Below, piece after piece: positions 1-64,000 of a stretch of 64,000 bases of DNA (positions within the stretch are counted from its first letter, which is position 1; each line of letters opens with the position of its first letter). Source of the stretch: Plantactinospora soyae (GTDB lineage: Bacteria; Actinomycetota; Actinomycetes; Mycobacteriales; Micromonosporaceae). The translations under genes and the position numbers were made by a program. Below the pieces are notes generated by a model. The model did not search any database and was not told the DNA's origin. It saw only the letters and a list, made by a program, of their open reading frames with translations. The stretch is from the NCBI RefSeq assembly GCF_014874095.1, contig NZ_JADBEB010000001.1:6386001-6450000 (forward strand). The letters run 5' to 3'.

Positions 1-883
1 ACAGCGTTCCCTTGCCGCCGTCCATGCTCACCCCACCGATCACCGCCGCGGCGAAGACCGTGAAGATCATGCCCTGGCCCTGGGCGGCGGCGACCGAGCC
101 GAGCCGGCCGGTCATCAGCAGCCCGGCGAGTGCGGCGAGCACCCCGGCGACCATGAAGACGATCCAGACGACCCGGTCGGTCCGGATGCCGGCGGCCCGG
201 GCCGCGTCGGCGTTCCCACCGATCGCGTAGATCGACCGGCCGTGCCGGAAGAACCCGAGTACGACGATCGCCACCGCGAAGAGTGCCGCGCACAACCAGA
301 TCGACGCGGGCAGCCCGAACCAGAGCGCGTTGCCCAGGTAGAGCACCGACGGCGGCAGCTCGAAGAGGTTCTGCCCACCGGTGATGCCGATCTGTACGCC
401 CCGCAGCACGATCAGCATGCCGAGCGTGACGATGAACGCCGAGAGCCCGAGACGCAGGATCAACATCCCGTTGAACGCGCCGATGGCGAGGCCGATGAGC
501 AGGCAGATCGGGATCGCCAGCGTCGTCGGCCAGTCGGTGCCGAGCCCGTTGCTGGCCGCCGGGATCACCAGCGCGACCGCGAGCGCCGGGGCCAGCCCCA
601 CGGTCGACTCCAGCGACAGGTCGAACTTTCCGCCGATCAGGATGATGGCCTCGGCCAGCACCAGCAACGACAGCTCGGTCTGCTGCTGGAGCACGTTGAT
701 GATGTTGGCGGTGCTGAGGAACACCGGGTCGACCAGCGCGCCGACCACCACCAGCACCAGGATCGCCGGCACCAGCGCCAGGTCACGCAGCCCGGCCAAC
801 CGCAGCCGGGGCCGGAACGGCCCACCCGGCGGTAACGGCGTCTTCGCCACGCCGGCCGGGCTGGCGGTGCTCGTTCCGGTCAT
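1..883 (-). CDS. Ribose-type ABC transporter permease (RbsC-like), 3' end cut by window
   Basis: Membrane subunit of a carbohydrate ABC importer of the RbsC/XylH/AraH family. The frame is open from an ATG at 883 to the window edge, so about 294 residues are visible and the C-terminus is missing. The translation shows an N-terminal segment rich in Pro and Arg, then successive hydrophobic helices, and the typical RbsC-like stretches GGKFDLS and IYAIGGN. Its ATG overlaps the stop of the upstream ATPase gene (ATGA), which indicates translational coupling. It is the last visible gene of an operon that begins with fuconate dehydratase, so the cargo is probably a deoxy-sugar or related sugar; that is an inference from context. 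Confidence 0.9.
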   Translation of the reverse strand, partial: MTGTSTASPAGVAKTPLPPGGPFRPRLRLAGLRDLALVPAILVLVVVGALVDPVFLSTANIINVLQQQTELSLLVLAEAIILIGGKFDLSLESTVGLAPALAVALVIPAASNGLGTDWPTTLAIPICLLIGLAIGAFNGMLILRLGLSAFIVTLGMLIVLRGVQIGITGGQNLFELPPSVLYLGNALWFGLPASIWLCAALFAVAIVVLGFFRHGRSIYAIGGNADAARAAGIRTDRVVWIVFMVAGVLAALAGLLMTGRLGSVAAAQGQGMIFTVFAAAVIGGVSMDGGKGTL

Positions 884-2487
884 TTTCCGGCTCCTTCCGG
901 GGCCCCGATACCGTCGGTGGCCGAATCCCGCGTGGCCCCGATCCGCTCGGCGGCCACTCCCTCCACCGCGGCTACCACCTCGGCGTCCTCCCAGTCCCGT
1001 CCCAGTTCGGCGGTGACCCGCCCGTGGAACATCACCAGCACCCGGTCACAGGCGCGTAGGTCGTCGAGTTCGTCCGAGACGAGCAGCACCGCGGTGCCGT
1101 CGTCGGCCGCCGCCCGGACCGCGCCGAGCAGCGACTCCTTGGACCGTACGTCCACCCCGGCGGTCGGGCCGATCAGCACCAGTACCCGGGGACCGGTGGA
1201 CAGCGCCCGGGCCAGCACCACCTTCTGGGCGTTGCCGCCGGAGAGGCTGTTCACCGGGGCGTACGGGCTGGACGTCTTGATGTCGTACCGCGCGATCATC
1301 TCCTCGGCGACGGCGGTCCGCCGCTTCGGCACGATCGCCCCGGCCGGACCGAACCGGTCGGCGATGGGCAACGTGGCGTTCTCCTCCACCGAGAGCAGCG
1401 GCACCAGGCCCTCCCGGTGCCGGTCCTGCGGCACGAAGCCGATCCCGGCGGCCAGCGCCGCCGGCACGCTGCCCGGCGACACCGGTTTCGCGCCGACCCG
1501 GATCTCGCCACCGTCGGGCCGGCGCAGCCCACTGAGCGTCTCCGCCAGCGACACCTTGCCGCTGCTGCCCGAACCGGTCACTCCGACGATTTCCCCGGCC
1601 CGTACCTCCAGATCGACGTCCGTGTAGGCGTCGGCCAGCCGGAGTCCGGTGGTCCGCAGCGCGACCGGCGTCTCGGCGGTGACCGGAGGCCGGGCCGGCC
1701 ACTCGGTCAGCCCGACCGCCTCGCCGGTCATCGCCTCGACCAGGGCGGCGTGCCCGACCTCGGCGACCGGCCGGGTGAGGATCCACCGGGCGTCCCGGAG
1801 CACGGTCACCGTGTCGCACACCTCGTAGACCTCGTGCAGGTGGTGCGAGATGAACAGCAGCGTCACCCCGGACGCCGCGAGCGCGCGCAGCCGGGTGAAC
1901 AACCGGTCGATGGCGGTGGCGTCGAGCCGGGCGGTCGGCTCGTCGAGGATGATGAACCGGCTGCCCAGGGAGAGCGCTCGGGCGATCTCCACGAGTTGCC
2001 GCTGTTCCACGTTCAGCTCACCGGCCGGCGCGCCGGGATCCACCGCCACGCCGTAGTCGTCGAGCAACTCGCCGGCCCGCCGACGCAGCCGGGCCCAGCC
2101 GATCGGCCCCCGCCCGGCCTGGCGGTTGAGGAACAGGTTCTCCGCCACCGTCAGGGTGGGGATGATGGTCGAGCGCTGGTAGACGCAGGCCACCCGGCGG
2201 CGCCAGGCGTCCCGGTCGGCCAACGCGGGGGCGGGTTCGCCGTCGAACCGGACCGTGCCGCTGTCCGGGCGGTGCAGCCCGGTCAGGATCGACACCAGGG
2301 TGGACTTGCCGGCCCCGTTCCGCCCGACGAGTGCGTGCGTGCTGCCGGCGGCGATCGAGATGCCGGCGTCGGCGAGCGCCGTGGTGGCGCCGAACCGCTT
2401 GGTGACGGCGGTCGCCTCGACCGTCGTACCGGGCGCCGTGCCCGGGGCGGGTGCCCCGGGCACGGCGATCGAGTCGATGCTCATCAT
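880..2487 (-). CDS. Sugar ABC transporter ATP-binding protein, two NBDs (RbsA/MglA-like)
   Basis: ATPase subunit of a ribose/galactose-type importer with two tandem nucleotide-binding domains. The first NBD has a complete Walker A (GRNGAGKST) and the Walker B stretch FIILDEPTARLD. The second has a degenerate Walker A (GSGSSGKVS) and a Walker B where the usual DE reads IG (VLVLIGPTAGVD), while its signature LSGGNAQK is intact. Asymmetry between the two halves is usual in this family. I place the start at the ATG at 2487 because it overlaps the stop of the binding-protein gene (ATGATGA). A longer frame from 2508 would run into that gene. The last four bases overlap the permease start. Confidence 0.93.
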   Translation of the reverse strand: MMSIDSIAVPGAPAPGTAPGTTVEATAVTKRFGATTALADAGISIAAGSTHALVGRNGAGKSTLVSILTGLHRPDSGTVRFDGEPAPALADRDAWRRRVACVYQRSTIIPTLTVAENLFLNRQAGRGPIGWARLRRRAGELLDDYGVAVDPGAPAGELNVEQRQLVEIARALSLGSRFIILDEPTARLDATAIDRLFTRLRALAASGVTLLFISHHLHEVYEVCDTVTVLRDARWILTRPVAEVGHAALVEAMTGEAVGLTEWPARPPVTAETPVALRTTGLRLADAYTDVDLEVRAGEIVGVTGSGSSGKVSLAETLSGLRRPDGGEIRVGAKPVSPGSVPAALAAGIGFVPQDRHREGLVPLLSVEENATLPIADRFGPAGAIVPKRRTAVAEEMIARYDIKTSSPYAPVNSLSGGNAQKVVLARALSTGPRVLVLIGPTAGVDVRSKESLLGAVRAAADDGTAVLLVSDELDDLRACDRVLVMFHGRVTAELGRDWEDAEVVAAVEGVAAERIGATRDSATDGIGAPEGAGK

Positions 2488-3536
2488 CCGCCGATCTGGT
2501 TGCCCCACAACGTCTTGTCATCGACGTTGGCGGCGGTGACGAGCGGGGCCGGCAGCTGGTCCTCCAGGATCCCGTTGCCGACGTCGACGATGTTGCTGCC
2601 GTGGTCGGTCGGGCCGGGCTGGAAGGTCTTGCCGTCGACCGCCGCCTTCGCGTAGAACAGCGCGTACTTCGCGTACAGGTCGGCCGGCTGGGAGACGGTG
2701 GCGTCGATCTCGCCCTTGCGGATCGCCTCGAACTCCTGCGGGATGCCGTCGTTGGAGACGATGAAGACGTGCTTGGGGTCGGCCGCCGGCACCAGCAGGT
2801 TACGGGAGCGCAGCAGTTGCAGGGTCGGGGCCAGGAACACCCCACCCGCCTGCATGTAGATCCCCTTGATGTCCGGGTGCTGGGCCAACCGGGTCTGCAA
2901 CGCGGCCGACGCCTTGGCGCCCTCCCACTCGGTCGGCTCCTCGAACACCGTGATGCCGGGGAACTTCGACTTCATGCACTCGGCGAACGCCTCCGAGCGG
3001 TCCCGGCCGTTGACCGAGGAGAGCGAGCCCTGGAACTCGACGACCTTGCCCTTGCCGCCGAGCTTCTCGCCGAGGAACTCGCACGCCTTCTGCCCGTACG
3101 CCCGGTTGTCCGCCCGGACCACCATGAACACCTTGCCCTTGTCGGGGCGGGTGTCCACCGAGACCACCGGGATCTTCTTCTGCCCCAGCTGGGCGAGGGT
3201 GGTGGCGATCGCCCCGGTGTCCTGCGGCGCCATCACGATGGCCTTCGCACCCTGGCTGCTCAGCGCCTGCGCGTTGGCGACGAGCTTGGCGATGTCGTTC
3301 TGCGAGTTGGTCGGGGTCATCAGGTTGATGCCCTGCTCCTGCGCGAACTGCGGAATGTACTTCGCGTAGGAGTTCCAGAAGTCGGAGTCGGCCCGGGGCA
3401 GGTCGACCGCGATCTGTGAGTTGGCGGAACTGCCCTCGCCGCCCGACGGGGACTCGGCGGAGTTGCAGGCGGCGGTGGTGGCGACGAGAGCGGCGACGAT
3501 CGCCGCACCGAGGGTGGCGCGTCTGGTGAGTTCCAT
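2484..3536 (-). CDS. Periplasmic-type sugar-binding lipoprotein of ABC transporter (RbsB-like)
   Basis: Substrate-binding protein of the ribose-type importer (peripla_BP_4 type). The N-terminus has Arg residues, a hydrophobic helix and a lipobox ending ATTAAC, followed by a Ser/Gly-rich linker, so it should be a membrane-anchored lipoprotein. The mature part shows the family pattern, with a PRADSDFWNSYAK beginning, a VMAPQDTGAIA segment and the VSVDTRPDKG hinge area. The ATG at 3536 is preferred over a GTG at 3548 because GAGGAT lies just upstream of it. The gene follows fuconate dehydratase after an 81-base gap and overlaps the ATPase start. The sugar bound cannot be read from the sequence. 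Confidence 0.93.
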   Translation of the reverse strand: MELTRRATLGAAIVAALVATTAACNSAESPSGGEGSSANSQIAVDLPRADSDFWNSYAKYIPQFAQEQGINLMTPTNSQNDIAKLVANAQALSSQGAKAIVMAPQDTGAIATTLAQLGQKKIPVVSVDTRPDKGKVFMVVRADNRAYGQKACEFLGEKLGGKGKVVEFQGSLSSVNGRDRSEAFAECMKSKFPGITVFEEPTEWEGAKASAALQTRLAQHPDIKGIYMQAGGVFLAPTLQLLRSRNLLVPAADPKHVFIVSNDGIPQEFEAIRKGEIDATVSQPADLYAKYALFYAKAAVDGKTFQPGPTDHGSNIVDVGNGILEDQLPAPLVTAANVDDKTLWGNQIGG

Positions 3537-3617
3537 GCTGATCCTCACTGTGAACGGTTCAGGTGGGGGGTGGTGCGTTACCGGGTGGAACGGGGGAGTC
3601 GGGTGGTCGTGCGGGGG

Positions 3618-4928
3618 TCACGGCGTGGCGTCGCGCCACACCGGACCGTCGGGGAACGAGTAGTTGACCAGGCTGGCCCGGCGCATGGTGGAACTGAACC
3701 CGGGGGCGGTGGGAGCGAGGTAATTGCCGTCGCGGATCCGTACCGGATCGGTGAAGTGCTCGTGCAGGTGGTCGACGTACTCGATGACCCGGTCCTCGAT
3801 GGAGCCTGAGACGGCCACGTAGTCGAACATCGCCAGGTGCTGGACCAGCTCGCAGAGCCCGACCCCACCGGCGTGCGGGCAGACCGGTACGCCGAACTTG
3901 GCGGCCAGCAGCATGATCGCGATGTTCTCGTTGACCCCGGCGACCCGGGCCGCGTCGATCTGCACGAACGACACCGCGTCGAGTTGGAGCAGCTGCTTGA
4001 ACACCACCCGGTTCTGCACGTGCTCGCCGGTGGCGACCCGGACCGGCGCGATCCGCCGGGCGATCGCCGCGTGCCCGAGTACGTCGTCCGGGCTGGTCGG
4101 CTCCTCGACCCACCACGGATCGAACGGGGCCAGGGCGGTGATCCACTCCACCGCCGGGTCGACGTCCCAGCGTTGGTTGGCGTCGACCGCGATCCGGATG
4201 TCGGGACCGCACGTCTCGCGGGCGATCCGCAGTCGCCGGATGTCGTCGTCGAGGTTGCCGCCGACCTTGAGCTTGATCTGTCGGAAGCCGTCGGCCACCG
4301 CCTCCCGGCAGAGCCGGCGCAGCTTGTCGTCGTCGTAGCCCAACCAGCCCGGCGAGGTCGTGTAACCGGGGTAGCCCTCGGCCAGCAGGCGCGCGACCCG
4401 TTCCTCCCGGCCCTCGGCGCGGGAGCGCAGGATCGCCAGGGCCTCGTCCGGGGTGAGCGCGTCGGTCAGGTACCGGAAGTCGACCAGGGCCACCAGATCC
4501 TCCGGCGGCATCGAGGCGAGCAGCTGCCACAGCGGAAGTCCGGCCCGCTTGGCCTTCAGATCCCACAACGCGTTGACGACGGCGGAGATGGCCATGTGCA
4601 TGACCCCCTTCTCCGGGCCGAGCCAGCGCAGCTGCGAGTCGTGCACCAGCTCCCGCCACATCCCGCCGAGGTCGTCCAGGACGTCCTTGACCAGCCGGCC
4701 GAGCAGGTACGGCCGCAGCGCGTCGATCGCCGCCGACTGCACCTCGTTGCCCCGGCCGATGGTGAAGGCGAAGCCGTGCCCCTCCTGACCGTCCGGTGAG
4801 TCGGTCCGGAGCACCAGGTACGCCGCCGAGTAGTCCGGGTCGGGATTCATCGCGTCCGAGCCGTCGAGTTCACGGGAGGTGGGGAACCGGATGTCGTAGG
4901 TGTCGACGGCGATGAAACGGCTGCTCAT
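3618..4928 (-). CDS. L-fuconate dehydratase-like enolase-superfamily enzyme
   Basis: Predicted acid-sugar dehydratase of the mandelate racemase group of the enolase superfamily. L-fuconate dehydratase turns L-fuconate into 2-keto-3-deoxy-L-fuconate in non-phosphorylative L-fucose breakdown. Visible hallmarks are the KxK motif (QIKLKVGG), the metal-ligand stretches [18 protein letters not shown] and TGEHVQNR, and the C-terminal [11 protein letters not shown] containing the general-base His. The length (436 aa) fits fuconate dehydratases. I chose the ATG at 4928 ([12 protein letters not shown]); upstream in-frame codons encode low-complexity sequence. It is the first gene of the operon with the ribose-type importer. 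No other fucose-pathway gene lies in the window, so the exact substrate could be another six-carbon acid sugar. Confidence 0.88.
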
Positions 4929-5070
4929 GCCACGACCCCCCGCTGCCGCCACCCCGGTACGCGGGGATCCGGCACGAGCCGGCGAATCGGGACCGCCAGG
5001 TCGAGGATCGGTTGTATCGCGCTGCCGCTGTGGCGCACCGGGTCGGTCCTTTGCGTCGGGGAAACCTTAT

Positions 5071-5081
5071 ACATCGGATGT
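5071..5081. promoter_or_regulatory. Palindromic operator-like site 1 upstream of the fuconate/ABC operon
   Basis: ACATCGGATGT is a perfect inverted repeat around one central base. It lies about 140 bases upstream of the fuconate dehydratase ATG and is flanked by AT-rich bases (CCTTAT before, TTTACC after). A second, imperfect copy lies at 5204-5214. It resembles an operator for a dimeric regulator. No regulator gene adjoins the operon inside the window. Confidence 0.55.
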
Positions 5082-5203
5082 TTACCAGAGCCATCGGGTG
5101 CGCAGCAAGGCCCGTGGGGACCACCTCGGATCACCATTTGGCAACGCTGCTCCGTCGTTGCGGCCCACAGCGTTCGATCGACGATGGTGTTGACGAGGGG
5201 GAT

Positions 5204-5214
5204 ACATCCAATGT
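5204..5214. promoter_or_regulatory. Palindromic operator-like site 2 upstream of the fuconate/ABC operon
   Basis: ACATCCAATGT matches site 1 at 9 of 11 positions and is a near palindrome. The similarity extends outside the core, with ATACATC on the left and ATGTTTA or ATGTTAA on the right. The sites are 133 bases apart, a spacing that would allow looping. The rest of the 376-base gap between 4929 and 5304 holds only the hairpin at 5233-5270. Confidence 0.5.
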
Positions 5215-5232
5215 TAACTGCGATGCCGGGCT

Positions 5233-5270
5233 CCCCGCGCCGCCGTTTCCGCCGACACGGCGGCGCGGGG
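5233..5270 (-). terminator. Strong hairpin terminator downstream of the GH99 gene
   Basis: A perfect 14-bp GC-rich stem (5233-5246 pairing with 5257-5270) encloses a 10-base loop. It lies 35 bases beyond the stop of the GH99-like gene. No U-tract follows, which is usual for actinobacterial terminators. It would insulate the fuconate operon promoter from read-through. Confidence 0.75.
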
Positions 5271-5304
5271 TCGTCCCGGCGGACCGCGCCGGTACCGTTA
5301 CCGG

Positions 5305-6873
5305 TCAGGCGCGGTAGACCTCCAACTCGTACACCCGGGTCGCGGTGTTGCCGTCGCTGGCCGGCGCCAGCACGTTCAGCCGGACGTACCGGGCGGTGAC
5401 CGGGGCGACGGGATGGGTGCTGACGTCGGCGGTGTTGCCGCGTACGGCCGCGACCGTCGTCCAGGTCGTCCCGTCGATACTGGTCTGCAGGTCGAAGTCC
5501 CGGGTGTTCCAGGCCGGGTTCTCCCCACCCGCACCCGAGTGCCGCAGCACGAACCGGCCGACCTGGGTGTTCGACTGGAGGTCGACGCGGAGCCAGCGGG
5601 TGTTGCCGAGCACGCACCACTTGTCGGACAGCCCACCGGACCAGGTGCCGTTGACTGCCTTGCCGGCCGCCTCGCCGACGGCGCACTGGCCACTGGCGGT
5701 CGCCGGGCGGTTCAGCGCCAGGTTGCCCTCCGGAACGCCGGTGCCCGGGTCGAACCGGTTCACCCAGTAGGCGGTCCGGTCGAGGTACGCGGTCTCGGCG
5801 GCGGCGCCGGTACGGCCGTAGGCGCCGGTGTAGGTCAGGTAGCCGTGCCCGGCCGGCGGGTTGGCCCGGGCCGGTTCGATGCTGGACCCCTCGTGCCACT
5901 CGTTGAACGAGGTGACCGAGACCCAACTGGGCGTACCCCCGGTGGCCGGGTTGAGGGCGTTGTTCCACTGCTGGTCGTACATCGCACCGTTGGCCCGGTC
6001 CACGGTCGGCGTGGTGTTCCCGACAACCGCCCGGTCGTCGATGTACCCGGGGGCGACGGACGGGGCCCAGACCAGCCCGTTCGCCTTGGCGTACGCGGCG
6101 GCCTGCTGCCAGCCCGGTGCCGTGGCGCCGGCGATGCCGTCATAGGTGTAGATGCCACCGAAGTCGCCGACCAGCGACGTGTTGGTGGTCTGCGCCAGGA
6201 TGATGTTGTTCGCCTTCAACGGCGCGATCGGCGACCAGTCGGTGATCCGGACGCTCTCGAAGACGTAGAACGCCGGGCGGTTGCCGTGCTCCGGGTCGCG
6301 GAAGAAGGCGGGACTGCTGCCGTACCGCTGGTTGATGTAGTTCACGTCGGCCACGGTCGAGGCGGCGGTACGCCCCTGGTAGGGCTCCAGATGCCAGGCG
6401 ACCTTCACGCCCTGCCGGGCGGCGGCGTCGAGTACCCCGGCCGCGAGGTTGTCCTCGAAGGAGCCCTGACCCCACCAGCTGTAGACGATGACGCCCGCGC
6501 CGGACTGTCGTACCCAGGCCATGTGCTGGGCCACGGCGCCGGCGTAGTCGCCCGAGTCGTACGCGCCGAGCGAGGGGTAGAGGTCGGCGCCGATGTCGTC
6601 CGGCGGGGTGTGCCCGCCCTGCTGCCAGTGTCGCCACTGGCCGGAGGTGGCCGGGTTGCCGTACCAGGAGTAGTAGAACAGGTGGACCTTGTTCGACAGC
6701 TCGGCCGCCGCGACGGCCGGAGCGGACCCGGTGGCGCCGTTCGTGGCCGGCGCGCCGGACGAGCCGGTTCCGGCGCTGGCCCGGTCGGGCGCCGGACCGA
6801 TGGTGGCGGCGAACAGCCCGAGTAACAGCAGTGGGGTCGCGAGCAGACGGATGCTGCGCGGGGACGGTGACAT
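5305..6873 (-). CDS. Secreted GH99-like glycoside hydrolase with C-terminal F5/8C (CBM32) domain
   Basis: Secreted enzyme related to endo-alpha-1,2-mannosidases (GH99). A signal peptide (about residues 1-35, RLLATPLLLLGLFAATIG) is followed by a GH99-type barrel starting at VHLFYYSWYGNP. It contains HLEPYQGR and FNEWHEGSSIEP, whose two Glu three residues apart match the conserved GH99 pair. The last 140 residues (from NLALNRPATASG) form a discoidin/CBM32 carbohydrate-binding domain. I start at the ATG at 6873, which follows AAGGAG at good spacing; an upstream frame exists but lacks a signal-peptide-like start. It stands alone between two unrelated genes and has its own terminator. Likely targets are mannose-containing glycans; the exact bond is not shown by sequence. 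Confidence 0.87.
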   Translation of the reverse strand: MSPSPRSIRLLATPLLLLGLFAATIGPAPDRASAGTGSSGAPATNGATGSAPAVAAAELSNKVHLFYYSWYGNPATSGQWRHWQQGGHTPPDDIGADLYPSLGAYDSGDYAGAVAQHMAWVRQSGAGVIVYSWWGQGSFEDNLAAGVLDAAARQGVKVAWHLEPYQGRTAASTVADVNYINQRYGSSPAFFRDPEHGNRPAFYVFESVRITDWSPIAPLKANNIILAQTTNTSLVGDFGGIYTYDGIAGATAPGWQQAAAYAKANGLVWAPSVAPGYIDDRAVVGNTTPTVDRANGAMYDQQWNNALNPATGGTPSWVSVTSFNEWHEGSSIEPARANPPAGHGYLTYTGAYGRTGAAAETAYLDRTAYWVNRFDPGTGVPEGNLALNRPATASGQCAVGEAAGKAVNGTWSGGLSDKWCVLGNTRWLRVDLQSNTQVGRFVLRHSGAGGENPAWNTRDFDLQTSIDGTTWTTVAAVRGNTADVSTHPVAPVTARYVRLNVLAPASDGNTATRVYELEVYRA

Positions 6874-6988
6874 GCGGGCTCCTTCTTCCTGAGCTGGAGA
6901 GGGGCAGCCAGGCAAGGCGCGCGCCGCCGCGCTTGAGGCCGGTGTGCGGTGGTCACCAGGTGCCGTGCCCGGTGGCGTTCGGACGTCT

Positions 6989-7040
6989 CGGTACTGGTAC
7001 CGATGCCTACGAGAGAATTGTCCGACGTGCTAGAGAATTA
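6989..7040. promoter_or_regulatory. Possible control region upstream of the GH99 gene
   Basis: The 362-base gap from 6874 to 7235 has no convincing gene. Within it lie a near-perfect inverted repeat CGGTACTGGTACCG (6989-7002) and two direct repeats of AGAGAATT (from 7012 and 7032) exactly 20 bases apart, about two helical turns. The gap is more AT-rich than its surroundings near 7010-7070. These could be operator and promoter elements for the GH99 gene, which starts 116 bases away. No function is demonstrated. Confidence 0.35.
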
Positions 7041-7235
7041 ACCACAGACGGCGACGGTAATCAATAGGAAACATCCGAGGTCATCGCTGCCCGATGGCCG
7101 AAGGACGGTCGCCAGGACGGATCGTCGCGAGCGCGGCCGAGGGCAGCGGCGCTGGTCGTGGCCGTGCTTCCGGCATCCCGCTCGGTGCCTGACGCCGTGC
7201 CTGTCGTGGAAAACATTGGACGTCATGGCCGACGG

Positions 7236-8105
7236 TCAGCCGGACAGCACCGAGATCGCCGCGGCCAGATAGAGGCAGCCGCCGAGGCTGACCGCCACCC
7301 CGGCGATCACCGGGGCCCAGGCCGTGGCGACCGCCGCGATCGGCCAGCGTCGGGTACCGCCGCTCAGCAGCGCGAATCCGCGGATGGTGACCAGGCCGAC
7401 GGCGGTGAGCGTGGCCGCCATGCCGACCCCGAAGGCGAGGACGAGGAGCAACGCGTCGGCCGCCCGGCCGGTCAGCAGACCGCTGACCAGCACCAGGAAC
7501 GCGGACGGCGAGGGCAACAGGCCACCGGAGACCGCGAGTACGGTCAGCCCGCGCCGGGACCACGGATCCGTCGGCGCCGCGACCTGGTGGGTGTGTTTGC
7601 GTACGCCCGCACGGATGCCTCCGTGTCCGTGCTCGTGGTCGTGGTCGTGACCCTGCTCATGCTCGTGCCCGCCGTCGGGGCCGGGACCGTGGTCGTGGCT
7701 GTGTCCGTGGTCGTGGCTGTGTCCGTGGTCGTGGTGGTGTCGATGGCCGCCGCGCAGGTGCCGCCAGGTCAGCTGGGCACCCACACCGATCACGAGCAAC
7801 CCGGCCGCCACCTGCATCCACGCGGTCACCGTCCGGGTGCCGAGGCTCGCCGCACCGCTGAGTCCGACCCAGGCGAGCGCCAGCACCAGGACCGAGAAGG
7901 TGTGCATCACCGCCACGATCACTCCGAGTCGGATCGCGTCGCGGTACCGACCCCGGGTGCCGAGCAGGTAGGCCGCGGTGATGGCCTTGCCGTGGCCGGG
8001 CGCCACCGCATGGGCGGCCCCGACCCCCAGCGCGACCAGCAGGGCCAGCCAGAAGACCGCTCGGCCGTCGAAGAGCGACACCAGCCGGCTGTCGAGGCCG
8101 TTCAC
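7236..8105 (-). CDS. NicO/RcnA-type nickel/cobalt transporter with His-rich loop
   Basis: Integral membrane metal transporter of the NicO (HoxN/RcnA) group. The motif HAVAPGHGKA near residue 30 is the family's metal-binding signature. A central loop holds a run of alternating His and Asp/Gly/Ser (HDHGHSHDHG type, about residues 125-165), then three or four C-terminal hydrophobic segments. The GTG at 8105 overlaps the stop of the upstream gene (GTGA); the frame continues further upstream but only as an antisense-like, Arg-rich shadow of the upstream gene. The His-rich loop is encoded by an 18-base direct repeat near 7690-7735. Import or export, and Ni versus Co, cannot be decided from sequence. 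Confidence 0.85.
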   Translation of the reverse strand: MNGLDSRLVSLFDGRAVFWLALLVALGVGAAHAVAPGHGKAITAAYLLGTRGRYRDAIRLGVIVAVMHTFSVLVLALAWVGLSGAASLGTRTVTAWMQVAAGLLVIGVGAQLTWRHLRGGHRHHHDHGHSHDHGHSHDHGPGPDGGHEHEQGHDHDHEHGHGGIRAGVRKHTHQVAAPTDPWSRRGLTVLAVSGGLLPSPSAFLVLVSGLLTGRAADALLLVLAFGVGMAATLTAVGLVTIRGFALLSGGTRRWPIAAVATAWAPVIAGVAVSLGGCLYLAAAISVLSG

Positions 8106-8803
8106 GACCGGCTCCGACCGCGGCGACGCCGCCGGACCGCGACCAGCACTGCCACGGCCGCGACCAGGGCCGTACCGGTGCCGGCCAGGGTCCGAAGCGT
8201 CGTACCGGAAAGGCCACCCGCGCCCGGCGCGAACCGTACCCGATGGGTCGTCTCGGCGGCGGTGAACAGAGTCCGGCCCGGCGTCGCCGGGGTCTCGCTG
8301 GTGAGCATGGTCCGGTACGCCTCGTTCAGGTCGGTCAGCGCGCCCACGGTGACGTCGAGATCGACCACGTTGACCGGGCAGTCGAAGTCGAGTCGGGCGC
8401 CCTGGCTGACCAGCCGGTCCAGGGTGGCGAGCCGTCCGGGACACGGGGCGCCGTCCTGCCGCACCGTGATCCGCTCCAGCAGGTAGTCGTGTACCCGGGT
8501 GGACCGCTGGAGCTTCTGCTCCCCGGTCAGTTCGGTCGCCACCGCACCGGACGCCGGATTCTCGAAGGCGCCGAGGGACTGGCCGAGGGCCACCCAGTCG
8601 TCCTCGGCGGCGAGCCAGGTGATCGCGACCCCGGAGCCGTCGACGCTGATCCGCGCGGTGGACGGTGGGCCGAACGGATGTGCGGCGGCCGGAGTCGCCG
8701 GAGCCGCCAGGGCCACCACGACGGCGGCCAGCGCGGCGGTGGCGGTGACGCGGGCCGCGCGGGCAGCGTGGGCCGCGACCGGCGGCGGAATGCGGAGGGG
8801 CAC
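8102..8803 (-). CDS. Secreted, membrane-anchored protein partner of the NicO transporter
   Basis: Unnamed 233-residue protein with an N-terminal signal peptide (hydrophobic stretch of Ala and Val to about residue 40, then AHPFGPP) and one C-terminal transmembrane helix (TALVAAVAVLVAV) followed by Arg residues. The extracytoplasmic part has two Cys that could pair (PCPGRL and FDCPVN). Proteins of this layout often precede NicO-type transporters in actinobacteria. Here the gene overlaps the transporter start by four bases, so the two are surely co-translated. Start is the GTG at 8803, with AGGAGA upstream. A role in metal capture or transporter assembly is a guess from context. Confidence 0.78.
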   Translation of the reverse strand: MPLRIPPPVAAHAARAARVTATAALAAVVVALAAPATPAAAHPFGPPSTARISVDGSGVAITWLAAEDDWVALGQSLGAFENPASGAVATELTGEQKLQRSTRVHDYLLERITVRQDGAPCPGRLATLDRLVSQGARLDFDCPVNVVDLDVTVGALTDLNEAYRTMLTSETPATPGRTLFTAAETTHRVRFAPGAGGLSGTTLRTLAGTGTALVAAVAVLVAVRRRRRGRSRS

Positions 8804-8827
8804 TGGGGAAGTCTCCTGAGGTACGGA

Positions 8828-8869
8828 CCGGGCGCGGACCAGCCACGGCTGCGGCTGCTCCGCGCCCGG
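8828..8869 (-). terminator. Hairpin terminator after the phosphoesterase gene
   Basis: A perfect 11-bp stem (8828-8838 with 8859-8869) encloses 20 bases that can form a small inner hairpin. It starts seven bases after the stop of the phosphoesterase gene and would end that transcript before the NicO operon. Confidence 0.7.
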
Positions 8870-8875
8870 CGGGAA

Positions 8876-10543
8876 CTACTTCGTCACGGTGATGACCGGA
8901 CTGGTGATCTTCTGGTTCTCGCTGGTCAGGTACACCACGTGGGTGGTGTTCTTCTTCGCCGAAGGTGGCAGCGCGAAGGTGTATTCGAGCCGGCCCAGTT
9001 CGTCGGCCTTCTTGTAGCCGATGAAGACGCCGTTCTTGCCGGCGCCGTCCTTGGTGCCGCGCAGGTAGACGGTGACTTCCTCACCCGGGTCGTAGCCGTA
9101 CGCGGAGACCTTGACCTTGCCCTTGGCCTCGACGATCGCCTTGTTGACCTTGGCCTGCTCGCCGACGGTGTTCTCCGGGGTACGGAGTTCGTTGACGGTA
9201 CGCTCGCCGGCCGCGTTCTTCCGGATGACGACGCCGTCGTGGTGCTGGCCGTTGGCGTAGCGGGCCTCGTAGCGGATGCTGTCGCCGGTGACGTCGATCA
9301 GCTGGTAGAGCTGCTTGTCCTCGGCCTTGCTCATGATGTCCGCGCCGTTGTCGGTCCAGACCGAGCCGTCGACCTCGTACATCTTGCCGCCGGACACCGA
9401 CACCGCGTAGACGGTGCTGTCGTGCACGGAGAGCGACTTGCGGGAGGTGCCGACGCTACCCCGGCCGTAGCTGTGGTCGTGGCCCTGGAGGACCAGGTCG
9501 ACACCGTACTTCTCGAGCAGCGGTCCCCACTGCGCCCGGATCAGCGGGTTGTCCCGGCCCTCGGCGGTCGAGTAGACCGGGTGGTGGAAGGTCACCACCG
9601 TCCACTTGTTCGGGTTGTTCTTCAGCAGGCCCTCCAGCCACGCGGTCTGCGCGGCCATGATGTCGGGGATGCCCTGCACGTTGGTGTTCAGGCCGATGAA
9701 CCGGACGCCCTGGTAGTCGACCGTGTACGCGGTCCGGTCCAGCTCCGCCGGCCAGTCCGCCGGACCGTTGTCCGGGTACGGGAACTGCGGTGCCCAGAAC
9801 GAGGAGAGCGAACTGCCGCTGTACTCGTGGTTACCGGGGATCGAGATGTTGTTGATCTGGCCGTCGATGAAGCCGCCGGCCTGGTACCACTGGCCCCACT
9901 GCTCCTCGCTGTTCGCCGAGTCGATGAGGTCACCGGCGTTGACGATCATCTTGGCCTGCGGCCGGTCCGCGAATGCCTGCCGGAACACCCGGGGCACGGC
10001 GGAGTCGATGTAGTTCTGGGCGTCGCCGTAGTAGATGAACGAGAACGGCTCGGCGTCGGCGGTGGCCGTGGTGAAGTCGGTCCAGGCACTCCAGTTGGTG
10101 CCGTCGCCGACCCGGTAGGAGTAGCGGGTCCCGGGCTTGAGGCCGACGAACTCCGCGGTGTGGTAGGTCGAGGCGTACCCGAGGGAGGTGTTGACCGAGG
10201 TGGTCGACTTCGCCTTGACCGCCGAGACGGCGCCCTCGGGCGGCGCCACGCCGCCGAGCGCGGCGGGGGCCTCGAGGATCTCCGCCTGGGCCCACTCCGG
10301 GGTGGCCTCGGCGCGCCAGGTCACCCGCTGCGAGGTGGCCGGCGTGGTGGTGGGGGTCAGGATGATGCGGTCCGGCATCGGCGACGGCCGGTGGATCTCG
10401 GCCGCGGGGTACTTGCCCGGCGCGGCGTCACCGAACGCCACCGGGCTCAAGGCGAAGCCACCGACGAGCATCGCCGCGGCACCGATCGCCGTCAGCTTCG
10501 CCCGCCGGGAACCCACGATCCAGGGTCTCTTGACGTTACTCAA
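8876..10543 (-). CDS. Secreted purple acid phosphatase-like metallophosphoesterase
   Basis: Exported phosphoesterase of the calcineurin/purple acid phosphatase type. A signal peptide (about residues 1-40) is followed by a fibronectin-III-like domain (about 55-165). The catalytic domain carries the metal-binding motifs GDAQ, GDLID, GNHE, FHHP and GHDHSYGR in the right order. The last 90 residues look like an Ig-like beta domain. Translation appears to start at a TTG at 10543, behind AGGTGA at suitable spacing; no ATG or GTG gives a signal peptide as good. The gene is monocistronic with its own terminator. It probably releases phosphate from organic esters outside the cell. I looked for PHO boxes upstream and did not find a clear one. 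Confidence 0.88.
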   Translation of the reverse strand: MSNVKRPWIVGSRRAKLTAIGAAAMLVGGFALSPVAFGDAAPGKYPAAEIHRPSPMPDRIILTPTTTPATSQRVTWRAEATPEWAQAEILEAPAALGGVAPPEGAVSAVKAKSTTSVNTSLGYASTYHTAEFVGLKPGTRYSYRVGDGTNWSAWTDFTTATADAEPFSFIYYGDAQNYIDSAVPRVFRQAFADRPQAKMIVNAGDLIDSANSEEQWGQWYQAGGFIDGQINNISIPGNHEYSGSSLSSFWAPQFPYPDNGPADWPAELDRTAYTVDYQGVRFIGLNTNVQGIPDIMAAQTAWLEGLLKNNPNKWTVVTFHHPVYSTAEGRDNPLIRAQWGPLLEKYGVDLVLQGHDHSYGRGSVGTSRKSLSVHDSTVYAVSVSGGKMYEVDGSVWTDNGADIMSKAEDKQLYQLIDVTGDSIRYEARYANGQHHDGVVIRKNAAGERTVNELRTPENTVGEQAKVNKAIVEAKGKVKVSAYGYDPGEEVTVYLRGTKDGAGKNGVFIGYKKADELGRLEYTFALPPSAKKNTTHVVYLTSENQKITSPVITVTK

Positions 10544-10812
10544 CGAGAGTCACCTTTCAGGTGATAGTGAACTGTGCCCCCGGTCGTCGGCCGACCGGTG
10601 AGCCAAGCGCATTCACCCAGAGATGATCAAAGAGTGATCGGCGGTTGACTGACCAGGAGGTGAACTGCTGGCCCCGCTCGGGTCATCCGCCGAGCCTTCA
10701 CCGCGTGGCGGTCGGCCGGCCATCCGGTGGTGCCCGCTCGTTCACCCCGGCCGACCTAGCATGCCGACGTCGCGTCCACGCCGGTCGCCGTCCGCCGAGA
10801 GTTCGGAGCATG

Positions 10813-11295
10813 ATGAACCTGCCGTCCCGCCGCTGGGCGGTGGCCGCCACCGTCGGCACCCTCGCGGCGATATCCGCGATCGACCCGACGGTCTCGCCGC
10901 CGCAGGCCAAGGACGACACCTTCATCAGTGCGCAGACGGGCGGAATCCTCAACATCGAGGGCGGCGAGTGCTTCGCCGATCCGGCGTACTCGCGGCAGGC
11001 GGCCGAGGTGGTCGTCCGGTACGAGCCCTGCGAGGAGGGCGCGGACAACCAGTCGTACGGCTTCCTGCGTGCCGCCGACGGGCCGTGGCAACGCCCGGAG
11101 CTGGCATCGTTCGCCTGGCAGGGCTGTGGGGACTTCTTCGAACGGCGCTGGCCGGACCGGTCCGGCGGCAGACTGGACTTCTATCCGATCCTGCCGACCG
11201 AGCAGACCTGGGCCGACGGCGACCGGATGGTGATGTGCGTCGTCTACCGTCCGCGCGGCCGGCTCACCGACTCGGTGCTGCCGCAGCTGCGCTGA
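10813..11295 (+). CDS. Septum_form-like secreted protein
   Basis: Small exported protein (160 aa) with an N-terminal hydrophobic helix and a domain resembling the actinobacterial Septum_form family: GGECFADP near the start, then spaced Cys residues (YEPCEEG, GCGDFF, MCVVYRP) likely to form disulfides. Members of this family are named after a putative role in septum formation, but the function is not well established. ATG codons at 10810 and 10813 are both possible; GGAG at 10805 favours the second. The last codons (SVLPQLR and stop) fall inside a 34-base tandem repeat that continues past the stop, so the C-terminus sits in a recently duplicated segment. Confidence 0.72.
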   Translation: MNLPSRRWAVAATVGTLAAISAIDPTVSPPQAKDDTFISAQTGGILNIEGGECFADPAYSRQAAEVVVRYEPCEEGADNQSYGFLRAADGPWQRPELASFAWQGCGDFFERRWPDRSGGRLDFYPILPTEQTWADGDRMVMCVVYRPRGRLTDSVLPQLR

Positions 11296-11371
11296 GCCCC
11301 CCTTCTCGGTGCTGCCGCAGCCGCGCTGAGCCCCCCTTCTCGGTGCTGCCGCAGCTGCGCTGAGCCCCCTT
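11271..11371 (+). repeat. Three tandem copies of a 34-base unit spanning a stop codon
   Basis: Units begin at 11271, 11305 and 11339. They are nearly identical: one C/T difference in copy 2 and one C fewer in copy 3. The first copy contains the end and stop codon of the Septum_form-like gene; the other two are untranslated. The unit carries GCAGCTGC, a small palindrome, and a C-run. It occupies the gap between two convergent genes, so it might also act at transcript ends. Confidence 0.85.
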
Positions 11372-11375
11372 CTCG

Positions 11376-12164
11376 TCAGGCGCGTAGACCACCGTCGACC
11401 GGCAGGCAGACGCCGGTGACGAAGGAGGCACGGTCGCTGAGCAGCCAGGCGGCAGCCTCGGCGATCTCGTCCGGTTCGGCGGCCCGGCGTAGCGGGGTGA
11501 GCGAGTTGAGCCGGTCGACGGCGGCGGGCTCCTCCTCCGCCCAGGTGCGGATCACACCGGTCATCGTGGTGCCGGGCGCGATCGCGTTCACCCGGATGCC
11601 CTCCGGGCCGTGCTCGACCGCCGCCGTCTCGGTGAGGCTGTTGACCGCCCGCTTCGCCGCGGCGTACGGCCCCAGTCCCGGCGAGCCCCGGAAACTGCCG
11701 ACGCTGCTGTTGTTGACGATCGCCCCGGTTCCGGCGGTCGCCCGGATGGCCCGGATCTCGGCGGTCATGGAGAGGAAGACACCCTTGTAGTTGACGGTGG
11801 TGACCAGGTCGAAGTTCTGCTCCGTCCCACTCACCAACGGGCTGTGCGGCACCGACACACCCGCGTTGTTGAAGGCCACGTCAATCCGGTTGTGCAGCCG
11901 GATGACGGTGTCGACGGCAGCCTGGATGCTGGCCGCGTCGGTGAGGTCGGTGAGCACGTAGTCGGCCGTACCGCCGGCGCTCCGGATCTCGTCGACCACG
12001 TCGGCGAGTTGGGACTCCGTCCGCGCGGCCAGCACCACCGCGGCGCCCTCCCGGGCGAACAGCCGGGCCGCCGTGGCGCCGATGCCCCGGCCCGCGCCGG
12101 TGATGAACGCGACCTTGTCACTGAGCAAGCCGGGTCGGGCGCCGACGGCCTTCGAACCTGTCAT
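11376..12164 (-). CDS. Short-chain dehydrogenase/reductase (SDR)
   Basis: Classical SDR oxidoreductase, 262 aa. It has the cofactor motif TGAGRGIG near the N-terminus, the structural NNAG, the catalytic Ser region NNSSVGSF, and YAAAK with catalytic Tyr and Lys. The C-terminal SFVTGVCLPVDGG is typical of the family. AARTE after the second beta strand fits either NAD or NADP. Several in-frame starts lie close together (12164, 12173, 12179, 12182); the ATG at 12164 has GAGG nine bases upstream. It lies 63 bases after the glycogen-debranching-like gene on the same strand, although a short hairpin lies between them. The substrate cannot be inferred. Confidence 0.88.
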   Translation of the reverse strand: MTGSKAVGARPGLLSDKVAFITGAGRGIGATAARLFAREGAAVVLAARTESQLADVVDEIRSAGGTADYVLTDLTDAASIQAAVDTVIRLHNRIDVAFNNAGVSVPHSPLVSGTEQNFDLVTTVNYKGVFLSMTAEIRAIRATAGTGAIVNNSSVGSFRGSPGLGPYAAAKRAVNSLTETAAVEHGPEGIRVNAIAPGTTMTGVIRTWAEEEPAAVDRLNSLTPLRRAAEPDEIAEAAAWLLSDRASFVTGVCLPVDGGLRA

Positions 12165-12192
12165 GGACTTCATCCTCATCACGCGACGACGA

Positions 12193-12218
12193 CCCGGGGT
12201 ACGACGAGTGCCCCCGGG
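12193..12218 (-). terminator. Short GC hairpin between debranching-like gene and SDR gene
   Basis: A 7-bp perfect stem (12193-12199 with 12212-12218) with a 12-base loop, ten bases past the debranching-like stop codon. It may terminate or attenuate transcription into the SDR gene. Confidence 0.45.
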
Positions 12219-12227
12219 GGGTTCCGG

Positions 12228-14387
12228 TCAGTCCGAGAGCCATACGTCTCCCCGGGTACCGCTGGCCTCCAGGTCCCAACGCTGGCCGAAGGCCTGCAGG
12301 TGGAGGAGTCCGACCCGGCCGAATTCCGGGGGCAGGCAGGGGTTCAGGACGAGCCGACCGTCCCGGGCGTCCAGACCGAGCAGGGTCCGCAGGAAGAGCA
12401 TCGGTGCGGCGCTCGCCCACGCCTGCGGCGTACAGGCGGTCGGGTACGGCACCGGCTTGCGTCCGTACGACCGGTCGTATCCGGCGAACGCCTCGGGCAG
12501 CCGGTGTTCGGAGAAGTCGGCGGCCTCCATCATCCCGACGATGATCCGGGTGGCTTCCGCCTGGAATCCGTACCGGCTCAACCCGTGCGCGATCAGCGAG
12601 TTGTCGTGCGGCCAGACCGTGCCGCTGTGATAGCCGATCGGATTGTAGCAGATGTCGCCGGTGGACGTGGTCCGGACGCCCCAGCCGGAGAACATGTGAT
12701 CGGACAGCAACTGGTCGGCGAGGATCCTGGCGCGTTCCGGCGGCACGATCCCGCTCCAGAGCAGCTGCCCCATGTTGGAGGTCATCGAGTCGATCGGGCG
12801 CTTGTCGCCGTCGAGGCCGACGGCGTAGTAGCCGCCCCGCTTGTCGATCCAGAAGTCCTGGTTGAAGCGCTGCTGGAGCCGGTCTGCCTCGGCGCGCAGC
12901 CGCTCGGCGAGTTCCGGATCCGCCAGCGGCCCGTCGGCGAGTTCGGCGACCCGCAGCTTCGCGTCGTAGGTATAGCCCTGGACCTCGCAGGTCGCGATCG
13001 GCAACACCGGGATCGTGCCGTCGGAGTAGGCGATCCCGTCGGCCGAGTCCCGCCAGCAGTGGTTGCCGAGCCCCTGCGGGGAGCGGGTGGCGTACTCGAC
13101 GTATCCGTCGTTGTCCAGGTCACCGTAGTGGTCGATCCAGCGCACCGCGGCGTACACGTTGTCGCGGTACTGCCGGACGAAGTCGTCGTCGCGCGTCCAG
13201 CGCCAGTACTCGGAGAGCAGGATCAGCCACAGCTGGGTCGCGTCGGAGGTGCCGTAGTACGGGTTGTGCGGCTTCTCGCCGGTCCGGGTCAGCTCGCCGC
13301 TGCGTATCTCGTGGAGGATCTTGCCGGGCTCCTCGTCCCGGAAGTCGTCCAGCTTCGTGCCCTGGTAGTTGGCGAGCATCCGGATGGTGCCGCGGGCCAG
13401 GCGCGGTCCGAAGCAGACCGTCTGGTACGCGGTCAGCAACGAGTCGCGGCCGAAGATGGTGAGGAACCAGGGCAGCCCGGCGGCCGGCAGCACGATCGTC
13501 TCGTTGCCCACCCGCTGCGCGATCCGGAGGGCGACCAGGTCCAACTTGGACTTCTCCAGCACCCGGTTGATCAGATCGGATTCGACGGCCTGGATGGGGC
13601 AGTCGCTGTGCCAGGCCACCGTGGGATCCTGGCCGACCAGGTCGAACCCCTTGCCGAACTGGCGATGCAGCGATGGCATCTCGTTGGGCCTGCGGGGCAG
13701 TGCGACGGTCAGCTCGGCCCGCCACTTGAGTCCGGGCTCCAGCCGGAGGTCCCAGATCAGGTCGTTCTCCTCCACCCGGTCCGCCGGAGGCGATGCCTTG
13801 ATGTCGGTGACGGCCTCGAAATCGTCGTTTCGGTAGGTGAAGGTGAGGCCCGAGCCGTCCGTGGAGTGGTTGCGGGTGATGTTGGTTGAGCGGTCCCGTA
13901 CGCACTGCTTGATCTCGAAAAGGTCCGCGAAGTCGGTACCCACCCGCAGGCGCAGCTGCACCGACTGCACCTCGTTCGCGAAGCACTCCAGCTCGATGCG
14001 CTCCTGCATGGCCTCGCTGATGAAGCGCTGCCGGCGGACCCCGACACTGTTCGTGGGAACGTGTGGCAGGTCCGCGTTGGTGAGGAAGAAGGCCGCCGAG
14101 TCGTCGTCGATGGTGCCGGAGCTGAGCAGGAGCAACGAGGCACCGCCGAGGGTCAGCTCCCACTGGCTGAGCAGTCGGGTGTCGTCGTGCACCAGGCCAC
14201 CGATCGTGCCGACCGGCACGTCTCCGGTGGCGTTGCTGACCATGAACGATCGGCCCTCCACCACCGCGACGGCGTCCGGGCCCAGTTCGGGCGGCTGGGT
14301 ACGTTGGACCGAACTCGGAGTGTCGGCGCTGACCGCGAGACCCGGAGTCGGGTCGGCCGGGGTGGGACGCCGGACAACATTCGTCAC
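12228..14387 (-). CDS. Glycogen debranching-like amylo-alpha-1,6-glucosidase
   Basis: Cytoplasmic glycosidase of the type with an N-terminal bis-domain (GDE_N_bis) and a C-terminal (alpha/alpha)6 barrel. The N-terminal third contains GTIGGLVHDDTRLLSQWELTL-type sequence seen in this family. The barrel carries FLTIFGRDSLLTAY, YYGTSDATQLW and YHSGTVWPHDNSLIA, which match catalytic-barrel motifs of amylo-alpha-1,6-glucosidase-like proteins. No signal peptide is seen. Start is the GTG at 14387 after AAAGGGG; a longer open frame upstream reads Arg-rich and is not convincing. The usual role would be removal of alpha-1,6 branches from glycogen or related oligosaccharides, but several members have unknown substrates. 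Confidence 0.85.
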   Translation of the reverse strand: MTNVVRRPTPADPTPGLAVSADTPSSVQRTQPPELGPDAVAVVEGRSFMVSNATGDVPVGTIGGLVHDDTRLLSQWELTLGGASLLLLSSGTIDDDSAAFFLTNADLPHVPTNSVGVRRQRFISEAMQERIELECFANEVQSVQLRLRVGTDFADLFEIKQCVRDRSTNITRNHSTDGSGLTFTYRNDDFEAVTDIKASPPADRVEENDLIWDLRLEPGLKWRAELTVALPRRPNEMPSLHRQFGKGFDLVGQDPTVAWHSDCPIQAVESDLINRVLEKSKLDLVALRIAQRVGNETIVLPAAGLPWFLTIFGRDSLLTAYQTVCFGPRLARGTIRMLANYQGTKLDDFRDEEPGKILHEIRSGELTRTGEKPHNPYYGTSDATQLWLILLSEYWRWTRDDDFVRQYRDNVYAAVRWIDHYGDLDNDGYVEYATRSPQGLGNHCWRDSADGIAYSDGTIPVLPIATCEVQGYTYDAKLRVAELADGPLADPELAERLRAEADRLQQRFNQDFWIDKRGGYYAVGLDGDKRPIDSMTSNMGQLLWSGIVPPERARILADQLLSDHMFSGWGVRTTSTGDICYNPIGYHSGTVWPHDNSLIAHGLSRYGFQAEATRIIVGMMEAADFSEHRLPEAFAGYDRSYGRKPVPYPTACTPQAWASAAPMLFLRTLLGLDARDGRLVLNPCLPPEFGRVGLLHLQAFGQRWDLEASGTRGDVWLSD

Positions 14388-14590
14388 GGCAGCCCCTTTA
14401 CCGGACGAGAAGCATGGCCATCCTGTCGCTCGCCAGCCTAGGCAGTTCCGGCCCGGCGGCGGTGCTGAATCCGGGAACCCGGGCCCCGAAAGGCGCAGGT
14501 CGGAGCGGGATGCGGTTTCCTCGGCCCGGACAGGCATGGTGGGGGCGGCGGCGGGCAGGAGGGGGTGGAGCAGTAGGCGAGGAGGACGGG

Positions 14591-15034
14591 ATGCGGGACG
14601 TCGAACTGGCCGACAGCGGCCGACGGGTCGTGGTGATCGCGGTGGAGCGGGGCGAGGAGGCGGTCGCCGCCGTGAACGAGGTGGCCCGGCGCCGGGGGAT
14701 CCGCGCGGCGGAGGTCACCGCCGTGGGCGGCTTCCAGGACGCAGAGGTCGGCTACTTCGACCGGGAGGCCCGGGAGTACGTTCCCATCCCGGTGTCGGAA
14801 CAGGTCGAGGTCCTCTCCCTGGTCGGCGACATCGCCGAGGTGGACGGGGAGCCGGCGCTGCACGTGCACGCCGTACTCGGTCGTCGGGACGGCAGCACGG
14901 TCGGCGGTCACCTGCGCCGTGGCGAGGTGTGGCCCACCCTGGAGGTGGTCGTCACCGAGGTCGCGGCGGCGCTGGCCAAACGGGTCGATCCGGAGACCGG
15001 GGTGGCATTGCTGACCGGGACCGCCCGGACCTGA
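14591..15034 (+). CDS. PCC/DUF296-domain protein
   Basis: A single PCC (plants and prokaryotes conserved) domain of 147 aa. Visible features are RRRGIRAAEVTAVGGFQDAEV, LVGDIAEVDGEPALHVHAVL and the His-containing GGHLRRGEVWPTLEVVV, which carry the conserved His residues that bind a metal in structures of this fold. Bacterial members are small soluble trimers with no settled function. The ATG at 14591 follows GGAGGACGGG; upstream in-frame residues are low complexity. It is divergent from the debranching-like gene, with a 203-base gap that shows no clear operator. Confidence 0.85.
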   Translation: MRDVELADSGRRVVVIAVERGEEAVAAVNEVARRRGIRAAEVTAVGGFQDAEVGYFDREAREYVPIPVSEQVEVLSLVGDIAEVDGEPALHVHAVLGRRDGSTVGGHLRRGEVWPTLEVVVTEVAAALAKRVDPETGVALLTGTART

Positions 15035-15144
15035 CCGCAGGTCGCTCGGGACGAGCCTCCTCTGTGGACGCCTTGCGTCGATGATCCACGATGTCGTTAC
15101 CGGCTCGAGACGCCGGTGACAGAGTCGTCGACGGAAGGACGTCC

Positions 15145-16224
15145 GTGGAAAATTCCAGAGTAGATCCCATCCCGGCCCCGAGAGCCGGCGGTGGAGCGCT
15201 GTCCCGGCGGCACATGCTGCGTACCGGAGCGGTGGCGGCCGGCGGTGCGCTGCTGGTCGGCGCGGCCGGTACGGCGGCGGAGGCGGCGCCGCGTCGTGGC
15301 GGAACGCCGCTGCGTGCCCGGGCGTTGGTCCCCGGCGACCGGGTCCGCGTCGTGTCGCCCGGCAGCACTCCGGATCCGGTCCTGATGAACCGGGGAATGG
15401 AGATCCTGCGGAGCTGGGGCCTGGAGGTGGAACTCGGGCAGCACGTCTTCACCAGGTACGGCTACCTCGCCGGCACCGACGCCCAGCGGCTGGCCGACCT
15501 GAACGACGCGCTGAACGACCCGGATGTCCAGGCGGTCTTCGCGGCCCGTGGCGGGTACGGCACCCAGCGGATCGTCGACCAGATCAAGGTCGCCGGTATC
15601 CGCCGCAGCCCGAAGGTGGTGGTCGGATTCAGCGACATCACCAGTATCCACGGCAAGCTGTGGCGCGACACCGGACTGGTGACGTTCTACGGCCCGATGG
15701 TCAACTGGACCGACAGCCGGACCGGGCCGGACTCGGCCGAGGCGCTGCGCCGGGCGGTCATGACCACCGCCCCGGTCGTCGTTCAGCGGGATCCGGCCGA
15801 GACCGCGGCTCCGGTCATGGTGCCGGGTCGGGCCAGCGGCCGGCTGCTGGGCGGCTGCCTGACGCTGCTGTCCACGTCGCTGGGCGCGGGTGACGCCCCG
15901 GACTTCGACGACGCGATCCTGTTCTTCGAGGACGTGGACGAGGCGCCGTACAGCATCGACATGATGCTGACCGAGTTGCGCCGGGTGGGCGTGCTGCGCC
16001 GGGTCGCCGGTGTGGCCATCGGTCAGATCACCAACAGCGTCGGCGAGCCCGGCGAGTGGGACGCGGCGGCGGTGCTGAAGGACCGTCTCTACGACCTTGG
16101 CGTACCGGTGCTGGGTGGGCTTCGACTCGGGCACGGCAACGGGCAGCTCACCGTTCCGCTCGGCGCCCGGGCCACGATCGACGCCCAGGCCGGGACCCTG
16201 ACCGTGGAGCCCGGCGTCAGCTGA
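15145..16224 (+). CDS. Tat-exported LD-carboxypeptidase (peptidase S66 family)
   Basis: Serine peptidase of family S66, which includes LdcA (trims the tetrapeptide stem of peptidoglycan) and MccF (cleaves microcin C-type nucleotides). The N-terminus has a twin-arginine signal (SRRHMLRTGAVAAGG). The nucleophile Ser lies in VGFSDITS, preceded by AARGGYGTQR; the Glu and His parts of the triad are in FFEDVDEAPYSID and LRLGHGNG. Start is set at the GTG at 15145, behind GGAAGGA. Export through Tat suggests work on cell-wall material rather than intracellular detoxification. It is monocistronic and ends at a bidirectional hairpin. Confidence 0.87.
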   Translation: MENSRVDPIPAPRAGGGALSRRHMLRTGAVAAGGALLVGAAGTAAEAAPRRGGTPLRARALVPGDRVRVVSPGSTPDPVLMNRGMEILRSWGLEVELGQHVFTRYGYLAGTDAQRLADLNDALNDPDVQAVFAARGGYGTQRIVDQIKVAGIRRSPKVVVGFSDITSIHGKLWRDTGLVTFYGPMVNWTDSRTGPDSAEALRRAVMTTAPVVVQRDPAETAAPVMVPGRASGRLLGGCLTLLSTSLGAGDAPDFDDAILFFEDVDEAPYSIDMMLTELRRVGVLRRVAGVAIGQITNSVGEPGEWDAAAVLKDRLYDLGVPVLGGLRLGHGNGQLTVPLGARATIDAQAGTLTVEPGVS

Positions 16225-16294
16225 CCGACACCTACGCTGGCATCGCACCGAACTGACGCCGGAGCACAGGTAACCGACCCGGGAGAAAGCAGGG

Positions 16295-16325
16295 GGCTGC
16301 TCTCGCCGACACGGTGAGGGCAGCC
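16295..16325. terminator. Bidirectional hairpin between LD-carboxypeptidase and formyltransferase genes
   Basis: A 10-bp stem with one G-T pair (16295-16304 with 16316-16325) encloses an 11-base loop. An outer pair of arms, CCCGGGAG at 16278-16285 and its complement at 16325-16332, can extend or compete with it. It sits between two convergent genes and should end both transcripts. Confidence 0.72.
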
Positions 16326-16375
16326 TCCCGGGCTGGTGACTTTCCGTGCGGATGGCGGTGCTTCTCGGATGCGGC

Positions 16376-17335
16376 CTACAGGCGACCGTCGGGGTGGCGG
16401 GTCAGGTAGCCGCCCATGGTCCGGAAGTAGTCGGTCGCGGCGTGGTCCTGACCGTCGTCGGTGCGTACCCGGGTGATGGCCAGGCCGTGTTCGCGGCCGG
16501 TGCGCGCGTCGGGCCCGGCCACGATCACCACGCCGTCGCCCTCCCGGTAGAAGATCCGGCCTGGGGTGCCGCCGTACCGGTTCTGCGAGACCCGGGCGGC
16601 CAGGATCCGCAGCCGCCGGCCGTCGTGGTGGGTGAAGGCGTTCGGGTACGGGTCGGACTGCGCCCGGACCAGCCGCTCGATCTCGTCGACCGGCCGGGTC
16701 CAGTCGATCCGGATGTCCTCGACCGACCGCTTGTGGAAGAAGCTCGCCTTGGCCCGGTCCTGCTTCGGCCAGTCCGTCCGGCCGGACGCGATCAGGGCCA
16801 GCCCGTCCACGGTGATCGGGCCGAACAGCTCCAGCGTCCGGTGGAACAGGTCGGTGGCGGTGTCGGTCGGGCCGACCGGTACGGCGCGTTGCAGCACGAT
16901 GTCGCCCGCGTCGAGGGTGTCGTCCATCAGATGGGCGGTGACCCCGACCTCGCGCTCGCCGTTGAGCAGGGCCCAGATCAGCGGCGAGAAGCCGGCGTAC
17001 GCGGGCAGCAGCGAGTCGTGCACGTTCAGCGTCCCGCGCGGCGGCAGGTTGAAGATCTCCGGCGGGATCCAGGTACGCCAGTTGGTGGCGACGATGACGT
17101 CGGGCTCGGCCTGCCGGAGCCGCTCCATCAGCTCGGCGTCGCCCGGACGCTTGCGGATCAGCACGGGTACGTCGTGCTTCTCGGCCAGGTCGGCCACCGA
17201 GTCGTCCCAGATCTTCTCGTACGCGTTCTCGCTCTTCGGATGGGTGACGACGAGGCTGACCTCGTGCTCGGAGTTCAGCAGCGCCTCCAGGGTGCGATGC
17301 CCCCAGGTCTGATAGCCGAACATGACAACGCGCAT
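16376..17335 (-). CDS. Formyltransferase, predicted N5-hydroxyornithine formyltransferase of siderophore pathway
   Basis: 319-aa enzyme of the methionyl-tRNA formyltransferase fold. It has the hydroxymethyl/formyl-binding core with LNVHDSLLPAYAGFSP (catalytic His, then SLLP) and the Asp in DDTLDAGDIV; the C-terminal 110 residues form the second domain. It does not sit with a deformylase gene as housekeeping Fmt often does. It is divergent from an ornithine N5-monooxygenase gene across an iron box, like the CchA/CchB pair of the coelichelin pathway. The likely reaction is 10-formyl-THF plus N5-hydroxyornithine giving N5-formyl-N5-hydroxyornithine, a building block for the NRPS at 41-59 kb. The pathway assignment is inferred from context. 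Confidence 0.87.
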   Translation of the reverse strand: MRVVMFGYQTWGHRTLEALLNSEHEVSLVVTHPKSENAYEKIWDDSVADLAEKHDVPVLIRKRPGDAELMERLRQAEPDVIVATNWRTWIPPEIFNLPPRGTLNVHDSLLPAYAGFSPLIWALLNGEREVGVTAHLMDDTLDAGDIVLQRAVPVGPTDTATDLFHRTLELFGPITVDGLALIASGRTDWPKQDRAKASFFHKRSVEDIRIDWTRPVDEIERLVRAQSDPYPNAFTHHDGRRLRILAARVSQNRYGGTPGRIFYREGDGVVIVAGPDARTGREHGLAITRVRTDDGQDHAATDYFRTMGGYLTRHPDGRL

Positions 17336-17424
17336 CGACGCCTCTCCTCTTCGCCTCGCCCGCGGTCGCTTCCGTTCGCCGCGAGAGCAACTGCCAAGCG
17401 GTCCATATTGTCCTTGACCAGGGT

Positions 17425-17443
17425 GTAGGTTAGCCTAACCTAA
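17425..17443. promoter_or_regulatory. Iron box (DtxR/IdeR/DmdR-type) between formyltransferase and monooxygenase genes
   Basis: A 19-base site matches the consensus TTAGGTTAGGCTAACCTAA at 17 positions and is palindromic at all but one end position. It lies 89 bases from the formyltransferase start and 102 bases before the preferred monooxygenase start, so one bound repressor dimer pair could silence both genes when iron is plentiful. It directly touches an ATG at 17444, which argues against that codon as a start. Confidence 0.9.
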
Positions 17444-17545
17444 ATGCCACGGATGGTCGACCGTCCGCGCCAGCCGCACCGGGTCCGTACGGATCCAGTC
17501 CTCCACCAAGCCGGCCGACCGGCCCGGCAGACTGATGGGACAGGT

Positions 17546-18910
17546 ATGTCACCAAGCAATCGCAGCGATGATCCCCAGGTCCACGACCTCCTCGGCATCG
17601 GATTCGGCCCGTCGAACCTCGCCCTGGCCATCGCCATCCGCGAGGCGAACGCGGAGTCCCGCACGGGACACGTCGGCAGCGCGGTCTTCCTGGAACGCCA
17701 GCCCCGCTTCGGGTGGCACCGGGGGATGCTGCTCGACGACACCACCATGCAGGTGTCGTTCCTGAAGGATCTGGTGACGCTGCGCAATCCGGCCAGCGAG
17801 TTCAGCTTCCTCTGCTACCTGCAGAGCCGGGGCCGGTTGATCGACTTCATCAACCACAAGAACCTCTTCCCGTCCCGGGTCGAGTTCCACGACTACCTGG
17901 AGTGGGCGGCGGCCCAGGTCGACGACCTGGTCCGGTACGGCCACGAGGTCGTCGACGTGCGGCCGGTGTGGCAGGACGGCCAACTGGTCGGCTTCGACGT
18001 GGCGGCCCGAACCGGTGCCTGTGCCACCCCGCCGGTCGTGCACCGGGCCCGCAACCTGGTGCTGGGCGCCGGCCTGCGGCCCCACCTGCCCGAGGGCGTC
18101 ACCCTCGACACCCGGATCTGGCACAACCGTGACCTGCTGCCGAACCTCCGGAACCTGGTGCCGGCGGCACCGGCCCGCTTCGTCGTGGTCGGTGCCGGGC
18201 AGAGCGCGGCCGAGGCCGTCGACCACCTGCACCGCGAGTTCCCCCAGGCCGAGGTCTGTGCCGTCTTCTCCCGGTACGGCTACAGCCCGGCCGACGACAG
18301 CGCGTTCGCCAACCGGATCTTCGACCCGGCGGCCGTCGAGGAGTACTTCGAGGCGCCGCGCGGGGTCAAGGAGATGATGCTCGCCTACCACGGCAACACC
18401 AACTACTCGGTGGTCGACCAGGAGCTGATCGACGCCCTGTACCGGCGCGTCTATCAGGAGAAGGTACGCGGCATCGAGCGACTGCGGATGTTCAACCTGT
18501 CCCGGGTGGTGGAGACGGTCCGTACCCCGGAGGGGGTCCGGACGGTGGTGGAGTCGCTGGTGACCAACGAGAAGACGGTGCTCGACGCCGACGTGGTGGT
18601 CTTCGCCACCGGCTACCGGCCGGTCGACCCCTTCGAGCTGCTCGGCGAGGTGGCGCAGGTGTGCCAGCGGGACGAGGCCGGGCGGGCGTTGGTGGACCGC
18701 GACTACCGGCTGCGTACCGGGCCGGAGGTACGGGCCGGGATCTACCTCCAGGGCGGCACCGAACACACCCACGGCATCTCCTCGTCGCTGCTGTCCAACA
18801 CCGCCGTACGGGCCGCCGAGATCCTCGCCTCGATCTCCGCCCGGGCCGTCGCCTCGGACCCGTCGCCCGACCGGCAGCCCGAGTACGCCTGCGCCCCCGG
18901 CCCGGCGTGA
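17546..18910 (+). CDS. L-ornithine N5-monooxygenase (siderophore hydroxylase)
   Basis: Flavin-dependent N-hydroxylating enzyme making N5-hydroxy-L-ornithine, the iron-binding precursor of hydroxamate siderophores. The FAD motif GIGFGPSNLALA is near residue 17, the substrate loop RFGWHRGMLLDDTTMQVSF follows, the NADPH motif VVVGAGQSAAEA lies near residue 215, and FATGY near residue 353. A His/Ser-rich end of the fold (THGISSSLLSN) closes the domain. The start at 17546 is chosen because upstream ATG 17444 abuts the iron box and has no ribosome-binding site; ATGGGACAGG precedes 17546. It is iron-regulated with the divergent formyltransferase. The length (454 aa) fits the SidA/CchB family. Confidence 0.93.
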   Translation: MSPSNRSDDPQVHDLLGIGFGPSNLALAIAIREANAESRTGHVGSAVFLERQPRFGWHRGMLLDDTTMQVSFLKDLVTLRNPASEFSFLCYLQSRGRLIDFINHKNLFPSRVEFHDYLEWAAAQVDDLVRYGHEVVDVRPVWQDGQLVGFDVAARTGACATPPVVHRARNLVLGAGLRPHLPEGVTLDTRIWHNRDLLPNLRNLVPAAPARFVVVGAGQSAAEAVDHLHREFPQAEVCAVFSRYGYSPADDSAFANRIFDPAAVEEYFEAPRGVKEMMLAYHGNTNYSVVDQELIDALYRRVYQEKVRGIERLRMFNLSRVVETVRTPEGVRTVVESLVTNEKTVLDADVVVFATGYRPVDPFELLGEVAQVCQRDEAGRALVDRDYRLRTGPEVRAGIYLQGGTEHTHGISSSLLSNTAVRAAEILASISARAVASDPSPDRQPEYACAPGPA

Positions 18911-19003
18911 CGGCTGCCGGCCGCCTCGGACGGTTCGCCGATGTTCGTCCGCAGGTAGCGCGGAGCGCGGTCGACATTCACCTGTGCTGGCCACGATGCC
19001 CGC

Positions 19004-20623
19004 ATGCAGGGCTCGTACTCGCCGAACCGGCTCCGGTGGCTGGGCCTCGCCTGCTCGGTGGCCATGGCGGCGAGCGCCTACCTCGCCGGGGAGCCGTCGC
19101 AGCGCGGCCCCGGGTGGGGCGTCGGCGTCGCACTCTGGGCGGTCGGCGCCGCCGGGCTGGCAGCCGTCTGGTGGCGACTGCGCAACGTCGCCGCGCCGGG
19201 ATGGCTGCTGGTCACCGGGGCGCTCTGGGCCCTGCCGCTGCTACTGGCACCACCGCTGGGCAGCCACGACGTCTACGCGTACGCCTGCCAGGGTGAACTC
19301 GTCGCGGCCGGACTCGACCCGTACGTCGCCGGGCCGGACGCGCTGCCGTGTCAATGGCTGGACCGGGTCTCGCCGACCTGGCAGGGCACACCGGCGCCGT
19401 ACGGTGCGCTCTGGCTGGTGGTCGAGCGGTTCGCCGGCGCCGTCGCGTACGGGAGTCTGCCGTTCGCGGTGACGGTGCTCCGGCTGGCGGCGATCGGCGG
19501 CGTCCTGCTGGCCACCATCGCCGGGGCCCGACTGGCCCGCCACTGCGGCGCGGAACCGGCCCGGGTGGTCTGGCTCGGGGCGCTGGGCCCACTGACCCTG
19601 GTGCACGCCGTCTCCGGCGCGCACAACGACGCCCTGCTCGCCGGGCTGATCGTGGCCGGCCTGCTGGCCGCAGTCGGTCCACTGCCTGTCGTTGCTCCAC
19701 TGGCTGTCGCCGATTCGTCGGCCCGTGCGGGACGGCTGGCTGCCGCCGGTCCGTTGGCCCGTGCCGGACAGTTGGCTGCCGCCGGTCCGTTGGCCGTCGT
19801 GGAACGGCTGGCTGTCGCCGGACCACCGGCCGGCACGGACCGGCGGATCGCCGTCGCCCGGCTCGTCCTGGCCGGGGCCGCGTTCGGGGCGGCCGCCTCG
19901 ATCAAGGCCACCGCATTGGTGGTCGTGCCGTTCGCGGTCGCCGTCGTGCCGTGGGCCCGGACCGGTCGACGTCGGATCGCGGCCGGCGGGGTCCTGGCCG
20001 TCGCGACCGTCGGCACCGTCGTGCTGCTCGCCGGCCTGACCGGGCACGGCTTCGGCTTCGTGCAGAGTTGGCCGGCGACCGCCGGCAACGTCCAGTGGTC
20101 GTCGATCCTGACCGGCGTCGGCATGGCGGTCGGATACGGGCTGCGGATAGCGGGCCGGCCGGAGGCGTACGCCACCGCCGTCGAGGTCGCCCGGCTGGCC
20201 GGACTGTGCGTGCTGGCCGCCGTCCTGGTGGCGGTGTGGCGGCGGGCACTGCACGGGGGAGTAGCGCAGGGCGTCTCCGCCGCAGGCGTGGCACTGCTCG
20301 CCACCGCGCTGCTCGGTCCGGTGTTCTACGCCTGGTACGCCCTCGCCGGAGTCGCCGTGCTGGCGGCCACCGCACCCCGGGGCCGGGCGGCGACACTGCT
20401 CCATGCCGGTGCCGCCGCGCTGGTCTTCCTCACCCTGCCGGACAGCCTCGGCCTGGTGACGAAGACGAAGGTTCCCGGGGCACTGTTCGACGTACTCCTG
20501 GTCTGTTGGGTGATCGCCTGGCGGGTCGCCGGGGCCCGTCGGGCCAGCTCGCACTGGTCCCAGTCAGGCGGCCGGACGGCGGCGGACCTCGTCGGCCGAT
20601 CCGCGTCGTTCGGCCGGCGCTGA
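19004..20623 (+). CDS. MptB-like alpha-(1,6)-mannosyltransferase (GT-C membrane enzyme)
   Basis: Polytopic membrane protein (539 aa, about 12 hydrophobic segments) resembling MptB, the polyprenyl-phosphate-mannose-dependent transferase that extends alpha-1,6-mannan for lipomannan-type glycolipids. LGSHDVYAYACQGELVAAGLDPY near residue 90 carries the acidic residue of the first loop typical of GT-C enzymes, and VSGAHNDALLAGLIVAG follows. Residues about 232-274 form an unusual Ala/Gly/Pro-rich loop made of 12-residue repeats, absent as far as I know from most MptB. The ATG at 19004 is the first plausible start, with only a weak ribosome-binding site. The identification rests on overall resemblance. 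Confidence 0.75.
   Translation: MQGSYSPNRLRWLGLACSVAMAASAYLAGEPSQRGPGWGVGVALWAVGAAGLAAVWWRLRNVAAPGWLLVTGALWALPLLLAPPLGSHDVYAYACQGELVAAGLDPYVAGPDALPCQWLDRVSPTWQGTPAPYGALWLVVERFAGAVAYGSLPFAVTVLRLAAIGGVLLATIAGARLARHCGAEPARVVWLGALGPLTLVHAVSGAHNDALLAGLIVAGLLAAVGPLPVVAPLAVADSSARAGRLAAAGPLARAGQLAAAGPLAVVERLAVAGPPAGTDRRIAVARLVLAGAAFGAAASIKATALVVVPFAVAVVPWARTGRRRIAAGGVLAVATVGTVVLLAGLTGHGFGFVQSWPATAGNVQWSSILTGVGMAVGYGLRIAGRPEAYATAVEVARLAGLCVLAAVLVAVWRRALHGGVAQGVSAAGVALLATALLGPVFYAWYALAGVAVLAATAPRGRAATLLHAGAAALVFLTLPDSLGLVTKTKVPGALFDVLLVCWVIAWRVAGARRASSHWSQSGGRTAADLVGRSASFGRR
19701..19821 (+). repeat. Four copies of a 36-base unit inside the MptB-like gene
   Basis: TGGCTG followed by TCGCCG or CCGCCGGTCCGTTGG recurs at 19701, 19737, 19773 and 19809, exactly 36 bases (12 codons) apart. 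Copies two and three share 23 identical bases. The repeat keeps the frame and encodes a loop of the form AAAGPLARAGQL. Confidence 0.85.
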
Positions 20624-20651
20624 CGAGTGGACCCCGACCCCGAGGATTCTG

Positions 20652-20675
20652 GCCGATTCCATTTGAGGAATCGGC
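20652..20675. terminator. Hairpin between MptB-like gene and convergent DivIVA-like gene
   Basis: A perfect 9-bp stem (20652-20660 with 20667-20675) with a 6-base loop, 28 bases past the MptB-like stop codon. Confidence 0.68.
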
Positions 20676-20774
20676 GCTGAGACCGTTCTCGAAACAGCAA
20701 CGCGCGGTGGGCGGGCGAACTGCACCAAGCCCGGCCAACCACCAGGAGCTCGTCGCCGGGCTTCCGCTACACGG

Positions 20775-21068
20775 TTACCAGTGGCCTGAATTGCCTCGTG
20801 GCGGCTGTGGCCGGTTGCAGGTGCGGGCGTGCGTGGTCTGCCAGTCGCGTAGTACTCGCCGGAGGCGGGCGTTCTCCGTCCTGGCCATCGTCAGCTCTCG
20901 CACCAGGACGGACAACTCGTCGGCCAGGCGGAGTTGGAACGCGCGTACCTGCTCGCCGTCAACGCCCAGTCGTCGAGGCGCGAATCGCCGGGTGCGTACC
21001 TCGTGCGGGGTCAACCAGTCCGGCGAGCCTCCGCTGAAAGCCCGGCCACCGCGATACACCTCGGCCAC
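20775..21068 (-). CDS. Small DivIVA-like/coiled-coil protein
   Basis: About 97 residues. The N-terminal part (WLTPHEVRTRRFAPRRLGVDGEQVRAFQ) resembles the DivIVA N-terminal domain, in which a short motif positions a coiled coil; the rest is a helical heptad-like stretch (LADELSVLVRELTMARTENARLRRVLRDWQ). GTG 21068 is favoured as start because AAAGGA lies six bases upstream; a GTG at 21128 would add 20 residues. It is divergent from a small GntR-type regulator. Such pairs recur in Micromonosporaceae, as far as I recall, some in conjugative elements. A structural or partition-like role is a guess. Confidence 0.7.
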   Translation of the reverse strand: MAEVYRGGRAFSGGSPDWLTPHEVRTRRFAPRRLGVDGEQVRAFQLRLADELSVLVRELTMARTENARLRRVLRDWQTTHARTCNRPQPPRGNSGHW

Positions 21069-21193
21069 GTCAATCCTTTCCAGAGCGTGGAAGCGTCTCC
21101 GGTACGCCTGGATGGGCGGACCGTCCACCTGCCGGCCGCGGACGATCCGCCCGCACCTGCCACCGCAGCCTCAATCGGCGGTACGCCGGCAGG

Positions 21194-21360
21194 GCAACTT
21201 GGCAGGTCGGGGCGGTGCACCCGCCCCGACCGGGTCACCTCGATCCCCGGTGCCACGCAGGGAGGAGGCTTCCTGCAACTTAGCTGTCCCAGTCATCAAA
21301 CAAAGAGTTGTTGCCGGATGCCGTTGCGTGATCGAATTGGCGTGCCACGCAGGGAGAGCC
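21194..21360. promoter_or_regulatory. Repeat-bearing divergent promoter region of the DivIVA-like/GntR pair
   Basis: Two pairs of direct repeats lie here. GCAACTTGGCAGG at 21194 resembles GCAACTTAGCTG at 21275. TGCCACGCAGGGAG occurs exactly at 21251-21264 and 21343-21356. The last copy overlaps the ribosome-binding site of the GntR gene, so binding there could control its translation or transcription. The stretch 21280-21340 is AT-rich for this genome. These are plausible binding sites for the adjacent regulator. Confidence 0.45.
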
Positions 21361-21600
21361 ATGCCAATCGCCGCTGACTACATTCGCATTGCTGACGAGA
21401 TCACCGCCGAAGTGAGAGGTGGGAAGCTCAAGGCAGGAGACAAGCTGCCACCGATCACCGCGCTTGCGGCGAAGTACAAGGTCAGCCCGTCAACGATCAA
21501 GCAGACCTACGTGCGCTTGGAAGCGCTGCGAGTCATATGGCGGCACCAGGGCAAGGGAATCTTCGTCAACGATCCAGCTCTCTGGATGCGGGAGCCCTGA
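21361..21600 (+). CDS. Short GntR-family winged-helix regulator
   Basis: 79 residues consisting almost only of a GntR winged helix-turn-helix: YIRIADEITAEVRGGKLKAGDKLPP followed by ALAAKYKVSPSTIKQTYVRLEAL and the wing (GKGIFVNDP). No effector domain follows, so it is like the compact GntR proteins (KorSA-like) found in some actinomycete integrative elements, but no integrase, excisionase or Rep gene is next to it. The ATG at 21361 follows GGGAGAGCC. It is divergent from a small DivIVA-like gene and probably binds the repeats between them. Confidence 0.82.
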   Translation: MPIAADYIRIADEITAEVRGGKLKAGDKLPPITALAAKYKVSPSTIKQTYVRLEALRVIWRHQGKGIFVNDPALWMREP

Positions 21601-21768
21601 CCCGGGAGTCGGGCGAGCAAGATCTGTGGGAGCAGCCGACGCGGCCCAGAGGGTGCACGCTCGGCTGCGCTGCGGATATGACCATCACTGGAGCCGCCGG
21701 AGCGGCTGTGGGGGTAGTCGTGGCCCGGCGGGCCCGTTCGGCTTGGCCGGATGCGGCACGATGGGCCG

Positions 21769-22422
21769 GTGCTTGTCGACGTGGCCAACCGGGCCGCCCG
21801 GATCGCCGGGGCGGTCCTGCTCGTCACGGCGCTCGCCGGCTGTCCGGGACGACCGGGGGAGAGCCAGGTCGAGCAGGAGCGGGTCGACCTGCTGCGCGCC
21901 GATCCGGTCCTCGCCGACGCGCTCGAACCGCCCGACGCGTACCCCGGCTGGGAGATCAACGACGGTAGCTGGAACCGTTCCGAGGTGAGCGCGCCGCTGG
22001 GGCTGTGGCGCTCGCCGGTGCCGGGCGGCATCGCGGCCACCGAGGCCGAGGGCCGGATCGCCGAGATCCTGGCGACGGTACGGGACAGCGGTTGGACGGT
22101 ACTGCACGCCCGCTGCGTGACCGGATCGGATGGTTGGCGGTGGGCCGTCGTCGGCTACAAGGTGGCGGCCGGGGTGGGGATCTGGTTCCATCTCGTCGCC
22201 GAGATCTGGCCCGACGGCAAGGGCAGTTCCTCGATCCTGCTGCGGGCACCGAACCGGCGTGACGACGTCAATCCGTTCGCCGACGCACCGGCCGGGCTGC
22301 CGGCCGGGCAGTCCTGCGTCGAGCGGCCCGGGGTGGTGGCACCCGCCGAGGAGGACGGTGTCTACCTGGAGCTGGCCTCGTCGTACACCGAGGGTGCGAC
22401 TTCCGATCCGTCGCACCGCTGA
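21769..22422 (+). CDS. Putative lipoprotein of unknown function
   Basis: About 217 residues with a lipoprotein signal: Arg residues, the hydrophobic AGAVLLVTALAGC with lipobox LAGC, then a hydrophilic start. The mature domain has a mixed alpha/beta composition (GWEINDGSW, GWTVLHARCVTGSDGWRWAVVGYK, IWFHLVAEIWPDGKG). I do not recognise the family. The start is either ATG 21751 or GTG 21769; neither has a clear ribosome-binding site. It is convergent with the cysteine-peptidase-like gene, leaving only 19 bases. Confidence 0.72.
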   Translation: MLVDVANRAARIAGAVLLVTALAGCPGRPGESQVEQERVDLLRADPVLADALEPPDAYPGWEINDGSWNRSEVSAPLGLWRSPVPGGIAATEAEGRIAEILATVRDSGWTVLHARCVTGSDGWRWAVVGYKVAAGVGIWFHLVAEIWPDGKGSSSILLRAPNRRDDVNPFADAPAGLPAGQSCVERPGVVAPAEEDGVYLELASSYTEGATSDPSHR

Positions 22423-22441
22423 GTCCGGTCCGGACCCACGG

Positions 22442-23950
22442 TCAGCCGGGCAGGGCCACCCCGTTGGCGTGGGCGAAGCCGGCCGCCGCACCCAGGTTGC
22501 CGTTGCGGAAGTCGTCCTCGTCGACCCGGCCGACGACACCGCTCCCCGGGTTGTAAACGACCAGGTCCGAGCCCTCGTGCCCGACGAGCAACACATAGTG
22601 GGCCGGGTACGAGTCGCCGGCCAGCACTGGCACGGTGTGCCCGGCGTCGACGGCGGCCACCGCGTCGCGCAGGGCCGGATTGACGCTGCCGGCGTCGGTG
22701 TCGTCGACGAGCCGGAACTCGTACTCGGTGCCGAGGGTGCCGGCGTGGTCGTTGAGTTCCCCGACCAGCCCCCAGGGCGGGGTGCCGAGCTGGTCCGGCC
22801 AGTTGCGACTGGACCGTTCGTAGGTGGCCTGCTGCTCGTCGGCGAGCCGTTGCAGCACCGCGTCCCGGTCGACGGCCTTCGGGTCGTCCGGCTCGCCGCC
22901 GGTGGTCAGGTAGAGCGCGTACAGCGGGTCGGCGATCGAACGGAGCACGACCGTGGTCATCGAGCCACAGGTCACGTCGTTGAACTGGCGCAGCCGTCCG
23001 CCGTCGTACGTCGCCGAACCGGTCTGGCCCGGGTCGACCAGGCTGAGGTGCCGGTGCAGCCAGGCCTCGTCCCGACCGTTGATGGTCCGGCCGAACGCGA
23101 CCACGTCGTCGAGTGGATGTCCGGCGGCCAGCGCCTTGAGCAGGTACGCCCGGTGGGCCTGGCTGGGTGCCTGGGCGAGCAGTTCGTCGACGCGTCGGCG
23201 GTCCTCCGGACCGAGCTGGTCGTACCGGTCGGCGGCCCGGCTGGCCTGGGCTCCGGCGAGGACGGCGTTGTCGCCGGCCAGGTTCCCGTCGATGCCGATC
23301 CCGGTGGTGAGGACGATTCCGGCCGGCGGAAGGGTCGAGTCGGCCATCGCCCCGGCCCGGGCCTTTCCGGTGACGTCGCCGAGCACGATGGCGAGGGCGT
23401 CGGCGGCGACGATGCTCCGGTCGTACACCTCGATGCATCCGGTGACGAGCCGGGTCAGGCCGCGGACCAGGTCGTCCAGGGCGGTCGGGTCGGGAAACGG
23501 GAGCCCGGCGACGTGCGTCGCGTCGTGCCAGGCGTCGCGGAGCGCCCCGTGCAGTTCCTCGTGTCGGCCGCGCAGTGCCCGGACCTCGGTCGCGTAGCTG
23601 TCGAGGGCCGCGCGTACCCGGATGAACTGTGGGCCGGTCGCCTCGATCAGGCCACCGGTCGCGGTGACCAGCTCGGCGGCGCTCGCTCCGGCGACCCCCT
23701 GCCAGATCTCCGGCAACCGCCCGGTGCCGAGCCGTCGTACGTCGGCGGCGATCGGCCCGACGTCGCCGGCGGCCACCCCGAACGCCACGGCCAGCTCCTC
23801 GATCCGGTCCGGGTCGCCGGGCGGCGGTTCGGAGATCATCTGCAGCACCGTGCTGACGGTGCCGACCGCGTTGGCCGGGTTGAGCGCCGACAGGAGCTGG
23901 CGTAGCCGGTTGATCAGCGTGCTGAGCTGGGCGTAGTCGGTGGAGGTCAT
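22442..23950 (-). CDS. Large protein with WXG100-like N-terminus and C39-like cysteine peptidase domain
   Basis: 502 residues. The first 230 are helical and resemble the long helical domains of type VII secretion-linked proteins (EIWQGVAGASAAELVTATGGL, ALRGRHEELHGALRDAWHDA). The C-terminal 200 look like a papain-fold/peptidase C39-type domain: Cys328 in NDVTCGSM, His451 in PAHYVLLVG and Asn467 in VYNPGSG would form a catalytic triad. It starts six bases after an EspC-like gene, so the two are co-expressed. It may be an effector, a toxin or a processing enzyme; the sequence does not tell. No cognate ESX ATPase is in the window. Confidence 0.75.
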   Translation of the reverse strand: MTSTDYAQLSTLINRLRQLLSALNPANAVGTVSTVLQMISEPPPGDPDRIEELAVAFGVAAGDVGPIAADVRRLGTGRLPEIWQGVAGASAAELVTATGGLIEATGPQFIRVRAALDSYATEVRALRGRHEELHGALRDAWHDATHVAGLPFPDPTALDDLVRGLTRLVTGCIEVYDRSIVAADALAIVLGDVTGKARAGAMADSTLPPAGIVLTTGIGIDGNLAGDNAVLAGAQASRAADRYDQLGPEDRRRVDELLAQAPSQAHRAYLLKALAAGHPLDDVVAFGRTINGRDEAWLHRHLSLVDPGQTGSATYDGGRLRQFNDVTCGSMTTVVLRSIADPLYALYLTTGGEPDDPKAVDRDAVLQRLADEQQATYERSSRNWPDQLGTPPWGLVGELNDHAGTLGTEYEFRLVDDTDAGSVNPALRDAVAAVDAGHTVPVLAGDSYPAHYVLLVGHEGSDLVVYNPGSGVVGRVDEDDFRNGNLGAAAGFAHANGVALPG

Positions 23951-23956
23951 GAGTGG

Positions 23957-24274
23957 TCAGCCCGCCTTCACCGGTCCGTCACCGCCGAGTCGGGTGGCCG
24001 CCGTCGCGTCGCTGGTCGCGTACCCGTCGGCGGACAGCACCACGCCATCGCACAGTTCCGCCAGCAGTCGGACGTGGACGGAGAGTTCGCCGTGCCACCG
24101 CTCCTGAAGTCTGGTGAAGGCGGTGGTCACCTCGGCGACGCCGAGCGCGTCACCCGGATCGGCGGTGACGCCGTCCCACCGGTCCCGCACTCCGCACAGT
24201 TCGGTGGCGAGTTCACACGGCACCTGGCCGGCCACCCGCAGTGCATCGGGTTCGACCCGTACCGACTCCGTCAT
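23957..24274 (-). CDS. Small EspC/WXG100-like protein
   Basis: 105 residues, predicted all-helical: VEPDALRVAGQVPCELATELCGVRDRWDGV, then RLQERWHGELSVHVRLLAELCDGVVLSADGY. Length, helix-turn-helix layout and the final DGYATSDATAATRL resemble the EspC-like/ESX-associated substrates. No canonical WxG tripeptide occurs at the turn, so the assignment is moderate. The ATG at 24274 follows a G-rich stretch. It precedes the cysteine-peptidase-like gene by six bases; the two may act as a chaperone-like pair. Confidence 0.7.
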   Translation of the reverse strand: MTESVRVEPDALRVAGQVPCELATELCGVRDRWDGVTADPGDALGVAEVTTAFTRLQERWHGELSVHVRLLAELCDGVVLSADGYATSDATAATRLGGDGPVKAG

Positions 24275-24401
24275 GGCGACCCCCAGCGTTCGAGTGCCTG
24301 AACGGTAACAATGTGTTGCCATCGGCGGTGTACCCGAACGAGGAGTTTTCGCGGTCGCGCACGGTGGCGGAGCCACTCGGGTCGGGCTGCTGACGGCCGG
24401 G

Positions 24402-25271
24402 CTACCCGGGTTGCCGGTCGACCAGTCCGAACCGCTTGGCGAAGGCGGACATCTCGTCGCGTTGCTCGTCGGGGTCGGTGGCGCTGGTGCTCACGACGAT
24501 TCGGGTCACGCCCTCCGCAGCGAGCGCCTCGACCCGTTCGCTGGTTATGTCGATCGATCCCCAGCGGGTGTACTCCAGGGCTTCGGGACTGCGGCCGGCC
24601 GCGACGGCGGTCGACCTGGCCAGGTCGAGCTGGGCGGCGCGTTCGGCGGGACCGAGGGCACCGCCGGGAAAGTAGCCGTCACCCCGCCGTCCGGCGCGCC
24701 GGGCGGCAGCCCGACTCGATCCGCCGACGTGGATCGGGAGCTGGGTGCTGTCGTGGGGCTTCGGGAAGCTGCACAGGTTGTCGAAGCTGAAGAACTCCCC
24801 GTCGAAGCTGACGCCCTCCTCACCGCCCGCCCAGAGCAGTCGCAGTACGTCGATCGCCTCGTCGGTACGCCGGCCCCGGGTGCTGAAGTCCACTCCGACC
24901 GCGCGGGCCTCGCCCGGCAGGGTGCCGAGTCCCACGGTCAGCAGTCGCATCCGCCCCTTGGACAGCACGTCGATGGTGGCCAGCCGCTTCGCGAGGACCA
25001 CCGGATGGTGGTACGGCAGCAGCAGAACCCCCGTGCCGAGCAGGATCCGTCGGGTGGCCGCGGCGACGAAGCTCAGGGTGTCGAGCGGATCGGCGTAGGG
25101 CAGCGACGGTGGGATCTCCCAGCTTCCCAATGTCGCGCCGGGGTACAGCGCGATGTGCTCCGGCAGGTACAGCGCCTCGAAGCCGTGGTCCTCGGCGTGT
25201 CGGGCATAGGCAACAATTTTGTCCGGGTCGACGCCGTAGAAGGGCGTGCTGTAACTGATCGCGAACTTCAT
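24402..25271 (-). CDS. LLM-class F420-dependent oxidoreductase
   Basis: 289-aa TIM-barrel flavoprotein of the luciferase-like monooxygenase class, probably using coenzyme F420. Typical stretches are MKFAISYSTPF, GFEALYLPEHI, LGTGVLLLPYHHPVVLAKRLATIDVLSKGR, LTVGLGTLPGEA and LPIHVGGSSRAAARRAGRRGDGY. Two ATGs (25277 and 25271) are possible; the second begins the family-typical MKFAI. It lies 40 bases downstream of a MerR regulator gene on the same strand, so the two form an operon. The substrate is unknown. Confidence 0.88.
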   Translation of the reverse strand: MKFAISYSTPFYGVDPDKIVAYARHAEDHGFEALYLPEHIALYPGATLGSWEIPPSLPYADPLDTLSFVAAATRRILLGTGVLLLPYHHPVVLAKRLATIDVLSKGRMRLLTVGLGTLPGEARAVGVDFSTRGRRTDEAIDVLRLLWAGGEEGVSFDGEFFSFDNLCSFPKPHDSTQLPIHVGGSSRAAARRAGRRGDGYFPGGALGPAERAAQLDLARSTAVAAGRSPEALEYTRWGSIDITSERVEALAAEGVTRIVVSTSATDPDEQRDEMSAFAKRFGLVDRQPG

Positions 25272-25311
25272 GTTCATTCTCTCGGTCGGCCCAGTGCGTC
25301 GGTCAGCGTGG

Positions 25312-25677
25312 TCAGTGCGGTGACCGCCTCGCGATCGCCTGGGTGAGCTGGGTCTGCAACTGCCGCCGTACCGTGCCGAGCCGGTCGATCCGGGCGTCGA
25401 CCTCGGCCAACTTGCGGCGCAGCACGATCACCGAATCCGGGCAGACGTCTCCGGACGTGTTGCCCGCGCGTAGGCAGGCGACGAACGGGCGGATGTCGTC
25501 GAGGTTGAACCCCACGGCGAGCCGGGCCCGGATCTCGTGTACGACCCGCAGCTCCGCCTCGTTGTACTGGCGATAGCCGTTCGGGGAACGCTCGGCGCGT
25601 ACCAGGCCGTTGGCCTCGTAGTACCGCAGCGTGCGGGTGGTCGTGGCAGCGCGTTCCGCCAGCTCGCCGATCAGCAT
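25312..25677 (-). CDS. MerR-family transcriptional regulator
   Basis: 121 residues with an N-terminal MerR winged helix (MLIGELAERAATTTRTLRYYEANGLV, then SPNGYRQYNEAEL) and a C-terminal coiled-coil helix (RKLAEVDARIDRLGTVRRQL). Two Cys (FVACLRAG and GDVCPDS), 13 residues apart, could sense thiol or metal status, as in related regulators of this subgroup. The ATG at 25677 begins the domain; upstream codons are Arg-rich. It leads an operon with the LLM oxidoreductase and is divergent from a DivIVA-domain gene. Confidence 0.88.
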   Translation of the reverse strand: MLIGELAERAATTTRTLRYYEANGLVRAERSPNGYRQYNEAELRVVHEIRARLAVGFNLDDIRPFVACLRAGNTSGDVCPDSVIVLRRKLAEVDARIDRLGTVRRQLQTQLTQAIARRSPH

Positions 25678-25717
25678 TCGCCCTCCCCGCACCCGGTTCG
25701 TTCGTGGCAACGGTAAA

Positions 25718-25737
25718 CCTTGTCGCCAGCGTCAAGG
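25718..25737 (-). promoter_or_regulatory. MerR-type dyad in the MerR promoter
   Basis: CCTTG and CAAGG flank ten bases (25718-25722 and 25733-25737), giving a 20-base dyad. On the minus strand it contains TTGACG, a good -35 box, so it lies where MerR proteins bind, overlapping the promoter of the merR gene. The -10 hexamer is unclear. Confidence 0.5.
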
Positions 25738-25900
25738 CAACGTGCGCCCGGTCACGTGTGCGCCCGCGAGGTGGCGTTCACCGGGATACCTGCCGGCGGC
25801 GGGGCAGGTGGCGACGGCCCGAGCCCGGAACGCGTCCGGTCCGGGATCTTGTCAGGCGCCGATACCATCGGGCTCCATCGTGGAACGGGAGGCCCGGCCG

Positions 25901-26224
25901 ATGTCCAACCTGACTCCGTCGGACGTGCGGAACATCGCCTTCAAGAAGCCGGCGCTGGGCCGGCGCGGGTACGACGAGCAGGAGGTCGACGAGTTTCTGG
26001 AGGAGGTCGAGAGCACCATCGCCGCCATGACCGAGGAGATCGCGACGCTGCGCGCGCAGTCGGGTCCCACCGGCACTCCACCATCGGCGATCACCGCACC
26101 ACTCGACCAGCAGGGCGTGGTGCTCGCCCAGCTCGAGGAGATCAAGGCCCAGCTCGGCCGGATCGAGTCCGCCGTCGGCGGGGGCCCGAGGTATCCGTTC
26201 GGGGATCCGATTTTCCGGAGTTGA
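25901..26224 (+). CDS. DivIVA-domain protein
   Basis: 107 residues. The start MSNLTPSDVRNIAFKKPALG and then RRGYDEQEVDEFLEEVESTI is the classic DivIVA/Wag31 N-terminal lipid-binding and coiled-coil motif. A second helical stretch (LAQLEEIKAQLGRIESAV) follows a Thr/Pro linker. It is much shorter than the essential Wag31 and lies away from the ftsZ region, so it is a paralogue. The ATG at 25901 follows GGGAGG. Likely peripheral membrane protein at curved sites; the partner is unknown. Confidence 0.87.
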   Translation: MSNLTPSDVRNIAFKKPALGRRGYDEQEVDEFLEEVESTIAAMTEEIATLRAQSGPTGTPPSAITAPLDQQGVVLAQLEEIKAQLGRIESAVGGGPRYPFGDPIFRS

Positions 26225-26304
26225 GCGACGGCGTCGAGCCGACCGACCGGGAAGTGTCGCACCCGATAGTCACACTGGGGCTACCCCTCGTCACAGGAGT
26301 GTCG

Positions 26305-27030
26305 ATGCCGCGAGTCAGTTCGTACCGACGCCGGGACGGTACCCGGGTCAGGGGCCACTACCGGTCCCGGCGTCCCGGCGGTGGCCGGTCCCGGCGGCCG
26401 TACGCCCGACGGCGCTCGTCCCGACCGGCCGCGCCGGACCGGTCCGGCTGGTGGCTCGCCGGAGTCGGCGGCGCGCTGGCCGCCGCCTGGGTGATCACCG
26501 AGTTCGTCCAGCGGCATCCGGTCTGGTCGACCCTCATCGCGATCGGGCTGGTGGCCGGCGGAATCGCCGTGCTGACCCTCGTGCTCAAGGCCCGCGCCCG
26601 GCGGGCGGCACAGGACCGGGCGCGGGCCCGCCACGTCGAGGCGACGGACGCGATGACCGGGCCGGAGTTCGAGGACTGGGTCGCCGGGGTGCTGGTCCGG
26701 TCCGGCTTCTCCGGGGTGCGGGTGTGCGGGGGCTCGGCCGATCGCGGCGCGGACATCACGGCGACCGCGCCGGACGGCCGCCGGGTCGTCGTGCAGTGCA
26801 AGCGACACGGCCCGACGAACCGGGTGGGTAGCGCGGCGATCCAGAAGTTCGCCGGAACCTGCCGCAGCATCCACGGTGGCGAGATCTGCGTGATCGTGAC
26901 CAACGGGTTGTTCGCGGCCGGCGACGGGCTCCGGCTCGCCCGGGAACTGGACATCGGCCTGGTCGACCGGTCGGCCCTGGCAGTCTGGGCCTACACCGGC
27001 TCGGCGCCGGCGGCCATCGGCCGCTACTGA
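26305..27030 (+). CDS. Membrane-anchored Mrr-like restriction endonuclease protein
   Basis: 241 residues. An Arg/Ser/Tyr-rich N-terminus is followed by two transmembrane helices (WWLAGVGGALAAAWVITEF and LIAIGLVAGGIAVLTLVL), then a basic segment and an Mrr-type nuclease domain. The domain shows GPEFEDWVAGVLVRSGFSG, the metal-ligand Asp in RGADITATAP and the QCK of VVVQCKRH. The ATG at 26305 follows AGGAG with five-base spacing. It overlaps the convergent GH5 gene by seven bases. Membrane-bound Mrr domains occur in defence and housekeeping contexts; no methyltransferase gene is nearby. Confidence 0.83.
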   Translation: MPRVSSYRRRDGTRVRGHYRSRRPGGGRSRRPYARRRSSRPAAPDRSGWWLAGVGGALAAAWVITEFVQRHPVWSTLIAIGLVAGGIAVLTLVLKARARRAAQDRARARHVEATDAMTGPEFEDWVAGVLVRSGFSGVRVCGGSADRGADITATAPDGRRVVVQCKRHGPTNRVGSAAIQKFAGTCRSIHGGEICVIVTNGLFAAGDGLRLARELDIGLVDRSALAVWAYTGSAPAAIGRY

Positions 27031-28427
27031 GGTCGTCGCTCCGCCGCCAGGTGCGCGCGCAGCGTCTCGACCAGGGCGTCCCGCCGGGTGCAGTCCCGCA
27101 GCGCGAACGAGGCGGCCAGTTCTTCGGCCTGGTCGGGAGTCACCCCCTCGAAGCACCGGCCGAAGTCCCGGACCATCGGCTCGGCGAGCAGGATGTGCCG
27201 GACCAGCAGGTGGATCCAGGCCCGGCGACCCCACGGGTACGGCTCGAAGTCCGGGTACTCCCGATCGAAGAGTTCCTCGATCGGGTCGAGGATCTGTCGG
27301 ACCTGCCGATCGGTACCGCCCCAGGAGTCCACGCCGAGCCGGGCCTTCTTCGCCACCACCGGTGCGATCCGCTGCCGGTACGGGCTCTGCTCGGCCGCGT
27401 ACACCAGCCCCTGCAACCCGACGTCCTTGTACGTCCACAGTGCCCAGCTCGCGCCGTGGGACCGGTAGATGTCGAGCTGGTCGCCGAGCAGCCGCAGCCG
27501 GGAGGCGTCCCGTTCCGGCTCACCGGTGTAGACCGGACCGAACTCGCCGATCCAGATCGGCGTACCGGTGCGCCGCATGAACTCGGTGCGCCGCAGGAAC
27601 GATCGCTCGACCGCCGACCTGTCGAAGTACTCGCCCCGGGTGATCCCCGGATACTCGCTGCCGGCGGCGATCCCCGGGAGCGCGTAGTCGTGCGCCGTGT
27701 AGACCGTGTCGGGAAACGGTTCGGTGAACATCGAGAAGTCGGTGGAGTAGCGGTTGCCGTCCAGGAACAGCACGTGCCGGGGGTCGACCTGACGGATCGC
27801 CCCGACGAGGCGTTCGTAGAAGGGCCCGATGACCTCGCCGGACGGATCGGCGGGTTCGTTGACCGGGTTGTAACCGGCCACCGCCGGGTTGTCCCGGTAC
27901 CGGTCGGCGATCGCCTCCCACAGGTGCACGACCCGGTCCTGGAAGTGCCGGTGGGTCCAGAAGTGCGCCCAGTGGGTGGGGTTGTCACTGTGCCAGTTCT
28001 GGTTCTGGTGTCCGGGCACCGCGTGCAGGTCGAGGATGGTGTAGAGGCCGGCGTCGGCGCACTGCTCGACGACCCGGTCCAGCCAGTGGAATCCCTCCGG
28101 CTTGAGTACGAACGGACGGTCGTCGTCCTCGAAGTGCCGGTAGTTGAACGGCACCCGTACCGAGTTGAAGCCCAACGAGGCGAGGTAGCCGGCGTCCTCG
28201 GCGGCGAAGAAGTCGGTCAGGAACCGCGCGAAGAAGCGCTGGTAGCCCTCGTCGCCGAGGGCCGCGCGCAGGGCCTGGCGCTGCTGGGACTCGGTCCCCG
28301 GGTAGCCGGTGATGAAGTTCTCCATGTTGAGCCAGCCGCCGAGGCCGACTCCGGCGAGGGTCACGACCGTTCCGGTGGCGTCGACGAGCCGGTCGCCGTC
28401 GACCCGGATCCAGGGCAGCTTCTTCAT
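27024..28427 (-). CDS. GH5 family glycoside hydrolase
   Basis: 467-residue intracellular-looking (no signal peptide) GH5 enzyme with a TIM barrel. The N-terminal LAGVGLGGWLNMENF is typical. The acid/base Glu191 is in NPVNEPAD and the nucleophile Glu295 in WIGEFGP; His in LDLHAVPG and TAHDYAL fit the family's active-site residues. The C-terminal 100 residues are not catalytic. The ATG at 28427 follows AGGAGG. It lies eight bases after a LacI-type regulator gene, so they share a transcript and it belongs to a sugar regulon with the divergent ABC importer. Oligosaccharides imported by that transporter are the likely substrate. Confidence 0.9.
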   Translation of the reverse strand: MKKLPWIRVDGDRLVDATGTVVTLAGVGLGGWLNMENFITGYPGTESQQRQALRAALGDEGYQRFFARFLTDFFAAEDAGYLASLGFNSVRVPFNYRHFEDDDRPFVLKPEGFHWLDRVVEQCADAGLYTILDLHAVPGHQNQNWHSDNPTHWAHFWTHRHFQDRVVHLWEAIADRYRDNPAVAGYNPVNEPADPSGEVIGPFYERLVGAIRQVDPRHVLFLDGNRYSTDFSMFTEPFPDTVYTAHDYALPGIAAGSEYPGITRGEYFDRSAVERSFLRRTEFMRRTGTPIWIGEFGPVYTGEPERDASRLRLLGDQLDIYRSHGASWALWTYKDVGLQGLVYAAEQSPYRQRIAPVVAKKARLGVDSWGGTDRQVRQILDPIEELFDREYPDFEPYPWGRRAWIHLLVRHILLAEPMVRDFGRCFEGVTPDQAEELAASFALRDCTRRDALVETLRAHLAAERRPQ

Positions 28428-28435
28428 GTCGCCTC

Positions 28436-29566
28436 CTAACTGCGTTGCGCACTCCGTCCCGCCGGAACCGGACCGGTGCTCTCCCGGACCAGCAGGCGGG
28501 GCTGGAATGCGACGTTGTGCCCGGCCGGTCCGCCGTTCATCAGCGTCCAGAGCCGGTCCCAGGCCTGCCGGCCCAGTTCGTTGCGGGGAATCGATGCCGT
28601 GGTCAGCGGCGGGGTGGTGTAGCGGGCGAAGGGGATGTCGTCGAAGCCGGTGACGGAGATGTCCTGCGGCACCGCGACCCCCAGCTCGTGCAGCCCGCTC
28701 AGCGCGCCGAAGGCCACCATGTCGTTGAACGCCACCACCGCGGTCGCGTCGGCGTCGCGTACCGCCCGGGCTGCCGCGTGTCCGTCGTCGAAGGTGGCGC
28801 CGCAGGCGAGTTCGACGAACGTACAGGCCGGTTCGCTGGCGCAGGCCGCGCGCAATGCGGCCCGGCGGTCCCGGTTCGACGTACTGGCCGCCGGGCCGGC
28901 GAGGTAGAGCAGCCGCCGATGGCCGAGGGATCGCAGATGGGCCACGATCGCGGCGATTCCGGCGGAGTAGTCGACCGACAGCGACGGCACGCTGCTGCCC
29001 GGCAGGTCCCGGTTGAGCAGTACGAGCGGCGCGAGCCGTTCGCTGAGGGCCCGCAGCTCGGCCTCGGGCACCCGGGGCGCGGCGAGTACCAGGCCGTCGG
29101 AGCGGCGTCGGGCCTCCACCGCCAGGATCGCCTCCTCGGCGGCGTTCTCGTTGGACTCGGCGACCAGCAGTCGGTGCCCGTGGGTGCCGGCGGCGTGGCT
29201 GAGTCCCCGGAGCACGTCCTGGAACATCGGGTTGGCCAGGTCCGGCACGATCAGCGAGACCGTGCTGGTCCGGCCGAGCGCGAGGCTGCGGGCGACCAGG
29301 CTGGGCTCGTAGTTCAGGGCCTCGGCGGCGGCGCGGACCCGGGCGGCGAGTTCGGGCGCGACGGTGGGACTGCCGTTCATCACCCGCGACACGGTCGCCC
29401 GGGACACTCCGGCCGCCTCGGCGACCCGGCCGATCGTGGCGGCGGGGCGGTCCGGGCGGCTCCGGGCGCGCCGAGTGCGGCGGCCGGGCTGCCCGTCCGG
29501 CTCCGCGCCGGTCCGGTGGTCGGCGGGGGACGGTGCTGCGCTGCGGTGCTCACCGGTCGGGCTCAT
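28436..29566 (-). CDS. LacI-family transcriptional regulator of the sugar regulon
   Basis: 376 residues. After a Pro/Arg-rich start, the LacI helix-turn-helix is ATIGRVAEAAGVSRATVSRVMNGSPTVAPEL and the hinge helix is YEPSLVARSLALGRT. The effector domain shows IVPDLANPMF, LVLLNRDLPG and ISVTGFDDIPFARYTTPPLTT. The ATG at 29566 follows GGGGAGA. It is divergent from a sugar ABC importer and co-transcribed with GH5; several near-identical palindromic sites lie in the shared promoter region, so it most likely represses both arms. Confidence 0.92.
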   Translation of the reverse strand: MSPTGEHRSAAPSPADHRTGAEPDGQPGRRTRRARSRPDRPAATIGRVAEAAGVSRATVSRVMNGSPTVAPELAARVRAAAEALNYEPSLVARSLALGRTSTVSLIVPDLANPMFQDVLRGLSHAAGTHGHRLLVAESNENAAEEAILAVEARRRSDGLVLAAPRVPEAELRALSERLAPLVLLNRDLPGSSVPSLSVDYSAGIAAIVAHLRSLGHRRLLYLAGPAASTSNRDRRAALRAACASEPACTFVELACGATFDDGHAAARAVRDADATAVVAFNDMVAFGALSGLHELGVAVPQDISVTGFDDIPFARYTTPPLTTASIPRNELGRQAWDRLWTLMNGGPAGHNVAFQPRLLVRESTGPVPAGRSAQRS

Positions 29567-29748
29567 CTCGTGTCTCCCCTGCGCGGCCGACCGTGCTTTC
29601 CGTCCGATCAGGACGGACGAACTCGCGGGCGGCGCGGCCACGTCCGCAGGGAACCCCCGAGTGGCACCTCGGTGGCCGCCGCGAAGGCGTGGGAGCGCAC
29701 GGTAACCGCTCGTTGACGTCCTGCTGACTGCCTGGCGGGCCTCGAAGA

Positions 29749-29757
29749 TACCGGTTA
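29749..29757. promoter_or_regulatory. LacI-type operator-like site O1
   Basis: TACCGGTTA, matching the core ACCGGTT of site O2. It lies near the predicted LacI gene promoter on the minus strand (TTGCTA and TATCTT, 18 bases apart), so binding could autoregulate the repressor. Confidence 0.5.
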
Positions 29758-29770
29758 CCCGATCTTGATA

Positions 29771-29782
29771 GCAACCGGTTTC
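29771..29782. promoter_or_regulatory. LacI-type operator-like site O2
   Basis: GCAACCGGTTTC is a near-perfect palindrome with the central CG typical of LacI-family operators. It is in the 405-base gap between the LacI gene (start 29566) and the sugar permease (start 29972). Confidence 0.6.
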
Positions 29783-29845
29783 TTTGATCTTCGCTTCGAC
29801 CTGCGCCGGAATGTTTCCACAGGTGGACGGCCTACATTTGTCTCG

Positions 29846-29882
29846 TTGACAGTTGATGTTGGCTTTGTTAGAAACTGGTTAC
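29846..29882 (+). promoter_or_regulatory. Promoter and operator O3 of the sugar ABC importer operon
   Basis: TTGACA (29846-29851) and TAGAAA (29869-29874) are separated by 17 bases, a good housekeeping-type promoter. GAAACTGGTTAC (29871-29882) overlaps the -10 hexamer and differs from O2 at few positions, so a LacI-type repressor bound there would block transcription. The transporter start lies about 100 bases downstream. Confidence 0.65.
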
Positions 29883-29971
29883 TCGGCCCAGAACCGGGCC
29901 CTGCGGGCATGATGGGCATGACGGGCATGGTCGACGCTCCACTCGCGACATCTCCGGCGAAGGGTGCTCTG

Positions 29972-30886
29972 ATGAGCGATCGCACGGGCACACCTGCACG
30001 ACGGTCGGGTCCTCGACGCCGCGACAACCGGGTGGCGTACGGCTTCCTGGCGCCGTGGATCGTCGGGATGCTGGTCTTCACCATCGGGCCGATCCTGGCG
30101 TCGCTGTATCTCTCCTTCACCGACTACACGCTGCTCAGTCCACCGCAGTGGTTGGGGCTGGAGAACTACCAGCGGATGCTGGAGGACTCCCGGCTGCACA
30201 AGTCACTGCTGGTCACCTTCCAGTACGTCTTCGTCTCGGTTCCTCTCCAACTGGTCCTGGCCCTCGGGCTGGCGCTGCTGCTCAACCGTGGGGTACGCGG
30301 GCTGAGCATCTACCGGTCGGTGTACTACCTGCCGTCACTGCTGGCCGGAAGCGTCTCCATCGCGATCCTGTGGCGCCAGATCTTCGGCAGCGAGGGACTG
30401 ATCAACCAACTGCTCGCCCGGGTCGGCATCGAGGGTGTGAGCTGGGTGTCCCACCCCGACTTCGCGCTCGGCACGCTGGTCGTGCTGAACGCCTGGACGT
30501 TCGGGGCGCCGATGGTCATCTTCCTGGCCGGCCTGCGCCAGATACCCGCCACCTACTACGAGGCGGCCTCGGTCGACGGCGCCGGCCGGATGTCGCAGTT
30601 CTTCCGGATCACGATCCCGCTGCTGACGCCGATCATCTTCTTCAACCTGATCCTCCAGATGATCGGTGCCTTCCAGAGCTTCACCCAGGCCTTCGTGGTC
30701 AGCGGCGGTTCGGGTGGCCCGGCGGACTCCACGCTGCTGTACACGCTCTACCTCTACGAGCGGGGCTTCGGCTCGTTCGAGATGGGGTACGCGTCCGCGA
30801 TGGCCTGGACGCTGCTGGTCATCATCGCCGGCCTGACCGGCGTCAACTTCCTCTTCGCCAAGCGATGGGTGTTCTACGGTGACTGA
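29972..30886 (+). CDS. Sugar ABC transporter permease (MalF/UgpA-like)
   Basis: 304-residue membrane subunit with six helices of an oligosaccharide importer (CUT1 class). Motifs include YGFLAPWIVGMLVFTIGPI at the first helix and the EAA loop (YEAASVDGAGRMSQFFRITIPLL) that contacts the ATPase. I start at the ATG at 29972 (MSDRTG) because the preceding region holds promoter and operator sites, although the frame is open from 29765. It overlaps the second permease gene by eight bases. No ATPase gene follows, as is usual for actinobacteria where MsiK is shared. Confidence 0.92.
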   Translation: MSDRTGTPARRSGPRRRDNRVAYGFLAPWIVGMLVFTIGPILASLYLSFTDYTLLSPPQWLGLENYQRMLEDSRLHKSLLVTFQYVFVSVPLQLVLALGLALLLNRGVRGLSIYRSVYYLPSLLAGSVSIAILWRQIFGSEGLINQLLARVGIEGVSWVSHPDFALGTLVVLNAWTFGAPMVIFLAGLRQIPATYYEAASVDGAGRMSQFFRITIPLLTPIIFFNLILQMIGAFQSFTQAFVVSGGSGGPADSTLLYTLYLYERGFGSFEMGYASAMAWTLLVIIAGLTGVNFLFAKRWVFYGD

Positions 30887-31754
30887 GCCGACGACCACGG
30901 CCGGGGTCCGCCCGGCGTCCCGAGCCGATCCGCCGGCCCGACGGATCTCCAAACACGCCCTGCTGATCATCTTCGGCGTGGTGATGATCTACCCGTTGCT
31001 CTGGATGGTGTCGAGTTCGGTAAAGCCGACCGAGGTCATCTTCCGGGACCCGTCGATCTGGCCGCGCCAGTTCGATCTGGGCAACTACACCGACGGCTGG
31101 ACGGCGCTGGCCCAGCCGTTCCACCACTACCTGTGGAACTCCGCGGTGATCGCGGCCGCCTCGATCGTCGGCAACCTGCTCTCCTGCTCACTGGCGGCGT
31201 ACGCGTTCGCGCGGCTGGAGTTCCGGGGTCGCCGTACGCTCTTCGCCGCGATGCTCGCCACGATGATGCTGCCGATCCACGTGCTGATCGTGCCGCAGTA
31301 CGTGCTCTTCTCGCAGCTCGACTGGATCAACACCAGCCTGCCGCTGATCGTCCCGAAGTTCCTCGCCACGGACGCCTTCTTCATCTTCCTGATGGTGCAG
31401 TTCATCCGGTCGCTGCCCCGGGAACTGGACGAGGCCGCCCGGATGGACGGCTGCGGACACCTACGGATCTACTGGCGGATCATCATGCCGCTCTCCGTAC
31501 CGGCGCTCGCGACCTCGGCGCTGTTCACTTTCATCTGGACCTGGAACGATTTCTTCAGCCAGCTCATCTTCCTGACCAACCCCGACCTCTACACCGTGCC
31601 GGTCGCTCTGCGGTCGTTCATGGACGGACAGGGTGAGACGGCCTGGGGCCAGTTGTTCGCGATGTCCATCGTCGGGTTGGCGCCGATCTTCGGCTTCTTC
31701 CTGGCCGGCCAGCGCTACCTGACCCAGGGCCTCGCCACCACCGGCCTGAAGTAG
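30879..31754 (+). CDS. Sugar ABC transporter permease (MalG/UgpE-like)
   Basis: 291-residue partner permease. It shows the CUT1 EAA loop (LDEAARMDGCGHLRIYWRIIMPLS) and a C-terminal YLTQGLATTGLK that is typical of MalG-like subunits. Translation starts at a GTG at 30879 inside the end of the upstream permease gene. It forms a heterodimer with that permease. Confidence 0.93.
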   Translation: MTEPTTTAGVRPASRADPPARRISKHALLIIFGVVMIYPLLWMVSSSVKPTEVIFRDPSIWPRQFDLGNYTDGWTALAQPFHHYLWNSAVIAAASIVGNLLSCSLAAYAFARLEFRGRRTLFAAMLATMMLPIHVLIVPQYVLFSQLDWINTSLPLIVPKFLATDAFFIFLMVQFIRSLPRELDEAARMDGCGHLRIYWRIIMPLSVPALATSALFTFIWTWNDFFSQLIFLTNPDLYTVPVALRSFMDGQGETAWGQLFAMSIVGLAPIFGFFLAGQRYLTQGLATTGLK

Positions 31755-31790
31755 TTCCACCTGCGGTACCCGCACCATCGAGATCGGTCA

Positions 31791-31804
31791 GTGAACCGTT
31801 TCAC
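31791..31804. promoter_or_regulatory. Operator-like palindrome before the sugar-binding protein gene
   Basis: GTGAACCGTTTCAC is an imperfect palindrome with GTGAA and TTCAC arms. It lies in the 88-base gap before the binding-protein gene and could be a further LacI-type site that tunes expression of that gene. Confidence 0.4.
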
Positions 31805-31842
31805 ACCTCCTGCCGACACCCACCGTCCGACAAGGAGTTCCG

Positions 31843-33135
31843 ATGCGAGCCAGATCCACCCGACACCGCCTGACGGCGGTCGCTGTCTCGGCCGTCGCGC
31901 TGCTGGCCGTCTCCGCCTGCGGAGACTCCGGGGGCGACGACGGCCCCGTCCAGTTGCGTTTCTCCTGGTGGGGAAATAACGACCGGGCGGCGGCCACCCA
32001 ACGGGTCATCGACGCGTTCCAGACCGCGAATCCGGACATCAAGGTGACCGGTTCGTCGGCCGACTTCAACGCCTACTTCGACCGACTCGCCACCGAGGTC
32101 GCGGCGGGCGACGCACCGGACGTGATCACCCTGGGCGGGGCCTACCCCCGGGAGTACGGCGACCGGGGTGCGCTGCTCGACCTGGCCCGGGTCTCCGCCG
32201 AGCTGAAGACCGACAAGATCGATCCGGCGGCGCTGGGCAACGGGCGTTTCGAGGACAAGCAGTTCGGGGTCCCGACCGGGGTCAACACCTTCGCGATGGT
32301 GGTCAACCCGACCGTGTTCTCCAAGGCCGGCGTGCCGCTGCCCGACGACAGCAAGTGGACCTGGGACGACTTCAGCCGGATCGCCCGGGAGATCTCGGCG
32401 AAATCCCCGAAGGGCACCTACGGGGTGGCCGACCCGACCAGTGCCGACATGTTCGACCTGTACTCGCGGCAGCGCGGCGAGGCGCTCTACACCCCCGAGG
32501 GCAAGGTCGCGATCAGCCGGCAGACCGTCACGGACTGGTGGACGATGACCACCGGACTGCGGGACTCCGGTGCCACCCCGCCCGCCTCGGTGACCACGGA
32601 GCTGGAGGGCCAGCCGGCGCCGGAGCAGACTCTGATGGGTCGCGGCCTGGCCGGGATGCAGTTCGACTGGAGCAACCAGCTCGGTGCGCTGCGCAAGGCG
32701 TCCGGGCAGCCGCTGGAACTGCTGCGCGCGCCGGGGGAGAGCACCCAGAAGCCCGGCATGTGGCTCCAGGCCTCGCAGATCTACACCATCAACGCCCGGT
32801 CCGAGCACCCCAAGGAGGCGGCGAAGTTCGTCGCCTTCCTGGTGAACAGCCCGGAGGCGGGGAAGATCATCCTGACCGACCGGGGCATCCCGGCGAACTC
32901 GGAGGTCCTGACCGCCGTGGTGCCGGCGCTCAACCCGGACCAGTCCGCCCAGGCGAAGTTCATCGAGCGGGCGACGCCGCAGGCCGGCCCGCCGCTGGTG
33001 ATCGGGCCGACCGGCTCCACCGACACCCGGCTCATCGTGCAGCGGCTCAACGCCGAGGTGCTGTTCAACCGCAAGTCCCCGGCCGACAGCGCGGCCGAGT
33101 TCATCAAGCAGGTCGAGGCGGCGATCGGGAAGTGA
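31843..33135 (+). CDS. Extracellular sugar-binding lipoprotein (CUT1-type)
   Basis: 430-residue solute-binding protein. A signal peptide ends in lipobox LAVSAC followed by GDSGGDDG. The domain shows LRFSWWGNNDRAAATQRVIDAFQ, LATEVAAGDAPDVITLGG and MQFDWSNQLGAL, typical of CUT1 binding proteins. The ATG at 31843 follows AAGGAG. It is the third gene of the importer operon and its stop overlaps the GTG of the GH65-like gene. Ligand most likely an oligosaccharide. Confidence 0.93.
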   Translation: MRARSTRHRLTAVAVSAVALLAVSACGDSGGDDGPVQLRFSWWGNNDRAAATQRVIDAFQTANPDIKVTGSSADFNAYFDRLATEVAAGDAPDVITLGGAYPREYGDRGALLDLARVSAELKTDKIDPAALGNGRFEDKQFGVPTGVNTFAMVVNPTVFSKAGVPLPDDSKWTWDDFSRIAREISAKSPKGTYGVADPTSADMFDLYSRQRGEALYTPEGKVAISRQTVTDWWTMTTGLRDSGATPPASVTTELEGQPAPEQTLMGRGLAGMQFDWSNQLGALRKASGQPLELLRAPGESTQKPGMWLQASQIYTINARSEHPKEAAKFVAFLVNSPEAGKIILTDRGIPANSEVLTAVVPALNPDQSAQAKFIERATPQAGPPLVIGPTGSTDTRLIVQRLNAEVLFNRKSPADSAAEFIKQVEAAIGK

Positions 33136-35345
33136 CGGTGGCGGGCGGCGGTCCGGTCCCGGACCGGAACGGAAACTCATCCGGGATCGACCGCCGTAGC
33201 CTCGTCGACCGGCACACGGTCGAACTCGCCGGGATCCTGCCGGAGTCCCCACTCTCCGTGGGCAACGGCGAGTTCTGCTACACCGTCGACGTCACCGGGT
33301 TGCAGACCTTTCCGGACCGCTACCCGGTCGAGAACCCCGGGGGCGCCGGAACGCCCGGCACGCTGCTGGGCACCCAGTCACAGTGGGGCTGGCACAGCGT
33401 GCCGGGCGAGCGGCCGTACGACCTGTCCGCCACGAGCCGGACGTACCGGACCCCTCGGGGCCCGGTCGAGTACGTCGACATGCGCGGCGAACTCTCCGGC
33501 ACCGGGGAGGCGCCGGAGTCGGCCGCCGAGTCCTGGCTGCGGAACAACCCGCACCGGCTCGACCTCGGGCGGATCGGACTGGTGCGGTCGACCCGGACGG
33601 CCAGCGCCGGAATCGTCGCCCGGCCACCGGACCCGGCCGAGCTGGGCGACGCGCACCAGCGGCTGGACCTGTGGACCGGCACCATCTCCAGTCGCTTCCG
33701 GCTCTCCGGTACGCCCGTGCGGGTCAGCACCGTGTGTCATCCGGAGCGGGACGTTCTCGCCGTACGGGTCGAGTCGGCGCTGCTGACCGAGGGCCTCGCC
33801 GTACGGGTCGCGTTTCCGTACGGGTCGGAGGCGTGGAGCAACGCGGCGGACTGGTCACGACCGCAGGCCCACTCCTCGACCATACGGCCGGCCGTTCGCG
33901 GCTGCACCGTGCTGCGGGTGCTCGACGACACGACGTACTCGGTCGGGATCGGGGTCACGGACGGCGCCCGGATACTCCACATCGGACGGCACGAGATCAT
34001 CGTCACCAGCGAGCGGGCCGTGGTCGAGGTGGTCGTCGGATTCGCGCCCGGCGACGTGCCGCTCGGCCGGTCCAGCGGGCTCGGGCTGCCCGTCGCCGAC
34101 CGGACCGGCCCGCCGAGCGTGGCCGAGCTGCCGTCGTTCGCCGACGTCGCGGCGGCGTCGGGCCGGCACTGGCCCCGGTTCTGGGAGGCCGGCGCCGCCG
34201 TGGAACTGGCCGACAGCCGGGACGGCCGGGCGGTGGAACTGGAACGTCGGGTCGTGCTCTCCCAGTACCTCACGGCGGTGCACTGCGCCGGGTCGCTTCC
34301 GCCGCAGGAGACCGGCCTGATGGCGAACAGCTGGCGGGGCCGGTTCCATCTGGAGATGCACTGGTGGCACGGGGCGCACTTCCCGCTCTGGGGCCGGGCC
34401 GAACTGCTGGAACGGAGCCTCGGCTGGTACGCCGGCATCCTGCCGAGGGCCCGGGAGACCGCCCGCCAGCAGGGTTACGCCGGCGCCCGGTGGCCCAAGC
34501 AGGTCGGCCCGGACGGACGGGAGAGTCCCAGCCCGATCGGACCGTTCCTGGTGTGGCAGCAGCCGCATCCGATCTTCCTGGCCGAGCTGGTCCGGCGCAG
34601 CACGGACTCCGACGCCGCGCTGCACCGGTACGCGGACGTGGTACTCGCCTCGGCCGCGTTCATGGCCGACTTCGTCTCCGGCGGCGACGGCGGCTACCGG
34701 CTCGGTCCGCCGCTGGTGCCGGCGCAGGAGTCGTACGCCTCGATGCGGGAGACGGTCACCAACCCCACCTTCGAGCTGGCCTACTGGTCCTGGGGACTAC
34801 GCGTCGCGCAACGCTGGCGGGCCCGGCTCGGCCTGCCCGTCGAGCCGTCCTGGGCGGAGGTGGCCGCCAACCTGGTCCGCCCGCCCGTCCGGGACGGGGT
34901 CTACCCGGCGATCGACGTTCCGCCGTACACGCTGGCCGAGGACCATCCGTCGATGCTGTACGCATGGGGATTCGTCCCGCCGACCGACCTGATCGATCCG
35001 GACGTGATGCGGGCGACCCTGGGCGAGGTGCTGGGAACCTGGGACTGGGACTCCACCTGGGGCTGGGACTATCCGGCCATCGCGATGACCGCGACCCGGC
35101 TGGGCGAACGGCAGACCGCGATCGACGCGCTGCTGCTGCCCTCGCCGAAGAACGGGTACCTGCCGAACGGGCACAATCGGCAGACCCGGTCGCTGCCGGT
35201 CTACCTGCCGGGCAACGGTGGCCTGCTGGCCGCCGTCGCGCTGATGGCCAGGGGCTCGGACACCGACGCCGGCCGCCCGACGCCGGGCTTCCCCGACGAC
35301 GGGACCTGGACGGTCCGCCACGAGGGACTGCACCCGATGCCGTGA
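33132..35345 (+). CDS. GH65-like (alpha/alpha)6 glycosidase
   Basis: 737-residue cytoplasmic enzyme (no signal peptide). The N-terminal half resembles the beta-sandwich of GH65-type enzymes (SVGNGEFCYTVDVTGLQTFP), and the C-terminal half is a six-hairpin barrel: WRGRFHLEMHWWHGAHFPLWGR, SPSPIGPFLVWQQPHPIFLAEL and WDSTWGWDYPAIAMTATRL. The GTG at 33132 overlaps the binding-protein stop (GTGA). As last gene of the operon it likely cleaves the imported sugar. Whether it is a hydrolase or a phosphorylase is not clear; the family label is from general resemblance only. Confidence 0.82.
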   Translation: MTVAGGGPVPDRNGNSSGIDRRSLVDRHTVELAGILPESPLSVGNGEFCYTVDVTGLQTFPDRYPVENPGGAGTPGTLLGTQSQWGWHSVPGERPYDLSATSRTYRTPRGPVEYVDMRGELSGTGEAPESAAESWLRNNPHRLDLGRIGLVRSTRTASAGIVARPPDPAELGDAHQRLDLWTGTISSRFRLSGTPVRVSTVCHPERDVLAVRVESALLTEGLAVRVAFPYGSEAWSNAADWSRPQAHSSTIRPAVRGCTVLRVLDDTTYSVGIGVTDGARILHIGRHEIIVTSERAVVEVVVGFAPGDVPLGRSSGLGLPVADRTGPPSVAELPSFADVAAASGRHWPRFWEAGAAVELADSRDGRAVELERRVVLSQYLTAVHCAGSLPPQETGLMANSWRGRFHLEMHWWHGAHFPLWGRAELLERSLGWYAGILPRARETARQQGYAGARWPKQVGPDGRESPSPIGPFLVWQQPHPIFLAELVRRSTDSDAALHRYADVVLASAAFMADFVSGGDGGYRLGPPLVPAQESYASMRETVTNPTFELAYWSWGLRVAQRWRARLGLPVEPSWAEVAANLVRPPVRDGVYPAIDVPPYTLAEDHPSMLYAWGFVPPTDLIDPDVMRATLGEVLGTWDWDSTWGWDYPAIAMTATRLGERQTAIDALLLPSPKNGYLPNGHNRQTRSLPVYLPGNGGLLAAVALMARGSDTDAGRPTPGFPDDGTWTVRHEGLHPMP

Positions 35346-35363
35346 CGGCGTCGGGCTCCCCGG

Positions 35364-36029
35364 TCAGTACTGCATGACGCAGTAGACGACGGTCGGGTAC
35401 GTGAACCGGTACCAGCGGTTCCACTTGCGGTCCCGCGTGCACTTGTTGCCGTTGGAGGCGCCCGGGACTATGTCGATGAGATGGACCGTCCCCTTCGCCT
35501 TGCACTTCGGCGCGTGTACGACCCAGCCCTCGTCCTTCGGGAACTTGTAACAGAAGAAGCGCACCAGATGGTGCTCCAGACAGAGCCGGTACCCATTCTC
35601 GGTGATGTACGGCATGCCAGGTTCGGCGCAGCCGCGCCGGTCGTAGTCGACCGACACCACCCGGTAGGTGCCGCTGCTGCCGTTGCAGTTGCCGACCCCG
35701 AGGAAGCCTCCGCCCGCGTCGACGCCGATGCACTGCCCGATCCGGGCCGGCGCCGGTGGGGGTGCCGGCGTGGTCGTCGGGAGCGGCTCGGGCGGTGCGT
35801 AGGTGCTTCCGGCAGTGGTCCGGGTGTTGTCCTTCCGGTTTTCGATCGCCATGCCCACCGCCACGACGCCGCAGACTCCGATCAGGCACAGGGCCAGGAA
35901 CCCGGCGACCAGTCCGATGATGAGTGGCCCGTTGCTCTTCGGTGGTGCCGGCGGCGGCACGACCATGCCGGGTCGCGGGGGGAGCATCCCCGGATAGCCA
36001 GCCGGGCCCGGTGGTGGAGGCGACGTCAC
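35364..36029 (-). CDS. Membrane protein with Pro-rich N-terminus and Cys-rich outer domain
   Basis: 221 residues, not assigned to a known family. A cytoplasmic Pro-rich segment (SPPPPGPAGYPGMLPPRPGM) is followed by a transmembrane helix (IIGLVAGFLALCLIGVCGVVAVG), a Thr/Pro linker and an outer domain with about eight Cys (GQCIGVD, GNCNGSS, RGCAEPG, RLCLEHH, FFCYKFP, KCKAKG, NKCTRD, VYCVMQY). These suggest a disulfide-stabilised fold similar to other actinobacterial signal-like proteins. The GTG at 36029 is used; one at 36047 is possible. It is convergent with the GH65-like gene. Confidence 0.75.
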   Translation of the reverse strand: MTSPPPPGPAGYPGMLPPRPGMVVPPPAPPKSNGPLIIGLVAGFLALCLIGVCGVVAVGMAIENRKDNTRTTAGSTYAPPEPLPTTTPAPPPAPARIGQCIGVDAGGGFLGVGNCNGSSGTYRVVSVDYDRRGCAEPGMPYITENGYRLCLEHHLVRFFCYKFPKDEGWVVHAPKCKAKGTVHLIDIVPGASNGNKCTRDRKWNRWYRFTYPTVVYCVMQY

Positions 36030-36211
36030 GCGACGAGTGTCACACACGCCGACATCGGCGTAGCGACCGTCCGTCCAGATCGGACCAGGCCGGACAACTG
36101 GTCCGGATCAGCATGCAATGGGCGTCCCGTTCCGCGGCCTTGACCTCAACCAGAATCGAGGTTCTATGTTCAGTCGGTCGGCGATCTTCGAGACGACGGG
36201 GGACAACAGGC

Positions 36212-36679
36212 ATGACGACGCAGCAACTTTCCGATGCCCAGCTCGCAGCCCAGCCGGCTGCGTACTGGACCGGTGTGGCCTACGAGGCCCTGATCGCCTT
36301 CATCCGTGCCAGGCAGGCCGAGTTCGGGTTCACCCAGCCTCAGTTCTGGCTGCTGCGAAACCTGTCGAGGAACGACATCTCGACCGATGGGCACGGCATG
36401 ACCATCCCCGAGCTTGAGCGGGCGATGAGCACGTACCTCAGAGCCGAGGACGACCTGGCGGCGGAGGCGGAGGTCCTGCTGGAGCGGGGCTGGCTCACCC
36501 GGGACGGCGAGGGACGGTGGTGGATCACCGAGGCGGGGGAGGAGGCGCGGGTGGACCTCAAGAAGCACGCTCCGGCGATCGGCGCTCGCATCCACCACGG
36601 CATCGACGACGCGGACTACGTCACGACCCTGAAGGTGCTCCAGCAGATGATCCGGAACACCGGCGCCCCGACGAGCTGA
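36212..36679 (+). CDS. MarR-like winged-helix regulator
   Basis: 155 residues with a helical core and a MarR-like winged helix: FTQPQFWLLRNLSRNDIS, LVERGWL-type sequence (LLERGWLTRDGEGRWWITEAG) as the wing, and a C-terminal dimerization helix. The ATG at 36212 follows GGGGGAC. It stands alone, convergent with the Fec ATPase gene. The signal and target are unknown. Confidence 0.8.
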   Translation: MTTQQLSDAQLAAQPAAYWTGVAYEALIAFIRARQAEFGFTQPQFWLLRNLSRNDISTDGHGMTIPELERAMSTYLRAEDDLAAEAEVLLERGWLTRDGEGRWWITEAGEEARVDLKKHAPAIGARIHHGIDDADYVTTLKVLQQMIRNTGAPTS

Positions 36680-36751
36680 CCCGCCGGTCCCTAAGCCGCA
36701 CCGCCGACCAGCGCCCCGGACGGACCGGTCCGCGTACCGCTCGCCGACCGG

Positions 36752-37648
<897 letters not shown>

Positions 37649-37649
37649 G

Positions 37650-38714
37650 TCAGCCTCCAGAACCGGCGCGGTTGGCCCGGATGAGTAGCCAGAGCAGGAA
37701 CGTCGCGCCGAGCGCCCCGGTGACCACTCCGACCGGCAGGTCGACGTCCGGGATGAGCCAGCGGGCCACCAGGTCGCTGGCCGAGACCATCAGCGCCCCG
37801 GTCAGCGCGGAGGCCAGTACCGGCGGCGCGGGCAGTCGGGCCAGCCGCTGGGCGATCTGTGGTGCGGCGAGCGCCACGAAGAGGATCGGCCCGGTGGCCG
37901 CGGTGGCGAACGCAACGAACGCGACGCCCACCAGCACCAGGCTGAGTCGGGCCGTCTGGACCGGGGTGCCAAGGCCACGGGCCACCTCGTCACCGAGTTG
38001 CAGGGTACGGGTCCAGCGCCCGAGCAGCAGGGCCGCCGGAAGCAGTACGGCGACCGCGGCGGCCAACGGTCCGACCGCCTCCCAACCGCGCCCATTCAGG
38101 TTCCCGACCAGCCAGCCGACCGCTGCCTGTGCCTCGACCAGTTGGGCCCGGGTCAGCAGGTAGTCGGTGGCGCTGGAGCACATCCAGGAGACCGCGATGC
38201 CGACCAGCACGATCCGGTACCCGGTCGCGCCCCGGCGCCAGGCGAGCAGGTAGATGACGGCGGCGGTGGCGAGCCCGCCGGCCAGCCCGAGCGTCGGCAG
38301 GCTGAGCCCGGTGCCGCCGATCACGATCCCGGCCACCACGGCGGTGGTGGCGCCGGCGTTGATGCCGATCATGTCGGGGCTGGCCAGTGGGTTGCGGGTG
38401 ATGGTCTGGAACACCGCTCCGGAGACCGCGAACGCCGCACCGGCCAGTACGGCGGTCAGCGCCCGGGGCAGCCGGAGTTCCCGCACGATGAAGACCTGAC
38501 CGGCGTCGCCGGAACCCCAGAGCGCCGGCACCACCCGCAGTGGGTTCATCGGGTAGTCCCCGGTCGCGATGCCGACGCAGAAGACCACGAACAGCGCGAC
38601 GGTGAGCCCGAGGCAGCAGAGCAGCAGCCGGGGCCGTACCACGCCGGAGACCGGTGGCTTGGCGATCCGGAAGGCGGTCCGCCGGCCGGTCCGGTTCAGT
38701 TCGACCAGAGACAC
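37650..38714 (-). CDS. Iron-siderophore ABC transporter permease (FecD-like)
   Basis: 354-residue FecCD-family permease with about ten helices. Motifs include LRLPRALTAVLAGAAFAVSGAVFQ, NPLASPDMIGINAGA and the C-terminal LPVGVVTGALGATFLLWLL. GTG start at 38714, three bases after the upstream permease. With its partner it forms the membrane channel for an Fe(III)-siderophore. Confidence 0.94.
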   Translation of the reverse strand: MSLVELNRTGRRTAFRIAKPPVSGVVRPRLLLCCLGLTVALFVVFCVGIATGDYPMNPLRVVPALWGSGDAGQVFIVRELRLPRALTAVLAGAAFAVSGAVFQTITRNPLASPDMIGINAGATTAVVAGIVIGGTGLSLPTLGLAGGLATAAVIYLLAWRRGATGYRIVLVGIAVSWMCSSATDYLLTRAQLVEAQAAVGWLVGNLNGRGWEAVGPLAAAVAVLLPAALLLGRWTRTLQLGDEVARGLGTPVQTARLSLVLVGVAFVAFATAATGPILFVALAAPQIAQRLARLPAPPVLASALTGALMVSASDLVARWLIPDVDLPVGVVTGALGATFLLWLLIRANRAGSGG

Positions 38715-38717
38715 GGC

Positions 38718-39794
38718 TCAGAGCTCCGCGAGCCGGCGTCGGCGTACCAGGGCGATGAAGAACGGGCCGCCGATGAAGGCGGAGATGATGCCGACCCCGA
38801 CCTCGCTGGGGCGGGCGATGACCCGGCCGATGACGTCGGCCAGCAGCAGCAGGCTCGGCGCGAGCACCATGGTGAACGGCAGCAGCCAGCGGTGGTTCGG
38901 TCCGGTGATCAGGCGGGCCACGTGTGGAACCATCAGGCCGACGAAGACGATGGAACCGGCGACCGCGACCGCCGCGCCGGCGAGCAGGGTCACCGCCAGG
39001 GTGCCCTGTAGGCGTACCAGACCGACCCGCCGGCCCAGGGCGGCGGCGACGTCGTCACCGAGGGCGAGGCTGTTCAGGGCCGGGGCGGTGGCGAGGGCCA
39101 GTACGATGCCGACGGCCAGGAACGGCAGCAACTGGAGCACGGTCTCGGTGCCCGGTCCGGAGAGCGAGCCGGCCGCCCAGAACCGGTAGCGGTTCAGCGC
39201 CTCCGGGTCACGGAGCACGACGGCGCTGGTCACCGAGTTGAGCAGGAAGGTGATCGCCACTCCGGCGAGCGCGACCTTGACCGGGGTGGAGCCGCCCCGG
39301 CCGAGCCCGCCCAGCAGGTACACCACGATGCTGGCGACCAGCGCGCCGACGAAGGCGAACCAGATGTAGCCGTAGAGCGTGGCGATTCCGAACCAGGCGA
39401 TGGCGATGACGATTCCGAGCGCGGCCCCGGCGCTGACGCCGAGCAGACCGGGGTCGGCGAGCGGATTGCGGGTCAGCCCCTGCATCAGTGCGCCGGAGAG
39501 GCCCAGGGCCATTCCGACGAGCAGGCCGAGCAGCGTACGGGGCAGGCGTACGCCCCAGACGATCGCCTCGACCTGCGGATCGGTTCCGCGCATTCCGGCC
39601 CGGTCGAGCAGGGCCTGCACCACCTGGTCGAGTGGGATCTGCCGGCTACCGACGGCGATCGACACCAGCGACAGGACGATCAGGACGGTCGTGGCGACCA
39701 GGAACAGCCCGACCGGCCTGCCGGGTCGGAACCGCCTTGCCCGGCCCGGCCGGGGTTGGACCCGGCGCGCCGGGGTTGCCTGCTCCGTTGACAC
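38718..39794 (-). CDS. Iron-siderophore ABC transporter permease (FecC-like)
   Basis: 358-residue FecCD permease. Family motifs are VRLPRTLLGLLVGMALGLSGALMQ, NPLADPGLLGVSAGA and LLADVIGRVIARPSEVGVGI. GTG start at 39794 with GAGGAC ahead. It is the first gene of the importer operon and is separated from the divergent binding-protein gene by the 345-base region containing two iron boxes. Confidence 0.94.
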   Translation of the reverse strand: MSTEQATPARRVQPRPGRARRFRPGRPVGLFLVATTVLIVLSLVSIAVGSRQIPLDQVVQALLDRAGMRGTDPQVEAIVWGVRLPRTLLGLLVGMALGLSGALMQGLTRNPLADPGLLGVSAGAALGIVIAIAWFGIATLYGYIWFAFVGALVASIVVYLLGGLGRGGSTPVKVALAGVAITFLLNSVTSAVVLRDPEALNRYRFWAAGSLSGPGTETVLQLLPFLAVGIVLALATAPALNSLALGDDVAAALGRRVGLVRLQGTLAVTLLAGAAVAVAGSIVFVGLMVPHVARLITGPNHRWLLPFTMVLAPSLLLLADVIGRVIARPSEVGVGIISAFIGGPFFIALVRRRRLAEL

Positions 39795-39868
39795 GCGTCC
39801 TCACGTTCTCCTGTTTGGGCGGTAAGGGCAGCTCCCGACCGGTGGGTACCGGGAAGCGAAGATCTTTC

Positions 39869-39887
39869 TTAGGATAGGTATACCTTA
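39869..39887. promoter_or_regulatory. Iron box A upstream of the FecCD operon
   Basis: TTAGGATAGGTATACCTTA matches the DtxR-type consensus TTAGGTTAGGCTAACCTAA at 14 of 19 positions and is largely palindromic. It lies 75 bases upstream of the permease start. Confidence 0.75.
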
Positions 39888-39935
39888 GTTCAGAACTTCG
39901 TTGCTGGGGAGTCTCCGTCGCCGAGGTGGTTGAGG

Positions 39936-39954
39936 TTAGGTAAGGATTACCTTA
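39936..39954. promoter_or_regulatory. Iron box B in the fec/siderophore-binding protein divergent region
   Basis: TTAGGTAAGGATTACCTTA matches the consensus at 15 of 19 positions. It is 186 bases upstream of the binding-protein start and 142 from the permease start. Two boxes in a divergent region suggest separate control of each promoter. The rest of 39795-40139 shows no gene. Confidence 0.78.
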
Positions 39955-40139
39955 CTATCACCGGGGAGCGGAGCCGATGTCGGTGCCGCGCCGATCGGGG
40001 TCGACGCCGACCCGACGTCTTCGCACCGCCTTCCGATCGCCCGGACGTGATCTGCGGACCCGGGGTCCGCCGGAACCGAACCCAGCCGACCGCCCGGAAT
40101 CCGCCGCACGGGGCCCGGAGAGAATTCGAAGAGGAGCCG

Positions 40140-41159
40140 ATGTCCAGCACACCTGCCCGCGCGACCCGCTTGGGGCCCGTCGCCCGACTGGCGGCAGCCC
40201 TGGTCGTCCTCGCACTCGGCCTCGCCGGCTGCGGTGACACCGGCGGCGACGACCCGGCGCCCGCGGCCACCTCCGGTGCCTTCCCGGTGCGGATCGACCA
40301 CAAGTACGGCGCCACCGAGATCACCAAGCAGCCCACCCGGGTAGTCACGCTCGGGCTCAGCGACCAGGATCCGGTGCTCGCCCTCGGGACCGTGCCGGTG
40401 GGCGCCATCGACTGGTTCCTGGAGCGGCCGTACGGCAAGTGGCCGTGGGTCCAACCGCTGTGGGGCAGCACCCCGCCGGAGATCGTCGGCGAACGCGACG
40501 ACTACAACATGGAGAAGATCGCCGCCCTCCGACCGGATCTGATCATCGGGCTCTACTCCGGGATGACCCAGGAACAGTACGGGCAGTTGTCCAAGCTCGC
40601 GCCGACCGTCGCGCAGCCCAAGGGCTTCGAGGACTACGCCGCGCCCTGGCAGGACATGACCCGGCTGGCCGGTCGGGCGCTCGGCCGGCCCGAGCAGGCC
40701 GACAAGCTGATCGCCGACGTCGACGCGCGGTTCGCCAAGGCTCGGCAGGAACACCCCGGGTACGCCGGCAGGACCGTCGCGGTGGTCGACCCGTACGAGG
40801 CCGGCAAGTACGCGGTGTTCGCACCGAGCGACCCGAAGGTGGTCTTCATGACCCAGCTCGGATTCACCGTGCCGGACACCATCGTGCAGGCCGTCGGCAA
40901 GGAGTACGCCGCCGAGATCGGCTCCGAACGGCTCGATCTGGTCAACGTGGACAAGCTGCTGTTCCTCACCTCGGACGGCAGCGCCGAGCCCCGGGTGAAG
41001 GCGGACAAGGTGTACTCCAGCCTCGACGTGGCCAAGCAGAACCGGGCGGTCTTCCTGCCGTACGAGAACCCGCCGCTGGGTGGCGCACTCTCGTTCAGCA
41101 CCGTGCTGAGCGTCCCGTACGCCCTGGACCAGATCCTTCCGCTGCTCGGCGACGGCTGA
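40140..41159 (+). CDS. Iron-siderophore-binding lipoprotein (FepB/FecB-like)
   Basis: 339-residue solute-binding protein with lipobox LGLAGC after a hydrophobic stretch, then GDTGGDD. The class III fold is visible in [54 protein letters not shown] and the long connecting helix. The ATG at 40140 follows AAGAGGAG. It lies 95 bases before the NRPS start in the same orientation and opposite to its permease and ATPase genes, so uptake of the locus's own siderophore is expected. Confidence 0.94.
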
Positions 41160-41254
41160 CCCCTGCGCACCGGTACCACCCGGCCACCGGGACAACTTCC
41201 GACCACCTCGTGCCACCCGCTCCTTCCACCCGCTTCGAGAGGCGGTATTTCGTC

Positions 41255-58717
<17,463 letters not shown>

Positions 58718-58770
58718 CCTGACCTGCACTGCGGCGATTACGCCGACCGAGGAGAGGAACGAGACAGACC

Positions 58771-59001
58771 ATGACCACCAATCCGTTCGAGGACCCCGAG
58801 GGGCAGTACGTCGTGCTCGTCAACGACGAGGCGCAGCACTCCCTGTGGCCGTCCTTTGTGGAAATCCCAACCGGCTGGTCGGTGGCGTTCGGTGTCGACG
58901 GGCCGCAGTCCCGGGACGACTGCCTGGCGTACGTGGAGAAGAACTGGACCGACCTGCGACCGCGCAGCCTGCGGGAGCGGATGGAGGACGTGACCGGCTG
59001 A
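58771..59001 (+). CDS. mbtH: MbtH-like protein
   Basis: 76 residues, the usual size. Family features are [26 protein letters not shown], the two conserved Trp of the pattern (SLWPSF and PTGWSVAF) and [17 protein letters not shown]. MbtH proteins bind A domains and are often needed for their solubility and activity. The gene follows the NRPS by 53 bases with GAGGAGAGG upstream, so it belongs to the same transcript. Confidence 0.96.
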
Positions 59002-59007
59002 CGGTGT

Positions 59008-59484
59008 TCAGTCGTGGTCGTAGACGGTGACGCGCACGTCGCGTTGCCCCAGCGTGGCGACGACGATCGGCTCGATCCGTTCCCAACGCCCGCCGGCCAG
59101 ACCGCAACCGATCCGGGGCATGTGGACCGAGGCGCCGAGTTCCCGGGCGTGGTCGGCCAGGATGGTCAGGCACCGTTCGACCGCGTCGTACCGGACCGGC
59201 GGCCCGGCCGACCCGTGCCGGGTGCCGCGCTGCCCGACCATGTTCGCCACCCAGATGTCGGGACGGACCCGGACCAGACGGACCGCGCCGAGCCCGAAGT
59301 CGTTCTCGGCGCGGTGGCGGTGCCACTGCCGGTAGTCGCGTTCCGGCTCCGGCCAGCGTCGGGACAGGGCCAGCACGAAACCCTTGCCCCAGCCGCCGAT
59401 GTCGTTGCAGAGGTGGGCGATTATCTTCGGCCCCTTGGCCTGCGGGTTGGTCGCGTCCCCTCGGATGATCTGCGGCGGCGTCAC
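59008..59484 (-). CDS. Macro-domain protein (ADP-ribose-binding type)
   Basis: 158 residues. The domain begins IIRGDATNPQAKGPKIIAHLCNDIGGWGKGF, with the Asn and Gly residues of the ADP-ribose pocket, and continues with MPRIGCGLAGGRWERIEPIV, the second phosphate-binding loop. The start is a GTG at 59484 with only a weak ribosome-binding site; upstream codons are Arg/Pro-rich. It is convergent with mbtH, six bases away, and not obviously part of siderophore biosynthesis. Probable ADP-ribosyl or related phosphate hydrolase. Confidence 0.84.
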   Translation of the reverse strand: MTPPQIIRGDATNPQAKGPKIIAHLCNDIGGWGKGFVLALSRRWPEPERDYRQWHRHRAENDFGLGAVRLVRVRPDIWVANMVGQRGTRHGSAGPPVRYDAVERCLTILADHARELGASVHMPRIGCGLAGGRWERIEPIVVATLGQRDVRVTVYDHD

Positions 59485-59557
59485 CCGTGCAGCATGCCAG
59501 CCGGGTACGACGGGGCAGGGCGAGAGCGTGCGCGCGGCAGGTCGCCGATCGTGCGCC

Positions 59558-61366
59558 CTACCGACCGTCGTGCTCCGGCGTCGACCCGTTCTGACGGGTG
59601 CCGGCCCAGGCGGCCCAGAGTTCGGCGTACCGGCCACCGGCGGCGACGAGTTCGTCATGGGTACCGGTCTCCGCCACCCGTCCGGCGTCGAGCACGATGA
59701 TCCGGTCCGCGCTCACCGCCTGGGTCAGCCGGTGCGCGACCACCAGCCCGGTACGCCCGTCCAGGGCCCGGGCGGCGGCGGTCTCCAGCAGGCGTGCACC
59801 CGCGCTGCCGGCCTCGGCGGTGGCCTCGTCGAGGATCGCCACCGGCGGCGCGGCCAGGGTGAGCCGGGCCAGCGCGAGTTGCTGGGCCTGGGCCGCGGTG
59901 AGCCGGTGTCCACCGTCGCCGACCACCGTCGCCAGCCCGTCCGGCAGGGCCCGTACCCAGCCGAGCGCGCCGACCCGGTCGAGGGCGGCGAGCAGATCGT
60001 CGTCGGTGGCGTCCGGCCCGGCCAGCCGCAGGTCCTCGGCGAGCGGCCCGGCGAAGACGTGCACCTCCTGGCTGATCAGCGCCACGGTCCGGCCGGCCAC
60101 GGCGGCGCCGAGGTCGTCGATCGGTACGCCGCCGAGCCGGATGGTGCCGCCGCTCGCCTGGTGGATGCCGGCGATCAGCTTCGCCAGGGTGGTCTTGCCG
60201 GCGCCACTGGCTCCGACCAGCGCGACCCGTTCGTTCGCCGCGACACTGATCGTCACGTCGTGCAACACGTCGTGGCCCGGCGTGTACGCGTGCCGCAGGT
60301 CCTTGGCCTCGATCGTGCCGTCCACCGGCACCGGCCGGCCCTCCTCCCGACGTGCGGCGGGCAGCCGGGTGACCCCGACCAGCCGGACCAGGCTCGCGGC
60401 GGCCGACTGCGCGTCGTCGACGAGACTGAGCGCGGCGTTGAGCGGACCGAACAGGTTGTGGAAATACAGGGCGGCGGCGGACGCCGTGCCGACGCTCACC
60501 GCGTCCGCGCGGACCAGTAGGAAACCGGTGACGAGGACGGCGCTCAGCCCGATGAACTCGGCGATGTTGAGCCGGCCGAAGAACCGGGTCATCAGCCGGA
60601 TCCCGCGCAGGGTGAGGTCGACGGCGGCGTTGGACCGTCCGGCGACCCGCTCCAGGTGCGGTTCGGTGAGCCGGAAGGCGCGTACGGTGCCGGCCCCGGC
60701 AACCGTGTCGAGCAACTGCTGCTGCTGGACTCCGAGCGCGACCCGCTGGCTGGCGTACAGCGGGGTGGCGTGTTTGGCGTACCACCGGACGGTGTGCAGC
60801 TGCACCGGCACCGCGAGCAGGGCGGCGAGCATGAACCGCCAGTCCAGCACGGCGAGCCCGACCAGGGTCAGGCCGATGGTCAGCAGGGACCGGGCGAGCT
60901 GGGGCAGCGCGTTCCGGACCGCCTCGGCGATCACCGTGACGTCCCCGGTGACCCGTGCGGTCAGGTCGCCGGACCCGGCCCGCTCCACCTGCTCCAGGGG
61001 CAGGTCCAGGACCCGGTCGATGAACCGTTCCCGCAGCTGTGCGAGCATCCCCTCGCCGAGCCGGGCGACGAGGGAGAGGCCGAGCGCCAGCGACGCCCCC
61101 TGGACGAGCGCGATCAGTCCGAGCAGCAGCGCCGGTCCGGTGATCGCGTTCGCCGGTCGGCCGTCGACGACCAGGTCCACGATCCGGCCCAGCACCGGGG
61201 CGGTGAGCAGGCCGACCGCGGTCGATGCGACGAGCAGCCCGAAGGCGCGTACGGCCAGGAACCGGCGCCCGCGCATCAGCTCGGCCAGCGTGGCGCGGAC
61301 CTGCCGTCCGGTCGCCGTCGGCAGCAACTCGCGCTGCGGCTGGCCGGGGTTGGCGCTGGGGCTCAT
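59558..61366 (-). CDS. ABC half-transporter with intact Walker motifs, siderophore export candidate
   Basis: 602 residues with six transmembrane helices and one NBD. Walker A is GASGAGKTTLAK and Walker B VAILDEATAE, both intact, but the signature reads LTAAQAQQLALARL instead of LSGGQ. The ATG at 61366 is chosen because AGGAGGAG lies eight bases upstream; a GTG at 61450, overlapping the upstream stop (GTGA), would add 28 residues. The partner gene has the complementary defects, so the two should form a heterodimer with a single good ATP site. Siderophore export is inferred from the iron box and the adjacent NRPS. Confidence 0.87.
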   Translation of the reverse strand: MSPSANPGQPQRELLPTATGRQVRATLAELMRGRRFLAVRAFGLLVASTAVGLLTAPVLGRIVDLVVDGRPANAITGPALLLGLIALVQGASLALGLSLVARLGEGMLAQLRERFIDRVLDLPLEQVERAGSGDLTARVTGDVTVIAEAVRNALPQLARSLLTIGLTLVGLAVLDWRFMLAALLAVPVQLHTVRWYAKHATPLYASQRVALGVQQQQLLDTVAGAGTVRAFRLTEPHLERVAGRSNAAVDLTLRGIRLMTRFFGRLNIAEFIGLSAVLVTGFLLVRADAVSVGTASAAALYFHNLFGPLNAALSLVDDAQSAAASLVRLVGVTRLPAARREEGRPVPVDGTIEAKDLRHAYTPGHDVLHDVTISVAANERVALVGASGAGKTTLAKLIAGIHQASGGTIRLGGVPIDDLGAAVAGRTVALISQEVHVFAGPLAEDLRLAGPDATDDDLLAALDRVGALGWVRALPDGLATVVGDGGHRLTAAQAQQLALARLTLAAPPVAILDEATAEAGSAGARLLETAAARALDGRTGLVVAHRLTQAVSADRIIVLDAGRVAETGTHDELVAAGGRYAELWAAWAGTRQNGSTPEHDGR

Positions 61367-61446
61367 CGGGGGAACTCCTCCTGAGGACCGGTCCGGTTGG
61401 GCTGGTGCTGCGGTACCGGTCATCACGTCTTCGGGGGTACGGGTCG

Positions 61447-63141
61447 TCACGTCAGCACCGAGGCCCGGTAGTCGGCGTGGTCGCGTACCAGGTCCGGATG
61501 GCTGCCCTCGGCGCGGACCGTGCCCTCGTCGACCAGGACGACCCGGTCGGTGATCGAGAGCAGCGCCGGGCTCGTGGTCACCAGCAGGGTGGTCCGGTCC
61601 TGTCGCAGCGAGCGGAGTCCGGCCGCGATCCGGGCCTCGGTGGCCGCGTCGACCGCCGTGGTCGGGTCGTGCAGGACCAGGACCGGCGCCTCGGCGGCCA
61701 GGGCCCGGGCCAGCGCCACCCGCTGGCGCTGTCCGCCGGACAGCGACCGTCCGCGCTCGGCCAGTGGGGTGTCGACACCCTGGGGCAGGGTCCGGACCAG
61801 CTCGTCCACGTCGGCCGCGGCCATCGGCCGGGTCACGTCGCCCCCGGCCGGGGCGGCCGCGCCCACGTTGTCGAGCACGCTGCCCTCGAACAGGTCGGCG
61901 TCGTGCGGCGCGACCAGGATCGCGGCCCGCAGGTGTGCGGGGTCCAGGGTGTGCAGCGCGACGCCGTCCAACTCCACGGTGCCGGTGTCCGGGTCGACGT
62001 CGCGGCCGAGGCAGCGCAGCAGGTCGGCCGCGACGGCCGGATCCGTCGCCACGATTCCGAGCAGCTCGCCCGGCGCGCTGTGCAGGCTGACCCCGCGCAA
62101 CGTGCCGGACCGGACGTCGCGCAGGTCGATCCGGCCGCGGACCGGGGTGGCCGGTCGGCCGGTGCCGTCCGGGGTCGCCTGCGGGGCGCCGAGCACCGAG
62201 GCGATCCGGGCGGCCGAGGCGCGACCCTGGGCGAACTCCGCGTTCACCCAGCCGAAGGTGGAGAGCGGGCCGAGCAGGAACAGCGCCAGGCCCACGGCCG
62301 CGACGAGTTGACCGACGGTCAGCTCACCCTGGGCGGCGAGCCGGCCACCGAGCAGGCCGACCGCCGCGACGAAGAGTCCGGTGACGGCGAGGATGGTGCC
62401 GTCGTACCAGGCCTGGGCCCGGGCCGCCCGGATGGTGGCGGCGAGGGAGTCCTGACTGGTCCGTCGGTAGCGGTTGGCTGCGGCGGGGGCCGCGCCGAGC
62501 CCTTTGAGTACCCGCAGCCCGGCCACCAGGTCGGCGGCGACTCCGGAGGCGTACGCCGCACGTTCCTGCTCGGCGTGGCTGCGTCGCTCCAGCGGACGGC
62601 CGAGGAGGTGGGCCAGCCAGAGCAGCAGCGGCGCGCCGATCAGCACCAGCAGGCCGAGCGGCACCGAGACCACCAGCAGTGCCGCACCACCGACCAGGAG
62701 ACCGGTGAGCGCCCCGATCCCGACCGGCAGCGCCCGGTTGACCGTGCCGACCCGGTCGGCGTCGCCGGTGGCGATCGAGACCAGCGCACCGGGTAGCTGA
62801 CCGGCCTCGGAGCCGCCACGATGGTCCAGGATCCGTCGGGTCAGTGCGATTCGGAGCTGGTGTGCGGCCTGCTCGACCGCGCGTTCCCCGGTCCGGGCGC
62901 TGAGTCGGAAGCTGACCGAGAGCACCGCGAACATCCCGGCCAGTACGCCGATCCAGCCGATCAGGTCGGCGATGCCGCCCCGGCCGACGGCCCGGTCGAT
63001 GACCACTCCGATCAGCACCGGGATGAGCGCCTCGCCGGCCTGGTGTCCGGCGCTGAGCGCCGCGCTGGCGGCGACGTGCCGGGTCTGGCCGGTGATGGCC
63101 CCGACCAGGACCGTACGCGCCGAGGGACTGCCGGTGGTCAC
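61447..63141 (-). CDS. ABC half-transporter with degenerate Walker motifs but intact signature
   Basis: 564 residues: a six-helix membrane domain, then an NBD whose Walker A region reads GIVATDPAVAADLL (no Lys) and Walker B VLVLHDPTTAVD (His and Asp for the usual Asp-Glu), while LSGGQRQRVALARAL is intact. The GTG at 63141 follows GGAGGAG. It is the first gene of the exporter operon, downstream of an iron box. Such degenerate subunits occur in heterodimeric ABC exporters; here the degeneracy is pronounced. Confidence 0.88.
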   Translation of the reverse strand: MTTGSPSARTVLVGAITGQTRHVAASAALSAGHQAGEALIPVLIGVVIDRAVGRGGIADLIGWIGVLAGMFAVLSVSFRLSARTGERAVEQAAHQLRIALTRRILDHRGGSEAGQLPGALVSIATGDADRVGTVNRALPVGIGALTGLLVGGAALLVVSVPLGLLVLIGAPLLLWLAHLLGRPLERRSHAEQERAAYASGVAADLVAGLRVLKGLGAAPAAANRYRRTSQDSLAATIRAARAQAWYDGTILAVTGLFVAAVGLLGGRLAAQGELTVGQLVAAVGLALFLLGPLSTFGWVNAEFAQGRASAARIASVLGAPQATPDGTGRPATPVRGRIDLRDVRSGTLRGVSLHSAPGELLGIVATDPAVAADLLRCLGRDVDPDTGTVELDGVALHTLDPAHLRAAILVAPHDADLFEGSVLDNVGAAAPAGGDVTRPMAAADVDELVRTLPQGVDTPLAERGRSLSGGQRQRVALARALAAEAPVLVLHDPTTAVDAATEARIAAGLRSLRQDRTTLLVTTSPALLSITDRVVLVDEGTVRAEGSHPDLVRDHADYRASVLT

Positions 63142-63168
63142 GCGCGGTACTCCTCCGTTAGCTGGGGT

Positions 63169-63187
63169 GCAGGTTAGGCTAACCTAA
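63169..63187 (-). promoter_or_regulatory. Iron box upstream of the exporter operon
   Basis: GCAGGTTAGGCTAACCTAA matches the DtxR-type consensus at 17 of 19 positions; only the first two bases differ. It is 27 bases upstream of the exporter's GTG start, so it must overlap the promoter or leader. It supports iron repression of the exporter pair. Confidence 0.9.
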
Positions 63188-63230
63188 ACCGGAAGCGGTG
63201 GCGAGTCCGCCCGTCCCGTACCGGGTCCGG

Positions 63231-64000
63231 CTAGGCCAGGAAGATGATGCTGATCCCGATCACCGCGTCGACCACGGCGCACCACTCCGAGAAGCCGCGC
63301 GGCACGACCCGGTTGGCGCGGTGGTGGGCGAGGTCCCAGAACGAGTGGGCCAGCCAGCCGGCCCCGATCAGGTACCGGGCCAGGTCGTCGGAGGCGTTCG
63401 CGGCGGCCACCGCCAGCCCCAGGTACCCGACCAGGCCACCGAGTTGCAGTGCCAGCATCCACGGGTTGCCCAGTTGCCGCCGTACGGCGCCGATCAGGAG
63501 GTAGCCGATCGGCAGCACCAGCATCACCCACGGGCCGAGGACGAACGGGTCGATCCAGTTGTCGATGGTGACGACCAGGGCCAACCAGGTCGGCCAGCGG
63601 TGTTTCAGGATCGCGACGATCCGCCGGGCGGTACGGCCGACCGCGCCGTCGCCGGAGGACGCCGCATCCCATTCGGAGGTGCCGGTCGCGGCGGCGGTGG
63701 TGTGGTGCCGGGTGTACTCGTCGCGGCGCAGGAGCATCGCCAGCACCATGGCCGGGAGCATCAGCAGGTGCCCGGCCATCAGCAGGATCTCCCCGGAGAC
63801 CGCCCCGAGCCAGTACGCCGGCAGGAAGAGCAGGAACGGGACGTACATCGCCGCGCCCATCTGCGCGACCGGGCCCCACCGGTGCCCCCGGTGACGCATC
63901 CAGATGGACATTCCCAGGGTCATGTTGGTCGCCATCACCAGCGCGTCGACGTCGGGGCGTCCGAGCACGTCGGCGCGGCCCAGCCCAGTGGCGATCACCT
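63231..64000 (-). CDS. Polytopic membrane protein of unknown function, 5' end beyond window
   Basis: At least 256 residues, open to the window edge; a GTG at 63998 is the first visible start but upstream coding sequence may exist. About seven to eight hydrophobic helices are visible (MYVPFLLFLPAYWLGAV, LLMLPAMVLAMLL, PWVMLVLPIGYLLIGAV, VDAVIGISIIFLA), with a His-rich cytoplasmic-type loop (DEYTRHHTTA) and HSFWDLAHHRANRVVPRGFSEWC near the end. The family is not recognised. It ends 44 bases before the iron box, so it is unlikely to be driven by it. Confidence 0.75.
   Translation of the reverse strand, partial: VIATGLGRADVLGRPDVDALVMATNMTLGMSIWMRHRGHRWGPVAQMGAAMYVPFLLFLPAYWLGAVSGEILLMAGHLLMLPAMVLAMLLRRDEYTRHHTTAAATGTSEWDAASSGDGAVGRTARRIVAILKHRWPTWLALVVTIDNWIDPFVLGPWVMLVLPIGYLLIGAVRRQLGNPWMLALQLGGLVGYLGLAVAAANASDDLARYLIGAGWLAHSFWDLAHHRANRVVPRGFSEWCAVVDAVIGISIIFLA

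Follow-up and report, generated by a model that had tools for sequence, protein, structure and literature searches.

The NRPSs for erythrochelin and foroxymithine, whose structures and domain orders we assume for this comparison, presumably have four modules, with an N5-hydroxyornithine (hOrn) module in third place, acyl-hydroxyornithine (acyl-hOrn) modules in first and fourth place, and a terminal C domain instead of a thioesterase. All of these features recur in a locus of Plantactinospora soyae, which lies in a 64,000-nucleotide stretch of DNA (the window), bases 6386001-6450000 of the complete genome. By analogy, release as a diketopiperazine would be expected here too. However, module 1 here carries an N-methyltransferase (MT), there is no starter C domain, which we used as the proxy for an alpha-N-acetyl cap, and the code at position 2 is predicted not to be a serine code. 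The locus has a formyltransferase, as does foroxymithine, whereas erythrochelin has an acetyltransferase.

Other described systems resemble parts of this locus. Albisporachelin from Amycolatopsis is, in the part of its description available to us, a tetrapeptide tris-hydroxamate that begins with N-methylated formyl-hOrn (fhOrn), as predicted here, but its Ser, fhOrn, and cyclo-N-methyl-hOrn are all L, and it has no diketopiperazine (PMC6024995). Scabichelin-type systems (from Streptomyces and, as nrps-3, from Phytohabitans; excerpts of PMC7692728) also start with an N-methylating acyl-hOrn module, and they have a DMENLGLINK module with a C domain that lacks its second His, but they differ from this locus in having two MTs among five modules and in ending with a cyclic hOrn. 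Coelichelin, a product that departs from NRPS collinearity, shares the D,D,L pattern and the residues fhOrn, Thr, and hOrn (PMC9854754, as far as seen in extract). The matching loci L195 to L198 likewise have a C domain feeding hOrn without the second His. However, coelichelin has three modules ending after hOrn-T, no MT, and no terminal C domain. Within the genus, antiSMASH named an "erythrochelin" cluster in Plantactinospora BB1/BC1, possibly of the same locus type, but it appears as a name in a list, and the main text has neither domain analysis nor product (PMC5968735). Our literature searches, only some of which were aimed at the product, found no paper describing the predicted compound in the portions of text they covered. 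The features of the locus are as follows.

16376..17335, minus strand: N5-hydroxyornithine formyltransferase (Formyl_trans_N and _C)
17425..17443, unstranded: iron box (IdeR/DmdR type) in the formyltransferase/hydroxylase control region, 1 mismatch to the 19-bp consensus
17444..18910, plus strand: L-ornithine N5-monooxygenase, likely start near 17546 (Lys_Orn_oxgnase, E 1.6e-104)
36752..39794, minus strand: ferric-siderophore ABC importer, one ATPase and two permease genes (FepC/FepG/FepD-like)
39930..41159, plus strand: siderophore-binding lipoprotein, true start downstream of 39930 (Fe-siderophore substrate-binding families)
39936..39954, unstranded: probable iron box between the importer and binding-protein genes, 4 mismatches, palindromic
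41255..58717, plus strand: four-module NRPS (Pfam, own-domain HMMs)
41345..42760, with C-terminal part 43862-44095, plus strand: A1, DVWILGAVNK, acyl-hydroxyornithine type (HMMs, code)
42761..43558, plus strand: N-methyltransferase inserted in A1 (Pfam, HMMs; closest solved structure 5wmm)
44120..45793, plus strand: T1 and E1, E1 motif QHAVVDG with the catalytic second His present (HMMs, motif)
45854..50758, plus strand: module 2, C2 (HHIVTDG), A2 (DTWTSGFVQK), T2, E2 (HHLVVDG) (HMMs, codes, motifs)
50822..52132, plus strand: C3 feeding hOrn, motif HLVLWDG at 51251-51271, second His replaced by Leu (motif, structure alignment)
52172..54043, plus strand: A3 (DMENLGLINK, N5-hydroxyornithine) and T3 (HMMs, code)
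54146..57316, plus strand: module 4, C4 (HHIATDE), A4 (DVFILGAVNK), T4 (HMMs, codes, motifs)
57347..58678, plus strand: terminal C domain, HYLGVDE at 57758-57778, second His replaced by Tyr, proposed diketopiperazine release (motif, tree)
58771..59001, plus strand: MbtH-like protein (PF03621, E 7.7e-25)
59558..63141, minus strand: two ABC exporter genes (MsbA-type families)
63169..63187, unstranded: iron box upstream of the exporter genes, 2 mismatches to the consensus

The NRPS has 5,820 residues. Its likely start is the GTG at 41255 (the binding-protein gene ends at 41159, and the open frame begins at 40439). The domain order A(MT)-T-E/C-A-T-E/C-A-T/C-A-T/C was obtained twice, with Pfam and with HMMs built from the NRPS's own domains, and the two agree; Pfam does not separate E from C, and for this we used the own-domain HMMs and motifs. 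The carrier serines are intact in all four T domains. A SAM-binding motif was found in the MT, which matches NRPS structure 5wmm (E 5e-68), presumably an N-methylating domain. This is the domain order of the original prediction, and together with the gene content it bears out a hydroxamate siderophore of four residues. The predicted N-methylation and epimerization of residue 1 and epimerization of residue 2 agree with the MT, E1, and E2 domains seen. The sequence also bears out a terminal C domain and a likeness to both the erythrochelin/foroxymithine and the scabichelin lines. The hydroxyornithine formyltransferase and monooxygenase were also correctly called, by their family matches. Formyltransferase orthologs (70 to 95% identical) occur in 20/20 fetched clusters, and the genome holds two much weaker matches elsewhere (27% and 29% identity). 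In the complete 9.7-Mb genome, the gene at 17444-18910 is the only ornithine N-hydroxylase match.

We put the probability at roughly 70% that this is an iron-repressed locus for the synthesis, export, and uptake of a predicted tris-hydroxamate tetrapeptide, N-methyl-D-fhOrn/D-X/hOrn/fhOrn, with diketopiperazine release. The monooxygenase would hydroxylate ornithine at N5, and the formyltransferase would then provide fhOrn. Module 1 would load fhOrn, methylate its alpha nitrogen, and then epimerize it, and module 2 would add D-X, X probably not being serine. C3 would link X to hOrn via the N5-OH nitrogen, which would create the middle hydroxamate while the hOrn alpha-amine stays free. After module 4 had added fhOrn, the free alpha-amine of residue 3 would attack the last thioester in the terminal C domain, closing the diketopiperazine and releasing the chain. 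We propose this closure from the erythrochelin and foroxymithine structures, and it would require residue 3 to be linked via its N5-OH nitrogen. The actual product may deviate from the collinear order, as that of coelichelin does.

It is possible that the chain is instead hydrolyzed to a linear acid. The terminal C domain would then be inactive or a gate only, and an external hydrolase would release the tetrapeptide. In its favor, the second motif His is Tyr (HYLGVDE) in 5/5 complete Plantactinospora NRPSs, whereas the 9 other genomes with the same architecture have HHLxVDE. However, Tyr is also found in 8/9 related NRPSs from other families (L184 to L192), so Tyr does not mark a lesion confined to Plantactinospora. 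That explanation was excluded: HY occurs in all six MT-less four-module relatives (L186 to L191) and in L185 and L192. The 23 terminal C domains, including L184 to L192 (six of them without an MT), form one clade with support of 1.0, and within it the second motif position is Tyr in 13/23 and His in 10/23. Furthermore, the domain is in frame and recognized along its whole length in 5/5 complete Plantactinospora NRPSs. Our reading is that Tyr may be a tolerated state of a proposed diketopiperazine-forming domain rather than decay, and we consider the linear acid rather unlikely.

The residue assignments depend on the A domain codes. A1 (DVWILGAVNK) and A4 (DVFILGAVNK) are in the same code class, which we take to be that for acyl-hOrn, and A3 has DMENLGLINK, which we take to be the hOrn code of coelichelin and which also occurs in module 3 of the coelichelin-like loci L195 to L198. 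An alignment gap makes the tabulated A3 code appear as DMWNLGLINK. With these assignments, residue 3 is an unacylated hOrn and residues 1 and 4 are of one acyl-hOrn class, as had been predicted. No mention of the A codes as text was found in papers.

The identity of X is where the original prediction fared less well. It had considered serine, for which the formula would be C21H37N7O10 and the mass 547.26 Da. We take the serine code to be DVWHxSLVDK, and the A2 code is DTWTSGFVQK in 13/14 genomes with the same architecture (DVWTSGFVQK in G055). Serine is therefore unlikely as judged from the predicted code, and 547.26 Da is only one candidate mass, not a secured one. X could still be serine if the altered code were a neutral variant; apart from domains of its own code group, the nearest in sequence to A2 are serine-code A domains (61.9% to DVWHFSLVDK). 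Against this, A2 differs from the serine code at 6/9 variable positions, its new code is held in those 13 genomes across three genera, and the ending G-x-V/I-Q-K recurs more widely among A domains of module 2. We regard serine as improbable on this evidence. Given the intact E domain, X is expected in the D form, glycine excepted. Calculated diketopiperazine masses ([M+H]+/Fe complex, a shift of 52.91) are 518.257/571.168 for Gly, 548.267/601.179 for Ser, 562.283/615.195 for Thr, 575.278/628.190 for Asn, 589.294/642.205 for Gln, and 590.278/643.190 for Glu, and the corresponding linear acids would be heavier by 18.011. LgrA was considered as the nearest structure to A2, and hence as a clue to X, but two A domains had been added together in its score, and it was dropped. 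The structures ranking after it (8xjz, fuscachelin FscH, Txo2, and EntF) gave no usable specificity.

The iron boxes were scored against a 19-bp sequence that we take to be the IdeR/DmdR consensus. Allowing at most 3 mismatches, there were 4 matches (two sites, each on both strands) compared with none in 100 shuffles. The 6/6 Plantactinospora loci share the box at 17425-17443 without any change, and a box similar to the exporter box at 63169-63187 is present in G337. The box at 39936-39954 is palindromic but diverged, with 4 mismatches. A looser pattern is needed to catch it, for which 1.24 chance matches are expected, which puts it within chance by pattern alone, so its case rests on its conservation (6/6 Plantactinospora loci) and its place. 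Thus, there are two strong sites and one weaker conserved site at the promoters of the locus. These predicted boxes at three control regions join parts of the locus across an 18-kb gap.

That gap, which separates the hydroxylase from the importer genes, holds mostly unrelated genes, which encode, among others, a GH5 enzyme, a LacI regulator, and a sugar ABC transporter. In 3/5 other Plantactinospora loci (G333 to G335), the same place has genes for LacI, the permease, and the sugar-binding protein, and none of these were found in the other two (G332 and G337). The distance from the formyltransferase to the NRPS is 11 to 24 kb in six Plantactinospora loci and within about 6 kb in 15 loci of other genera. 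The importer and binding-protein genes are in 5/5 other Plantactinospora loci and are whole in 5/15 loci of other genera. Orthologs of the first exporter are in four other Plantactinospora loci and four others; some of the loci end before the exporter would be reached.

We searched the family with the MT region (cutoff, E 1e-40 or better), and 92/354 genomes matched. We read 21 of them, the P. soyae genome and 20 of the 91 others, and 14 had exactly the same architecture, of which 5 belong to Plantactinospora, 8 to genus g4, and 1 to genus g11. In one, G014, the HMM search split the second E domain, and its E2 motif was left unread. Six of the remaining genomes were scabichelin-like (incomplete in G321 and G324), and G332 ends at a contig edge. 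A mis-segmented scabichelin-type cluster is very improbable for P. soyae: its module 1 MT region is 55% identical to that of Streptomyces scabichelini locus L069, but scabichelin-type NRPSs (G312, G313, G338, and G031) contain two MTs in five modules, the last of which has the code DAWEGGLVDK and is followed by E. The order here, four modules with a single MT and then a terminal C domain, already refutes that reading.

A full N-terminal C domain was found in 0/16 tetramodular NRPSs that begin with an MT module (the 14 with the same architecture, L184, and L185), whereas 6/6 without an MT (L186 to L191) have an N-terminal starter C domain. L192 was left out of this count; its frame starts later and covers only three modules. 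Therefore, N-acylation of the first residue appears to have given way to methylation. The locus represents a conserved branch, with N-methylation, of a siderophore line that is already known.

C3 is the more interesting point. It reads HHLVLWDG, and gapless alignment to the solved C domain 8hlk places Leu at the second His of HHxxxDG. To see how general this is, we used 408 C-A pairs over the loci read, with repeats removed. Besides the MT search, a second search was seeded with C3-A3 itself (81 other genomes matched, and 69 loci from 56 of these were read), and the hOrn set is therefore biased toward this clade. The second His is absent from 80/84 C domains preceding a DMENxGLINK A domain (56 Leu, 19 Val, and 5 Phe), counts that are not independent, since 83/84 fall in one clade (support, 0.982). 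It is kept in 318/324 other C domains; the six exceptions are in L083, L098, L099, and L106. Those that keep it include 56/56 preceding acyl-hOrn codes and 67/67 preceding serine codes.

A second kind of hOrn module has the code DAWEGGLVDK or DAWEGGFVDK, and its C domain keeps the second His in 27/27 cases. The two kinds occur together in 19 polypeptides, and in 19/19 the DMEN C domain lacks the His and the DAWEGG C domain has it. We take DMEN hOrn to be linked via the N5-OH and DAWEGG hOrn via the alpha-amine. The excerpts seen of the scabichelin study assign DAWEGGLVDK to hOrn (PMC7692728).

Within the 83-member clade, 79 His-less C domains form a clade of their own (support, 0.974). All 79 have a Trp before the DG and an Arg that only 1% of the other C domains share. 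The domains of L183, L194, L204, and L221 have HH and diverge first in the hOrn C clade, and L202 looks like a separate loss of the His. L204 and L183, the latter from the gene region also covered by L193, adjoin fuscachelin-like Gly modules, and L194 groups with them. Fuscachelin was considered as an alpha-amide control that keeps HH, but it was dropped because the ring count puts its Ser on N5, so that domains of this kind would have HH and yet form a hydroxamate. A C domain with HH can thus probably make the N5 bond, and His loss would be allowed but not needed. This suggests that His loss is tolerated rather than required, and it counts against a His-loss rule.

Even so, we tentatively propose, at somewhat less than even odds, that C domains acylating the N5-hydroxylamine of hOrn include a functional class without the catalytic His (x[LVF]xxWDG with the clade-specific Arg) that needs no general base, and that the motif predicts the linked nitrogen. 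C3 would be an example, and the terminal C domain, with HY, a second and cyclizing departure. The hydroxylamine would be unprotonated and strongly nucleophilic, so a general base might not be needed. The prevailing view is that the central His deprotonates the alpha-amine; this is debated, and mutation does not always abolish activity (PMC8097023, in part). In a terminal C domain, the second His has been described as a substrate-positioning residue (PMC10587159, from an extract), and an atypical fungal C domain motif is SHxxxDxx (PMC10212144, likewise in extract). The passages covered by our literature searches, which mostly leave out subscription papers, contained no description of an hOrn C domain that lacks this His.

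The rule for His-less C domains is thus a testable proposal from sequence comparison, not a demonstration. If it is true, genome miners could predict N5-OH versus alpha-amine linkage from the motif. A natural lineage of presumably working His-less C domains beside His-bearing ones in the same polypeptide makes the debated role of this His directly testable. The locus itself describes a conserved N-methylated siderophore branch in a little-studied family, and its description offers a mass-targeted route to the product.

Genes in the stretch that splits the siderophore locus in two were compared with those of other fetched loci from the same family.

19004-20623 (+), membrane protein, downstream of the hydroxylase gene
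22442-23950 (-), protein showing a WXG100-like match below the threshold
27024-33135, genes for a GH5-type glycosidase, a LacI regulator and a sugar ABC transporter

The membrane protein was matched in all five other Plantactinospora loci, partially in one of them (G333). Judged by eye, its sequence looks like that of a mannosyltransferase; Pfam returned no match for it. The LacI and sugar transporter genes were found again in three of these five loci and the GH5 gene in one. For the WXG100-like protein, the close relative G332 alone gave a match among the 20 other fetched loci, and this was partial.

We also noted a small gene adjoining the ABC exporter genes.

59008-59658 (-), encoding a protein that weakly resembles the macrodomain antitoxin DarG (E 6.5e-8, falling far short of the cut-off)

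It had no match at E 1e-15 among the 20 other fetched clusters. Separately, a further iron-box-like palindrome, TTAGGATAGGTATACCTTA, was spotted by eye in the importer/binding-protein intergenic region (about 39870-39890).

Within the NRPS, the first epimerisation domain (E1, 44372-45793) has the motif QHAVVDG, with Gln in place of the first His; in the other 13 NRPSs that share the architecture, E1 has HH. Module-2 adenylation codes ending GxVQK or GxIQK form a family across four tetramodular relatives from other families (L184, L186, L189, and L190) and four same-family loci (G312, G313, G338, and G031). Its members include DPLDFGVIQK, DPLVLGVIQK, DALAFGVVQK, and DAWDFGCVQK. Upstream of the first adenylation domain, five scabichelin-type NRPSs (G312, G313, G338, the Streptomyces scabichelini locus L069, and L078) have weak, partial C-domain matches, which are possibly the remnant of a starter C domain.
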